This document shows, in pieces, positions 1-64,000 of a stretch of 64,000 nucleotides of DNA; the first letter of the stretch is position 1; each line of letters opens with the position of its first letter. The position numbers and the translations under genes were made by a program. The notes under the pieces were generated by a model. It worked only from the letters and a program-made list of their open reading frames with translations. It ran no database searches and was not told the origin of the DNA. The stretch is from Straminergon stramineum (Eukaryota > Streptophyta > Bryopsida > Hypnales > Calliergonaceae), in the NCBI GenBank assembly GCA_963920665.1, contig OY987268.1, forward strand, positions 21,826,501-21,890,500. Direction: 5' to 3'.

Positions 1-1446
1 AATTTCATATTTTCAAAGTTGAAAAAGGGAGAGATAATGTATTAAAAGTTGAGATGTAGACAAGTGCTCCACCAAACCACCATCCTTTTATCCCCCCCTA
101 AAGCTCAATTTTGTACTTGGATTTTTCAAAGATTGTGCCCTATTTAGCATCATCCACCAACATTTTTGAGGCTCTATATTGATCTATAGAACATGAAAGC
201 ACCTCTAATCAACATAGGGTCTTATAGATTGAGAGTAGATTAGTGTTAAACTAGTGGTGCATTTCAAAAAAATTATAGTTAAAGGGTTCTAACAACAATT
301 TTAATTTTAATTTTTTCTAAATTTCTTTATTACTACTTCTCTTTGTTTGATATACCTCAAAATTTTACCTTTTGATTCTATTTTACTTTACTTCTCATGC
401 ACTTCTCAATGTTGGATGCACTCTTGATCAACTCCCAACTTCAACATCTCTCATTCTACACCCTCGATTGATTTGAAACTTGAATAAACAACAATTTAGT
501 TAGTCTAGAACACAATATTCATAAATGAGCAAGGTTGGAGGTCCTTCTCTAATATCAATGCAAGAAGAGAAAATTCATTTTACAATGGCCTCCAATTCAT
601 GGCCAAGCTTGCATCCAAGATTTTCAACAATGAATAATGGATCCTTGATTCATGATTATCTACACTAACTTAGCTTACAAGAGGTCAAAGAAAAAACACA
701 ACAAGGAAACTTGACTGACTTGGAATTGAAGTATAATAATTATCTCCAGTGAATGTTGCACCAACTTGCCATTAACTCAAGTTAAGTTTAGTTGGCTTCG
801 TGACGCTCACATCATTGTTTGATGATGAACCTGTGGTAACTTTTGAACTGACATCAGGTAGAGTGAGGTCATAGAACCATTTCCAGGCCCATTCTCTACT
901 CCACCTCCAAAGAGACAGACATTCAATGACATTGTTGGCGTTATGTGTTTACCATACATGAACTTTCATGATTCCTCTTCCAATGGTACCATTGGGTTCG
1001 TACATTCGGCACTCTTGCACAAACATAAGTTTTGGCCTTTTTAGCGGATCCTGGAAAAGCGATCAGGTCATAGATTTCACGCAATTGGAGGTTTCTTGGA
1101 ATTCATTATGTAATTAATAAATATATATATATACCATAAGGTAGTTGGATCATAAACCACTCATCTAAGGGTTGGAAATTCAATTGTGTATTTCTTTTTG
1201 TGGGAATATTTTTAGCTTATTTTTCAGACAAAGATAAATAAATGTAGAATGTAACACACAAGTGGTTTCATATTTTTTGAAGCATTATTGAATTAGTTAT
1301 GAATTTTCAAACAAGTTGTATCATAGGTCTCTATTTATGACACTAGGTCTTTCATAAATTGTTCACTTGAAGTTATAAAGAGAAATGGAGAAAGCAAGGA
1401 CAATAATTGGCTCTTGTAATAAATTATACTTTTTCTCTCCATCCAT
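1..1446. other. AT-rich intergenic DNA, no gene seen
   Basis: No open frame of note and no recognisable RNA gene. A stretch at about 1225-1345 (core AAGTGGTTTCATATTTTT, then a conserved ATTA.TTATGAATTTTCAAA block) is a diverged copy of a dispersed repeat that also occurs at about 23150-23275, 39470-39560 and, inverted, 49640-49780. Confidence 0.6.
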
Positions 1447-2035
1447 TTAACCCCTGAAGTCCCAAGGCCATTTTTCTACCAAAAAACATTCAAAATTGCT
1501 ACTTCTATTGCATTCATCTAAAGAATTAGAAAAAAAAATTACTTTTTTTAGAATCTAACCGTAGAATCTTGTACCAAAATTTTCTTGGATCATGTAGTAA
1601 AAATCTCATGATGTTTGACCATACGGATTGAAAGATATTAGCATTCAAAGTGAAAGAAAAAGTGTTTTTTTTGAAGATGCTCCAATTGCCCACAAAACAA
1701 GAAACTCTATGTCTTTTACATCACTAATCCAAATGGAATGAATCAAAGCTTCCCATTTAGAAAAAAATATAATCTACAAGAATAAAATAATTTTAAAATA
1801 TATTTCAATTTTTTACAAATTTTTTTTGTTGCTTGCTCTCCCCCATTTTGAGGTTATTGTGGCATAACTTTTGCTCCTGAGCACCAATTGGAATAAAAAT
1901 TATATTCCCCCAAAGCTAATAAGTTTTTCTATCTTATGATAAAGTTTCAAAAAAATTCACTAAAAATTGAGCTCATAGGAACCTACCCGAAATCCATTTT
2001 GTCCTGTGTATGGACATTCAGACTTTAGGTATTAA
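1447..2035. mobile_element. TTAA-flanked non-autonomous element (family A), 589 bp
   Basis: Bounded by TTAA at 1447-1450 and 2032-2035. The left end reads CCCCTGAAGTCCCAAGGCC. The right end, inverted, reads TACCTAAAGTCTGAATGTCC, so the two ends are imperfect terminal inverted repeats. The interior, with the recurring pattern of a 'gatattagcattcaaagtg' block, resembles inverted sequence near 49350-49541 and sequence at 50600-51353. There is no coding capacity. The end structure fits a piggyBac-type MITE. Confidence 0.6.
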
Positions 2036-2253
2036 ATGACTATAGAGGTTGATTTAAGGACCATCTTATGTCCATTTCAAAGCTAAAGTAGGGATGATTC
2101 TAAATGCTCGCATGGAGTTTGAGCCTCCTATCTTACATGAAGGTATTGTGTGAAGGTCCAAAATTGAATTTCTACGTCAAATTCTAGGGGGTCTATGTCA
2201 CCTCATACCATTCACAAGATGACATGTGGTAATTTTTTTTTTACAAAATTGAT

Positions 2254-3185
2254 TTAACCCCTAAATGTTATCAACCATGTTTTCACCAGAAACGCTCCAA
2301 AATTGTCATTTCTAGTACAAATACCAAATTTTAGGAAAAAATATTTCTGGACACATGTCACCATAAGATCTTGTACTACATTGATATGAGAAGATATGGG
2401 AAAAATTTCAGAAATTTCCACCATGTAGATTGTAAGATATTAGTGTTTGAATTGGCAAAAATCCTTTTTTGAGCCTTGTGAAAAAACAGGTAGTTGCACT
2501 TCAAAAGGCCACATCTATATGAAAAAAATTCCAAAATGGTGGTTACTCTTTGGATTCATTCTTCAAGTCAAGTTGGTTTCATGCTTGATAAAATTCAGAT
2601 CATTAGAAATTGTACAACATAAAGGAAAATAAATAAATAAATACGATGAACTAGAGAATGATTCAAAATACAAAATTGTGAAGAATTTTGTTATAGAATT
2701 GAAAAATGCCAATCCCAATGGTTGTAATGCTATAATAAACAATCTACATCCCATGATTTAATTTAATTTTTAAATATTGAAAATTGAGTTAAATAAAAGA
2801 CTTCAAAGTTTATTTTAGAGTAGAGAATCTAAAATTGCTTGTATACTAAAACTCCTCATAACTTTCATCTCAAGAATCAAAATGGAATGATTCAAACCTT
2901 TCCACGTACATATAAATCTATAAAACCTCTTTCAAATTTTTATTTCTTAAAAAAGTGTTTTTTCAAGAAATTTTAGGGTTGCACGAAGATTAATGAAAAT
3001 TACATATCATGCAATAACTTTTTAACCATGTAGTCAAAAGTTATGAAAATTGTTGGGCCTTAAAGCTACTCCTTAGGCACATGTTGTGTGAAGTTTTCAA
3101 AGGAGAAAAAAAACCCTCCATTTATAGTGAGTTGCCCATGATGGCTATGTTGCCAAAAAATGCAATTTGGACATTTAGGGGTTAA
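2254..3185. mobile_element. TTAA-flanked non-autonomous element (family B), 932 bp
   Basis: Flanked by TTAA at 2254-2257 and 3182-3185. The left end starts CCCCTAAATGTTATCAACC. The right end, inverted, starts CCCCTAAATGTCCAAATTGC, so the first ten bases match exactly. Diverged copies lie at about 45262-46212, 48249-49181 (933 bp) and, inverted and interrupted, 52336-54050. Short open frames inside are not conserved among the copies and are not called as genes. Confidence 0.75.
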
Positions 3186-3488
3186 TGTATGTTGAATTTG
3201 ACCTTCATGTAGGATACCCAAACTTGAAATTTGAAAAGATTGATCGTATTTTGATGCTAGCATTACATGGGTTCACTCCAATTGATACCTTAAGTTAGGA
3301 TGTTTTTTTTTTTCTTTTGTTATAGTAAGATCTCCATAACCATGTATCCCTAGTTGCATTCTTAGTATTGTTGGAGAACCCTTTGCAATGAGGGGTGTAT
3401 AAACTTTGTTTTGTGGCATTTCAAAAAAATATATTGAATTTCAAAAAAGTTAAAAATTAAAAAATTAAAAAAATATTTTTACTTTTAC

Positions 3489-4141
3489 TTTGGTTGTGAT
3501 TAGGGCTTCTTTTGGCTTTTTGGTTCTAGATTGCACTAGAAAAAATTAATTTGGCTAAACAATGGCAAAAAACCATAAAAATTTTCACCATAAAACTTCG
3601 AATTAAAAAATAATCTTAGATGAAATCACTAGATTGTGAATGAAAACATAATTATGGATATGTACATCAAGAAAGTAATCCCTCATTGCAACAATACTGA
3701 TGCAATGGGAGGCCTTTTCCTAATGAGTGCTAATGTGATATTTTCTATCCAATATGTGGATGAATGTTGAAATTCGGAACACCACTACAATATTTTTTAT
3801 CACCACTTTGGCACTTCATAGAAAATGAAAAAAACCCTATGGTTGTGACCAAGGCTTTTCTTTTGGCTTTCTAGTGCCAAATTGCACTAGAAAAAAATAA
3901 TTCAGCTAAAAAATGACAAAAAAATTGTGAAGTTTTTCACCCAAAAACTTCAAATTAGAAATAAATCTTGGATGAAATTGCCGGATTGTGGATGAAAAGA
4001 GAATCACAGACATATTATATGTGCTAATATAATATTTTCTATCCAATATGTGGATGAATGTTGAAATTTGGATCACTACTATAACACTTTATATCAACAC
4101 TTTGGCACTTGATAACAAATGAAAAAAAAGGCCCTAGTTGT
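3489..4141. repeat. Tandem duplication of a 300-350 bp unit
   Basis: Two adjacent, diverged copies, about 3489-3842 and 3843-4141. Both run from a 'ggttgtgat/acc..ggcttcttttggctt' start, through 'attgcactagaaaaaa', to a shared block 'atattttctatccaatatg' and a 'ctttggcact' end. The second copy lacks about 50 bp of the first. Function unknown; no open frame spans it. Confidence 0.7.
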
Positions 4142-4969
4142 GACAATGGCACAAGGCATACTAGTTCACTTGAAGATGCAATCGGGGTGGTAGTTCCATA
4201 AAGTGCCCATTACAAGTTGGAAATTATTTTGGTGAGGTCCACTACTTGAAATTAATTTTCGAGTAAATCTTCCTTGAAAAAGAAATGGAATTAGAACCTA
4301 TCCCCAACGTGTAACATTTTTTGGGAAAACTTCCTAGAATTAGTTATAAAATTTTCCAGATGAAACGCAATGACTATGAAAAGCGTACACCTTTTCCAAT
4401 GTTCACAAATATGAAAATTGTTGAAGCAATGATGAAGCCAAAATGTACAAATCGTGTATATTTCAGGAGGTGGATGCTTTTAGAGCCCGAGCGTATTAAG
4501 GACTTCCTACCTTTGGTAATAATTTTGGATGGTGGTACACTTCTAATTAAGTTAGAAATAGAGGAGGAATATGTCAGCTGACAGTTCCTGAATCCTGACT
4601 TCCTGTGCAAAAGGTTGTTGCCAAAAGGAGGATTCTGTGAATGGGAAGAATAGACAGATGACAGGACAGAGGAACCCTACTTGGACTGTCCTTTACAGTA
4701 TCTTACTGTACAGTAGGGGTCAATTTCTTTACAAAATATCTATTGTGCCATTCAAAGAATTTTTCTCGATGAAAAAATTTTACTACAAAAAGGAAAAAAG
4801 AAAAAGAAAAAGAAAATTTACTACTGAGATTTTAGATGACGCCCGTATCAATTGTTCATCCGGACGAGGAATGTCTGTTTTTTTTATTTAGAATTTCTGA
4901 CAACAAGGGGATTGCCCAACATGAACACCCGTCCATAAATGGATGAAATATGTGATTGATGAATGAGAA
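4142..4969. other. Intergenic; one unrecognised short open frame
   Basis: An 86-codon frame lies at 4321-4581 (+), with charged residues throughout and no motif I recognise. It is about as likely to be chance as coding. A purine-rich (AAAAAG)n tract lies at about 4793-4825. Nothing else is seen. Confidence 0.35.
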
Positions 4970-5209
4970 ATCCGTAATTATCAATTACACGGATTTCACT
5001 TGTCAAAGGGGGATTATGGGAAATCATCATCACACCTTTTGAATGGGATATTTCTTGGCACCCGTGTATGTATGAAAAGAGGAGGTCTTAATTAATACGT
5101 AGTTTGACCTCCAATGAGTGCTCTTGGTTATTTTATTAAATAAATTATTATTCACACTATACCAAAAAGGATGATTTCCATGGTGATTAGCACATCCTTA
5201 AGGGGTTAA
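4970..5209 (-). mobile_element. TTAA-element fragment (family D)
   Basis: The right end is clear: TTAA at 5206-5209 preceded by ...CATCCTTAAGGGG. Read on the minus strand, the end is CCCCTTAAGGATGTGC followed by a segment like those of the copies at 5206-5435 and 60829-61059 (the 'atcaccatggaaatcatcc' region). The opposite end could not be fixed, so 4970 is approximate. Confidence 0.45.
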
Positions 5210-5435
5210 CCCAGTAAGGAAGCTACGGACCAAAGTGGTCTGATGGATGATAGAGAACTCTTGTATGTGAGACAAAAGTGCCATTGTTCATCCTTGGAAT
5301 TTTGTGCAAAAAGGGGGAGGTCTTGCACACGAGTATGACCTCCAATGATGACTTTTTGGTTTTTTAAAGTAGATGATTCACACTGTTTCAAAAAAGAAGA
5401 TTTCCACTGTGACCAACCCATCTTTATAGGGTTAA
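5206..5435 (-). mobile_element. TTAA-flanked non-autonomous element (family D), 230 bp
   Basis: Bounded by TTAA at 5206-5209 and 5432-5435. Ends are CCCAGTAAGGAAG and, inverted, CCCTATAAAGATGGG. Read on the minus strand it aligns with the 231-bp copy at 60829-61059 and the degraded copy at about 46246-46471. All share a 'ggttggtcaccatggaaatc' block near one end. It abuts the preceding copy head to tail, with one TTAA between them. Confidence 0.65.
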
Positions 5436-8400
5436 GTAATATAATTCAAACATGTCCATTTCTGAAAACTATAACTCCACCTTTGAAGAATTATTTGATT
5501 AGTTTTCATAGTTTTCAATAATAAATGATTGAAAAAAATTCAATGATTAATTTTTTTTAAATTTAATTTTGAAGGTATGATGGAAGCACGATATGCATAT
5601 CTTTCATGTTAGAAGTTTTTTTTTGTTAAGTAATAAAATTTTACTTCATAGAGAGTTCAATATTGGGTTGTCACTTACCAAATTCATAAATAGTTATATA
5701 TGTATTGTAACCTTTTCTAATTTCCTAAACTCCTAATCTCGACATCTCTTGTTGTATACATCCAATGCTTGATTTGAGAGAAGACTTGAGTTTATATGGG
5801 GGCAATTAGTTGTAAAGTCCATGATCTCCAAATGATTTTTTTTAGTTCTAACAGGGAAAAGATGTTGAAATCTAGGATAATCTTTGTTTTTATATTTCGA
5901 ACTCTATATCTCTTGATGTGAACTTCCAGTGTTGATTGAAAACTAGAGTTTATAAGTGTGCAATTAATCTAAGAAGGTATGAATTTACTATACTAAATTT
6001 ATCAAATACATTTGTTTCTATAAGGCAAAAGTGAAAAAGGAGGCATAATCTTGAATGAAACCATTGGGAAAACTCCAATATGGTTTATAATGATTCACTA
6101 AATTAATTCATTTTTCTACTTCAAATTTGCTTTGAGTGTGGCTCAATTTTCTCACATGAATTAATTTTTATAAATAATTACATTTTCCTTTCTTCTTGCT
6201 CACAAATCAAATAAAACGTGTGCAATACTCAAACAAAGCCCTTTGAAGATGGAAATTTGAATGTTGCATGTGTTTTAATTTTCAACCGTCATGTTTCAAG
6301 TTGAATAACTCCAATGCTTGATTTGATAGTGCTATACAGTTTGGGGTACATAGTGCCACAAGAGCCATAATCTGCCAATTAATTAATTGGCAATCACAAT
6401 GTACTTGTGAAATCCTCTTTGTACCCCATATACTTATATTTTTTGTTATTGCAATTGATATGGGATATTAGGATTGTATCCCATATCAATCCACACTTTT
6501 GTATATCCATACATCATTTACCATATATTCATATATTCCTTATATATATATGTATATCATATACTATATTGTGCATAAGTAATGTATTTGAGATCAATGA
6601 CGGTGATTCAATCAAAATAATATTTTTGTGCAATCTACATCAACAACATGGGAGGGGGGGCTCAATTTTTCTTAAGTACATTGAGAGTCTTGGATTTTTT
6701 GAGTCAAAGTGGTAAGGAATGGGAATATGTTTGCATCTTTTGGGTGCATAGTCATCTTAAAAAATGTTTATAGTTTCCTTCAAGCTTTCATTGTGACTAC
6801 TGTCTATTTCAATTAAATTTACATGTTAGAACATTTTTACATAGCAATAGAAAAGTGACAATTACAACTTGTGATGTTGAAAATTTATAATTCGAAAAAT
6901 ATGACAAATGAATGAGATTTTAACCATCAAAGGCATATCCAATTTGATAGGGATTTTGATTTTGAGAGAATTTTTACCATTGCCTCTTCTATATACAACT
7001 ATATACCAACTTTGTAGTATTACTATCTTTTCATTTTCAAAACACACTTTGAATTTGATATTCTTACATTATAAAGTTTGTTAGAATTTCAAAATAGTAG
7101 CTTTGAGGTTTCCCATTGCCTTAAACATGGCACAAGTTGATCATTTATTTGTCATTTGAATAAGCTTCATGTTGCCCATATAAGAAAGATTTTGAAATCC
7201 AAGTCTAGGATGCCCACTATAATCCAAAATATTGTTAAGAGTTAAGATGGGTGCTATGTGTTGTTAAACCCATTGAAAAGCATGAAAAATAATAAAATGG
7301 CCATACCAAAAATAAGTCTAGGTTAAAAAATACATGGAAAAAATGATCAATACAATTGTACATATTATAGGAAGGGATTTCTATCGGTTTAAATGAAGTT
7401 TACATTTCTACTATAAGGCTTCATAAAATGAGTGTTGTAATTAGTACCAATAGTGGTAACACTTGAGAGTAGATATCTAAGATTTTTTAGCCAAATTTTC
7501 ATATTTTCCAAACTTTTTAGTGTGCAATTGATTCATAAATATTTTGAAAACAATATACATTATCTTTCCAATCCAATTCTTGATTTAAGCATGTCAAAGC
7601 AAATTGAATTTTTTTTACTTGATTAGGTTTTAAGCTTGGAATACAAATTCTATATATATTCATATTGAAGTTGATTGCATGTGAATAGGCTTGTTTCATT
7701 AATTTTCAATGAGATTCTTTTAGAATATGAAATAAAAAACAAAGATGTAAAAATATGGTACTCTTTCAAATACTTTTAATACTAATTTTGACCATGTCAT
7801 ATACTTGACAATATTATAGCGTTTAGTGTAAATTATTCGAGTCATTATTTGGGAGGTATGTATTGGTTAGTTTTGTTACATAAATTTGTTTGACCAATTA
7901 TATGGAATTGAAGCGTGGTTTTCATGAGAAGAAACTTGCCTTTTTGACGTTAGCATTGAACAAGGATGTTTTTCAAAACAAGAGCAACAAGATGGTATTG
8001 TTGCCATAGGAGTCAAAATCCAATGAATTGATGTCATGTGCAATGGTTATGTTTCAAAAGACATTGAAAAGAAATGTAGTTGTATTCTTAACAACATTCA
8101 CAAAAACATGGAACTGCTATGTTGGGAAGGGATTTTGGTTTAACTCTAGGTAAATTAGTGAAAATTATTGTAGGCTTCGGTAAAATGTTAACTAGATGTG
8201 AAAACATAGGGGAAGGGCATCCATGTGGCATGCTTTGTAAAAAAAGAAAATGAATGGATGCACACCATGGATGAAAAGAAAAAGGTCTTTATACAAGTGG
8301 GGTCATAGAAAGTACAACAAACCAATTGGGATATGTAAAATAAGAATTGTATTTGTAGTAGACTATCTGAAAAAATGTCCATATGTTTGATAAGAGGTCC

Positions 8401-8860
8401 ACATGTATAGTAGCCAAGTTCCCATCTTCTAATTATCCCATATCTTTTGTCTAACCATGGACAAACAATAGATATGGTTCTCTCTAGGTTCTCTTTGCCA
8501 TAGAAATTACAACGAAATGATTGATTGATATCTACCTTCTAATAACTTTCGCAACTCCAAACATTTAGAGTCCTATACTTGGTATCCTTATTCATCCATT
8601 TTATGTGTGCAAGGAATCTTTTCATCTATTGTCACAAGTTGTTTTCAATATAAATATGACCACTCCACCCTTCATTTTCACTAAATGTCCATGAAGTAAT
8701 TACTTCACTTTGCCATCAAAAATTCTCTTGATAGTAGATGGTGAATTCTTGTTGAATTTGGCATTCAATTTTTCTTGTTCCTTTTTTCTAACTTTCTTTT
8801 AAATAATGATTTTGTGCCATCCTTACTAGGCTATGGGCATGGGATGCACCAATAGATGAT
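5436..8860. other. AT-rich intergenic DNA, no gene seen
   Basis: About 3.4 kb with no convincing open frame. Small frames at 6407-6715, 6862-7047, 7517-7699 and 8188-8382 are low-complexity and lack family motifs. A TA-rich microsatellite lies near 6535-6565. Confidence 0.6.
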
Positions 8861-9330
8861 TAAGAAAATGTCTAGATGTCTAAGTTGATATTACTGAAAA
8901 CAATATAAAACTCTTGTAAACACTTAAGCCGACGCTGCTAAAAAAATTATTAAAATTTTTCTAGATGTCTCAATTGACATAACTAAAAATAGTATTGAAA
9001 TTCTCAAATGAAGTAATGTTAGGTGTTGTGATAGGTGCCACATCAACACCAAGTGAGGTGAAAACAATCCTATGTGGCATTGCCTGCTCATGTGGTTCTT
9101 ATGTGGAGGTGATAGGGATGCCACATGGCACACTTTTGGCACCTTCTTTGACCATGTCTGTGCAGATGTTGCACTAAAAATAGGATGAATTTTCTTAGAT
9201 TTTTTCATGTTTTTTCTACTTAGTCTTGACGGATTTTTTGGACATCCATAGGGGCATGCTTGACATTAGAAAAAATTTATTTCCACATGAATGAATTTGT
9301 ATAAAAAAGCGAGTTTCTTCTAGTGTTTGA
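8861..9330. repeat. Local duplication and partial inverted repeats
   Basis: A segment of about 45 bp beginning 'ctagatgtct' occurs twice (about 8871 and 8960). The stretch at about 9030-9130 holds a weak palindrome built on 'gtgccacat' and 'atgccacatggcac'. A CTTCTAGTG end like that of the CACTA-type MITE at 26100-26283 occurs at about 9317-9325, without a partner. Probably the debris of small DNA elements. Confidence 0.35.
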
Positions 9331-10254
9331 ATTTTAAGTAGATTTCTAACCAAGCAATTAAATATTTAGACTTCAGTTACAACTAATGATAAACCAAAGA
9401 TAAACAACATGAATCCAAAAGCAAAAGATACCACTTTGAAGACTCACTTCATCTACAAAAGATACATAAATTCCAAAAGGAAAAAGAAAAACCATATCTT
9501 ATAAAGTCATTAAGAAAGTTGCCTCTGCTATTTTTGAAAAATTTGAAATACACCTTGAATTAGGCTATTTCTTTATTTTATTTATTTATTACAATGAGAT
9601 CTCATGGACCATGCACTCCCTGGTTTTGTTTTTGGAACCGGTGGAAAGTTCATTGCCAAGAAGGACCATGCATAGAGAAGTTTATCACATGAGTTCTATA
9701 AAAACAAGTCATTCACTAGTCAAAGTAGGCATCTAGTCATCTACTTGTGTTTGATGTGTGTGTGTGTGTGGTTGTGTTATTGTAACTTGCCATATACAAT
9801 ACATTATGTTGTCACAATTGTTACTCAAAACATCAATCAAAATCAAAACAAGAGAGTGTCAGAAATACCCTTTGAAGTACCCTCTAACTAATAATGTCGC
9901 CTTGACAAACAACTAGGATTATATAATTAATATGTATAGGTGGATTTGAATGTCATGATGAAATAATTATAAAACATCCCCTACATCCAAATCAAGGTCA
10001 TGGATTGGCCAATGTATGTAAATGTGAGTTTAATGTGGCATGACAAGAAATTGTAGGTTGGGTGCAAATGTGAGCCCCAATCTTAATCACCTTTGACAAG
10101 TTTTTGATACCAAATCTCTATATCAATCACAATCCAAAATCTAGGTTTTTGTACTATGCACCTAGCATCTAATCAACTCAAATAGTAATGATGTCATTAT
10201 GAACATCAATGGTTTGTCTTCTTAGACTTCTTCATTGCTTGTTTGAGGATAGAG
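9331..10254. other. Intergenic; nothing identified
   Basis: A (GT)n microsatellite lies at about 9755-9772. No gene or recognisable element was found. Confidence 0.5.
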
Positions 10255-10500
10255 CATGACCTAAAGATCTTCGACAACGAGGGCAAATCCAATCTCTTGG
10301 AGGCAAAGTCGACAAGGTTTGCAAAAGTTAAAGGTTTATATGCCAACCTTGTTGGCATTGGTCACATAAGAATATAGTAGCTACTTTTTTCTTCTTTCTA
10401 CAATCAAAATATGAAAGACTATCAGACACCATTGTCAACTCTAGGTGTACAATACCCTCAATGGGCAAGTGACAATGAGCACAATTTTTAAAATGTTCTC
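10255..10500 (-). pseudogene. PHD-type zinc finger of a retroelement remnant
   Basis: The minus strand translates to a Cys/His pattern: CAHC, then after about 30 residues LCDQCQQGWHI, one stop codon, and then LPPRDWICPRC. The order Cys-x2-Cys ... Cys-x2-Cys-x4-His ... Trp-x-Cys-x2-Cys is that of a PHD finger, a histone-tail reader fold. It lies downstream, on the same strand, of an RNase H fragment typical of Ty3/gypsy elements (10900-11180). I infer that both come from one decayed LTR retrotransposon carrying a chromatin-reader domain. The stop makes this copy non-functional. A decayed host PHD gene is the alternative, made less likely by the neighbouring RNase H. Confidence 0.6.
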
Positions 10501-10646
10501 AACATTCTTCTCCGTCCTTGCCTTCTAACAATAAAATGCCACTAGGCAATACATCCTTTATTTGGAAGATGGTACACATCTAAAGTTATAGACACCTTAT
10601 GTTGCAAATAAAGATAATTTTTCTTAGAGAATGTCCGCCTTTGAGG

Positions 10647-10865
10647 TCAATAATTGCTTCTATGAATGTGGGCATAACACAAAGTATCACAATGTTCAAT
10701 GATAGATAAGTTCTCCATAGTCATCAGCATGGTTCTATTGAAAAACTTTGAATGGCCATATAGACATTGCATCCAAACATTAGGGTCGTCCAAGTCTACA
10801 ACTAAGGCTAGCTTTTTCATAGTGAGATTCTTCATCATAGTCCTCAATAAGGGCCTCAAAAGCAA
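10647..10865 (-). pseudogene. Linker region of the Ty3/gypsy remnant
   Basis: A 72-codon minus-strand frame between the RNase H and PHD-like segments, with no motif I can name. It is kept as part of the retroelement because of its position and strand; a gap of about 35 bp separates it from the end of the RNase H frame. Coding status is uncertain. Confidence 0.35.
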
Positions 10866-10899
10866 ATCTTGACATCAATGTGAGATAAGTGATTACATG

Positions 10900-11180
10900 C
10901 TAGCTTGAAACTGACTCTTTGTTACAATCCCCATGCCACCTAGCATAGGTTAAATCATCATCTAGAGGACTTAGATAGTGAGAAAAGCCATCCACATCCA
11001 AATTGGTAATGCTTGCTTGATGTACAACCTCAAAATCATATAGTTGGAGCAATAATGCCCACCTAAGAAGCTTGCCAATGAGTTTGTTTGACTCCACAAG
11101 CCGTTTCAATGGTTGGTGATCAATCATCAAAACCAATCGTTGCCCATACAAGTAAGGTTGAAAGTGGGCATCTTAAGATG
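10900..11180 (-). pseudogene. Ty3/gypsy retrotransposon RNase H fragment
   Basis: The minus-strand frame reads HFQPYLYGQRLVLMIDHQPL, then K..VES.....L.RWALLLQLYDFEVVH, then a decayed NLDVDGFSH. This matches the RNase H domain of Ty3/gypsy polyproteins: the 'Y.YG..F.v.TDH.pL' strand, the 'R..RW.l.LqeydF.v.y..G' region and the final 'n..aDalSR'. The catalytic Asp of the DH motif is kept; the last motif has degenerated. Upstream the frame is broken by a shift at about 11152-11180 and no reverse transcriptase is recoverable. A dead retrotransposon fragment. Confidence 0.8.
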
Positions 11181-11477
11181 GTTTTATATGCTACAAAATT
11201 CATATAAGCAACATTGAATGAGAAGAATCACATTTAGTTTGTTGTGAATGGAAAGAAATCCTATGTGATTTACATTGGTTTGTCATTGGCACCAAATGAA
11301 TACTAAATGTTCTTTTGTGAAAGTGGATCAACGAACATTAAGGGTTAATATGCTAGTCTTGAGTCAATACTCTCAAGCAAAAAAATGAATCTAAGGTTAT
11401 TGCATCTAATTTTGACTAGTTTGCTTGTTCTATGATTACAAATGTAATCGTTCCAATGATTGGAAGAAAAACTTGGC

Positions 11478-11520
11478 TTAACCCCTCATCGCCCAAGGCC
11501 TCAACAAGTTAAAAATCATC
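11478..11520 (+). mobile_element. Solo left end of a TTAA-type element
   Basis: TTAA at 11478-11481 followed by CCCCTCATCGCCCAAGGCC, matching the left ends at 44559 and 47279. I found no matching right end within 2 kb, so only the end is annotated. Another isolated end-like sequence (TTAACCTTTCAGAGTCCAAGG-type) starts at 13097. Confidence 0.45.
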
Positions 11521-13979
11521 ATAACTTTTGAAGTGCTATAGACCTAAATGTCACTTAGTTATAGAGATCTCAACTGTACAATCTTGTAATGTACATGTTT
11601 TAGATGATGTGAATCAAATTTGAAGTCATTTGGCCACATAGATTGCAAGATTATAATGTTTCAGTGTTGAAAAAGGATGCTGAATTTTTCCTAGAAACAT
11701 AGTTGGAGGTGAAATTTGATTTCTAAACCTACTCAAATGAAAGAAATTAAGCTATAAAGTGATTCAAAACCAACATACAAAAACATGGTGAAAAAATATC
11801 ATTCAATTGACTCATTGTGTTTGCAAAGTGGCTTTGAAATGTCAAAAAATAGCAAGGAAAGTTGCAAAAAACACACCAAGACGTGAACCTTCTTCTACTA
11901 AAATGCTTTTTAGTCACTTGTAACATCTTGGATCGATATGAAATTTCAACCACACAAACAAGACTAGTATGTGCAACCTTCTCAAAAAACTCATTAAAAA
12001 CAAACACAATATAAAGAAGAAACAAGTTGCCGAAGTTCACCATTATCCAAAAATGTCCAGATTTTGAACTTCGAATTGCTCCAAAATGTTCAAAACAACT
12101 TGGGTTGACATGAAAATTTTACTACAATAACTAGACTTCAAAGAAAACATAATCCAACAAAATTTTATTGAAAATGAACATTGGATGAAGGAGATAAAAG
12201 CCCCCAAAGTTGTAGCCATAAAATGCAATTTGGTGAACTCAAATTGAACCTGTGAACTTTGATTTGCTTCCAAAGAATCTTTAAATTTTGGATTGATATG
12301 AAAATTTTATCACACAAACTGTAAGAGAGAGTGAAAATTTTCCAACAAGTTATATTGAATTCAAACATGAGATACAAAAGTTACAACATTTTGAATTGGA
12401 CTTGAAACTATGTGAGGATACTTTTGGTCCCCTTTAGTAAAGGAGGTATAGAGGAAGTTTTGGAGCCTAAAGTGAGGCATTAATGTGCTTACAACCTCCA
12501 CATGATGATTTCCTAATTAGTATGCTCAATTTTGTATAGATTCCAAAAATTGACAATAATCTTACTTGTGTCACAGTAAGTTTATAAGTTTTTAAACTTT
12601 GTGACTTGATTTTTAGAAATCATTCTAATAAAAGTTTCTACCTATATAAGATAGCATAGGTTCAAAATCACTAGATCCATAAGATATTGTGGGTCAAAAC
12701 CCTTCAAAATGTTATGAAATTTCATTATATTGTATGTGAAGGATATGATGGATGCACCTTTGCCAAATGTTTTATTATTTTTAAGATATAAGATTTAATA
12801 TATGCATTTAAGATTTTTAAGAAACACAGTGCAAGATTTTCAATGTAAGCTAAAATGTTCTATTTCTTTTTGAAGAATTCTATTCCACTGAACTTGATCT
12901 ACATTTACAAAATATATAGATATTTTGTAGTAGAAAACAATTTATTTATAATTATCAATAGTTATTGTTAACTCCAATAATTATAGTACCTTGAATGATT
13001 TTTTACATGCTCCTTGAAGATTAACATGTTGTGAAATGTATATTTAAAAAATATATCAATTTTTTTGTACATTTTTAGTTTTTGAATAGGTTCATATTAA
13101 CCTTTCAGAGTCCAAGGATTGGGAGAATGTAGATTTTGAATGGTTTTGGCAAAATAAATGATCATACAAGTAGAATCAAATCTTCATTTTCTTCCCATCT
13201 CTACATAAACTCATTTAGATTCTTGCACAATAATCATGCAACACCAAATGATTGTGCTAGTTGCATTGTTGAAAAATAGCCACAAAAATTACTTTTCAAC
13301 ATACTTGGATGTACTTCATTTGTTTCCCACAACTTTGGCAATAAGCTCTTGAAAACATTCATAAATTCTAGAGAAGGTCAACTAGCTTATTACCACCTAG
13401 ATTAGCAATTTGGGTATCTTGTGCAAGGTGCTAATTGTTGTCTGTATTTTTCAAAGAAAGAATTAATGGAGTGGACTCAAATACAAGTGGGTTCATTTTA
13501 ATCTAATAAAAACTAAAATTGATATAAATTTTCAAACTCTTTTGGTGGATGAATATAAAATTGTTAGTAGGTAGGGGTCATATCCATCTTAAATAGGTGA
13601 CATGCACCCTAATTAATCCCATTCAATGAGTGTTATGAAAGCACAAGTTTCACTTTCTAAAAACAAATCTTTTATTGCCTAAGATTACAACTTATTATGA
13701 TAAGTATTTGTTCAAAACTAAGCCTACCTAAGTCAACATTTATTGAATCACATCTTTATCAACCTATTATTGTCTATAAATAGATATGAATTTGATAACA
13801 TTCTTTTCCAATAGCACCCAATTGCTTGCTTAAAGAAAATGAGTTATACACTTTGTGAAAATGTATGACATTTGTTGTGCAAATAGGAGGGTTCTAGTAA
13901 ATGCTGAAATTGTGCAACTACCAGTAATGGGCTGATACCGGTTAATTTCATTTATGGAGTTTTTTGGAAGGGCGAAAAC
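11521..13979. other. AT-rich intergenic DNA, no gene seen
   Basis: The minus-strand frames at 11747-12043 and 12043-12377 are overlapping, low-complexity and lack recognisable motifs. The stretch at about 13370-13560 is a diverged copy of sequence at about 22495-22680 (shared 'tattaccacct.gatt..caattt' core), so it is a dispersed repeat. Confidence 0.5.
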
Positions 13980-16184
13980 CCGCAGTGTAAAATCACCGCT
14001 CACACCTTGCGAACTTTATTAAAAAGTTTAGATAAAAAGCTAAAGTACGTCCCCCGCAAAGGAACACTTCCCCCCTCATCAACACGCCACGCACGGACGA
14101 GAACCTGGAGTTGTTGTCCTTCCTTTTTTTGCAAAGCTTGGCCATGGCCATGGCTATGGCGATCGTTGCCGTCGTTAACAAGGAGCTTTGAGAAATTAGC
14201 CATCGATGCTTCGTAGCAGCAGCACCGCAGTTCTATTTTCCCAACTTATCAATGTTGGACAAAATCTCGCAGTGATTTCGTGAAAAACACACACTCTGCT
14301 GATGACGACGACGACGACGAGCCGGCCATTTTTGCGAGCTTTCTCTTCGGTGTCATAATCTTGGTTTGCGGTTCTGTGGCTGGCGTGTGATGTTGTGGCG
14401 GCTCAATTAGGCTTTGAGGATATTTCTGGTACCGAAGTGCAAGTGTGAGTGGAGTGAGCGAGGTTATTAAGAAGTGGAACAGTAGTGTAGCAAGGGTTTG
14501 ACGGTCGTGTGGCGGCACGAGGAAGGTTCAGGGACGAAGAGCTGAAGCTGGCGGCGAGGTGAGGGAATTGGTTGAATCGGAGTTTTTTGATGTTTTCGAG
14601 AACACGTGTCAGAATTGGCAATTGATGAGAGGTGGACCGAGTCAGGGGTTTCGAGGTAGTAGTGGAATTTGAAGCTCTGATTGGCTTGTCTGTTTTCTTA
14701 AAGATGGAGTTTGGAGAGGGACTGTGATGAGAGCAAAATGAGGTGATTGCTGGATAGTGTAGATAGAGCGCGCAAGGCGAAGAAGGACGACGTTGCTTTG
14801 GAAGGGCTTGTGGAGCCTGAAAGTAAAGCGACGGAGGATATGGTGGGGGTAGACCAGACAGTCGGAGGCGAATCTGGTCTTCATTCTGTCTACGTGGTGC
14901 TATGGGCGTGGCTATCGACAATGATGATGATGCTGTCGTTTTCGGCTTGTGCTTGGCACAGGAGACGGATGCAACGTCGTAGAGAAGGTTGACGCTCGCT
15001 TGCCCATTTTTGTGTTGCTCTCTTTGTCCAATCCCTCGATGCACCTTGTTCTTCTCGAGTTTTCTATCTTCTTGAAATACGGCAAGTTCTCTAGTCTTTA
15101 TTCTCTGTGGGGCGAACTCACTATTTTTCTCAACTATCTACTTGGCCTGTGATGATTTCTCGTGTCGGCTCCTGGCGTGTCAGATGTCGGTGACGGATGG
15201 GATGCCTGTATGTATTCTTGCGCCTGTTAGGCAGTAAATGAATTTTTATCTTCGATGTTTATTCAGCTCTCGATTAAATTGATAAACTGCGTTTGGTTTG
15301 TGGTGTCTCACTCTTGGGTAGCCCACGGGTACTTTGATCAAAGCACCGAATTTGTGGTATGTTAGGGTTTTTACTTCGTTGCTGTACATCAATGTATGAC
15401 GGTTTTGGAACGAAGGCATTAATACGAGGCGATAGACTTCGGTTCCTGCAACTGGATCGGAGGTTCTTGGCGTATTCCCCTTCGAACTTTGGATAGTGTT
15501 CAGTTCTCGAGAGCTCCTAGTGATTGTCGTAATGCCGTGTATCGGTGGGCTGACTTTCCTCATTAATGTATTGCTGGGCTGCCCAAACATCAAGCGGGCA
15601 CAATGGCAAGAAGCTTTGATGTGGACATTTAATTACCTTAGCAGTTGCTCTGGACCACGTACCGGTATTTTAAAGTTTCATGACCCGTATTTCATCAATA
15701 TTTCATCAATGCCAACGAGCCACTCTTCTTGCAGTGGATGTACCGGCATACAAATTTTGACACGTCTTGTAGAATGGTCATCGCTCAAATCTGAACCGGG
15801 CTAGGTGATCCATACTGAAATTGAAGATTTAGTTTACTGGTAGTTAGTTCCAGCGCTGTCTATCACCTCTGTGAGTCTTTTATGGTTCTGTCTTAGTTTC
15901 GTAATTTTCGAGTAACATAGTACTTTTTAGAATTGTTTTTCCTGGAATTATGGTTGTAGGGATATAATTCCTACATAAATGTTTTTTCTTGTTTTCTATT
16001 TTTATTTATTTTCGACTTAGGATGATTTGGCTAGCTCCTTTCCCGTAAGAATTCCTTCTCTGAGATCATCGTTTCTCTTTATCTCTCGTTTGCTGTGAAA
16101 TGCCGCGAGTATCAGCGGAACGTATCGCCTTAGTTGATGTTCAAGGGTTGATGTAAAGGGTTTTGTGGTCGTGTTGATTTGCAG
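13980..16184 (+). other. GC-rich block, probable 5' region of the HECT gene
   Basis: Base composition changes sharply here, with many CG dinucleotides, and the block runs into the first firm HECT exon. Open frames on both strands (up to 213 codons on the minus strand at 14403-15044) overlap and lack family motifs. They look like by-products of GC content. Possible real pieces are an acidic/lysine-rich plus-strand frame at 14747-14992 and a GTATGT donor at about 15208, whose upstream frame (..VGDGWDA) would join in phase to the UIM exon at 16185. I could not close a complete 5' gene model. A promoter and 5' leader in this block are inferred, not seen. Confidence 0.45.
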
Positions 16185-19100
16185 CTGGTGATTTAGCTGC
16201 AGCTATTCAGCTTTCTATTAACGAAAACCGGCAACAAATCGTCGTCAATATTCCCCCTGGCCCTATTCCTGCTGCGGTGGTGAGAATCGATGGCTCACGG
16301 GTTCAGGATGCTAGAGTGGCCCCTGCAGCTGACATGCCCAGTATCAAGTCCATACATGAGCTCAAGGATCGTCTAAGTATCGGTTCACTCTTCAAAATGA
16401 AGCGTGACTGGCTGGCGAGGTTGGTACCATGATCATACTCTTCAATTAATTTGTCTATCCGCAGCTTCAGCTAGGTTAGGAATATCCAGATTGACTGAAA
16501 GGTCCGGCCTTTTATATAATTCTGAACTTAGAGTGACGTGGAACGTGGCCTTTCACACCTGGATTAATTGACCTATGAATGAGCAGTGAGCCTCAACATT
16601 TGGAACAGTTTAACTGCAGCAGTTATGATCCGATCGTCTCTAGCCTTGTATCTAGAGTGTAGTGTCCTCTTTAATGACTAATATAATTCAAAATAATCCA
16701 GGTTTTTGCTCACGAGGTGACTCATATCAGGTTAATTAGCGTTTATTACTCTCTTAAGTCAGGTACTAACATACATTTCTATGCGGTGTTCTTGCATTCA
16801 GTATATATTGTGTGAGGAGTCAATTTGCTAATAAGCTGTTTCTACGTTATCAGAGAGCTTTCGAAAGGAAAGAATGGTGCAAAGGGTGAGCCCTCTCCTG
16901 CCAGACATGAGCGGAGGCTTTTGCAAATTGTTGTGCGTAGAGACCAAGTTTTCCAAGATTCATACCTGCAGGTACTCATCATCTTGCTAATCTCTTTTTA
17001 GACCAGCAGAGCAGTTCTGTGGAGATTGCAAGCTCATGCTTCAGCTACGATAACATCGTTACCTACAGTCTTGGTCTGATCTGATATAAGAGTCATCTGT
17101 GATACTCTGTGCAGTTCGCATCTCTCAGTGATGACGACTTGCGGAACCCCTTGTCCGTTCACTTTGTTGGGGAGGTAGGGCGGGACGATGGGGGTGTCAC
17201 CCGAGATTGGTACAGTGTGCTCGCAAAGGAGATATTTAATCCGCAGTATGCCCTATTTACTCATAGTGCGGTGGATGATTATACATTCCAGATCAACCCT
17301 AATTCAGGAGTCAATCCTGACCATCTGGACTTCTTTCGGTACATCGGCACAATTGTCGGCAAGGCTCTATATGATGGCTGTCTTTTTGATGCGCATTTTA
17401 CGAGACTCGTTTACAAACGGATTTTGGATAAACCAGTCACTTATCATGATATGGCTTCTGTCGACGTTCAGTTTTACAAAAGCCTTTGCTGGGTATGTAC
17501 CCATCTCATACAAAATTCATTTATGCGCCTAAGTTCTATTGATTTTCATAAGGTTAGGGGATGGATGGCCACTTCGATGGTTAGGGTAGGGAGTGATGAA
17601 CTTGATTACGCAGCATCCAGGTGTTATTCATGAAGTATGTGCGGACAATTTGTGCGATGTGAACTTTGGATGAAAATTTTGATACGCTAAGTGTGGAATC
17701 TCGACCATGCTTGTTGATGGAATTATTTCATGGATATCCTTAGTTGTCTTTTCTGAAAGTTCGAGGGGCATGCGTTTGTGAACTGCAGCTCCTTGAGAAC
17801 AAATTGGACGGGATGGACTTGGGCTTAACCTTCTCGGTGGACACCGATAACTTTGGCGCGTATGAAGAGATTGAAGTATGTGAAATCGTCTCTTTTGATT
17901 CTGACAGTTGTATTGAATAGCACTATCTCATTTTTTGCTGGTTAGATAGGATTTCAATCCGACTTGAGCAACTCGTTATTATAGTATAAGTGTTCTCTGA
18001 AGGCGCTTCCGAGTTTAATCTGGAAGAGAACGTGTATGACATGCTGTGCAATTGACACCTACTGGATCTCTAAGGTGTGCATTGTTTGCTGTTGATTGCA
18101 GCTTAAGAAGGGTGGAAAAGAAACAGTTGTAACGGAGCAAAACAAGCGGGAGTATGTTGACCTGTTGGCAAGCTGGCGCTTAAGAGGTCTTTCACCTTGA
18201 GGATTCTATCTTATGAATGTGACTTGCTACTTGAGTACCAACTGCTAGCATTACTGCCGTATTTTGTTTTTGTCGTTTTTCGCATGCAAGTGAAGGTGTA
18301 GCTCAGGATTGTCGATCCTAGTTTGTTCAGCGTCCAGAGGAACCCTGAGCAACTCGAGTATCTTAGCCATTGAAATACTTTGCTCAATCATATTTAAAAT
18401 AAGCTGGAGTTTCAAAACATTTTTAAATCCTTTGATCCTAGTCTGGTTTCCCTTATCGAAGGAATATGAAATTTCAAAGCAGCAACCTTATGATCATTCA
18501 TGGGATTCAGATCACATGCTGGAAATGAGATTCTGTTGCTGCAAGATCACATATTCTGTTTTTCTCGATTTGTGATACAGAGAGCGTAGAACAGCAGTTT
18601 CAGGCATTGCGGACAGGTTTATCGCGAGTGGTGGACCCAGTTCTTCTACAGGTGTGTATAAGCTGTAGTTGTCGTGTTTTAATTGGCTGGATAATATAAA
18701 TCAGCTCCGAGCATGTGGTTTAGAGGATGATCATTGTAGTTCCATCTTGGCTTTTTGTCGGACTGTAGTACTTTTTGAGTTATCGGAATCTAAATTCTCT
18801 ACTTGTTCCCAGCACTTTGATGAGGCGGAGCTCGAGTGGCTTATTGGAGGGCTGCCGACTATTGATGCTGGTGATTGGTGAGTCTATTCCCGGAATTTGA
18901 GATATTTTGAATAACGATTTACAATTAACCCTTAAAGGATAAATCTTGTCCGGGCTTGGTCAACCGTCATTAGATTTCTACACTAGAACACATATTTCAA
19001 AAAATTGATATTTTTCACCTGCAGTAATATATGTCTGAAATCTAATCTCATTTTTTCATAATTAAAAACATCAAATTGAAATAGTACGAAATTTTTATGA

Positions 19101-20590
19101 AAAATGGAAATAATAGTGACAAACATCACGGTGTATTTGATGTACTCCTTGAGCTCACATTAAGAGAAATTAGATAGAAAAAGTTTTAAAAGTGGTGTAT
19201 TATGAGCTTTCAAGATGCTATATTCAAAGTGTTCCAAAATTACAGTTTTAACAATTTTGAAGAAAATTAAAATGGAGCGAAAAGTACATTATTTGAGCTA
19301 TATTTTCTTAGTTAAGCTTAGAAACATTGACTTTCAAAATGTCCGTGGAGCTTGCAATGTCCTTTTAAGGGTTAATACTTCATATTGAAATTAGTGGCAT
19401 TCCTGTGCTCAGAGCATATTGTGAGGGCAGTGAGGTCTGGTTATCATAACCGATAATTGCAAAATCCAGCTCACTGCTCATTTTTTTCAACTCATTTATT
19501 GATGAAAAGAGAGTGGCTCTACAGGAGGAAAAATACAGTATACAAGGCGGGATTCAGCGACTCTCCGGACTGTCATGTAATTAGGTGGTTCTGGCAGGTA
19601 ATGATATATTCGTGTCTACTTTTCAAATGCATTTGCATATTGGTGTTTTTTCGCAGCTGACATGGATGTGTAAGATCACTAAACCTTGTTCGAACAATTT
19701 AAAATCCATATTCTTAGTAGCTGCCATCAGTCATCAGATTTGTGAGGGAACTTTCTGATGTTAATTTACTCTTCATTGTACAGTTGGTCGAATCTTGGGA
19801 TCAGGAAATGCGGGCCAGGCTGCTGCAGTTTGTAACTGGCACATCAAAGGTGAAATTTTAGAATTCTCCAATCGTATAAGATTTTTTTTCAATCACATCT
19901 TCACTGTTTCTCTGTTTCAGATTTTGTATGTTGAATAGCTTTAAGCAGAGGTAGCTAATTTTTTCTTTGGGGGATACGTATGAGCAGGTGCCATATCCAG
20001 AAGGCTTCAAGGTACCACCTTTTCACCTTGAATTTTTCATTATGTGAATTGCAGATTTTTTTTTTGTGTTGGCCAGTATGCAGGAACTGTAAACTATGAT
20101 ATATATGACGTGTATCTCATTTGCAATCGTTTATGGCCACAGGGCTTGCGAGGTAGTGAAGGTTTAAGAATGTTCCATATCGTTCGCGTGTCAGATTCGA
20201 CAAGGTTACCCCAGGTAAATATTTTCTTCCGACGCAATTTGTATGGCTATGTGCCTTCAGTTAGTGATATTACAAGTCATATCAATTTGCTTCTAATCTT
20301 TTGAAGTAAATCACTTGATCCAGTAGAGTAGAAGTGAGTATACCGTCTCCTGTAACGAACCTCGCTTCTCTCTTTCTCCTGTTAGTGCTTCATCTTGTGT
20401 GGTTGAAGTAGGGAAGTAAATGTCATTACCGAGATTAGTGTTTGACTGCGAATGGCCATGTTTGTGATTTTTACAGGCGCACACATGCTTCAACGAACTG
20501 ATACTTCCCGACTATGATTCATATGAAGAATTGAACAAAAATCTTATTACTGCCATCTTTGAGACAGGAAACCAGTTCCAGCTTCGATAA
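16185..20590 (+). CDS. HECT-type E3 ubiquitin-protein ligase with UIM, HUWE1/UPL1-like (5' end unresolved)
   Basis: HECT ligases take ubiquitin from an E2 onto a catalytic cysteine and pass it to the substrate. Twelve exons join in frame with GT-AG introns: 16185-16419, 16854-16971, 17115-17492, 17789-17875, 18102-18186, 18581-18651, 18813-18877, 19525-19597, 19784-19849, 19988-20011, 20143-20214 and 20477-20590 (about 461 residues). The first exon encodes a ubiquitin-interacting motif (DLAAAIQLSINE). HECT hallmarks follow: GEVGRDDGGVTRDWY, DDYTFQINPNSGVNPDHLDF, GKALYDG, HFTRLVYKRIL, LIGGLPTIDAGDW, LLQFVTGTSKVP and the active-site HTCFNELILPDY (Cys in the last exon). A Phe sits four residues from the C-terminus, as is usual. 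It resembles HUWE1 and plant UPL1/UPL2 more than NEDD4-type enzymes. No large armadillo-type N-terminal region is visible upstream. One intron carries a TTAA element. Confidence 0.9.
18925..19375. mobile_element. TTAA-flanked element inside a HECT-gene intron, 451 bp
   Basis: TTAA at 18925-18928 and 19372-19375. Left end CCCTTAAAGGATAAATC; right end inverted CCCTTAAAAGGACATTGC. It lies wholly within the 647-bp intron 18878-19524, the longest confirmed intron of the gene, and leaves both splice sites untouched. No coding capacity. Confidence 0.7.
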
Positions 20591-21530
20591 TTCGTGTGCA
20601 CGAAGTGCGTGCCCCTACTTTCACTGAAAAGCCATGTTCCTCTTCTCAATTTTAGATGGTGCACTGGTATTGGTCACCCAGAACTGGATTGAAGATACCT
20701 TAGCGAAGATTTCCTGTATAACAACCAGTAACTCGAGGTTTACGGTCAGTTTGGACCTTCTTGAGGGCTCTATTGCCTTCCAGTGCTTCCTCCCTCTTTT
20801 CTTCCGTCTACGAATATGTAGGCTGATAGGCAAAATAGAACGCATACGAGTCATCAAGTGTGAGGACTTGACAAACAAGTCCTATTCTTGGCTTTGCAGC
20901 CCTGCTGCAAATCTATTACATGTTAGGTCAGAGAAGCTTCCAAATATGACACGACCTGTCTATGCCAGATGAGACACTTATTTCGGAGAGTTTAGGATGG
21001 TAGTTGTAATCACAATTCTTCTTATCAAACCTTCCCTGTACAGTGCCTGTTCAGATGATTGTTTACAGTGTTCCTGGTACAGTACATACACTTCCTACAC
21101 AGTGCGCTGATAGTGTTGTCCTTTAATTTTACCAAAGTGTGGGAGAAGAGGTCGATCTAAATTTGTCCAGCAAATTGATGACCCTGATTGAATCTGCAGG
21201 GTTAGAAAGCTTCTTTTTAAAATTGTTTTGAGGTACTTTTTTTTTATAAACTTTAAATGAGGTTGAAAACTCTGTAAGCGTGGGATTATGTCGAAGGATT
21301 ACTCAAATCTCGTGTATTTTTTTTTTCTATCCCTAGCTGACTTCATCGCATTCTTTACAATGTGCTGTTCATCCTCCAGAGTAATTTTTATTGTGCACAA
21401 AGACATCTTGTTTTGTTTCATAAAGGTATTTTTTTCAGCTCTTTTAAGTTCTCACCTTGTAGTTCATTCACCTTCTCCGCTGAGTCCAATGATTGGGGAG
21501 AAAAGGTGGGTTAGTGTACTGTAAACCGGG
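20591..21530 (+). other. 3' flank of the HECT gene
   Basis: Still fairly GC-rich just after the stop codon, becoming AT-rich by about 21200. Probably the 3' untranslated region and terminator. Short frames here have no recognisable motifs. No polyadenylation signal could be singled out. Confidence 0.4.
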
Positions 21531-23740
21531 GAAATGGGGAAAAAAGAACCCAATGAAATATGAAACTAAAATATAGAAAACAAAGTAGAAGCAATAATTG
21601 GAGGAGGTATACAAATAGTTGGTTGAATAAGGAGAATGAATGATATAACTCATGGCAAGTCATCGCGAAAAATATCCTTTTTGGTATGATGTGCAAAACC
21701 TCCCCTCCTACACAAATTTTCAAGGATGAACATCTATACTTTTGTTTTATATAGAAAGATTCTTTATCATCCATTGGACACTTCTAGGCTACCACGTTAT
21801 TACAAGGCTAAGATTCTACAAATGTTTTTAAATCCTTTTATAGAGAATGCAAACACTACTTGGTTACCAAAGGAACAATTACAATAATATAGTGAGATTG
21901 TTGATGAACTTAGATTTAGAACTACAAAGACCATTTATGCTTATCGGAATTATGCATCCATTGGGACAAATTTAACATGATCTAGATAATTAACCTAAAA
22001 ACTAGAGAACTTTATACAATTCTAATAAAAAAAATACTCGCACAATATTGAATCTTGAATCTTTCTCATATTTGCATACGAAAATACAAGATTATTCAAG
22101 ATCCCAAATATAATTTCAAATTCTCTAAATTTGATCATCCATATTAAATAACCATTTGCCAAAATGGGCAATAAGCGCATCAGTTCTCACACATCTATCC
22201 ACACTCCTCCAAGGTTTTTGGATTGACATGTTACTTAGGCCAAACTAAGCTCCCCCTATTTGACTCTGTCACACACACACAAAATAGAATCTCATCCAAC
22301 CATGATGCAAACATTCATCCAAACCACCCAAACATGTGCCTTGAAACATGCATGAAACCCCACTCAAACGCCTTTAAGGTAAAACACCCCATTACGGACT
22401 TTTTACCCATTGTGGACTCCTAAGAATGACTCCATTATGGTTTTCTTTTAGTTATTGAGATTTGGGACACATTCAATGTCTTAGCTAATTGGAATGGAAT
22501 AAGGTAGACTAGCCTATTACCACCTTGATTCACAATTTGAGTATATTAGGACCAACTCCAAGAGCGGTACACATTTTTCAAAGGAGTGTGCATGTTTCAC
22601 AAATCAAACCCAAGTAGAATTATAATTTTTTGATTAAAATTGTAATTTCTATAAATTTCTACAATGGTCTGCCCTGAAATTACAAAACCATCACTAGACA
22701 GAGTCATAAATGTCCTATCCTAAGCCTATAACTGCCATTCCAAGTCCCTATTAGCACTTGAATATCCACCAATCAAGGATTGACACGTAACCCAAGTTGG
22801 AATTAATACATTGAAATTGTCAAAAAAATAAATGGATTTGGGTGAGTTTTATGGTGGAGATGGGGCCCAAATTAGGATGGCGGTTATAGGAAGCTAGTGG
22901 AAATGGGTTGGTCTACCTTAATTAGTGACCACAATAGGAACTTTCAGTTTTTTAGTGTTAGTTCATTGTAGGAAGTGCCTTTTTCAGGTCTTCTATGTTA
23001 GAAAATATTGTGACTGCAATAGGTGAGTAAGATTAGTGTTATGGATCAATTTTGGTTGGTTTTGGGATAAGGTAGTCTACTCTTAAAGTGACTGTTTAAG
23101 GGCTGGTTGGCCTTTTTGATGGTTCTTAGATGCACGAAATTATTTTTCCTTATTTTTCACTTGAAGAAAAATTGATGTGGAATCTAATCTAAGTGGTTTC
23201 ATATTTTTCGGAGCATTTTTGAATTACTTATGAATTTTCAAAGAATTCTGTGGTAGGCACCTATTTTTTTTTTATCATAGGCCTTGCAAAACTCACACAC
23301 AAGCAGTCTGAAAAAAGAGATGGCTTGACCAAAAACAAGCATTGCAACATTCAAAAAGTTATACTCAATTTTCTTAAATGCAACCATTACTAAACTTAAA
23401 TGGACCCTAAACATTTGTAAGAAGGCAATTGGGCAATCAATTTTCATTGAGAAAAATTAAGTGGACACACCCTGGCTTTGAAATAGACCCTCTCTAACTC
23501 TTATTCCATCCATTGGCAAAGTATGAAGCAATAATTGACAAATCTTAATTATACTCTAACATTTGTGGCGGTCACAATAAGAACAGACTACCTTAGTCTA
23601 CAGACTCTTTTAGGCTGTGATGGGCTGAACACTTCAAAAATTCATAACAAATTCACACTTTGTCAAGAAAACATAGTTTCAAATGCTATCGCCATTTCTA
23701 TCACTAGACTTTCTCTGGAAAAAAAAGTAAAAAATTTCAG
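21531..23740. other. AT-rich intergenic DNA with dispersed repeats
   Basis: No gene seen. The 22495-22680 segment is related to 13370-13560. The 23150-23275 segment (TTCATATTTTT core) is related to about 1225-1345 and to the inverted copy at about 49640-49780. Confidence 0.5.
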
Positions 23741-24115
23741 AAATGACAAGAGGGCAAACCCCCCATTTGGTCCGTAATGGCTGTTTTACCTTTAGTTCTT
23801 CCCAGTCAGTTGCGAATGGATCACCAGAGACCCGCAGGCAGAGCCACACAATCCCACCACCCAATTGCAGTGGGCACCGGAACCATCGCTGGCAGCATCT
23901 GAGCAATCCAAAGCAAAGCACGGCGGCTTGTGCCTTCAATTTCGTGCGCGCCTTCGTCTTTCCCGTGCCCCCCACACGCTCGCTACATAACAAGAATCCT
24001 CACCTCAGCAGTGCAAGGCTAAGCTCAGGTGGAGGAAGTGTGGTGAACGCGTGTTGAAAGATCTTGCAAGGCTCGTCTGAAAGAGATCAACGATTCTGGG
24101 CTGTTTGATTCTTAT
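23741..24115 (+). promoter_or_regulatory. GC-rich leader and probable promoter of the NEET gene
   Basis: Composition rises abruptly at about 23780, and CG dinucleotides are frequent up to the coding exon. This is consistent with the promoter and transcribed leader of the gene starting at 24368. No TATA box or initiator is claimed. The open frames seen here on both strands lack family motifs. Confidence 0.4.
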
Positions 24116-24364
24116 TTGCAGGAGCTCACCGATTCTTGTTCGGAAGAGCTTACCAATTGCTGTTTCGAAGGGCTGCTTGATTCGTCTTTGAGAGGGCTGA
24201 TTCTTGCTTGGAAGGGTTGTTTGATTCTGGCTTGGAGGGACTGGTTTTTGATTGAAGGGGCAGTTTGGTTTTTGTTTGGAAAAACTTTGGGATTCTTGTT
24301 TGAAGGGGCAGTTTGGTTTTTGTTCGGAAAGACTTTGGGATTCTTGTTTGAAGGGGCTGTTTGA
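24116..24364 (+). promoter_or_regulatory. Upstream ORF with 48-bp tandem repeats, in frame with NEET
   Basis: An 82-codon frame ends in TGA at 24362-24364, one codon before the NEET start (TGA-GCG-ATG), in the same reading frame. Its 3' part consists of 48-bp repeats starting at 24254, 24302 and 24350 (unit start GAAGGGGC.GTTTGG), encoding a 16-residue unit GAVWFLFGKTLGFLFE; degenerate units precede them. Because 48 is a multiple of three, other frames also stay open. It may be a translated upstream ORF or simply a repetitive leader. The sequence does not show translation. Confidence 0.5.
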
Positions 24365-24367
24365 GCG

Positions 24368-25348
24368 ATGGCGGCATTGGCGAGTGCTTCCACGATGTTT
24401 CGTGGAGTGGCGGTGTGTGCTTCGGCACCAGGAGTGGGAAGCCCCTCGCAGAGAAGAGGGCGGGTGGGAGTGCGTGCGGAGGTGGAGACTTCTACGAGTC
24501 CTGGGCACATCAACCCTTCCATTCGGAAGGACTCTGATAAGGTGGTGGACACGGTGCAGGCTGGGGAGCTTTCCAAGCCACTCACGGCGTACTGCAGGTA
24601 AGCTGGCCGGGATTCAAGTGTTTCTTAATGCCCTTATATATTCTGGGGTTTAGTCCTTCTCAAGCTGTCTCTGCAATCAATTCTCGTCTCTGCTTTGGAG
24701 CTTCCGTCAAGAGCTTCATTGGTGTCTGTATGTTTTTTACGTGGTGGTTGTGAACTTTCTACTTTTCGTGTTGGTTTTGTTTTCAACCGATCTTTGCCGT
24801 TTGTAGTTAAGTTGAGGAACCTCTACATAGTTGCGTTTCAATGACGAGAGTTTTAAGAGTTTACCAGCATAGTAATGAAACGGAGATGACCACTTAGCAG
24901 CTGGTAATGGTTGAATTGAGTTGGTAAACTCCGTTTCATTTCGTCCATGGTAAATTTTAAAATTTCATTGTGAATCTTTCTTAAGCTCTCCGAGCAAGCC
25001 ATGCACGCCCGTAATTTTTTTTATGTGATTGTGGTTGTGAACGTCTTGCCTTTCTTGTGGTTTTTTCGCTTTTAACCGATCTTTTCCATTTGAAGCTCAG
25101 TCGAGGAACTTCCACATAATTGCGTTTCAATTTTTCTCAAGCACTCTCAGCAATCTATCCACCATCTCTGCTTTGGAAGATTACGGTTTTGAAGATTTCC
25201 TTTTTTTCCTCTGAAATTGTTCTTAAACTGTGATCATGTGTCGTGCAGATGCTGGAGATCGGAGATATTCCCACTGTGCAACGGAGCTCATGTGAAGTTC
25301 AACAAGGAAACCGGTGACAATGTGGGACCTCTTCTGTTAAAGAAGTAG
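24368..25348 (+). CDS. NEET: NEET (CDGSH-type) [2Fe-2S] protein, plastid/mitochondrial form
   Basis: Two exons, 24368-24597 and 25249-25348, join with a GTAAGC donor and TGCAG acceptor to give 109 residues, close to the 108 of Arabidopsis NEET (At5g51720). Plant NEET is a homodimeric [2Fe-2S] protein of chloroplasts and mitochondria linked to iron homeostasis, reactive-oxygen control and cluster transfer. The first 40 residues (start [13 protein letters not shown]) are rich in Ala, Ser and Arg and low in acids, like a transit peptide. The mature part has [16 protein letters not shown], then [15 protein letters not shown], then FPLCNGAH, then the end NVGPLLLKK. The ligands Cys, Cys, Cys and His are all present. 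The Asp of the CDGSH signature is Asn here. The first ATG was chosen because it gives the expected length. Confidence 0.95.
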
Positions 25349-26096
25349 AACCCATAACGAGAGAGCCTGTGTAGTAGTATCTGAACTGAGCTTGCAGAGT
25401 GTAAAGGTAGGGCATGGGTCCCTACTCTGTAGAATGTGGTATGATAACGGACATAAAGAGCATCTGTTTGTATCGAACTAGTTGGACTTTGCAACAAGTG
25501 TGGGTTCGTGTTTAATGTGAAGTTTGCCCATTGGCCGTATTCAATGTAATGGTGGTGGACGTTTAATTGCCAAATTGTGAATTTGCCAAGACGAAGACTG
25601 AACTGAAACCCTTTTTCAATCTTATGGTTTTCTGTTTTGAATGTGGTCGTAACTTTGGATCAGCTGTTTCCGAGACACAGTTACTGTGCATTGGAGTTGT
25701 GAGGCTTGCTTATTCCCGTGGTCAATCACAACTCCTGCACCCGAGCGCAGTTGTGTGGAGCGCACCTGGAAAAAGAAAGCTTTGTTTTGGAATAGGAAGG
25801 TGGTTCATAGAGATAGAGGATAGTGGCGGAGCATTGAGAAGTGCTTCAGACATGCGGAGGATGGAAAATGCATGATACCACAAATGATTGAATTTGAGAA
25901 TTTTGAATATATGTTGAATTGAAGTGTTCAAATTAGCAATGAGAGATTTTGAAATACAAAATTAATGACCTACAAAAATTTTGAGTTTTTTTTAACTTCT
26001 TTTTCCTTTTTTCTCAAGTAGGGAAAACAACCCCTTGAAAGATAGTACGAATACTTCATTAGACTCGAAGGGGAGTATGCTAATATTTGTGCACAT
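25349..26096. other. 3' flank of NEET and spacer
   Basis: Probable 3' untranslated region to about 25560, then AT-rich spacer. Frames at 25567-25875 (+) and 25722-25931 (-) overlap on opposite strands and show no motif. Confidence 0.4.
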
Positions 26097-26099
26097 ATT

Positions 26100-26283
26100 C
26101 ACTAGAAGAAATTTGTGTTCATTGATCTAATGTGTTTTTGTTAAATAACACAAAACTGTGTTGGAAATAACAAAGATTTGTAGGATTGTGACTAAAATAA
26201 TGCTAAACTACGTTATTTCCAACACAGTTTTGTATTATTTCACAAAAACACATTAGATCAATGAATTCAAATTTCTTCTAGTG
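26100..26283. mobile_element. CACTA-type foldback MITE, 184 bp
   Basis: Starts CACTAGAAGAAATTTG and ends in its exact inverse CAAATTTCTTCTAGTG. The near-perfect inverted repeat continues inward for about 70 bp on each side. It is flanked on both sides by ATT (26097-26099 and 26284-26286), a 3-bp target duplication. CACTA termini with a 3-bp duplication are the signature of the CACTA (En/Spm) superfamily. Non-coding. Confidence 0.75.
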
Positions 26284-26286
26284 ATT

Positions 26287-27248
26287 CTCATGTTGTAGAG
26301 ATAGTTCACAGTTTTAGGATACACAACTAACAATTTCATAAGAGTGATGCAGCATACAATACCATCATTCTTGAATATTGGGTTAAATGTCTTTATAGAC
26401 AAGCTCAATAGAAGCTACTAGATTTATGGGAAGATTTTCTAAAGTTGTACATACATGCAAAAGATGAGTTGATCCTACTTTATAAGGGAAGGATTGTTGT
26501 AGCCTAGGGCCTTACTAATAATACACAAGAATGTTAAATGGATATGCTATACATGCTTCTGAATTGATATCCTAAGAAAAATGATTGTTAAGAGGATGGT
26601 AAATCTAGTTGGTGGTTTGATTATAGACCTCTAGAAACAAATATTTTCCACATGTGTCAAATTGGGCATATTCTATGAGAAAGATGAAGAAGTGATGTAG
26701 TTTGTTCTTGAATTTACTTTACACCTATTCATTGTATTAATAAATATATATAAAGATATTATGGTATAATATAATATTTTGTAAAGTAATATGAATTGCA
26801 TTCTAGCCCAGCTCCCATACCAAAATCAAGAATGCAAATCATCCTCCCTAACATTCATAGAAGTTCTGTTGTAGTTGTTGATTACCCCTTAAAGAAAGCA
26901 ACCTCCTATAATCAATGTAAGCACTCACCAAAATGTTCGGATTATTGAACCAATAAGTGCATTGACTTTATTTCTACAGGAAAGTCATCCATTGAATAAT
27001 CCAAGATTGCACTTAGTTGGAAGTTGATAACAAATACAAAACTTTTAAACATGTGAAAATATACCATGTGAGAGAAAACAAACTCTTGCATGTTGAAAGT
27101 TTAATTTAACTTTTAAACATAAAACTTTGAATTCCCATAATTATTGCATATGATAACCAATTAATTCTTACTTCCATAAGCTGGAATCTGCTCCAAATTG
27201 TTAACAACCCTTAAATTTAGAAAATTATATTAAAATTAAACAATAGGA
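26287..27248. other. Intergenic, no gene seen
   Basis: AT-rich spacer between the CACTA-type MITE and the tRNA gene. No open frame of note. T-runs just below 27240 (minus-strand sense) could end transcription of the tRNA gene. Confidence 0.5.
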
Positions 27249-27319
27249 TGCACCGGCCGGGAATCGAACCCGGGTCTGTACCGTGGCAGGGTACTATTCT
27301 ACCACTAGACCACCGGTGC
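27249..27319 (-). tRNA. trnG-GCC: tRNA-Gly (GCC)
   Basis: The minus strand gives a 71-nt cloverleaf. The acceptor stem GCACCGG pairs with CCGGTGC, with discriminator A. The D-arm region (TCTAGTGGTAGAA), the anticodon loop with GCC (CTGCCAC) and the T-loop GGTTCGATTCC are all canonical, and the last also serves as the pol III B box. It is nearly identical to the usual plant nuclear tRNA-Gly(GCC), with a compensated G-C pair in the acceptor stem. T-rich sequence follows as a pol III stop. Codons read: GGC and GGU. No intron; CCA is not encoded, as normal. Confidence 0.97.
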
Positions 27320-27737
27320 CCAGGAATCTGAGAGATGTCAGACTCTTTCATGTCTCTCCGACAATATCTTTGAACCCATAACATAATCTTCCAGAGTAGA
27401 ATAGCTGTTCCTAAATGAAATCATTTTACAAAAATTGTAATGTGTACACTTTCAGTGTACTTTTAGAAGCACTAAAACTCAGATGTCAGTCAGCCAAGCA
27501 TCTTTCAAAGCAACGACCATAACGATCATCACCAAGGCAACAACATACTTGGAATGGGCCAAATGGAGAGCCCACACTTTCTGTTGGACAGCTAAAGCAT
27601 GTTGGGAATCTCGTAGATCCCACCGTTGAAGTCCACAGTGGCCAAGTAAACCAATCTTGCAAATCGATTGGCAGCTTGTCCAGTTGTAGAAAGTGGGGTT
27701 CAAGGTGCCCATATTCATGCACAGTTGGGTGAGAAAG
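27320..27737 (-). other. 3' flank of the CDIN1 gene
   Basis: Lies between the CDIN1 stop codon and the tRNA gene. Probably the 3' untranslated region of CDIN1 (minus strand). The frame reading through 27479-27784 on the minus strand is an intron/exon/UTR read-through, not a separate gene. Confidence 0.5.
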
Positions 27738-29547
27738 TTATGGCCTAGCTTGCACGGGTAATACAGCAAGACAATAAACTTCACTTTTGTCCGGGAAGTG
27801 ATCCATCAGAAGAATGTCGGGATTGTCGTTAAGTTCATCTATATATCCGAACCAGTAGATAACCATTCCCGGACCAAACCTGTTCACATAACTGCACCCA
27901 GATTTGAACTTTAGGGCGATAAATTACGCACAGCCAAAAGTCACGAGGCAGAAATGACAGAAACCACGGATTTGGGATTTTAGACAAAAACTCTGCGTTC
28001 AGTCGTTTGGGCATCAGAAATATACTGTTTAAGCTGGCTTAGGGTAGCATAAATGCATTAGGCCATCATACCAAATCATAAACAGATTTTATTTTGTAAG
28101 TTCATGCAAAGGCAATATAGGAAACGACCAGAAATTCGGAGGATTTGCGAAGGGTAGAGATACCTTTGAAATTGATCACTGCCTTGAGATTTGTGGATAT
28201 GTTCATCTCCAAATGAGGCTTTGCTATCGATCCAGTTTACCATGCGACCACACACACCTATTGGAGCATCCAGCTTCACATCAGGGGTTTTGCTAAAGCC
28301 AGCTGCCCTCAAGTCGTCCTCTGACTGGTAAGAAATACCCAGCTCTTGCAATTTCTCATACAGCAGCATTTCGTATCTGCAAGGTAATGTCAACATGAAT
28401 ATAAGGGTACGCTTTGACCAAATTAAGAAGAGAACTGCCTCCAAGAGCCAAGAAGTGGTTGAACATCTGCCAGCAAGGCCATCGACATTAAGCTTCGAGC
28501 TTTAAGTATGCGCAAGTGATGACAATGACATAGTACAGGATCTCTATCCCATGCCTCGAACTTACTCTAATCCAGTAACCCTTCGTATCGTCTCCACCGC
28601 AGGAGAACTCACGGTGTCATTGTCAATGCAACGAAACACGTCTGCACAGAGCCTGCCCCTTGAAACTGTGGCAGCACTTTCTCTGTTTGCAACCCTCTGC
28701 GCCTGGACCATTGTCGACGAGTCCGGTAACGAAGATGGATCCTTAAGGCAAGCGCTCACCTGATGCTTTTGCAAGCCTGCCATGTGCTCCAACAAAATGC
28801 GCATCAGAAAGCAGGGAGGAATATCATATACCCTGCTGATCTCCAATATATCTTCCCCACCTGAATACCTAAATCCAAGATTGAAGCCAGTTAGCGAACC
28901 CTAAGAGGAACCATTTGCGTCCTTTTAAACACTTTAACGTATGTAGGACTGTGATTCGGGGGAGATGTATAGAGCTCTAGAGATCTTTGGGTTCAAGAGC
29001 CAAACTCTCTTGAGATAAAATTTTATCCCAACGAAAGAATCTCTTATGCAATTTCAAAGCGGGAGGTTGTAGATCGCTATTAATGACAGTAGATTAACCC
29101 CATTTCCATTCAAAGATGCGTGGCCAAGACGTTCAGCAAAGCCATGTTTACACCCAACTTGCTAATCGAAGGCCAACCTAGTGTATGAATAGATAACTTG
29201 CTATTGGTAACAGGGGTCAGCATAGGAGACGGCATCCGGTCCGTAACAATTATAGTATCCTCTACCATAGATCAATCTAGAGAAGCAATAAAAAAACTCT
29301 TAAATGTAAGATCACTTAAGAGAGTCCGGTCATTGCAAATTACACACCTTGCGATGAATTCTTGAATACGTTGCCTCGTGCGGAACTTGTGATGTTGCAT
29401 CCGAATTTGACGCGAGCTTTCCTGTGACTTTATGGCCACCACGGTATCGAACTCCACCCATGGATACTTCTCCTTCACAGCTTCCAAGATTTTCTTGTCC
29501 TCTTGCAATAGTGCTTGCCGGAGTTCGGCATACACGGCTGCCTTCAT
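27738..29547 (-). CDS. CDIN1: CDIN1 (C15orf41) orthologue, predicted TPD-motif nuclease
   Basis: Four minus-strand exons, 29547-29348, 28868-28566, 28376-28164 and 27891-27738, join in frame to 289 residues; human CDIN1 has 281. In humans this protein binds codanin-1, is mutated in congenital dyserythropoietic anaemia type I, and is predicted to be a PD-(D/E)xK-type nuclease. Its role in plants is not known to me. Visible landmarks: helical N-terminus with RQRIQEFIARYSGGED; LKDPSSLPD; a long VFRCIDND segment; GFSKTPDVKLDAPIGV with the TPD motif; WIDSKASFGDE (the E/DxK-like catalytic strand); and the end YVNRFGPGMVIYWFGYIDEL. All introns are GT-AG. The start ATG at 29547 fits the family's N-terminus. 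It carries about 21 extra residues after LPD relative to the human protein. A hAT-type element lies about 550 bp upstream. Confidence 0.9.
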
Positions 29548-30095
29548 TCTCCGCTCAAAACGATCCTAGAATGAGGCTGAGAAACAACGTCCGATTCACC
29601 AGGAATCCTCGTGCCTGATAAGTGACAATTAATGCATTGTTTCTTTTAATCACGTCCGTGCAGATCAAAACCCTAGAAAATTAAAACCCAGCATCCGGAT
29701 CACAAGAAACTGACTGAGGGTGCACTATATTCCATGAAAACGCCAAAAAATCACACTAATCAACCACTTTCAGGAATTCAGAATAGGGCTTGGCATCACC
29801 TCACTTTTTTCACTGTGGTGCCTAGTTTGTTCCACAACGACGAGAGAAACTCAACAAATGGAACATTCGAAAAATGCGCAAAATCACAGAGTGCCTGAAA
29901 CCTAAATCAATCCATCCATCCAAAGGGCACAGACTCTCCTGCGACACGGCATAACCGAACTCACTGGTGAGCAACATTGGAAATTAGCGACATAGCTAAT
30001 GCACATGAAGGGATGTAAACTCCTTTGGAAGTCCTGCACCCTAATTTATTGAACACACCTGCACGAGCTGGATCTGTGGAATTGCTTTGCACCGA
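29548..30095 (-). promoter_or_regulatory. 5' flank of CDIN1
   Basis: Moderately GC-rich sequence upstream of the CDIN1 start, up to the hAT-type insertion at 30104. It likely holds the promoter and leader of the gene. No individual site is claimed. Confidence 0.35.
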
Positions 30096-31083
30096 CTCGT
30101 GACCAGTGTTCGGGAAATTTTCCGAGGTCCTCCAGCTGATTTCCTCCTTCCGCAAAAATGAACCGGTTTTTTTTAATGGGCACCGGTTACATCCTTTGAA
30201 TCACAAAAAGTACCGGTTTATTTCCTCCAATTTCAATTTCTCACCGGCAAATTTCCCCTAAATTGAAATTGGCACCAGCTAAATTGCAAAATTTGTATAA
30301 CATTTAGAAAAAAAGATTAAAAATGAAAGTACTAATTAATATTGCATCCTTAGCCAAAATTGAACTTGACAAAGTCCTTCACCACTTGAAGGCCAGGGAT
30401 CCCCCAACCCATGCAATATGGAGTTGAGGATGGTTATAAAAAGGTTGCATGAAATCAAAAGAGTTCAGGAAGTACCAATTTTATGTCTTCAAATATTTCT
30501 TTTGTTGCCCCTGTAAGGTACCACTCAGGATTTGCATATAAATGGTAAAACTTAGAAGAATTATTCCCTAGGTCAATGGCCTCTTCTATTATGTTGTCAC
30601 AGTCTTTGTTAGGTCCTCCTAAGGCCAATCGCATGACACTGTCCAAATTGGATGTTTTCATGCAATTTCAAAGTTTTTCCTCTAGCAACTTCGGGAGGTG
30701 CCTTGCACTGCTACGAGATGGCAAGCCACAACTCTGTGAGCTGCGAGCTAGTAAGGTTTCACATTTTTTTTCATTTTTTAGTAATTAGAATTACATACTA
30801 GGGCCTTAAGCACAAGTGCAAAGGTTGATATCCAATGGCAACAGACCTTCATTAACCGGGTATTAGCCAATAATTTTTTGGACAAGGCAACTGAAATTCC
30901 CCAAATATTTTAAGGAGGCGGTCAAATATCCTTCAAATTTTGAGTGGCACCAATTGATTTCCAATTCTAGAAATTTCTTCCCGGTTTAGCATCCTTTAAT
31001 TTCAAAATGCAACCAGTTTTTTTCCCAAATCCACCAGCTAACTTTGAACTAATTGCCAGTTTTTTCCGATCATTGCTCGTGAC
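30096..31083. mobile_element. hAT-type non-autonomous element with 8-bp target duplication
   Basis: The element spans 30104-31075 (972 bp). It starts CAGTGTTCGGGAAA and ends, inverted, CAATGATCGGAAAAAA. An exact 8-bp direct repeat CTCGTGAC flanks it at 30096-30103 and 31076-31083. Short inverted repeats beginning CA.TG with an 8-bp duplication mark the hAT superfamily. Inside are repeated ACCGGTT-like words and one 68-codon minus-strand frame (30455-30661, unrecognised), but no complete transposase. Confidence 0.8.
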
Positions 31084-31470
31084 GATGGCATTGCAGGTTC
31101 AGTAGGGTGCCTGAAGCAGGACACTAAACCCGTCCCACAAAGTGAACCATGCAGGGGTGAATTTACCCCTGCGGAAAAAACACAGGAATTTTTTATTTGC
31201 CACACATGATAAAATTTGCAAAAGTTAAATTCATATTTGTAATCCGAGGTTCCAAATTTGTTACTAGGGATAGTAAAATATAGAAATCAAAATAGCACAA
31301 AATAAGGGGCTTTTCTTTACATAACACAAAATTTACCCTACATGGTCCACTTTGTGCAATGGGTTGAGCACCATGCATGTCTATCAATCTAAGGAACTAA
31401 GGAACTAAAGACTTTGTCAATTTAAATTATATCTTCTACAATACGATCAATCAAAATAGTAATTTTAAAA
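31084..31470. other. Spacer beyond the hAT-type element
   Basis: Includes the continuation of the pre-insertion sequence after 31083, then AT-rich DNA. Nothing identifiable. Confidence 0.4.
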
Positions 31471-31932
31471 TCATGAATTTGTCATCTTGAAAAGTTTTGT
31501 TGATAGACCCTTACTAAGATGTACCACCCACTCCAAGAATGTCCTCTTCATTACCCTCTCTAAATCCTCCATAAAAAGTCCTTTGATGCTTGTACAAATG
31601 CCTCCTACGGCCCACCACCATTCTCTTTTTTCACTCACTCTTCTACAAATCTTAAGAACCTCAAAGAACTCAAAGCTTTCAATCATCTTGTGCTTTGAGA
31701 TTCTATTCAACTCCATCTCTCTTGCATAAGACCAAATGTACTTTGAAGTATCCCGCCCATAAAATTGATTCATCCTATTCACTACATAATGCAATGTTTT
31801 GGCTGTTAATGCTTCCTTTTGTTGCTCAACTTGTTGTTGCCTCATAAACAAGTTGAATATCTCAAACATTTGCATTGTGCCTTCATCCAAAATGCTAAGT
31901 AGACCACCCTTTGTTCCATTATGATCTCCCAA
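31471..31932 (-). pseudogene. Retrotransposon Gag-like fragment
   Basis: A 153-codon frame. It contains TSKYIWSYAREMELNRISKH, FEFFEVLKICRRVSE, and near the end FMEDLERVMKRTFLEWV followed by KGLSTKLF. This pattern (a '.YLR.Y.REMELNRV...M' helix, then 'YF.ED.eRVTKRTFLEWv..p.KGLsa.eLL') is one I recognise from Gag-like proteins of plant LTR retrotransposons. The middle is shortened relative to that pattern, and no protease, polymerase or LTR was found beside it. A remnant; the family assignment rests on memory of the pattern. Confidence 0.55.
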
Positions 31933-33694
31933 GGCTCACACAAAATACTATGTACTACTACTCTAAACTTTTTTTATTGGGTTTACCAAAAGATGTCACA
32001 AAGATTTGCAAATAGGTCAAAAATAGCACATGGCCTTCAATGTAAAAATGTTTTGTATAAAAAATTGGATATCCTTGAATCTTCTATCTAATCCTAAACT
32101 TTCTTTCAAATTCCCTTTTCCCCAAAACCTTATCCTTAATTCTTATAATAGCTTAAAATAGCACAGTTGGCTTGGGTTTAACATAAAAGAAAAAAAATCT
32201 CTCTAAATGACTTGAAACTTCACTACAATTTACATCAAATACTTGCATACCAATTTTTACCCAAATTTAAGTTATTGTCCAACTTTGGTGGACATTTTCC
32301 TACTATTGGCTTTTTAACCCTTTCCACAATAAACAAGAAATTGTCATACCTAGCTTTGATGTAGTATTAAAGATGGTAAGTCTCTTCAAATGAATTGAAA
32401 CTTCATGACAATGTAGATCAACTATTCAAATATTCACACATAAATTTTGATCTTGATATAAGACATTGACCAACTTTAATGGACAATTTTCTACTACCAA
32501 CTTATAAACTATTGCTTCTATTTCATAACTTCTCTCACGGTTGCTATTTTGACTATAATTAATTGAGATTAAGTTCAAATCTCAAGAAATTTTTATGGAA
32601 TGCTAATGAAAAGGTAACCTTATTTTTTTTTCATCAAATTTCACAACCATATAATCAAAAACCTATGAGATAAGGTCCTTCAAAAGTCGCTATATTAGAT
32701 TCAATAGATACTTGACATCCTCAACTTCAACACATTATAACCACCAATACTTAAAAAAAAAAAAAAAAAATGCTTCCAAATTTCTTGTGCTAGTATTGTA
32801 TCTTCATCAAAACAAAACCTCAACTCAAATGGAAACACCTATAGTACACAATAGCTAGAAAACCCAATGTCAAGTATTGCCTTCTTCATAAATAATAGAA
32901 ATCATCAACAATAGTTTGCATAAAATGCCATCCTCACTCTCACTACTCACCAAACTAGACCCTCATCCACCTAAATTAACAATTTTTTGTCATTTCAAAT
33001 ATAATTTAATTGTAAATTTTTTCAAAATTTTTTTTTTATCTTTTAAATATATAGTTAGATTTTTAAAATTATTTAGATATGTGAGGACTAAGTGCCAAAA
33101 AATTCATCTCATATACATTTTTCTACTTATTCGTGATTTAATATACATTCAACTTCTTACCAAAATCTATTTTGAAATATCTTTTAAACAAAAATTTTAA
33201 ATCCCTAAAATCTTTTGCAATATTGATTTTTTTTATTAAAAAAATAAATTTATAGCTTAATATACATAAAATTTTCTACAAGTCAATTTAAATTTTCTTA
33301 ATTTCATAAGAGTTTATTACAAAACTAATTTCAAAATGATCAATAAAATTGAAAATGCTTCATGTGATCATTATTGTTTATTGTGCACTAAAAATGCAAT
33401 CCAAAAATGCAAGCTATTTGAGTAACCACAACCATAGGAAGGGATATCTTAGAGTATTAAGCTATAGTGTTAGAGTTTGGTGCTCCAAGCCCATGTGAAC
33501 ACCAAATTGGTTCTCATATGGTCTTAGAGCACCTAACTCTAATACTATAGCTTAGTGATCCCAAGAGACCTTTTCCAATAGTACCATAGCTTGAAAACAC
33601 CCACAAAGTGACTAGGAAGGGATCCAACAACACTAGCATGTAAGCCTAGAAATGAGAGCCAATGAGCCTTGAGCCTAAGCATAAGTAGATATTG
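31933..33694. other. Very AT-rich intergenic DNA, no gene seen
   Basis: Poly-A tract near 32752-32770, and extremely AT-rich sequence at 32990-33350. The small frame at 32916-33200 is of low complexity. Nothing else is seen. Confidence 0.6.
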
Positions 33695-34020
33695 GCTACA
33701 ACTATGGAAGGTGTTTATAACATATATACTTATAATATGAGTAACCTATAACCATGTAAGGTGCTTGTAACATAGGTACCTCAAACATAGACTCCTATAG
33801 TATAATTAGGTACTTATAATATAAACATCCTATAACCATAGAAAGTGCCTATAACATAGGTATCTAAAGCATAGACACCCATAATATAATTAGGCACTTA
33901 TTATATAAACATACTATAACCATGGAAGGTGCTTATAAGATAGGTACCTACAACATAAACACCTATAATTATAAACATCCTATAACTATGGAAGGGTACT
34001 TATAATATAGGGACCAATAA
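33695..34020. repeat. Tandem array of units of about 84 bp
   Basis: Units start with 'cctataaccatggaaggtgc'-like sequence at about 33744, 33829, 33912 and 33979, with a diverged partial copy from about 33695. Spacings are 85, 83 and 67 bp. Each unit also carries 'ataggtacct' and 'cttataatataaacat'. A minisatellite, non-coding. Confidence 0.75.
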
Positions 34021-34264
34021 CATAAGAGACTAGGCTTCTAAGCTCGTGGGCTCAAGATCCTAGGCTCACATACTAGCAACTGTAGGAAGGGATCATCTAC
34101 CTTTATAATTACGTGGTGCAAATTTAATGTAAAAATGTATATTTAGACTAGGTTATTGATGTAGTAAGGTTTGTAAAAAAGTAAATTTCCTAGTTACACT
34201 ATAAGGTCATGAACTTTAGAAAACTAGAATCTTGTTTACAAAATTGTTAGCATCAAAGGTTCTT

Positions 34265-34919
34265 TCAACCCCTCAATGCCCAAAGCCTTATTTTGGCTTC
34301 TTGAAATTTGCTCTAAATTGAACAAAATGCCAACATTTTGATAAGTTTTATCAATTATATGTGAATTGTAAGCGTACAAATTCAAACTAGATATATTAGA
34401 AATCATAAGGGAAAAGAAAACACAACAATGACACATATAGATTGAAAGATTATAATGTTTGATCATGAAGGTGTCAAAATTGTGAAAGTGATTTGAAGTC
34501 TTTCAATCCTATTTTCCAATATCAAATCTAAAAAATTGGTCACAAAAAAAATATGAGATTAAAGGACATAACAAATATAACCCCAATCAATTTATAACTT
34601 CTCAAAATCTATTCTATAATTTTTTTAAATGAATTTTTAATGTAATTTTTTCTCCAAGATCTAGTGTATTTGAGGCTCATTTCTAAGAGTCCTCAACACC
34701 AAAAAATCAAGATTTGCAATGGACACCCTTGCACAAAATCTTGAATAGGAAAATCCTAATCATTCATTTTCAAAATCAAATTTTTGATGCTAAACTAGGC
34801 ATAAAGAGAATTTTTCAAAAGTATAAACTATTAAAAATAGAAACTTGGTCAAGTTTTATTTAACTTCAAAGTATTGTCTTCCACACCAAAATTTGGTGCC
34901 TCTAGCATTTAGGGGTTAA
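34265..34919. mobile_element. TTAA-type non-autonomous element (family C), 655 bp
   Basis: Right boundary TTAA at 34916-34919 after GCATTTAGGGG. The left boundary is TCAA (34265-34268, a one-base change from TTAA) followed by CCCCTCAATGCCCAAAGCC. The interior aligns along its length with the copy at 44559-45219, including 'aacaaaatgccaacattttg' and the end 'gtgcctc.gcatttagggg'. Confidence 0.7.
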
Positions 34920-35403
34920 TAAAACCTTGCTTTACTATCATTTTGAAAGAACATGATTTCAATCAACTCAACCCTAGAAAGCCACGGTCCCCTATAACCA
35001 AGATAGTCACCAAATACTTTAATTATTGAACCAATAGGTACATTCTTTATTTCTAGAGTTGAAAGTGAAGTCATCCATCAAACCTCTTAGGTTCACACCA
35101 TCCTTAGAAGGTTAAAATGCAATCTAAAATAAATCTAACATGAACCAAGTGGTTCATCTCCATGAATACCCTTACTAAGAAGTCTAAATTACTTTTGCCC
35201 GACATCTTGAGCTCATGTTTGCAAATAGATGAAAGTTTTGCCAGTATTTTACTTATTTCACCCATGCACGCTATTACAGTAGTCTAACTATCTCAGAATC
35301 TGTGACTGCACTCTCGGCATTTGTCCAACTTTCTCAATAAAACAAAGTTCTGCTACTGAGCGCAGTGGGTAGGGTGCAACTGCGGAGAGCCAACCCCACT
35401 ACC
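34920..35403. other. Intergenic, no gene seen
   Basis: AT-rich until about 35330, where composition rises toward the next block. Nothing identified. Confidence 0.5.
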
Positions 35404-36790
35404 CTAGACTGGAACGCCATTGTACTTTGCCTTATTGTAAGTTTCCTCACCTTCGGACAGTGCGATCCGCTTAGCTGAGGAAAAGGGTCGAACGTACTTG
35501 CAGTGCCAATCGAATGCTCTCAATAGCCTACAAATAACGCTACAGTGAAGTTCTTCCTTGGATTTCACCGTCTTCTGAAATTCCAAGATTTTCATGCCTA
35601 CATTTTGTCGTACTTTTAACAAACAAGGTTGTCTCCTCTGGCCCTGAGTCGTGAAATAGTGATGAGTGGCTAGAAGTCTTATTGAAGAAACTCACAATGT
35701 GGAAAACCAGATGTTGTCACAGTTTTGACAACGAAGACTTCAAATCAAAATTCTCGGAGTAGTCAGGATGTGAAACTCCCATACCCGTGTGCCAGCTCAA
35801 ATTGAACACTTTGGACTGAACTCTAGTCAAACAGAACTACCGTCTACGTATTCACAATCTCATCACCTCGCATCTCAAACACAAATTCCCCTTCAGGTTC
35901 ATATTCCTCAAAATCCACCGAATATTTCGCAAGTTCCACAGCTGAAACATGCTAAACCCAGAAAAACTCCCCACGGTTGCCAAAATTATCCACCTCAATT
36001 GCGTAAACTTTTCAATAGGCACTTCCTGCCAATTGCTGGAACAAAAATGTACATCATTTTACACTCATAAGGCTCACCATCTGCAAAATGATCAATTCTA
36101 CATCAAGCGCATATCCATATGGACATCAACAAACTTTCGAGATTCCCACTTGATGATCTTCCGAGCGTTTTACAGCATTACAACCACCTGACAAGAAATC
36201 ATCCGCCAACTCAACGTGCTGTTCCACGAAAGAATACCTCTAACGGACGTAAAACATTAAACGACACAGAATCATCACTCCATCACATCCACCACCCTCA
36301 ATTCATCATCTCCAGCACGGGTTACGCCAACAGTATGACCGCTACAAACGTTAAAATAAACAAACTCCAAAGCTACTTGTATTCGAATTTCTTCAATCAA
36401 CTGGCACCTGGGCATCACAAGACAGGCCAAGTAAATACAATCCAAGACGGAACCATTGCATCAAAATGCAACCAGAACACATCCAATGACCACTTGCCAA
36501 ACAAGGCCACGAAGCATAACAATAAAATAAAAAGGCCTATATAATAACAATTTCATCGTGCACTGCATCTCGATTCCAATGCAAGGGAATGTCGCCAATG
36601 AAGGTAGGACCAACCCGAGCGAAAGGTTGTCAGGAATACGTGGAACAGAAAAGCAATCGCTCTACGGCTGTCATCGGCATTTGCGCACCTCTAACCGCAA
36701 ACCCGCCTTCCACCAGTAACTGTTGCAAAAAAACTGGAAGTCGGCTCAGGACCCACCACTGCTGCTGGACAACTGGGTGCATAGAGCGCT

Positions 36791-37611
36791 AATAACACCT
36801 AAGGGTTCGAAGTCCTGAAATGAGTTTTTTAGGATTTTAGGTAGGTTTTCACGATGTAAAATTTTATTGTAATTTATTGAAATATTTTTTGAAGGGAACA
36901 TACTATCTTTCGAGGAATACAAATTTGATTCAATTTGCTAAGCACACTAACAAAATGCTCAAGTCTGGGCGGCCAAAAAACAATGCAAAATATCAAAATT
37001 AATTTTTTAAAATTTTTTTCCTAGGAGATTATACTTAGGCCTATAGAGAGTTTTGATGTTGTAGTGATTTGAAAATTATGAAGAGTCTTGTTTTGATTCG
37101 AAGGCAATTTAGGAATCCATTGGAAAAAATTAAGTATAGGATTGCTTGCTAAAACAATCTCACCAAAAGGTCTCACATGCTTCAATTCCAGTTTAGAACT
37201 AATCCCAGTATAATTTTCAAACCACCGTCCTGTATCTACTTCTATTTTTCAAAGGGAAAAAATCAAATTGGTTATAATGAAAAAAAATTCCTAGATTTTC
37301 AACTCAATTCTTCACCATGAAGATGTAGTTCTCAAAACTATTTACAGCAAAAAAATTCAGTTAAAGAGGATTTAAAGTCTGAAAACCTGGTACAAAAATA
37401 ACAGTTCTTTTCACTTTGAACACTAATATCTTCCAATCTACTTATCTACTTGTTTCCACGAATTCTCCGATTCTGCACAAGAATTATGCAAGATCGTAAG
37501 GTTGGATACGCAGTAAAAAGTAGATTTTTTTCATTATGGCTCTTCGCAGTTTGAAATGGCAGTTTCGGACTAGTTTCTGGTGAAACAAAGGCATGAACCT
37601 TCAGGGATTAA
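36791..37611. mobile_element. TTAA-type element (family A), about 820 bp
   Basis: The right end ...AACCTTCAGGGA with TTAA at 37608-37611. The left end is degraded (ATAACACCTAAGGGTTCGAA from about 36791). The segment before the right end ('cactaatatcttccaatct', then 'ttatgcaagatcgtaaggttgg') aligns with family A copies at 1447-2035 (inverted) and 49350-49541. Confidence 0.5.
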
Positions 37612-38276
37612 GAGAGAATACCAGTGTCAGCCTCCAGAGATGGAGAGAAACGACCATGAAACGAGGCCGAGAGTGAAAATGGGACACAAAATACCGCATC
37701 AACCAATGTCTCCGACCAGGACACTCCAAATCGCCCAGACACGAACAGTTTTCAGAAAGCTCTGCATAAAACCACAGCAAAGCAAGAATCCAAGACTAAG
37801 CTCCGATACCTTTCCCTACTCACAGACTGTTAAAATCCTCGCAACGCCTAAAACGCCGACGTTAGAACAAGAAGATGCACAGACGCTCCATAAAAACAGC
37901 TCAAATCATAAACTCGGTCTCTCAGCCGCCCAACCCTCTCCAGAAGGCAAGAATCCATGGAAGCTCCTCCCACAACAGCTCTAAACTCCAAATGCCTTTC
38001 GCGCTATCACAAGTCTCGCAACGTCTTGGACGCCGAAGGTCAAACAAGACGATACCTCGCTCCATAGACGCTGGTCAAATCATAAACTAGGTCTCTCAGC
38101 CGCCCTATTCCCTCCCCAAATGGACATTCCTCCCAAAGCGATTGCATACACAATCCCCAATCTACAGTCCGACTGTGTCCATTCCTACTCTCTCACTCTC
38201 TCCTCTCAACCCTACCTTGTTCGTGCACTCAAATCCGAGTAACCAAAGCTCGCTCCTGCTCTTCATAAAGAAGATA

Positions 38277-38355
38277 AGGTATGTGCACTCAAAGTCGCCA
38301 CTTAACTTGTCCAGAAGGCATTCATTTCAAGTGGCGATTTTAAGTGCACGTACCT
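38277..38355. repeat. Short foldback: 27-nt arms, 25-nt loop
   Basis: Arms 38277-38303 and 38329-38355 are inverted repeats matching at 24 of 27 positions (start AGGTATGTGCACT, inverse AGGTACGTGCACT). Two of the three differences still allow G-U pairing in RNA. It could be a minimal MITE or a hairpin precursor. No target duplication is evident. Confidence 0.5.
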
Positions 38356-38600
38356 CATAAGTGAGTCCATCTGCACGCAAACACGCACGGAGAGGATGAT
38401 GAAGAAGAAGAGACACCTAACGTAACAGCAGCGACAAAGAGGATGGTCCGGGGCTCCATCATTTTCTACTTGCCGGCTCTTGCGAAAACAAGCCCTCCGT
38501 CCGCGCCAGTCTCTGCGAAAAACAGAGTCTCCAGCCACACACTACCTTTAACTTACTGACGCCTCTCGCCACTACTGACACCAACCCCCTCACTCTCCAA

Positions 38601-39450
38601 TCCATGGTCCATCATCCCATCATGACCATGACCATCCCCATGCAGGCATGCCCCATATGGAGCCGGCCAGTCCATCATGACTTACCTCCCGGGTGAAAAT
38701 ATCCACCAATCCTGGAGCGGGTAAGGAAATCCCATCATTAATTCCATCCGGGGGTAGAAAACTCTGACTAATCGCAACCCGGGTTAAAAAATACACCAAT
38801 AAGAGTGCGACCAGTCAGTGCAAGACTGGAAGTAAGTAAAAAGGTTTCAGTTAACATTACTGTAGCTACCTTACCTTACCTTACCTTACCTTACCTGGTT
38901 TGCTTCGGTTACCGGTTTTAACTTAACTGCAGTTAAGTTTCCATTTAAAATCCTACCAGGACTAGACTATAAGGTCACCCACTCACCCATCAGTCAGCTA
39001 TATCAAGGGTGATGGAAAAGGCCCCTTCTTGTTACGTACCCGGCAAGGAATCATGAGCGTGGCCTATCTCTCCTTCTTCTCGTAGGGTAGGTGGGTCGGT
39101 CGAAACCTCTGATGAGTTTCCTACCATGTGTGGAGTAATGGCTTTGCCGAACCTACCTCCCTTGGGTCGTGGAACCGGCCCAAGGCCCAAGACCGACCGA
39201 CCGACCGACCCAAGTAGCCAACCATTGGTTATTACTGGTGTCAGACTGGGATCCCCCTCTCCCATTTACTGCTGGGGAGCCTCTGACCCGGACCAAGGGA
39301 CGGCAATACTGGAATCGGCTCTTCTGCTTGGGACAAGGAGAGCCAAGGCGGGGGCGGCATTATCATATTAATAAGGGAGTGTATGCTCTTAAAAGCGACT
39401 GACCTTTTAAGAGCTGTGATTGCCTTTTCCGGGAAGATAAACTCTTTGAA
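38601..39450. other. GC-richer spacer with short tandem repeats
   Basis: Holds an (ACCTT)n run at about 38866-38895 and a (CCGA)n run at about 39190-39210. Frames over 39032-39402 overlap on both strands and lack motifs. No gene called. Confidence 0.4.
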
Positions 39451-40223
39451 ATAATTTTCAGTGAATTTTCGTAGGAAGGAAAAATGGAATTGGCATCGAA
39501 CCGAAGTCGTTTCGTATTTTTTGGACCTTTGTGGAATTAGTTACGAATTTATGAAGTTGAAAAAGTGGCAGTATTATATTAGTTCATTTTTGTGGGGTGC
39601 ATGTTTGTAGGGGCCCATAGTCTTTGGGGCAATTTTTAACTCTAGATGGAAGGACGGGCCTATGACCATTGATTTCAAGCCTCACTATCCATCACTCTGT
39701 TGCTACCATTTGGCAATTAAATATCAATGAAAATTTTCATATTTATTTTTTAGAGATGAGTTCGGATGTTTGTTGCAAGTTGTAAAGTGTTAAAAATAAA
39801 TAAAAATTAGGGGGGGGGATTTGATATTATTGTGAATTTTTTTTAATGAAGAAAAGTCATATCTATAGAAATATACTCAAAAACTCTGAAAATTTCACCA
39901 TACATGTATATTATAGTGTATAATATCATGGTATAAATCAAAGTTATTGTGTCACTCTCAAATTAGAAAATTAGCAAACAATGTTTATAGGCCCAAAGTT
40001 CATATAGCTATAAAATATTGAAATTTACGTATTTTTCAAATTTTTCAATCGGATATAAACTTCACTTGATTACATCCATTTCATTAGTTGCACTCAAATT
40101 CAAAAAATATCATTTTTATGGCTAAAATTTACATGAAGAGTAAGTAACAAGAAATGTGATCCAAAATACACTACAAATGTAATCTATGAATTAAACATTC
40201 TCTTCTCTAGAAAAGTCAATAGA
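39451..40223. other. AT-rich intergenic DNA
   Basis: The 39470-39560 segment is a diverged copy of the dispersed repeat at about 1225-1345. Otherwise nothing is seen. Confidence 0.4.
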
Positions 40224-40435
40224 TGTAGAACCTCCCTTAGTGCATGGTGTTGGGACTAGGCACTAAAGACAAGTTTTTGCATTTAGAGAAGGCATAGGGC
40301 CACTTGTCTTTTTTATCTTGAAGCTTGTGCCACATGTCTTTTCATCTTCAATCATAAGTATGGGCCACCTACTCTTTACAAACTCTCTTAATGCATATTA
40401 TATACCAAGGGAGGGCACACTAAGAGAGGTTCTAC
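40224..40435. mobile_element. MITE with 18-bp terminal inverted repeats
   Basis: Starts GTAGAACCTCCCTTAGTG and ends, inverted, GTAGAACCTCTCTTAGTG (17 of 18 identical). It is 212 bp long with no open frame. I could not identify a convincing target duplication, so the superfamily is not assigned. Confidence 0.6.
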
Positions 40436-43136
40436 TTGTAGTAACATAATGAGGGAATTTGTAGTACTATTCATTGAAAATGTATACAAACAACTTTCAA
40501 AAATAATTTGGATGAAAAAATAGTTCTTCTCCATTCTACAATCTCAAGTGAAGTCATCCATTGGACACTTAGTGTCCAAGGCATCCTTCTAGGGATAATT
40601 CATATTTTGAAACCTCTCATTTGAGACAAAACTATGACCATGTAAGCTTAATTGAAGTTCAAAATGTGCTAAGGTAGAATGTCCTTAAATCATTCAGGCT
40701 CTAAAAGCTTCCTCCAATGCAAAGGTGCATTTGGCTTTTCTCATTGCATTAGCAACATGCAATACAAATAGTATACATTTCAAGAGGTGGATCATACTTT
40801 TAGTGACCACAAAAATTCAATTACAAAAGTTCATAATGAAGTCCATGAAGTTTTCCTAAAAACATGAAATGACTTGGGTTAGATGTCAATTCCATTTTGA
40901 TTTTAAGTAAAATTCAATGAAAAATAATCCAAGAAGTCTAACCACCCAAAATGAATTTTTAATCCTTAAATAGGCACTTCATGAACTTCACACCTTATGT
41001 GGTTCCTATTTCAAAATGATTATTTATTTTTATATTTCTTAGAAATGATATCATAAGTCTTAGATTTTTTGAGAAAAATTGAAATTATCTTGAGTTTTGG
41101 AAGGAAAAGTGAAAAATATTTATATTAAATATAATATATGTATAATCCTTTAAAGACCAAGGGTGGTCGAAATTCCTACAATTGTGGACAATGTAATATA
41201 AGAATAATTTAAATGATAAATTTTGAATGTAAAATTTTTTAGTTGTAATATGTAATATACAGATCATGTTTGTATAGTTGGATCTACCACACCACTTATC
41301 CAATAATTATAAATAAAAAATATAACCAAAATTTAGAAATTCTTTATAAATTTCATTGTTGATTGAATAAAAGTAATTTTCAAAAGAATTTCTTTCCTTT
41401 AGGTTCAAGTGTAGGTTCTAATTTTGGTGATTTTTCAAAAAAATTGTTTTAGGTGACAACCAATATATTGTACTTCAACTTGTTGGAAGACCATTTTGGT
41501 AGAAGAATCATGTGAAAGCTTACGTAGAGTTATTAGAACAATGGAAAGAATAGTGGAAAAAGATCATAACATTGTTGAACCCAAAGTTGAAGTTGTCCCC
41601 TATGCAATGCTAGTACATAAAGAGTGTTCTTGTCAAAGTGCCGCCATAATTTAGGAAGTTTGCTTTTCATTCAAGAGTTTTGTTAAAGGCAGCATATAAG
41701 TATTTGGAAATGATTGTTGGACAATTTCTTGAAAAGAAAAGAAAAATTGTACTTGCATTACATAAAAGTTACAATCATGAAGTGGAGAAGCCCAATAAGC
41801 AATATTGGTGTCACAACATTTTTAGTACACAAAAAATAATATTGTTTTTTGTAAGGACTCCATCAACTACAAACTATGGGGCAATTTTTTAGTTTAGCCC
41901 CCCCTTCTAATGAAGATGAGATAAAGTTCAAATCAAAGAAACCTAACTACTTGTACATTACAAGCAATAGATCAATGCAAAGACTAGTAATGTACTAATA
42001 ATTAGATCTTCTTTACTAGTCTTTGCATTAATTAAAATACCGTCTAATCTCAATGTGCAAAAACTAGTAAGGGAGAGGGTATTCAAATTGTTTGAAACCT
42101 ATCTTTTTGTCAATTAAATCTCCTAACTCTTTAATACATTAAGTTAGAGAAAATACAAACCTTGTGGATGAAAAAACAATGTGGTATAGGATTTTTAAAT
42201 TTGACTATTCCTAAAATATGTTTAGAAATCCATTTTCAAAAATGGATGTATTTTTGAACCCTAAACCATTGACTATTGTATTTTTTATATTTAATATTAC
42301 CTTTGTAACTTAGCCTTTGAATATTGGTAAAAGAAACCATCGTATTTGTACCCTCAATAATCAAGAAAAGGATGGCATTTTCAAATACTAAGTCAATGTA
42401 TATAAGTTTGGATGAATAAATGATGCTTTATCTGTGATCTACATATATTCATTAAGTAGTTTGAATATGAGACATGTTTCCTCTAGACAATGGTAGTGTT
42501 GCAAATGTGCATGATATTCCAAATTGTCAATGAAGAGAGGTTTAGATTAAACAAGTCCAAGACAATGTAGAACCTAAACAAATCACTATAAAGATTTATG
42601 GAATAGAATTTCAACTCTTGATCTTTCTTCTTCTATGTAGTTCCGACCTATTGCCACCAAAGATTGTATTTGAAGAAAAGTTATAGATATTCAAGAAATG
42701 GCCCCCTTCTCCAAAGTGTCTTCTAACATTCTTTAACTTCAAGGCAAAGGATCAGCTTTGTTTTCCATGAATCAAGACTCCTTTCACTAGAAAATCTTTG
42801 CATGGAAACTTGCGAATAAATTGTGTGCCATTGTAACATGAATTTTTTTTGTTACACTATTGATGTAGAAGGACTCCTTCCCTATTCAAGAATTTTATAT
42901 TAGGAGATGTGGAAACTCAAGAACGGTACACCTTCTCTAGAAAATTGGGAAAAGATATAATTTTTTAAATTCATAATATAAAGAAAGAAGGAAAGAGGAA
43001 AGAAAAGAAAAGAAAAAGAATCACACTGTTTCTAAGAAAAGAAAAAGAAAAAGAAAGAAAGTAGAGAAGGTTTAGATGGTCTAAAGTAGGAGCCCCCATG
43101 CGTACTATGTATCTATTTGTCTCACTTTTTGGCCAC
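40436..43136. other. AT-rich spacer; few repeats
   Basis: A diverged end of a TTAA-type element is visible near 41135-41155 (ATCCTTTAAAGACCAAGG). A perfect 17-bp inverted repeat pair lies at 41974-41990 and 42013-42029. A (GAAA)n purine tract lies at about 42977-43068. The frame at 41680-41892 (+) is unrecognised. No gene called. Confidence 0.45.
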
Positions 43137-43380
43137 TATTCCTTCCATCCCACTAAAAACCTTTGAACTAGACATAGTGCATGTACCACTAAACCATTCC
43201 ATTCATTGATTTTGATTATTGAGCAAGTGATGTGGAATCCAAATCGAATTCCGTTCAATCAATCAATTCCAAAAATTCCACATCACTTGCTCAATCTTAA
43301 AAATCAATAAATGGAGCGTTTTTAATGGTACATGCATTATTTATGATTCAAAGTTTTTTAGTGGGATAGAGGGAATTGTA
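43137..43380. mobile_element. Foldback MITE, about 240 bp
   Basis: Two arms of about 100 bp form a long imperfect hairpin. The outer ends are TTCCTTCCATCCCACTAAAA and, inverted, TTCCCTCTATCCCACTAAAA. The inner arms share 'attgagcaagtgatgtggaa'. The outer sequence resembles the CTCCCTC..TCCCA ends of Stowaway (Tc1/mariner) MITEs. The left copy has TA before it; the right flank is less clear. Confidence 0.65.
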
Positions 43381-44558
43381 TGAGTGGAATACATTTGAAA
43401 CTTTGAAAATGTACATCAAGCACACATATTGGCAAAAACAAGATGGCTTCTAAATTGTGGCAAAAGGTAGGGTGCTCTAGAATTGCCCCTACTCTAAAAG
43501 CAACCACTATCACAAGGTACATTGTGCTTTCTTTGATGTACCAATAGCTTAAGAGACACAGTTAAAAAAAAGGGGACACAAATGCAAACATGTATTGTTG
43601 CAATGCTTAGTTATCGGCATAGCATCCAGGATGCTCTTAAAAGGTCAAGAGCATACTATTGTAAGTGGGATCACCTACTATAGTCCTACATTATAGCAAC
43701 TTCACTGCATCAAGGTAGAAAGGAATGTAAAATGGCTTGCATAGAGTGGCGTTGCGGGACACTTGTTGTTCTGTCTCCACTTCTTCCAAAATTGCCGTAG
43801 TGCAATCTTCACCCCTCGGCAACACTTTATCCAACTTGTTTTACATCATCAATGATATAATGAAAGAGAATGATTCCTCCATGGTGAAGAGGTTGAGTAG
43901 TTATGTGAGCTCTCTTGTGGACTCAAAAGACCTCAAAAATACACTAGATGGAGCATTATAGCATCTCTCCTCAAAGAGCAAAAAGTGATAACGGTGATGC
44001 GGTAGAGCCCAAAAGTGCCCACCTTGCCACTACAGTGGCCACCACGTCTGCCTTCTAGTTTGCGGTAGAGGCTGCTCTTACCATCATATTTGACCCCACA
44101 AAGTGACAAATTGAATGTCCTCTACTCAAGTTTCAGTTGTTCACCATGGCAACCTTGTAATCAGTAATCAAGGGATGGGTAACCTTCTTTTTCTTTTTCT
44201 TTTTGACACAAGCATGTTGAAGAACACACTACAAGGGTTTCTGTCAGGGAGAAAGGCTGATTTCATGCCATGGGTAACTTATTATCAATGCAGACAGAAG
44301 AAGAATCTCCTTGTTGCTGCATTTTGAAGCATTTCTGCCTGCCTGCCTTGCCCTCCATTTCATCCATGGCAACGCACATCCATGATGACCATCCATAACC
44401 AACCATCGTTTCTAATCAAGAACTGGACAAAGGGAACAGTTAGAGAATCTGGGACTCCCCATAGGGATGGAGAAAAACCACTCGACTCACTTTAAATGGA
44501 GCATCTTGACAAAGCAATGGAATCCAAGCACAAACATGAAAAAAAAAAAATAGAGTTT
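43381..44558. other. Intergenic with an unrecognised open frame
   Basis: A 74-codon frame at 43737-43961 (+), which includes SPLGNTLSNLFYIINDIMKE and SMVKRLSSYVSSLVDSKDLK, is amphipathic and protein-like but matches no family I know. Sequence around it is mildly GC-richer. Possibly an exon or a decayed gene. Confidence 0.3.
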
Positions 44559-45219
44559 TTAACCCCTAAATGCCCAAGGCCTGTTTTGAGTTTTTCGGTA
44601 TTTGCTCTCAATTGAAGAAAATGTCAACATTTTGATAAGTTGTATTAGTTTTTTAGAATTTGTAACCATACAAATTCAAATTAGACATGTTAGAGATCAC
44701 ATAGGAAAAGAAAACACAACCATATTACTTATGGAGTGAAAGATTATAAGATGTTTTGACCATGAGGGTGTTAAAACTGCAAAAGTGATGTGAAGCCTTT
44801 CAATCCTCTTTTCACAAGTCAAATCTATGAAGTTGGTGTTTAAAAAAAAACATGAGATTAAGGGGCCTAACATGCATAACCCCAATCAATTTATGGCTTC
44901 TCAAAAATCTACTCTATAATTTTTTTAAATGAATTTTGAATGTGATTATTTCTCCAAGATCTAGTGTATTTGAGGCTCCTTTTCAAGAGCCCTCAACACT
45001 ATGGAAAGTCAAGATTGCAATGGATACCTTTGCACAAAATCTTAAATAGAAAAATCAATATCATTCATTTTCAAAATCGGATTTTTGATGCTAAAACTAG
45101 ACTTCAAAGAGAACTACCCAAAAATACAAACTACTAAAAATAGCATATTGGTTAGGTTTTATTTAACTCCAAAATTTTGCAAACACCAGATTTTAGTGCC
45201 TCGGGCATTTAGGGGTTAA
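44559..45219. mobile_element. TTAA-flanked non-autonomous element (family C), 661 bp
   Basis: TTAA at 44559-44562 and 45216-45219. Left end CCCCTAAATGCCCAAGGCC; right end inverted CCCCTAAATGCCCGAGGC, with only one difference in the first eighteen bases. Paralogue of 34265-34919. One of the best preserved copies here. Confidence 0.8.
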
Positions 45220-45261
45220 AGAGGATACAAATATGGATGGTTCACTACTAGCACAATGGGA

Positions 45262-46212
45262 TTATCCCCTATAGGTTTTTGACTAAATTTTCACCAAAAA
45301 TGCTCCAAAAATGCCATTTCTGGTACAAGTACCAAATTTTAGAAGAAAAACATTTTTGGACACATGTATCCATAGCATCTTGTTGTATGCTCTTGGTTTG
45401 AGAAGATGTCAGAAAAAATTTAGAAATTTCTAATATTTTAGAGATTTGCAAGATATTAGCATTTAAAGTGGCTAAAATCCTTTTTGGGGCCTTGCGAAAA
45501 AAATGGGCAGTTGCACTTCACAAGGTCACATTTGTATGAAAAAATGTCCAAAATGGTGGTGCTTCTTTGAATTCATTGTTCAAGGCAAGTTGGATACATG
45601 CTTGAAAATTTTCAAATCATTTGGAATTGAACAACATATAGAAAAAAAAATAGTAAGTAGAAAGAAGTACAAAATGATTCAAAATATAGAATTGTTCATA
45701 TTTTAGTGATGGAATTGAAAAATGCCAATCCCAATGTTGTAGTGTTGTATTAAACGATCTACATCCTATGATTTTATTTTTTCCAAAACATATTGAAAAT
45801 TGTGTTAAATACAGGACTTCAAAGTTTATTTTAGAGTAGAGGATCCATAACCACCTGCAAACTAAAACTCCTCATAACTTTCATCTCACTAATCAAAATG
45901 GAATGATTCAAAGCTTTCCAAATACTTATAAATATTGAAAAGAAATTTCAAATTTTTGTTTATGAAAAGAAATTTTTTTTAAGAATTTTTTTGAGTTGCC
46001 CAGGCTACCCGATGAATAATAAAAATTTCATACAATACTAGAATTTTTTAACCATGAGATCAAAAGTTATGAAAATTGTTGCACCTTAAAGCTACTCTTC
46101 GGGCACAAGTTGTGTGAAAATTTCCAAGAAAAAAATTTAAAAAATTGTTTGTAGTAAGCTACCCCAAATTGTTATGTTACCAAAAAAATGTCATTTGGTC
46201 TTTAGGGGGGAA
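45262..46212. mobile_element. TTAA-type element (family B), decayed ends
   Basis: The interior aligns with 2254-3185 and 48249-49181 from 'caccaaaaatgctccaaaaatg' to 'ccaaaaaaatgtcatttggtc'. The left boundary is TTAT followed by CCCCTATAGG. The right end is TTTAGGGG but the TTAA has decayed to AAAT-type sequence. It lies a few tens of bases from the preceding family C copy. Confidence 0.6.
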
Positions 46213-46245
46213 ATGGGATAATTAGTACAATGGGATTAATAGACA

Positions 46246-46471
46246 TGAACCCCAGAAGGATGGGTTGGTCACCATGGAAGTCAGCCTTTTTTGTATAGTG
46301 TGGATCATGTGCTTAAAAACACCTAAGAGCACTCATTGGATGTCAAACTATTTTGCAAGACTTTTCCTTTTCACACAAAATTCCAATGATGAATATGTGC
46401 ACTTATGTCCTACATAAAAGGATTATCTACCATCCATCATACACTTATTTACGACGTCCTTTCAAAGTTAA
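46246..46471. mobile_element. TTAA-type element (family D), about 226 bp, decayed
   Basis: The right boundary TTAA at 46468-46471 follows GACGTCCTTTCAAAG. The left boundary has decayed to TGAA-CCCCAGAAGG. The 'gggttggtcaccatggaag' block and the 'cattggatgtcaaacta' segment match 60829-61059 and 5206-5435. Confidence 0.5.
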
Positions 46472-47278
46472 AGGAGATTAATCCCTCAACATTCCAATAT
46501 TCATATTCAAGATGATGAATTGAGAGTCCTTCAAGCTGATGTTGTGTCCAAATATCTTCTTCTTCATTCAAAGCATTTCTTGAATCTTAAAAAGAATCTT
46601 TCTTCTTAAGATCAACTTGATGATATAGACATACAGAATCAATTTGTACAAAGATGAAAGCAAAAATGTGCAAAAGCCCAGCTTGGAAAGGATTCAAACA
46701 TTGATTGAGGGTAGTCTGCAAGTGTCACATAAATCCGATACTCTAAAATAAATTAGTTGCACCTAAAATCACCCCAATAAGTTAATATGGTACTTGAGTG
46801 TAGTTTCTACAATCAAACTATTTAATAAGTTTTTTGTGGGGCCTTTCTTCAGGGACAGGTGTTACAATACTTAACCCCATGTGCATCAGGGTGGACGTTG
46901 TTGGGACTCTAAGAAAATAGAAATTTGGAATACCAAGTTCATCAAATATCATAATCTCAAAATCTGCATGGTCAATCCTCTTACAAATTGCAGATTCGTA
47001 CTCATCAGTAAGCTGGCTTCAAATCTCAACCACGAAAACTTCAGTGACCTAATAGCCTCTCAAATAATTCTGGATTTTCAAGATCCACCAAAAAAAAAGT
47101 TCCCCACTTATGCTGTTCTCTCTGTGACACTCATGGGGTAAGCCTCAGTCCAAACTCCCTGTCCACCAATGATCGGTGAACTTCACCGTCCCCACTCCAC
47201 GATGGAAGCCCACCCTGATAAGAAAACCTGAAGATTCATCAAAGTCTATCATGCAGAAAGGCTGATTTCGTCAAGCCT
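46472..47278. other. Intergenic, no gene seen
   Basis: An 86-codon frame at 46881-47141 (+) shows no recognisable motif. Nothing else is identified. Confidence 0.4.
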
Positions 47279-47531
47279 TTAACCCCTCAAGGCCCAAGCA
47301 GCTTCTGTACTTTTCCACAAGTTTGAACTTTGATTGGCAGTATGCATTGTACATCAAGCTTATTACACGATGTCAATTGTACTTTTGAACTTCCCTATTC
47401 AACATGAACATCAGAATATGAAATTCACTTAGATATATACTTTTTGAGAATGTAGGAAAATCAAGTTACAACTTTGACCTGTTGAACACGTCAGAGGCTT
47501 AAAACAAGCTCCTTGGGCCTTGAGGGGTTAA
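47279..47531. mobile_element. TTAA-flanked MITE with near-perfect ends, 253 bp
   Basis: TTAA at 47279-47282 and 47528-47531. The left end CCCCTCAAGGCCCAAG is matched exactly by the inverted right end for 16 bp; then one mismatch, then AGCTT on both sides. No open frame. The high similarity of the ends makes this the youngest-looking TTAA-type copy in the window. Confidence 0.85.
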
Positions 47532-48070
47532 CTTAACTTAACTTAAGTTTGCCAGCTACAGACAACGGAATTGGGACGGGGAGTTGGGGACCGGGACTCC
47601 CACTGGACCCCGGGTTGTTTGTAACTTACTATATGAACTGGGATGAGACTAGGTTGGCATGTGCCCATCAGTGCCCATATAACTTATTGTGAACCCTCCT
47701 GTTGCCCAAATGCTCCAGGCAGGGCCTGCAAAGGTGGCCCATTAATTTTCCAGACTTACTACTTGCTTTTCCATTTCCATTTATGAGTGATGCATGGACA
47801 GTTGAGGAGTCAGCACAAGCAAGCAACATCTTGCAACTGAAGAACAATTTTCAATACCTTACCCTACCTTATTGAAAGAAAGATTGGCGAGGGTGCATGG
47901 AAGTAAGTTAAAATGCAGGAGAGCATGTTCATTGGGGAGGGGGATTCCCACGCATCACACATCGGCCACGGAGGATGGACCCCCTGGCTGTTGCCCTATC
48001 CAAGGGCTAATGTAAGAAAAAAAAAATTGCCCCTAGTTTGTGCCTTGTCAATTTTTAAAAAATCTCTTCA
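47532..48070. other. Spacer, no gene seen
   Basis: A (TTAAC)n run directly after the element at 47528 ('ttaacttaacttaact'). A short frame at 47913-48110 (+) is unrecognised. Confidence 0.4.
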
Positions 48071-48076
48071 CTTAAT

Positions 48077-48190
48077 GGAGGTATTAAGGGGACCCATACT
48101 AATTAATTGACATTTTACACTATATAAATATCTACTTTTTATTGTACATTAGTAGTTATTGAAGTGTCCGGGGATGTACATTATAGTAGT
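48077..48190. mobile_element. MITE 'P' left part, the empty-site copy
   Basis: The sequence from GGTATTAAGGGGACCC through 'tgtacattagtagttattg' to 'gtccggggatgtacatta' is the same as at 53245-53920. There, however, a TTAA-type element interrupts it. Here the corresponding site is a single TTAA ('ccatactaaTTAAttgaca'). Sequence matching the right part of the same MITE appears at about 49863-49935. Confidence 0.65.
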
Positions 48191-48248
48191 TTGCTGTAAT
48201 TTCGACCCTCTTCTTTAGACTGTCCCTAGACAAGGTTTGAAATGGACA

Positions 48249-49181
48249 TTAACCCCTAAAGTTCCTTGTCTACATTATCAACAAAAACCCTCTAAAACTG
48301 TCATTTCTAATACAAGTAGATCTTGTAGTACACTAGATTGAGAAGATGTGGAAAAAAATTCAGAAAATTACACCGTGTAGATTGCAAGATATTAGCATTT
48401 GAAGTGACAAAAATCCTTTTTTGGGCCCTGTGAAAAAATGGGCAATTGCACTTGACAAGGTCACATTTGTATGAAAAAATGGGCAACTGCACTTGACAAG
48501 GTCACATTTGTATGAAAAAATGTCCAAAGTGGTGGTGCTTCGTTAGATTCATTCTTCAATGCAAGTTGGCTACATGCTTGAAAATTTTCAAATCATATGG
48601 AATTGTGCAACATATAGGAAAAAATTAGTAAGTAGAAAAATGTAGAGAATGATTCAAAATACTAAATTGTTAACAATTTATAAATAGAATTGAAAAATCC
48701 CAATCCCAATGGTTGTAATATTTTAATAAACAATCTACATCTAATGTTTTTATTTTTTTCAAAAAATATTGAAAATTGAGTTTCAATAAAGGACTTCAAA
48801 GTTTATTTTAGAGTAGAGAATCCATACTTGCCTGCAAACTAAAAGATCTCATAACTTTTGACTCATTGATCAAAATAGAATGATTCAAATCTTTCTATGT
48901 GTATATAAATCTAGAAAACCAAATTCAAATTTTTATTTTTGAAAAAAATGATTTTTTCAGATCTGCCCAGACTGCCCAAGTTGAGAAACAAACTACATAT
49001 TAGGCCATAACTTTTGACTCATATTTCCAAATGCCCTGAAATTTAGTGCACATGAAAGATATTCCTCGTCCACATCTTCTCTATTAAAGTTTGGGCCAAA
49101 AACATGGAAATCTATAGTCACAAGTACCTGCCCAAAAAAGTTATGTTGCCAAAAAACACACCTTCGTCCTTTAGGGGTTAA
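48249..49181. mobile_element. TTAA-flanked non-autonomous element (family B), 933 bp
   Basis: TTAA at 48249-48252 and 49178-49181. Left end CCCCTAAAGTTCCTTGTC; right end inverted CCCCTAAAGGACGAAGG. It aligns with 2254-3185. Inside, a segment of about 50 bp ('gggcaattgcacttgacaag' and following) is tandemly duplicated at about 48440-48520, which is absent from the other copies. Confidence 0.75.
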
Positions 49182-49299
49182 GAGGTTGTAAAATGAATAT
49201 GTACTAAGCATTGAATGTTTTGTCAATGATGGCAGAGCCGTTTAACATTTGTCAAAGGTTCCTTTATACTTTGCTAGTGGATGGAATAAGAGCCAAGGT

Positions 49300-49541
49300 G
49301 GGTCCATTTCTGAAATGTTTACTTGAATTAAAAAGAAAATTCCCCCACAACTTTGAATGCTAATATTTTCCAATTTGTATAGTCAAACTTGATAAAAAAA
49401 ATTTTACCACATGATCTCATACAAGTATAGTACAAGATCCTATGGTTAGATTTTTTTTTTAAATTCTTGAATGAATGCAATAGAAATGACAATTTCGAGT
49501 GATTTTTATCAAAAAATAGGCCTTGACCCTTTAAGAGTTAA
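49300..49541 (-). mobile_element. TTAA-type element end fragment (family A)
   Basis: TTAA at 49538-49541 follows GGCCTTGACCCTTTAAGAG. Read inverted, the sequence aligns with the left part of the element at 1447-2035 ('tttctattgcattcat', then 'gaatttaaaaa..tctaaccata'). The other end is not found. Confidence 0.5.
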
Positions 49542-50600
49542 ATTTAGTAAAGGTTGCATTTTGTAACCCTGTCTATTACTTTCTGCATGCCGTAGTGCTT
49601 GTTTCTGGTGAAGCCATATCTTTTTCAGACTATGCATGTGTGGGTTTTGTAAGGCCTACGATCATAAATAGGTACCTATAATAGAATTCTTTAGAAATTC
49701 ATAAGTAATTCAAAAATGCTCCAAAAAATATGAAACCACTTGGGTTAGATTCCACATCAATTTTTCTTCAAGTGAAAATAAGAAAAAATCACTTTGTGCA
49801 TCTAAGAACCATCGAAAAGGCCAACCAGCCCTTAAAAGGTCGCTTTCAGGGCAGACTACCTTATGATTCAAACATCTACAATTTTCTACAATCAATCCCT
49901 TTAATTTCTTGGTCCCTTTAATAACCCAATTTGTTATAGCTAAGTTTGGGCCTTTGATTGCAAATATGAATTTGGAATTTGAAAATTTGAAAATTTGGGT
50001 GGCAAATAAAAAGTTCCAAAATTTTCTCTAGGGGTATGGTAGAACCACCCTTTACCAACTACTTGAGCATTTTGTGCATGATCTAAAGCAACAAAAGACA
50101 ATTTAAATTTACTACCTTGTAGAAAAATAGAAATCATGGGGATTGCAATTTTTTTTGGTAATTTTCTGCCTTGGATTGCAAATACTATGAATTTTAGTAG
50201 TCAAAAGTTGATATGGACTCAATCATCCCCAGTACATAGAGCCTTCCTTAACTATTTTGTCAAACAACACTTTGGCTCACAAAACCAAGCATTGGTGTCA
50301 TGACATTGATGGTTAGAAGGTGGTCGGAAACCAAGACCTAATGGTTAGAAATCAATCACTTCTCTATTGAATTTTCTAGTGCCTATAAATTGGCCATGGG
50401 GCCCGGTTGGGTATGGATGGTTCTACCATAAAACATGGGGTAATCTTCTGTTACCAATTCCCGTTTGTTCCTAAGGAGAAATTGCACGAACTTCTTTTTA
50501 TTTGTACAATCAAATTTGAAACTTGGTGGGGTTTCTTTTGGCATATTTGATCTGTTAGATCTTGCACTAGATTGGTGTGAGAGTGTGTGGAAAAAATTCA
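49542..50600. other. Spacer with repeat fragments
   Basis: About 49640-49780 is an inverted copy of the dispersed repeat at about 23150-23275. About 49863-49935 matches the right part of MITE 'P' (see 53237-53985). No gene seen. Confidence 0.45.
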
Positions 50601-51353
50601 GAAACTTTGATTGCATGGATTATGAGATATTAGTGTTTAAAGTGAAGAAATACAAGTATTTTTGCACCTTTAGTGACTAGATTATGAGACTTTGGTAAAT
50701 CTTCTTAATATAAAATCTTTACACTATGGGGTTTGAATTAAAAAATTAATGATGAAGAATTAGATCAAAAAAGAGGGAAAAAAAGTTCAAAAAGAGAGAG
50801 GTGTTTTTTATTCTTTAAAAAATTGACAATTAGAAGTAGGTATGAGATAGAAGGAAAAAACTAAATTGTTAATAGCTATAAGATGGATTGAATTGACACA
50901 TACTAATCCCAATTGTGAGATTGTTCTAGCAAGCAAACTAAACCTTTTGGAACTTCTTTTTTCGAAAAATTGTTAAGTTTGAATTCAAAATGAATATGAT
51001 ATGCTATTTTTTCAAGAAGACAAGACACTCTATAACTTTCACATCACTAATGTGAATGGAATCAATCAAATCTTTAAATATAGACAAAAATGATCTGTAA
51101 GAAACAAATTTGAAAAAAATTATTTTAAAGTATTTGTGGATCTCTTTTGATGCCCGGTAAATTGATAATTGAGCTTAAGATGGTATAATTTTTGCTTTCT
51201 AACACAAATTAAATCAAAATTATATTCTCATAAAGCAAATATATTTTTCTATCTTATAAAATTTTTTAAAAATCATGACAAAAATTAAGACTTTAGGAGA
51301 TTGCCTAAAATCCATTTTGTCCTTCATAGGGACAATGGCCCTTTAGAAGTTAA
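50601..51353. mobile_element. TTAA-type element fragment (family A)
   Basis: The right end is CCCTTTAGAAG with TTAA at 51350-51353. The preceding 400 bp align with the right half of 1447-2035 ('attatattctc..aaagc', then 'aaaatccattttgtcct'). The left end is unclear; 50601 is approximate. Confidence 0.5.
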
Positions 51354-51432
51354 TTAACTTGAGATGCTTGAGAAATACAAAATTAACTACCAAAATATAT
51401 GAGGTAAGTTTTTTCCCATTTTTCCTAGTTGT

Positions 51433-51987
51433 TTATCCCCTTAGGGACTAGGGGGTGTCCAAATTTCCAAAATTGTGAAGATGTATTATAAAATATAATT
51501 TAGGATAATAATTTAATGATGACTTTCAAACAAAAGTTGTAAAATATGATCCACATATCATATCTATATCAACTAGTAAACAAACCAGTATTTTTCAATA
51601 AAATTTGAAGCCAAAATTTGAAAATTCCTTCTGAAATCAATTGTAGATTGAATATTTGTGATTTCTGCAAAAAAAATTTCTTGGAGTTCAACATGTTAAG
51701 CTTTGATTAGAGTGATTTTTGAATTTTTTTTCCTAGTCATTTTAGAAGGTCATTTTTGGAATTGAAAAGGTTACTTTTGAGGCCAGAACTACCAATGCCT
51801 ATTGAATAATAGAATATTTGCATAACAAAGTCTTGAGAATCTATACCATACAAATGTTATAGAACTAAGACACAAATATTCAAAAAAATGATGCATGAAA
51901 AACATGCATTTCTACATGCTTGGGATGCGAGTTTCTGTTCATTCATTGTTCAAAATGTAATTGCATGATCCTTCCTTTAGGGGTTAA
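51433..51987. mobile_element. TTAA-type non-autonomous element, 555 bp
   Basis: The right boundary TTAA at 51984-51987 follows CCTTTAGGGG. The left boundary is TTAT followed by CCCCTTAGGGACTAGGG. The size and ends are close to the nested copy at 53265-53840. No open frame of note. Confidence 0.6.
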
Positions 51988-53236
51988 CTAAAAGGTCCTT
52001 GATGGGCTTTCTATGCTATGATAGCTTCTATCAATGCAAAGCTCTCCTCATCATATTTGTCAAAAATTAAAAATGTCAAGGTAGAGACTCCTGAATGCAC
52101 CACCAACCTAAAAGCACCATCTTCTATAGATGTACATCGAGTTGATCAATATCTACCTCCATTGAAGAAAGGATTATGGAACACTATCTACCAAGAAAAA
52201 AAACTTTGACCCTTTATAATTTTTACATGGAATAGCCAAATGAAACATTTATTTTTAGTAAATTGTAATCGTCTTCAAGTTGCCAACAAGAAAATGTAAT
52301 GAATTTGATGAGTCTAATGATAATAGTACCTATAATTAACTCCTAAAGTACTAAACTATTTTTTTGGCAACATAGCGATTTTGGGTAGCTCACTATGAAC
52401 AAAAAATAATCTTTGAAATTTTCACACAACGTAGGGCCGAGGAGTAACTTTAAAGCCCGACAATTTTAACAACTTTTAACTACATGGTTAAAAAGTTATT
52501 GTATGATGTGTGATTTTCATTGCTTAGCAGGCAACCCGTGTAGTTCAATTTTTTTTCTTAAATTACTTTCTTGAGAAACAAATATTGAAATTGGTTTTCT
52601 AGATTTATATATACATGGAAAACCTCAAATCATTCTATTTGATTAGTGAGATGAAAGTTATGAGGAGCTTTAGTTTGCAATTAGTTATGGATTCTCTATT
52701 CTAAAATAAACTTAAAATAAACTAAAATTATGAAGTCCTTTATTTCGTTCAATTTTTCATATTTTTGGAAAAAAAATAAAATCATAGGAGGTAGATTGTT
52801 TATTACAACATTACAACCAATGAGATTGGCAGTTTTTTAAACCATGACAAAATTATGAACAATTTAGTATTTTAAATCATTCTTTATATCTTTCTACTAA
52901 CTAATTATTTCTTGTATGTTTTACAATTCCAAATGATTTGAAAATTTTCATGCACGTATCCAACTTGCCTTGAATAATGAATTCAAAGAAGCATCACCAT
53001 TTTGGACATTTTTCATACAAATGTGACCTTGTGAATTGCAATTGCCTAGTTTTTCATAAGGCCCCCAAAGGGATTTGAGTCAATTCAAATGCTAATATCT
53101 TGCAAATCTTTGAAATGGTAGAAATTTCTGAATTTTTTCTGACATCTTCTCAAACTAGGAGCATACAACAAGATGCTACGGTTACATGTGTCCAAAAATG
53201 TTTATTTTCTAAGATTTGGTCTTTGTACTACACTAA

Positions 53237-53985
53237 ATAGGGGTATTAAGGGGACCCATATCAATTAACCCTGGAACGTCCAGGCTCATCTCCAAAATTG
53301 ATGATTTGAGAAAAATCATTGTAAAGTGCTATTTAGAAGCATATTTTGGAATTGACATACAATCAAAAGTTGTAGACTGTGAGATGTAGATTTCATCTAT
53401 ATGGTTAAATTCACTAATGCTATCATCAATATTTTTTTATAAATTTTAAAAGGGAAATTTCAAAATTCCTTCTTAATTCAATTACAAGCAAAATATCATC
53501 ATTTTCTAAGTACAATTTGTTGGAATGGATTTGAAATGAGGTTCTCTACACATAGTGATTTTTTAAAAATTTTGTGATCTTCAAATCTATAACCTCATTT
53601 TGGCAAATGTATTTTTGAACTAAAGTCAATGCAATTTGACCACTTGACATACTTGCACATTTGTAATTTTAGAAAAATATGTACTCTAGTAACACCAAAT
53701 CCAACCCTTGGATAGGACAACAACTTGATAAAGTATCTCCAAAAACTAGGATGACCTTCATCCAAGCAGTGATGAGAAGATACAACAGTTTCAATTTGTT
53801 CGTCATCCACTTTTTGGACTTCGGAGCGCTTAGGGGTTAATCAACATTCCACATGATATAAATGTCTACCTTTATTGTACATTAGTAGTTATTGAAGTGT
53901 CCGGGGGATGTACATTATGTTTCAAACATCTACAATTTTCTACAATTAGTCCCTGTAATTTTTTGGTCCACATAATACCCCTATT
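53237..53985. mobile_element. MITE 'P' with terminal repeat AATAGGGGTATTA, filled copy
   Basis: Begins AATAGGGGTATTAAGGGGAC and ends, inverted, AATAGGGGTATTATGTGGAC. It is inserted in the family B element and carries the TTAA-type element 53265-53840. Removing that insert leaves a MITE of about 175 bp matching 48077-48190 plus 49863-49935. Confidence 0.65.
53265..53840. mobile_element. TTAA-type element nested in MITE 'P', 576 bp
   Basis: TTAA at 53265-53268 and 53837-53840. Ends are CCCTGGAACGTCCAGGC and, inverted, CCCCTAAGCGCTCCGAAG. The host sequence either side ('ccatatcaa' and 'tcaacattccacat') is continuous around a single TTAA in the related copy at 48.1 kb. This shows that the TTAA was duplicated on insertion. 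Confidence 0.8.
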
Positions 53986-54112
53986 CAATTTAGAAATGGT
54001 ATTTTGGAACGTTTTTGGTGAAAACATAGTCAAAAACCCTAAGGGGTTAATAGAAAAGGTGGCGCATTTGGGAGTCCCTACCTTAGATGCTACTCCATAT
54101 AACTAAGCGTGT

Positions 54113-54327
54113 TCCAAGATAAGGTAGCTTTACCCAATACCACCCAAATGTAGGGTCCTCATTGATTCTAGAGTGAGAATGTAAAACTATAATACATGTC
54201 TTATGCGAAGTTAATGTGAAGTTAAGGCATGTACTACTATTTATAAATTCTCGTCATAAAATCAATGAGGACCTTACATTTAGGTGGTATTGGGTCAAGG
54301 GCTGATAATAGGTTTGCCTACCTTACA
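54113..54327. mobile_element. Foldback MITE, about 170-215 bp
   Basis: Inverted arms: 'acccaataccacccaaatg' at 54132-54150 and its inverse at about 54272-54295, extending inward through 'gtcctcattgatt' and 'catg..tta' to a short loop near 54215. Outside the hairpin, matching 'aaggtag' words lie on both sides. Superfamily not assigned. Confidence 0.6.
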
Positions 54328-55124
54328 TCCATTCTATTATTTGCTGACTAACTTACTAGTAAGTTAAGTACTGTACCGTCGGTAAGCGAGGCCCCAGATA
54401 TGCACAAAATTGAAATCGGAGTATTGCAACAGTGATGAAAAATCCTTTGTTGTGGCTGCCGTTCGTCGGAGTTCAGGATTGAAATGACAACCATATCTTA
54501 AGTTACTCGGCGCACCAATCCAGCCATTAATTTCAAATTATCCAGCGCCACACGGCCCCTCGGCATGGGGAACACGTGTCGTCATCAGGTTAAAAAGAGC
54601 CCCCAATTCCATGCAAAATTCTGCCTGCATGCTGGATACTCATGTTTGGCTTATTTTTTATAAGCTTATTATTACACTGCGCTTCCCATGATTGAAGGAA
54701 GGAGTCCAAACCCTAATCTTGGTAGTACTCTTGGTAGGGTAAACCCTAAATTTTGTGACCTAAAATCCAACTTGTGAAAACAAAATGCTGTTACAGATAG
54801 GGAATAAAACTTCCATGTGACGTCAATTGGCTTGTTTGCTTAGAGCATCATAGCTAGTATGTGAGGGGAGAAAAGATATATTGCATGTTACTTTTGGGTT
54901 TTGTGTATGGTTACAATAATATAAGGTGGGTGGTGAAGGCCTTGTTATCCCAATGGGTACGGTGCTTATGGGGCCCAAAATTCTAGCTTGGCTAAGGTTT
55001 ACAAAGGTGGCACAAACACCCAAATTTCCTAGTGCTGCCTTTGCATGTTCATTCTTGAATGTTGTGATTGAGTGGAGCTATAGAACATTGGCATTTGTAG
55101 CTTCAGTAGGTGATTGAGCAAGCC
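54328..55124. other. Spacer, mildly GC-rich island at about 54390-54620
   Basis: Contains CACGTG (a G-box-type hexamer) at about 54570 within 'aacacgtgtcgtcatc', reminiscent of plant promoters. However, no gene follows downstream apart from the transposase remnant. No coding frame recognised. Confidence 0.35.
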
Positions 55125-55735
55125 AACAATGGTTCAAATGAGGAAATGGATGAGGTGTTCATGGCAACTTTAAGTGATGATGAGTCTAATTTTGAAGAGG
55201 AGGTGCAAAGATAGAGAGGGAGTAGCTAGTTGATATGGAAGAAATTTTGTGAAGAGAGATAGAGAGTTGTGGCATTCCCATTTGGTGCAAGATTACTTTG
55301 CTACCAATCCTATGTATGATCACATAAAAAACTTAGGTGTAGATTTTGAAATCGCTAAGAATTATTTTTTAGGATTATGGATTCCATATGCAATTTTAAC
55401 TCCTATACTATACAAAGGAGAAATGCTTCAAGAAGGTTGGAGCTCCTTTTTTTTACAAAAGTACACAACAACACTTTTCATGCTTGTTTGTAGAGCAATT
55501 GTTGATGCAATTGTTAAATATTGAAAATTGGGGGAGAAAAGCACCCACAAGGCTTTGAAACAACTTGTCATTACAATTCATGGGTGTTTTCAACCAAAAT
55601 TCTGGAGGTAGCTAATACTCGGAGATTTTCAGAGACAAGTGGAAATAAAATCCTCAACGGGATTTTCCAAGTATGTTTGCATCTCTAGATTGCAGGCATA
55701 AGGTGTGGAAATTTTTCTTGTAGCGTAATATGAAC
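55125..55735 (+). pseudogene. PIF/Harbinger transposase remnant
   Basis: Joined across shifts and stops, the plus strand shows the order expected of plant PIF/Harbinger-type (DDE_Tnp_4) transposases. There is an acidic start (SDDESNFEEEVQR), RDRELWHSHLVQDYFATNPM, FFLQKYTTTLFMLVCRAIVD followed by a decayed 'Y..LGEKSTHKALKQLV', and then FPSMFASLDCRHKVWKFF. The last corresponds to the 'GFPGmlGSiDCmHweWkncP' region with the first catalytic Asp. At least three stop codons and two frame changes are present, and it ends before the remaining catalytic residues. A dead copy. Confidence 0.7.
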
Positions 55736-57000
55736 GATGTAGAATGTGAACATTTACTAGGAATTTTTCTTGGTGTCCAATTGTCAATTTTGAAGTGTAA
55801 ATTTGGAGTATTAGCCATTTGGATCCAAAGTAGGGTGTTAATTCAGTAGTAGTGTAGCCTAATTAGAATTTTAGTTGGTGGTTTGGACAAGTTATCAATT
55901 CAAAGATGGTTTTGTGAATGGGATGTATATGGTTGTGATTTCCTTTTCCCAAGTTGGATTTGGAAGGGTGTCAATGTTGGCTATTTAGGTTCCTTCCAAG
56001 TTGGGTTTTGTCACCCACTACTACTTGTGTGTGCATGAGAGTCCCAACCGAATTGGTTGCATTTTCTTTGTTTTGAGCAATTAAATTGTGTGAGAGTTTG
56101 TAACAATTTATTGTAGAAAATGAGTGTTAATTGGTTGAGTAATTTGTATGTTAGATTGATAGGAATGGGAAATGAGAACTTTGATACTTATTTGGATTGT
56201 GCATAAAGTAAAACCTATAATACCCATGCAGAATTGAAATGAAATGAATCATTTGTCAAATTGGATATTTTGTGATTGAAATAGTGTTCTATTTATGTAT
56301 CTTGTGATGGAATGCCAAATTGAATTTATGATTAGCCTTTGCGTCCATTTGTATTAGCCTAATTGGAAATCAATTGATCATTCATGTTATAAAATTTATG
56401 TGTGGAATTTGTACGATGAAAGTTGTGAGACTATTGTGTATCATTAGGTAGTTGGATTGTGTGCTTGAGTTTGGAGTTAAATCTATTAGCATAGAATTGT
56501 CCTACTTGATTCTCACTTAGAACAAACTCATTATATTATTAAATAATTTCTGAGTAGGTAATTATTTTTCCTTCTACAAACAATTTCAAGACAAAGACCA
56601 AAAAAAAAACTTGATTATTCTAGAGGTTGTGATTGACGAATAATTGGAAATTCAACATTCTATTTGAAAATTGTTTGGAGGCAAAAAAAACACAATGGCA
56701 TCAATGTCTGGGATCCATCTCCTATTCTTTGAGAGTTCTTGAATATTGAAGCCTATGATTTGACCTTTTGTGGTCAATGGCCAAACATATTTCCAATACT
56801 ATTTGTTCTAAGACAATATCTATTTTTCCTAGAATTATTTTGTGTAGACGATATTGCCAAAATGCGCTACACTTCTTCCTACTTGTGTTTTCACTACTCA
56901 TGTAGGTGCTCAAACTCTTCTTCACAATACATCTAGAAGTTCATGCACACATGTTCTGACATGCCTCCATTGATTGGCAATGTGGAAATGATTGTGGCAA
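55736..57000. other. AT-rich spacer, no gene seen
   Basis: No recognisable feature. The overlapping small frames at 56722-56936 on both strands may belong to the decayed minus-strand region described for 57001-58302. Confidence 0.4.
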
Positions 57001-58302
57001 TTTGGTTCTGTAAGTTTTGAATTTAGAACAAATTTGTAGTGGCCATACTTGCCATTGTTTTGGTTTATACCCTCTAAGAGCCCTCTTTAGTCCTTTAATT
57101 CTAGAAATCCTCCTTCACTGCCCTAGAACCCATTGGGGTGTCCTAGGTTGCTTAGAAAATGAGGAAAGTTCCTACACCTCCATGCCTTTGTCCTCTTCCT
57201 TACCCACCGAATTCATGTACATATACATGGTTCTTGTTTTTGCTTTATTGGTTGTGGCATTGAAGTGCACTTCTTAATTAGTTGTTGCATGTCTTTTGGT
57301 TGCTCAAACCAATGAAGATTTCTTTTAAAATCCTCCAACTATACAAAAAAATAAGTTTTTTTTTCTCTAGGTGCTTCAACTTGTACATATCCAAGGTGTA
57401 TTGAAGAACATCTTCCAATGTGGTGCTAGATTCCTTCAGATCATAAACCAATTTGTACACTCTAACAAACTTGCTCAAGTCATGTTTGACCATTTCCAAC
57501 TTGCTTTGAAGAAAGCACACCAATTGTTCCTATCTTCCCAATGGTTTCATTAGAGAAAATTTGGCCCCTAGGGAGGGCCATTTGCTTTTTGGCAAATGTA
57601 CAAATCTAGGGGGGGGGGGGGGGGGAGTTTATTAGTCCCAAGTCTTATGTAGCACACCTAGTGATCATGTGGACTAAATTTTTAATTTTTTCTTTAATTT
57701 AATTTAATTTTTCTTCTATAATTGCACATTCTCATGCAATCAAACAATCCTACACAAGGGCCAAATGTCTTTTAATGTATACTCAAGATGATGCTTGAGG
57801 ACTTGGTCTCCCAAAGCTCTAGATTTTTGTCCATTTCCTTGTATAGAGTCTTCCAAAATGTACAAAAAAAATGAATGTGTTGGCTCTCTTCATCTATTGA
57901 AAAATTCTTCTCCTTTTGCACCAAAACTATGTTGGTTACCTTAAATGCATAGTGAAATGATTTGTGATGACAATCAAGGTAGTCTTCACAAAGTCTCCAC
58001 AAATTATAAATTCTATTTCAAGGGAAGTTAGATAGTGCCAAAACAATGCATTGGGATTACCATGGATATTGTAACTCCCTCTATTAGATACTATTAAAGT
58101 ACTAATCAAATTTTGATGTCAAATCTTGGATAGTCAAAATGATTGCACCACTTATCTCTTTGTTCTTGTTTTCAGAAATCTTGGAGAAGAACTTGGCCTT
58201 CATGACCATTAATTGTATCAACAAGTCGCCCTTCCCCGAAGCCTTGAAGAATCCATAATGAGTGACTTTCAAGAGAGACTCTTTGCAAATTTCACTAGAC
58301 AT
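57001..58302 (-). pseudogene. Possible decayed minus-strand coding region, unrecognised
   Basis: Several minus-strand frames follow one another: 58302-58102, 58002-57772 and 57523-57278. They are protein-like in composition (for example FVRVYKLVYDLKESSTTLED and HHKSFHYAFKVTNIVLVQKE) and separated by stops. They may be pieces of one broken gene or element. I recognise no domain, and chance open frames are possible. Confidence 0.3.
57609..57625 (+). repeat. Run of 17 G
   Basis: An uninterrupted G homopolymer in AT-rich surroundings. It could form a G-quadruplex and is prone to length error in sequencing. Confidence 0.9.
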
Positions 58303-60828
58303 ACAAACACATGCATGATGCTAGAGAAAGAATGTGGAAAGATAAAAAAATCAGTTGTAAAGTTGGTTCAATTTCTAAAATTGGCAATTCAAAATGACAA
58401 TTGTAGGCAAATTACAAATATGGGCAATGAGCAATTTCGGATATCACTTTTTGGACACACTGATTAGGTGATTTTTGTTTAAAACCTTCAAAGGTTGTCT
58501 AATTTGTTCATTTTGATCAATTAAGAAGACCCTAAAATGAAAAAAAAATTCGTGCACCTCAATACGATCAAAATATATACACCTAATGAGTTTGTTTGTT
58601 TTTAGTTAAAGTTTTGGGTCTATTGATAGATGTCAAAAAAATGCTAAATTTAGGGATTTGCAAGCATCATATTGCATAGTTTATTAAATTCTAATTGATC
58701 AAATTAATTATTTAATGTATTGGTATTCTAAAAATAAGTCATATCCAAAAATGATATTAAAATAAAATCATTTGAAATTCAAAATGCTTGTTATTGAAGA
58801 TTTTAGGTACATAGGATGAAACTTACTTTTTGGACTAAAAAATTCATTAAAAAATCTTAAACTTCTTTGATTCTAATGAGTTTTTTTTTCTTGATACATT
58901 ATCAATGTAGGAAGTTGGAACCAAATTTTGTAAAATCATACTTTATTACATTTAAAAAATGAAGTTGTTTGATACAGTGGAATGGATTGACATTGTAATT
59001 TAGCCAACCTTTTTGGCTACCCATAGTTGACCATTGCCCAAATATATTTCAAAGAAATGGTTGTTTCAAGTTCAAATGTTAGGAATACCAATGAATAATT
59101 ATGTACTCTTAGAAAATCAAATATTGGCTAGTTTGGTTCCAATTTTTTTTCAAACAAAGAACAAGATGTTGGAGATTTGTGAACCAATCTACAAATAGAG
59201 ACAAAAAGACACATACAATATTTTGTATTTCCTTTAACTTCATGAAAGAGTCAAATATCTAAGAAAATATATCATCTCTAGGTCACGCTAAGGATAACTC
59301 CGTTGTTTTGAATCCAAACTCTTGGGTCCATGTAATATTTTGTAGACTTTTTCAACAATATTATGGACTTTTGAGCATGAGCTAAAGGAGCACAAGTGTG
59401 TGCATGATAACATACCACTCATAAGGATGACAAGTAAAGTGCACAAAATTTCACCTTATGTCTCCTTTGTTGCTACTTCAATATTACTATGAATTTGAGA
59501 TCATAGTCAATCCCTAAGAAGATTTCTAATAGAACATCTTGTTAAGGTATAACACAAGCATCTCCACTCCATTGCTCCAAAATGGACTAATTCCCTCCTC
59601 CATTAGAATGGAATTAGAACTTAAATAGCATAAAATAGACACAATTAAATTGTGTATAATTTTTCCAAACCAACAACAAATTTTGATATGGTCACCGTTC
59701 CAAATTACCTTGCAAAATGGAGGTATTTTAGGATCACTGCAATCATTTACTATCTAAATCTATAGTTTTTTGTGCCTTTTTTGTGTAAATTTTTAACAAA
59801 ATTGTATGGTTCAAATTAGAGTAAGACTATAAGAACAAGAGGATTCTCATTTCATTGTCTTGAACAGTTGGAATGGAGATGTTCTAACATTTGTTATATA
59901 AGTCCTAGTGTTAGACCATGATGGACTTGGAAGTAGTTCAAAATTTCAAAACTTTCAAGATGTGGAATCACTAATAGAAAGAGGAAGTCTCATGGCGCCA
60001 ACCATTGGTATAGTAGTTGATGTCCCGAGGTTCTATTTCTATTACTGGATAGAGTGCAACTTTGAGGGCTAATTTCGTGATGACTTTTAAATAATGACTC
60101 ATAGATTGTATCTAAATAGTCAAAATTTCAATTCACGAACTAATCATTTTAGATACAATTGGAAATCATGAGATGACTCACAACTAATCTAATTAGTCAT
60201 GTAAGGTAACTACACCTAATTTTGAACACTTTTTGAAACCGACCACTATAAATTCTTGCCTAAAATGTACTCCCACTACTCTTGAGAGTCTATTGTTGAT
60301 TTTAGAGACACCCATTTTCAACACTTTGGAAATTCATAGTTTAGTTCATACAATGTCCAAAAAATGCATTCTCACAAAATCTAAAATCCCCTTTTGACTA
60401 CCAACAAGACCCCACAAAAAGGTTTTCAATGAAATAATGAAAACCATGCCGAATTGTTTATTTGTGCAATTTTAGGTGTAGTTCTCTTAGTTCAGTTCCT
60501 TGGTCTACTCACTCACTCAGACTATTGTGTTTCCAATGATGCAATGATTGTCACCTTTTCATTGACATTCCAAGCCCTCTCTCCAATTCATCAACTCAAC
60601 TCCAGACAAAACCAATAACTTAACTGCATTGTCCTTCCATCAATGGAACGAACTTGTCAAACAATTATTTTTGTTCTTGATTTAGTTTCTCAACACCATG
60701 CTTTGCAGACTTTCTTTCGATTTATGTACCAACTTATATCTTATCTCAGAGCTGTATCACACACTCTAACTTAAAGTACTTTGTGGCTGTCCATGTTGAG
60801 CATTCATTTGTTGTGACAAAAACTTGAG
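58303..60828. other. AT-rich intergenic DNA, no gene seen
   Basis: About 2.5 kb. A frame at 58213-58467 (+) overlaps the possible minus-strand coding region and is not called. Nothing else is identified. Confidence 0.55.
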
Positions 60829-61059
60829 TTAACCCTTGAATGCCGGGCTGGTGACCGTGGAAATCAGCCATTTTGGAACCATGTGACATCATCTACTTCA
60901 AAAAAAATAAAAAATATTCATTGGGAGTCAAACTACTGTAAAAGATTTTCCTTTTCCACTCTTAAATCCGAGGATGAATAGTTGCACTTCTGTCCTACAG
61001 AGGAGATTTCCTTGTCATTCATCGGACAAAAGACGTCTGCCTCATCGTTTAAGGGTTAA
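60829..61059 (+). mobile_element. TTAA-flanked non-autonomous element (family D), 231 bp
   Basis: TTAA at 60829-60832 and 61056-61059. Left end CCCTTGAATGCCGGGC; right end inverted CCCTTAAACGATGAGGC. Same length and layout as 5206-5435 (there on the minus strand). No open frame. Confidence 0.7.
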
Positions 61060-62920
61060 GTTAAGCATAATTTAGATAGATTGTGAAAAAGATGTTCATT
61101 GTGTTGGAAGTGACGACCCCTTTTTCGCTGACTGACTGAGAATTCCAGTTCAGCAGCGGCTTGACAGTCTTCTGTCCTGCCAAGAAGATTATGCAGATTG
61201 GTACACTAGTCGAGTTCTGTTCGAAGCATAGTCTGCGCAAATAATGGCCTGCACTTATATTTATCCAGGCTCTAACTAATCATGCCCCCACCCTTCCTTC
61301 AGCTCAGTGCCTGACAAAACAAAAGATAAGATATGGGCCAGGGAGAAACTGATCCCAGGGGAAAAGGGGAAGTTAAGTTAGAGCGAGTACGGAATTTGCC
61401 CTGCCAAATAAAATTCTAACTTTGGACTGCTTTTGGAATTACAACTTGAAATTTCTATCGTTGTAACTAAGGTAGATACACCCAAAAGCGCCAAAAGTTG
61501 GTACTATGCATTGTTACTATTATTGGGCTGATCAGATATTTATATTTCCTTGTTGGCAAGATAAAGGAGCTTCCAATGCACCAAAGAACACCTCATTTGG
61601 ATATTATATGCAAAAGTTATTCACAGTCAAAGTTTGTTTCTAAAAGCGCTCTATGCAAATAGGTACATAACTGAATTTAGGAATGTTCATCTACTGTAGA
61701 TGGCGCTTTTAGACACAAGGCGATTTTGGGAGTACCCACCATAAGTACATTCTGAAGTACGTTGATGAGGTACAAGAGAAAACAAATGTAGACATTGGAA
61801 AAAGAAAATAAACCACTTTGAAAACTAGCTAAGAGACCAAAAAATATTATAGTGGTCTTCACAAATCACGGTTACCAATGCACTCTTTTGCTCCAATTTG
61901 CACCCAATTTGTTGTAGGGTTGGGCATGTAGGGCTAGGCATTGAGCTCTACTACAAAAGGCAAGTAAAAGTTCCCACGTGTTGGCATAAAGCTCAAGGAA
62001 TTCTTCAAGTTGGCCTTCCCCAACCACCCAATGCCACATATCAAGGTTCTATTCCCTTCTTTGCATTACAAAACCAGTAGTTGGGATGGCAATTAGAGCA
62101 TATTTGTATTTTTCTTTTACTTTCATAGCATCTTCAATGTGCACTTGACATTCATTCATCCTACTTTGAATGTAGAGTAGACACATGTAGAAATTCAATT
62201 TTGACACCTCATATGAAAGTCATGAGGATTGCCCTATTAGATGGGAAGAGTTTGAGTTCTAAGCAAGAGGGTTAGAGTTAGGTGTCAAAGGCCTATACAA
62301 ACATTATCTTGGTGCTTGTATTAGCATTTGTAGTGCCACCAAACTTTGACACTCTAGTTGGGTGCTCAAATACTTTATGTCTACTAGAGAGATTAAATGT
62401 AACCTTGATGTAGGCTAATGTACACAACTTCACAAGCATAATTCCAAGACTCTTTTGATATTGTAATGTGGGGAGTCGAGTAGTAGGTGTCTTTTCTAAT
62501 CTTTTCATGTCTTTTGATTCTAATTACATCATCACCCCCAAAATTACATGCTCCCTCAACATCTAGTATTCCACATTCAGATATAGATACAAAAAGATAG
62601 TGTAAGAATATAGACGTAAAATTACCCATACAAATGTGAATATGAATATGAATACAAATGCCCCAATATCCCATAGCTTTTGCCTCATTAATCCATGTCA
62701 TCTGTAAGGTGATATTTTCTACAACCATTGGCATGACGAAATCAAGAGATTTTGAGGGTTTGGACATTGTGAACATGAACATCGAAGGGGAGATTTTTTT
62801 ATCTTTAATTTCACAAAAAATAAATATGCAACATAGGACATGTCTCATGTGTGCAAAATATGACTATCACCCTGCTATATGTAGGCCAATGAAGGACTCC
62901 TTATAATATCTTTAGATAGG
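61060..62920. other. Intergenic with an unrecognised long frame
   Basis: A GC-richer patch lies at about 61120-61400. A minus-strand frame of 151 codons at 62393-62848, partly overlapped by others, includes MVVENITLQMTWINEAKAMG and low-complexity His/Ile. No family recognised, so it is not called as a gene. Confidence 0.35.
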
Positions 62921-63015
62921 ATGGGATGGGATGGGATGACTTCAACAATGTAGCCTTCAAAATAAGGGATGGGATGACTTCAACAAAGTACCCTTCAAAA
63001 TAAGGGATGGGATGT
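62921..63015. repeat. 38-bp tandem repeat with GGGAT microsatellite
   Basis: Units beginning GGGATGGGATGACTTCAAC start at 62928 and 62966, with a third partial start at 63004: a period of 38 bp. The first is preceded by extra GGGAT copies. Confidence 0.8.
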
Positions 63016-64000
63016 CTCTAGTTAGGATGACTTTGACTATGTGATTGCTATGTTGAGTCACATATTATTTGTTGCATTGGTCGTGGTTTCCTTTCATATG
63101 TTTTGGCTCCATTGTGAAAGTGCCATTACTATGTATTTTTTTTTTGCAATGCTCCAAGGATGCTCCTGTGCATCAAATGTGTCGTATCACTAGTGAATGG
63201 CCAATCATATGTAGAATGAACAGACCAACTTATTGAACGTAGATTTGGTTTGTTTGTTCTTTACATAGTATAATGGAGTATTTGAAAAACATTTGAAGAG
63301 TCTTATATCACTTCTCATCCACTTTGGCTAAGTGCTAGATTCTAGCCTTGCTACAATAGCTATGGTCTAAAGTTGATATAGTAGATGTATAGGTCACTTT
63401 TTGTTGAGAGATTTTATTATTGTAGTATTCATCTTGTATCCACCAATTCAAAATCTAATGGGTCTATTGGAATATTATTTTGCACTTCTACATAACTATC
63501 AATAACAAATAAGATGTTCGCTTCAATTTGGAACCTATAACTAGTTTAGCCACAAGAAATAATAGTTTCTACAGTCAAATGATAACCTCTAGATAAGAGT
63601 GGTTGTAGAGAAGTATATCATTGATGAATATAAGGTCCATTTGACAACCTTTGACCTTCCAATGGATCCATTTGAGGTTGACATACTTGACATTTTTGTG
63701 TGAGGCAATATGATTGATACCACAGAATTTGAATCAATAAGACTAGAGTTTGATAATATAAATTGTGTTGTAAATATAAATTTAACCAATAATAGTTGCT
63801 TAGAAGAGTGTAGTAGATTATTGGCACCCAATCAAGTCTACATTTAAATTTATTTATTTTTATTCAAAGTAGTAAGCAAGTTCATCATCTTTTTTTTTAC
63901 AACATTGGGAATAAAAAGTTCTAGATGTGGGTGTTATTTTAAACACTCTTGTGTTTAAGGAATTTTTTTACTAACCTTGACCATACATAATTTAAATTAA
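63016..64000. other. AT-rich intergenic DNA to the window end
   Basis: An 80-codon minus-strand frame at 63589-63831 was examined for Ty1/copia pre-integrase features, but the match was not convincing. No gene called. Confidence 0.45.

Follow-up and report, generated by a model that had tools for sequence, protein, structure and literature searches.

The window, the whole stretch of DNA that was analysed, spans 64,000 nucleotides (G000:C6:21826501-21890500) of a 326-Mb genome; families, boundaries and empty sites were worked out in the 264 kb around it. Exons of a gene for a CDAN1-interacting nuclease (TPD) lie on the minus strand at 27400-29000, a tRNA lies at 27249-27319, and an open frame at 17103-17633 encodes part of a HECT ubiquitin ligase domain (3.3e-22 in Pfam). 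Among the best 120 of 251 homologues of the nuclease, the best named matches (53-61%) are from ferns, conifers and Ginkgo (from the label), none of them close; in its tree the two nearest rows are nameless sequences, Diphasiastrum follows, and the deeper forks lack resolution. On this one gene the host is probably a land plant. Near-palindromic hairpin repeats, whose arms are 77-85% alike by self-alignment, occur at 26099-26284, 43135-43379 and 54128-54299 and are perhaps other MITEs. Further along, at 78.7-104 kb and at 160-163 kb (window coordinates), one set of long frames is found two or three times, with copies in either orientation, indicating a large GC-rich repeat that is duplicated or inverted. 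A Pfam scan of 92 of the 182 open frames of at least 62 codons returned only TPD, HECT, RT_RNaseH and a weak Mut7-C match, and tblastn with the genome's own transposases found no match inside the window. An earlier note on this DNA had stated that the window holds no transposase, and neither search found one there.

The window is rich in short elements flanked by TTAA and ending in CCC (strand is given where one was assigned). Family A is represented at 2254-3185 (932 bp, plus; TTAA-CCC ends), 48249-49181 (933 bp, plus), 45262-46212 (951 bp, plus; both TTAA decayed) and 52336-54050 (minus; interrupted by another repeat at about 53230-53990), with a 589-bp distant relative at 1447-2035 that has TTAA at both ends. 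Family B comprises 34265-34919 (655 bp, plus), whose left TTAA has mutated to TCAA, and 44559-45219 (661 bp, plus). Family C comprises 5206-5435 (230 bp, minus), a partial copy at 5075-5209 whose right TTAA is common to that element, a fragment at 21690-21783, a copy with an aligned extent of 46246-46446 (plus; outer end decayed) and 60829-61059 (231 bp, plus). A family F element lies at 47279-47531 (253 bp, plus), and a 451-bp element at 18925-19375, with TTAACCCTTAAA at both ends, is single copy within the 264 kb. The family D element at 53265-53840 (576 bp, plus) is nested in a different repeat, itself inside the family A copy 52336-54050. TTAA-CCC ends, self-alignment and same-family alignment define 5206-5435 and 44559-45219; TTAA-CCC ends and same-family alignment define 47279-47531; self-alignment identifies 21690-21783 and 46246-46446. 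The pairs listed in the earlier note were recovered, but its list had missed nesting and some copies (52336-54050, 34265-34919, 45262-46212). The repeat that interrupts this family A copy and contains the family D element is of another kind, with ends like AATAGGGGTATTA; it occupies 53230-53990, occurs again at 48066-48184 and has more copies in the 264 kb. The decayed copy at 45262-46212 is bordered on each side by the identical six bases ATGGGA, possibly by chance.

Nine of these coordinate pairs had been reported to have TTAA flanks and CCC ends. TTAA is indeed present at both ends of all nine, and TTAACCC at 17 of the 18 ends, the exception being the right end of 1447-2035, which reads TTAATACCTAAAG. 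With at most one mismatch and on both strands, TTAACCCYTNAA has 31 matches against a shuffle mean of 6.08 (sd 2.32, maximum 14, n=100), about five times the shuffled expectation. Among the 256 TTAANNNN words of the 264 kb, TTAACCCC tops the enrichment (57 observed, 5.9 expected). Genome-wide the decamer TTAACCCTAA, a plain word and not the consensus, is in slight excess over its reversed control (2840 against 2455). A chance origin of the TTAA-CCC ends was set aside, the motif being far above shuffles.

Thirty-four elements of the 264 kb were analysed, hand-picked from motif pairs and self-alignment with chance-looking pairs left out. Their families are A (~930-950 bp), B (645-661 bp), C (~230 bp), C2 (~231 bp), D (576-584 bp), E (571-585 bp) and F (~255 bp), besides elements that are single or only loosely related. 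Members of a family share on average 76-89% identity, and all seven consensuses carry TTAACCC at both ends in the same 12-base pattern. Termini of the form 5'-CCC are common to the seven consensuses and to the full-length coding elements T1-T3 described below; the rule for piggyBac termini is 5'-CCY. Animal piggyBacs have been reported with CCCTT and similar end motifs (PMC10813416). As expected of MITEs, the elements are short, non-coding and homogeneous in length, with terminal inverted repeats and high copy number. Matches to the family consensuses make up 9.4% of the sequence in the 264 kb; within the window their share is 11.8%. A first look across the genome gave 6950 candidates for family A and 4860 for family C, which are unscored word matches; 40 of each were scored.

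The alignments of same-family copies in the 264 kb begin and end at TTAA. An overrun of more than 12 bases past an end was flagged in 14 of 91 aligned element pairs. Read singly, 13 of these can be put down to an adjacent or nested element, to flanking DNA common to both copies or to a different repeat in the flank; the remaining pair, -34416 and 5206, overruns by 13 bases. When the element at 60829-61059 was searched with 200-bp flanks, all 39 non-self best genome matches ended within 14 bp of TTAA, starting at query positions 188-202 and stopping at 429-445; in this query the element, TTAA included, spans 201-431. For 48249, 38 of 39 scored non-self genome loci cover the query unbroken to within 2 bases and one covers it in two pieces; this query had no flanks and is thus uninformative on homology beyond the ends.

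Clear paralogous empty sites were found for 5 of 36 elements with flanks joined: three of the window (53265-53840, 2254-3185 and 1447-2035) and two from beyond it (-82015 and -24297, window coordinates). A single TTAA is intact in two of the four empty sites of 53265 and in both of those of 2254, and is decayed for the other three elements; at the empty-site match of 1447-2035, at 126729 (window coordinates), the target reads TTCAA. Empty sites, same-family alignments and the flanked search agree in showing duplication of a TTAA target. Homology running beyond the TTAA and CCC ends would have meant that these are not the true boundaries; where this was tested, the boundaries proved exact and homology stopped at TTAA. 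One alignment (1210-1651 with 49788-49350, 67%) does cross the boundary at 1447. Because an empty-site match exists for 1447-2035, this suggests that a larger repeat already containing the insertion was copied. Three abutting pairs occur among 38 intervals in the 264 kb, which hold 1703 TTAA; a rough estimate would expect one or two, so no preference for insertion beside existing elements is claimed. Family C pairs also abut at G000:C7:4360309-4360765, C3:21994595-21995051 and C1:8585287-8585743, overlapping by 5-6 bases as if one TTAA were common to both.

A genome search with PF13843 (piggyBac transposase) gave 118 matches at 116 scored loci, out of 472 candidates, with a best E of 7.8e-79; only 14 of the 118 are free of internal stops. 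None was found in 14 control genomes, a result of little weight since the identity of those genomes is not given. Seven loci, T1-T7, were excised for their open frames, not at random. T1 (contig C3, 6431 bp), T2 (C1, 6292 bp) and T3 (C1, 6323 bp) are bounded by TTAACCCCTAAAGGACC and TTAACCCCTAAAGTTCC and are 96.8-98.5% alike, with similarity ending within 5 bp of TTAA. Their frames of 906-948 codons (stop to stop) carry the piggyBac DDD triad, and the T1-T3 lineage appears to have been recently active. T4 is inserted at a TTAA within a family A MITE, T5 (4665 bp) belongs to a different lineage from T1-T3, the right TTAA of T7 is adjoined by a C2 MITE, and T6 showed no CCC ends within 8 kb. Upstream of the transposase lies a frame of 198 codons in T1-T3 and of 293, 293 and 303 codons in T4, T5 and T7. 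An accessory gene was considered for this position; 5' exons are likelier because the upstream frame of T5 resembles part of the T1-T3 transposase frame. Outside the window, 151348-151992 (window coordinates, L027) holds a decayed piggyBac transposase fragment, 32% to T5 (E 9e-20). Contamination by animal DNA was rejected, as the transposase matches are spread over contigs C1 to C11 and T4 is inside a family A MITE.

The protein encoded by T2 (P0121, 906 codons stop to stop) matches DDE_Tnp_1_7 (Pfam, 2.9e-78) and the structures of piggyBat (1.9e-24) and piggyBac (1.1e-20). By hand count on the printed alignment, D560, D649 and D766 face D268, D346 and D447; the catalytic DDD triad of piggyBac is named in PMC7351741. 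In a 22-row alignment D649 is invariant, and D560 and D766 are conserved in at least 90% of rows. At the second position of the triad T4 carries Asn instead. DDE_Tnp_1_7 with the three catalytic Asp, in an element with the ends described here, was found in T1-T3 and T5, which speaks for family A and more weakly for family E. The predicted model of P0121 (mean pLDDT 63) is mostly below 50 over residues 1-368 and mostly confident over the remainder, and among PDB structures it matches piggyBat and piggyBac best (target TM-scores 0.69-0.71), followed by Tn5. A C-terminal Cys pattern was seen by eye in the T2, T5 and T7 frames, and Pfam gave no match to such a zinc finger. Two protein searches returned 36 and 119 matches, mostly metagenome or read-assembly proteins. 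Among the names shown, none is that of a plant; they comprise two animals, an oomycete and a glutathione S-transferase record with a truncated organism name. In a tree of 41 rows chosen by the analyst, the seven own transposases fall within one clade of 27 (100/100), alongside environmental sequences, and form at least five lineages, with the two named animal rows apart from this clade.

The connection between coding elements and MITEs was sought by aligning the two ends of T2 (250 bases at the left, 400 at the right) to the 34 elements; 340 length-matched segments from other parts of the 264 kb served as controls. Both ends match six of the 34 elements, 2254-3185 among them; these six make up the whole of family A in the set, and none of the 340 controls matches at both ends. 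One end alone matches three further elements and five controls. The match with family A reaches the terminal base at the right end in five of six and at the left end in four of six. The window element closest to the autonomous ends is 48249-49181, 80% identical to T2 over 219 columns at the left and 80% over 71 at the right. Identity between T1-T3 and the family A ends is only 66-80%, so these elements are relatives of family A and not its direct parent. The left end of T5 aligns at 71-78% with the family E copies at -99748, 89996 and 143859; these alignments begin at TTAA, 4 bases past it and 15 bases past it. A subterminal stretch near the right end of T5 also matches family E; the T5 right terminus gave no alignment with it. 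These matches tie the T1-T3 lineage firmly to family A and the T5 lineage, more weakly, to family E. A piggyBac partner of families B, C, C2, D and F is suggested by the shared end motif.

The earlier note had read the elements as piggyBac-like and proposed a genome search for DDE_Tnp_1_7. That search yielded many PF13843 loci, and full-length TTAA-flanked elements sharing both family A ends encode a piggyBac transposase, which bears the reading out. Its further suggestion, that one transposase had mobilised many cores, is too simple: family A matches the T1-T3 lineage and family E is related to that of T5, among at least five lineages in the genome. We put at about 0.93 the probability that the window is populated by MITEs, non-autonomous members of the piggyBac superfamily, in seven or more families, that family A (~930 bp) is related by deletion to an autonomous piggyBac element of 6.3-6.4 kb in the same genome, and that family E is related to a second piggyBac lineage, of 4.7 kb.

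We propose that a piggyBac enzyme probably moved the matching MITEs. The transposase would bind the terminal repeats, cut the element out at TTAA by way of hairpin intermediates and insert it at new TTAA sites. MITEs that kept the ends and lost the gene would then be mobilised in trans. Movement in trans and the hairpin pathway are taken from the known mechanism of piggyBac.

Recent horizontal invasion of the plant by piggyBac, from an animal or other donor, would account for the near identity of T1-T3, the rarity of piggyBac in named plant records and the lack of a named plant match in the two protein searches. We regard it as improbable, because copies within the MITE families are only 76-89% alike and hence older, and because at least five transposase lineages share one clade with environmental sequences, apart from the animal rows. 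Somewhat less probable again is that another superfamily, or an element with a TA target in a TTAA context, accounts for some of the families B, C, C2, D and F, whose ends would then only be similar to those of the piggyBac-derived ones. No partner transposase was found for these families, and empty sites alone cannot separate a TTAA from a TA duplication, TTAA being palindromic around TA. However, all consensus ends read TTAACCC in a common 12-base pattern, and the outer T and A, needless for a TA target, are conserved. Kolobok-superfamily elements, which share the TTAA target and its duplication, are scarcely credible here, since Kolobok termini are 5'-RR and YY-3' (PMC9587614) whereas every family consensus is 5'-CCC, and the elements with both family A ends encode a piggyBac transposase, not that of Kolobok.

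The piggyBac reading has a bearing on plants in particular. Among known hosts, piggyBac is best known from animals. The earlier remark that few piggyBac-type elements are described in land plants is fair, but PiggyBac is one of seven angiosperm MITE superfamilies in a review (PMC10004981), a fern repeat table includes a PiggyBac row (PMC6890710) and one piggyBac copy is tabulated in PMC8319324. In the open-licence literature searched (for one query, 25 of 426 papers), no land-plant piggyBac element with coding capacity was seen described. PiggyBac MITEs in plants are thus already known, and the present case would stand out as unusually abundant and, as far as sequence similarity can indicate, recently active. 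It is somewhat probable, in our view, that a land plant, perhaps a moss, harbours a diverse, long-resident and recently active piggyBac radiation, whose trans-mobilised MITEs make up about a tenth of the region, in a group of organisms where coding piggyBac is hardly documented. One plant genome offers both halves of the system: elements that encode a transposase in open frames, and numerous MITEs with matching ends. With it one can ask by what route piggyBac arose and persisted in green plants, and how a burst of MITEs derives from a coding relative that can be identified. A native plant piggyBac would also be of practical interest; piggyBac serves widely as a genome tool, and its application in plants is described as limited relative to that in animals (PMC10794571).

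PiggyBac-type MITEs of insects and angiosperms (PMC10004981) are likewise short, non-coding, TTAA-flanked and of high copy number; in contrast to those, a coding relative with both ends was found here in the same genome. Trichoplusia ni piggyBac (PDB 6x67) and piggyBat (PDB 9c0f) share with the present elements DDE_Tnp_1_7, the DDD triad, the TTAA target and 5'-CCC ends, and the T2-type protein may have a C-terminal cysteine-rich stretch in common with both. T1-T3 differ from piggyBac and piggyBat in their longer frame of 906-948 codons with its long low-confidence N-terminal part, in an element length of 6.3-6.4 kb, in a host that is probably a land plant and in having ~20% identity to the animal structures.
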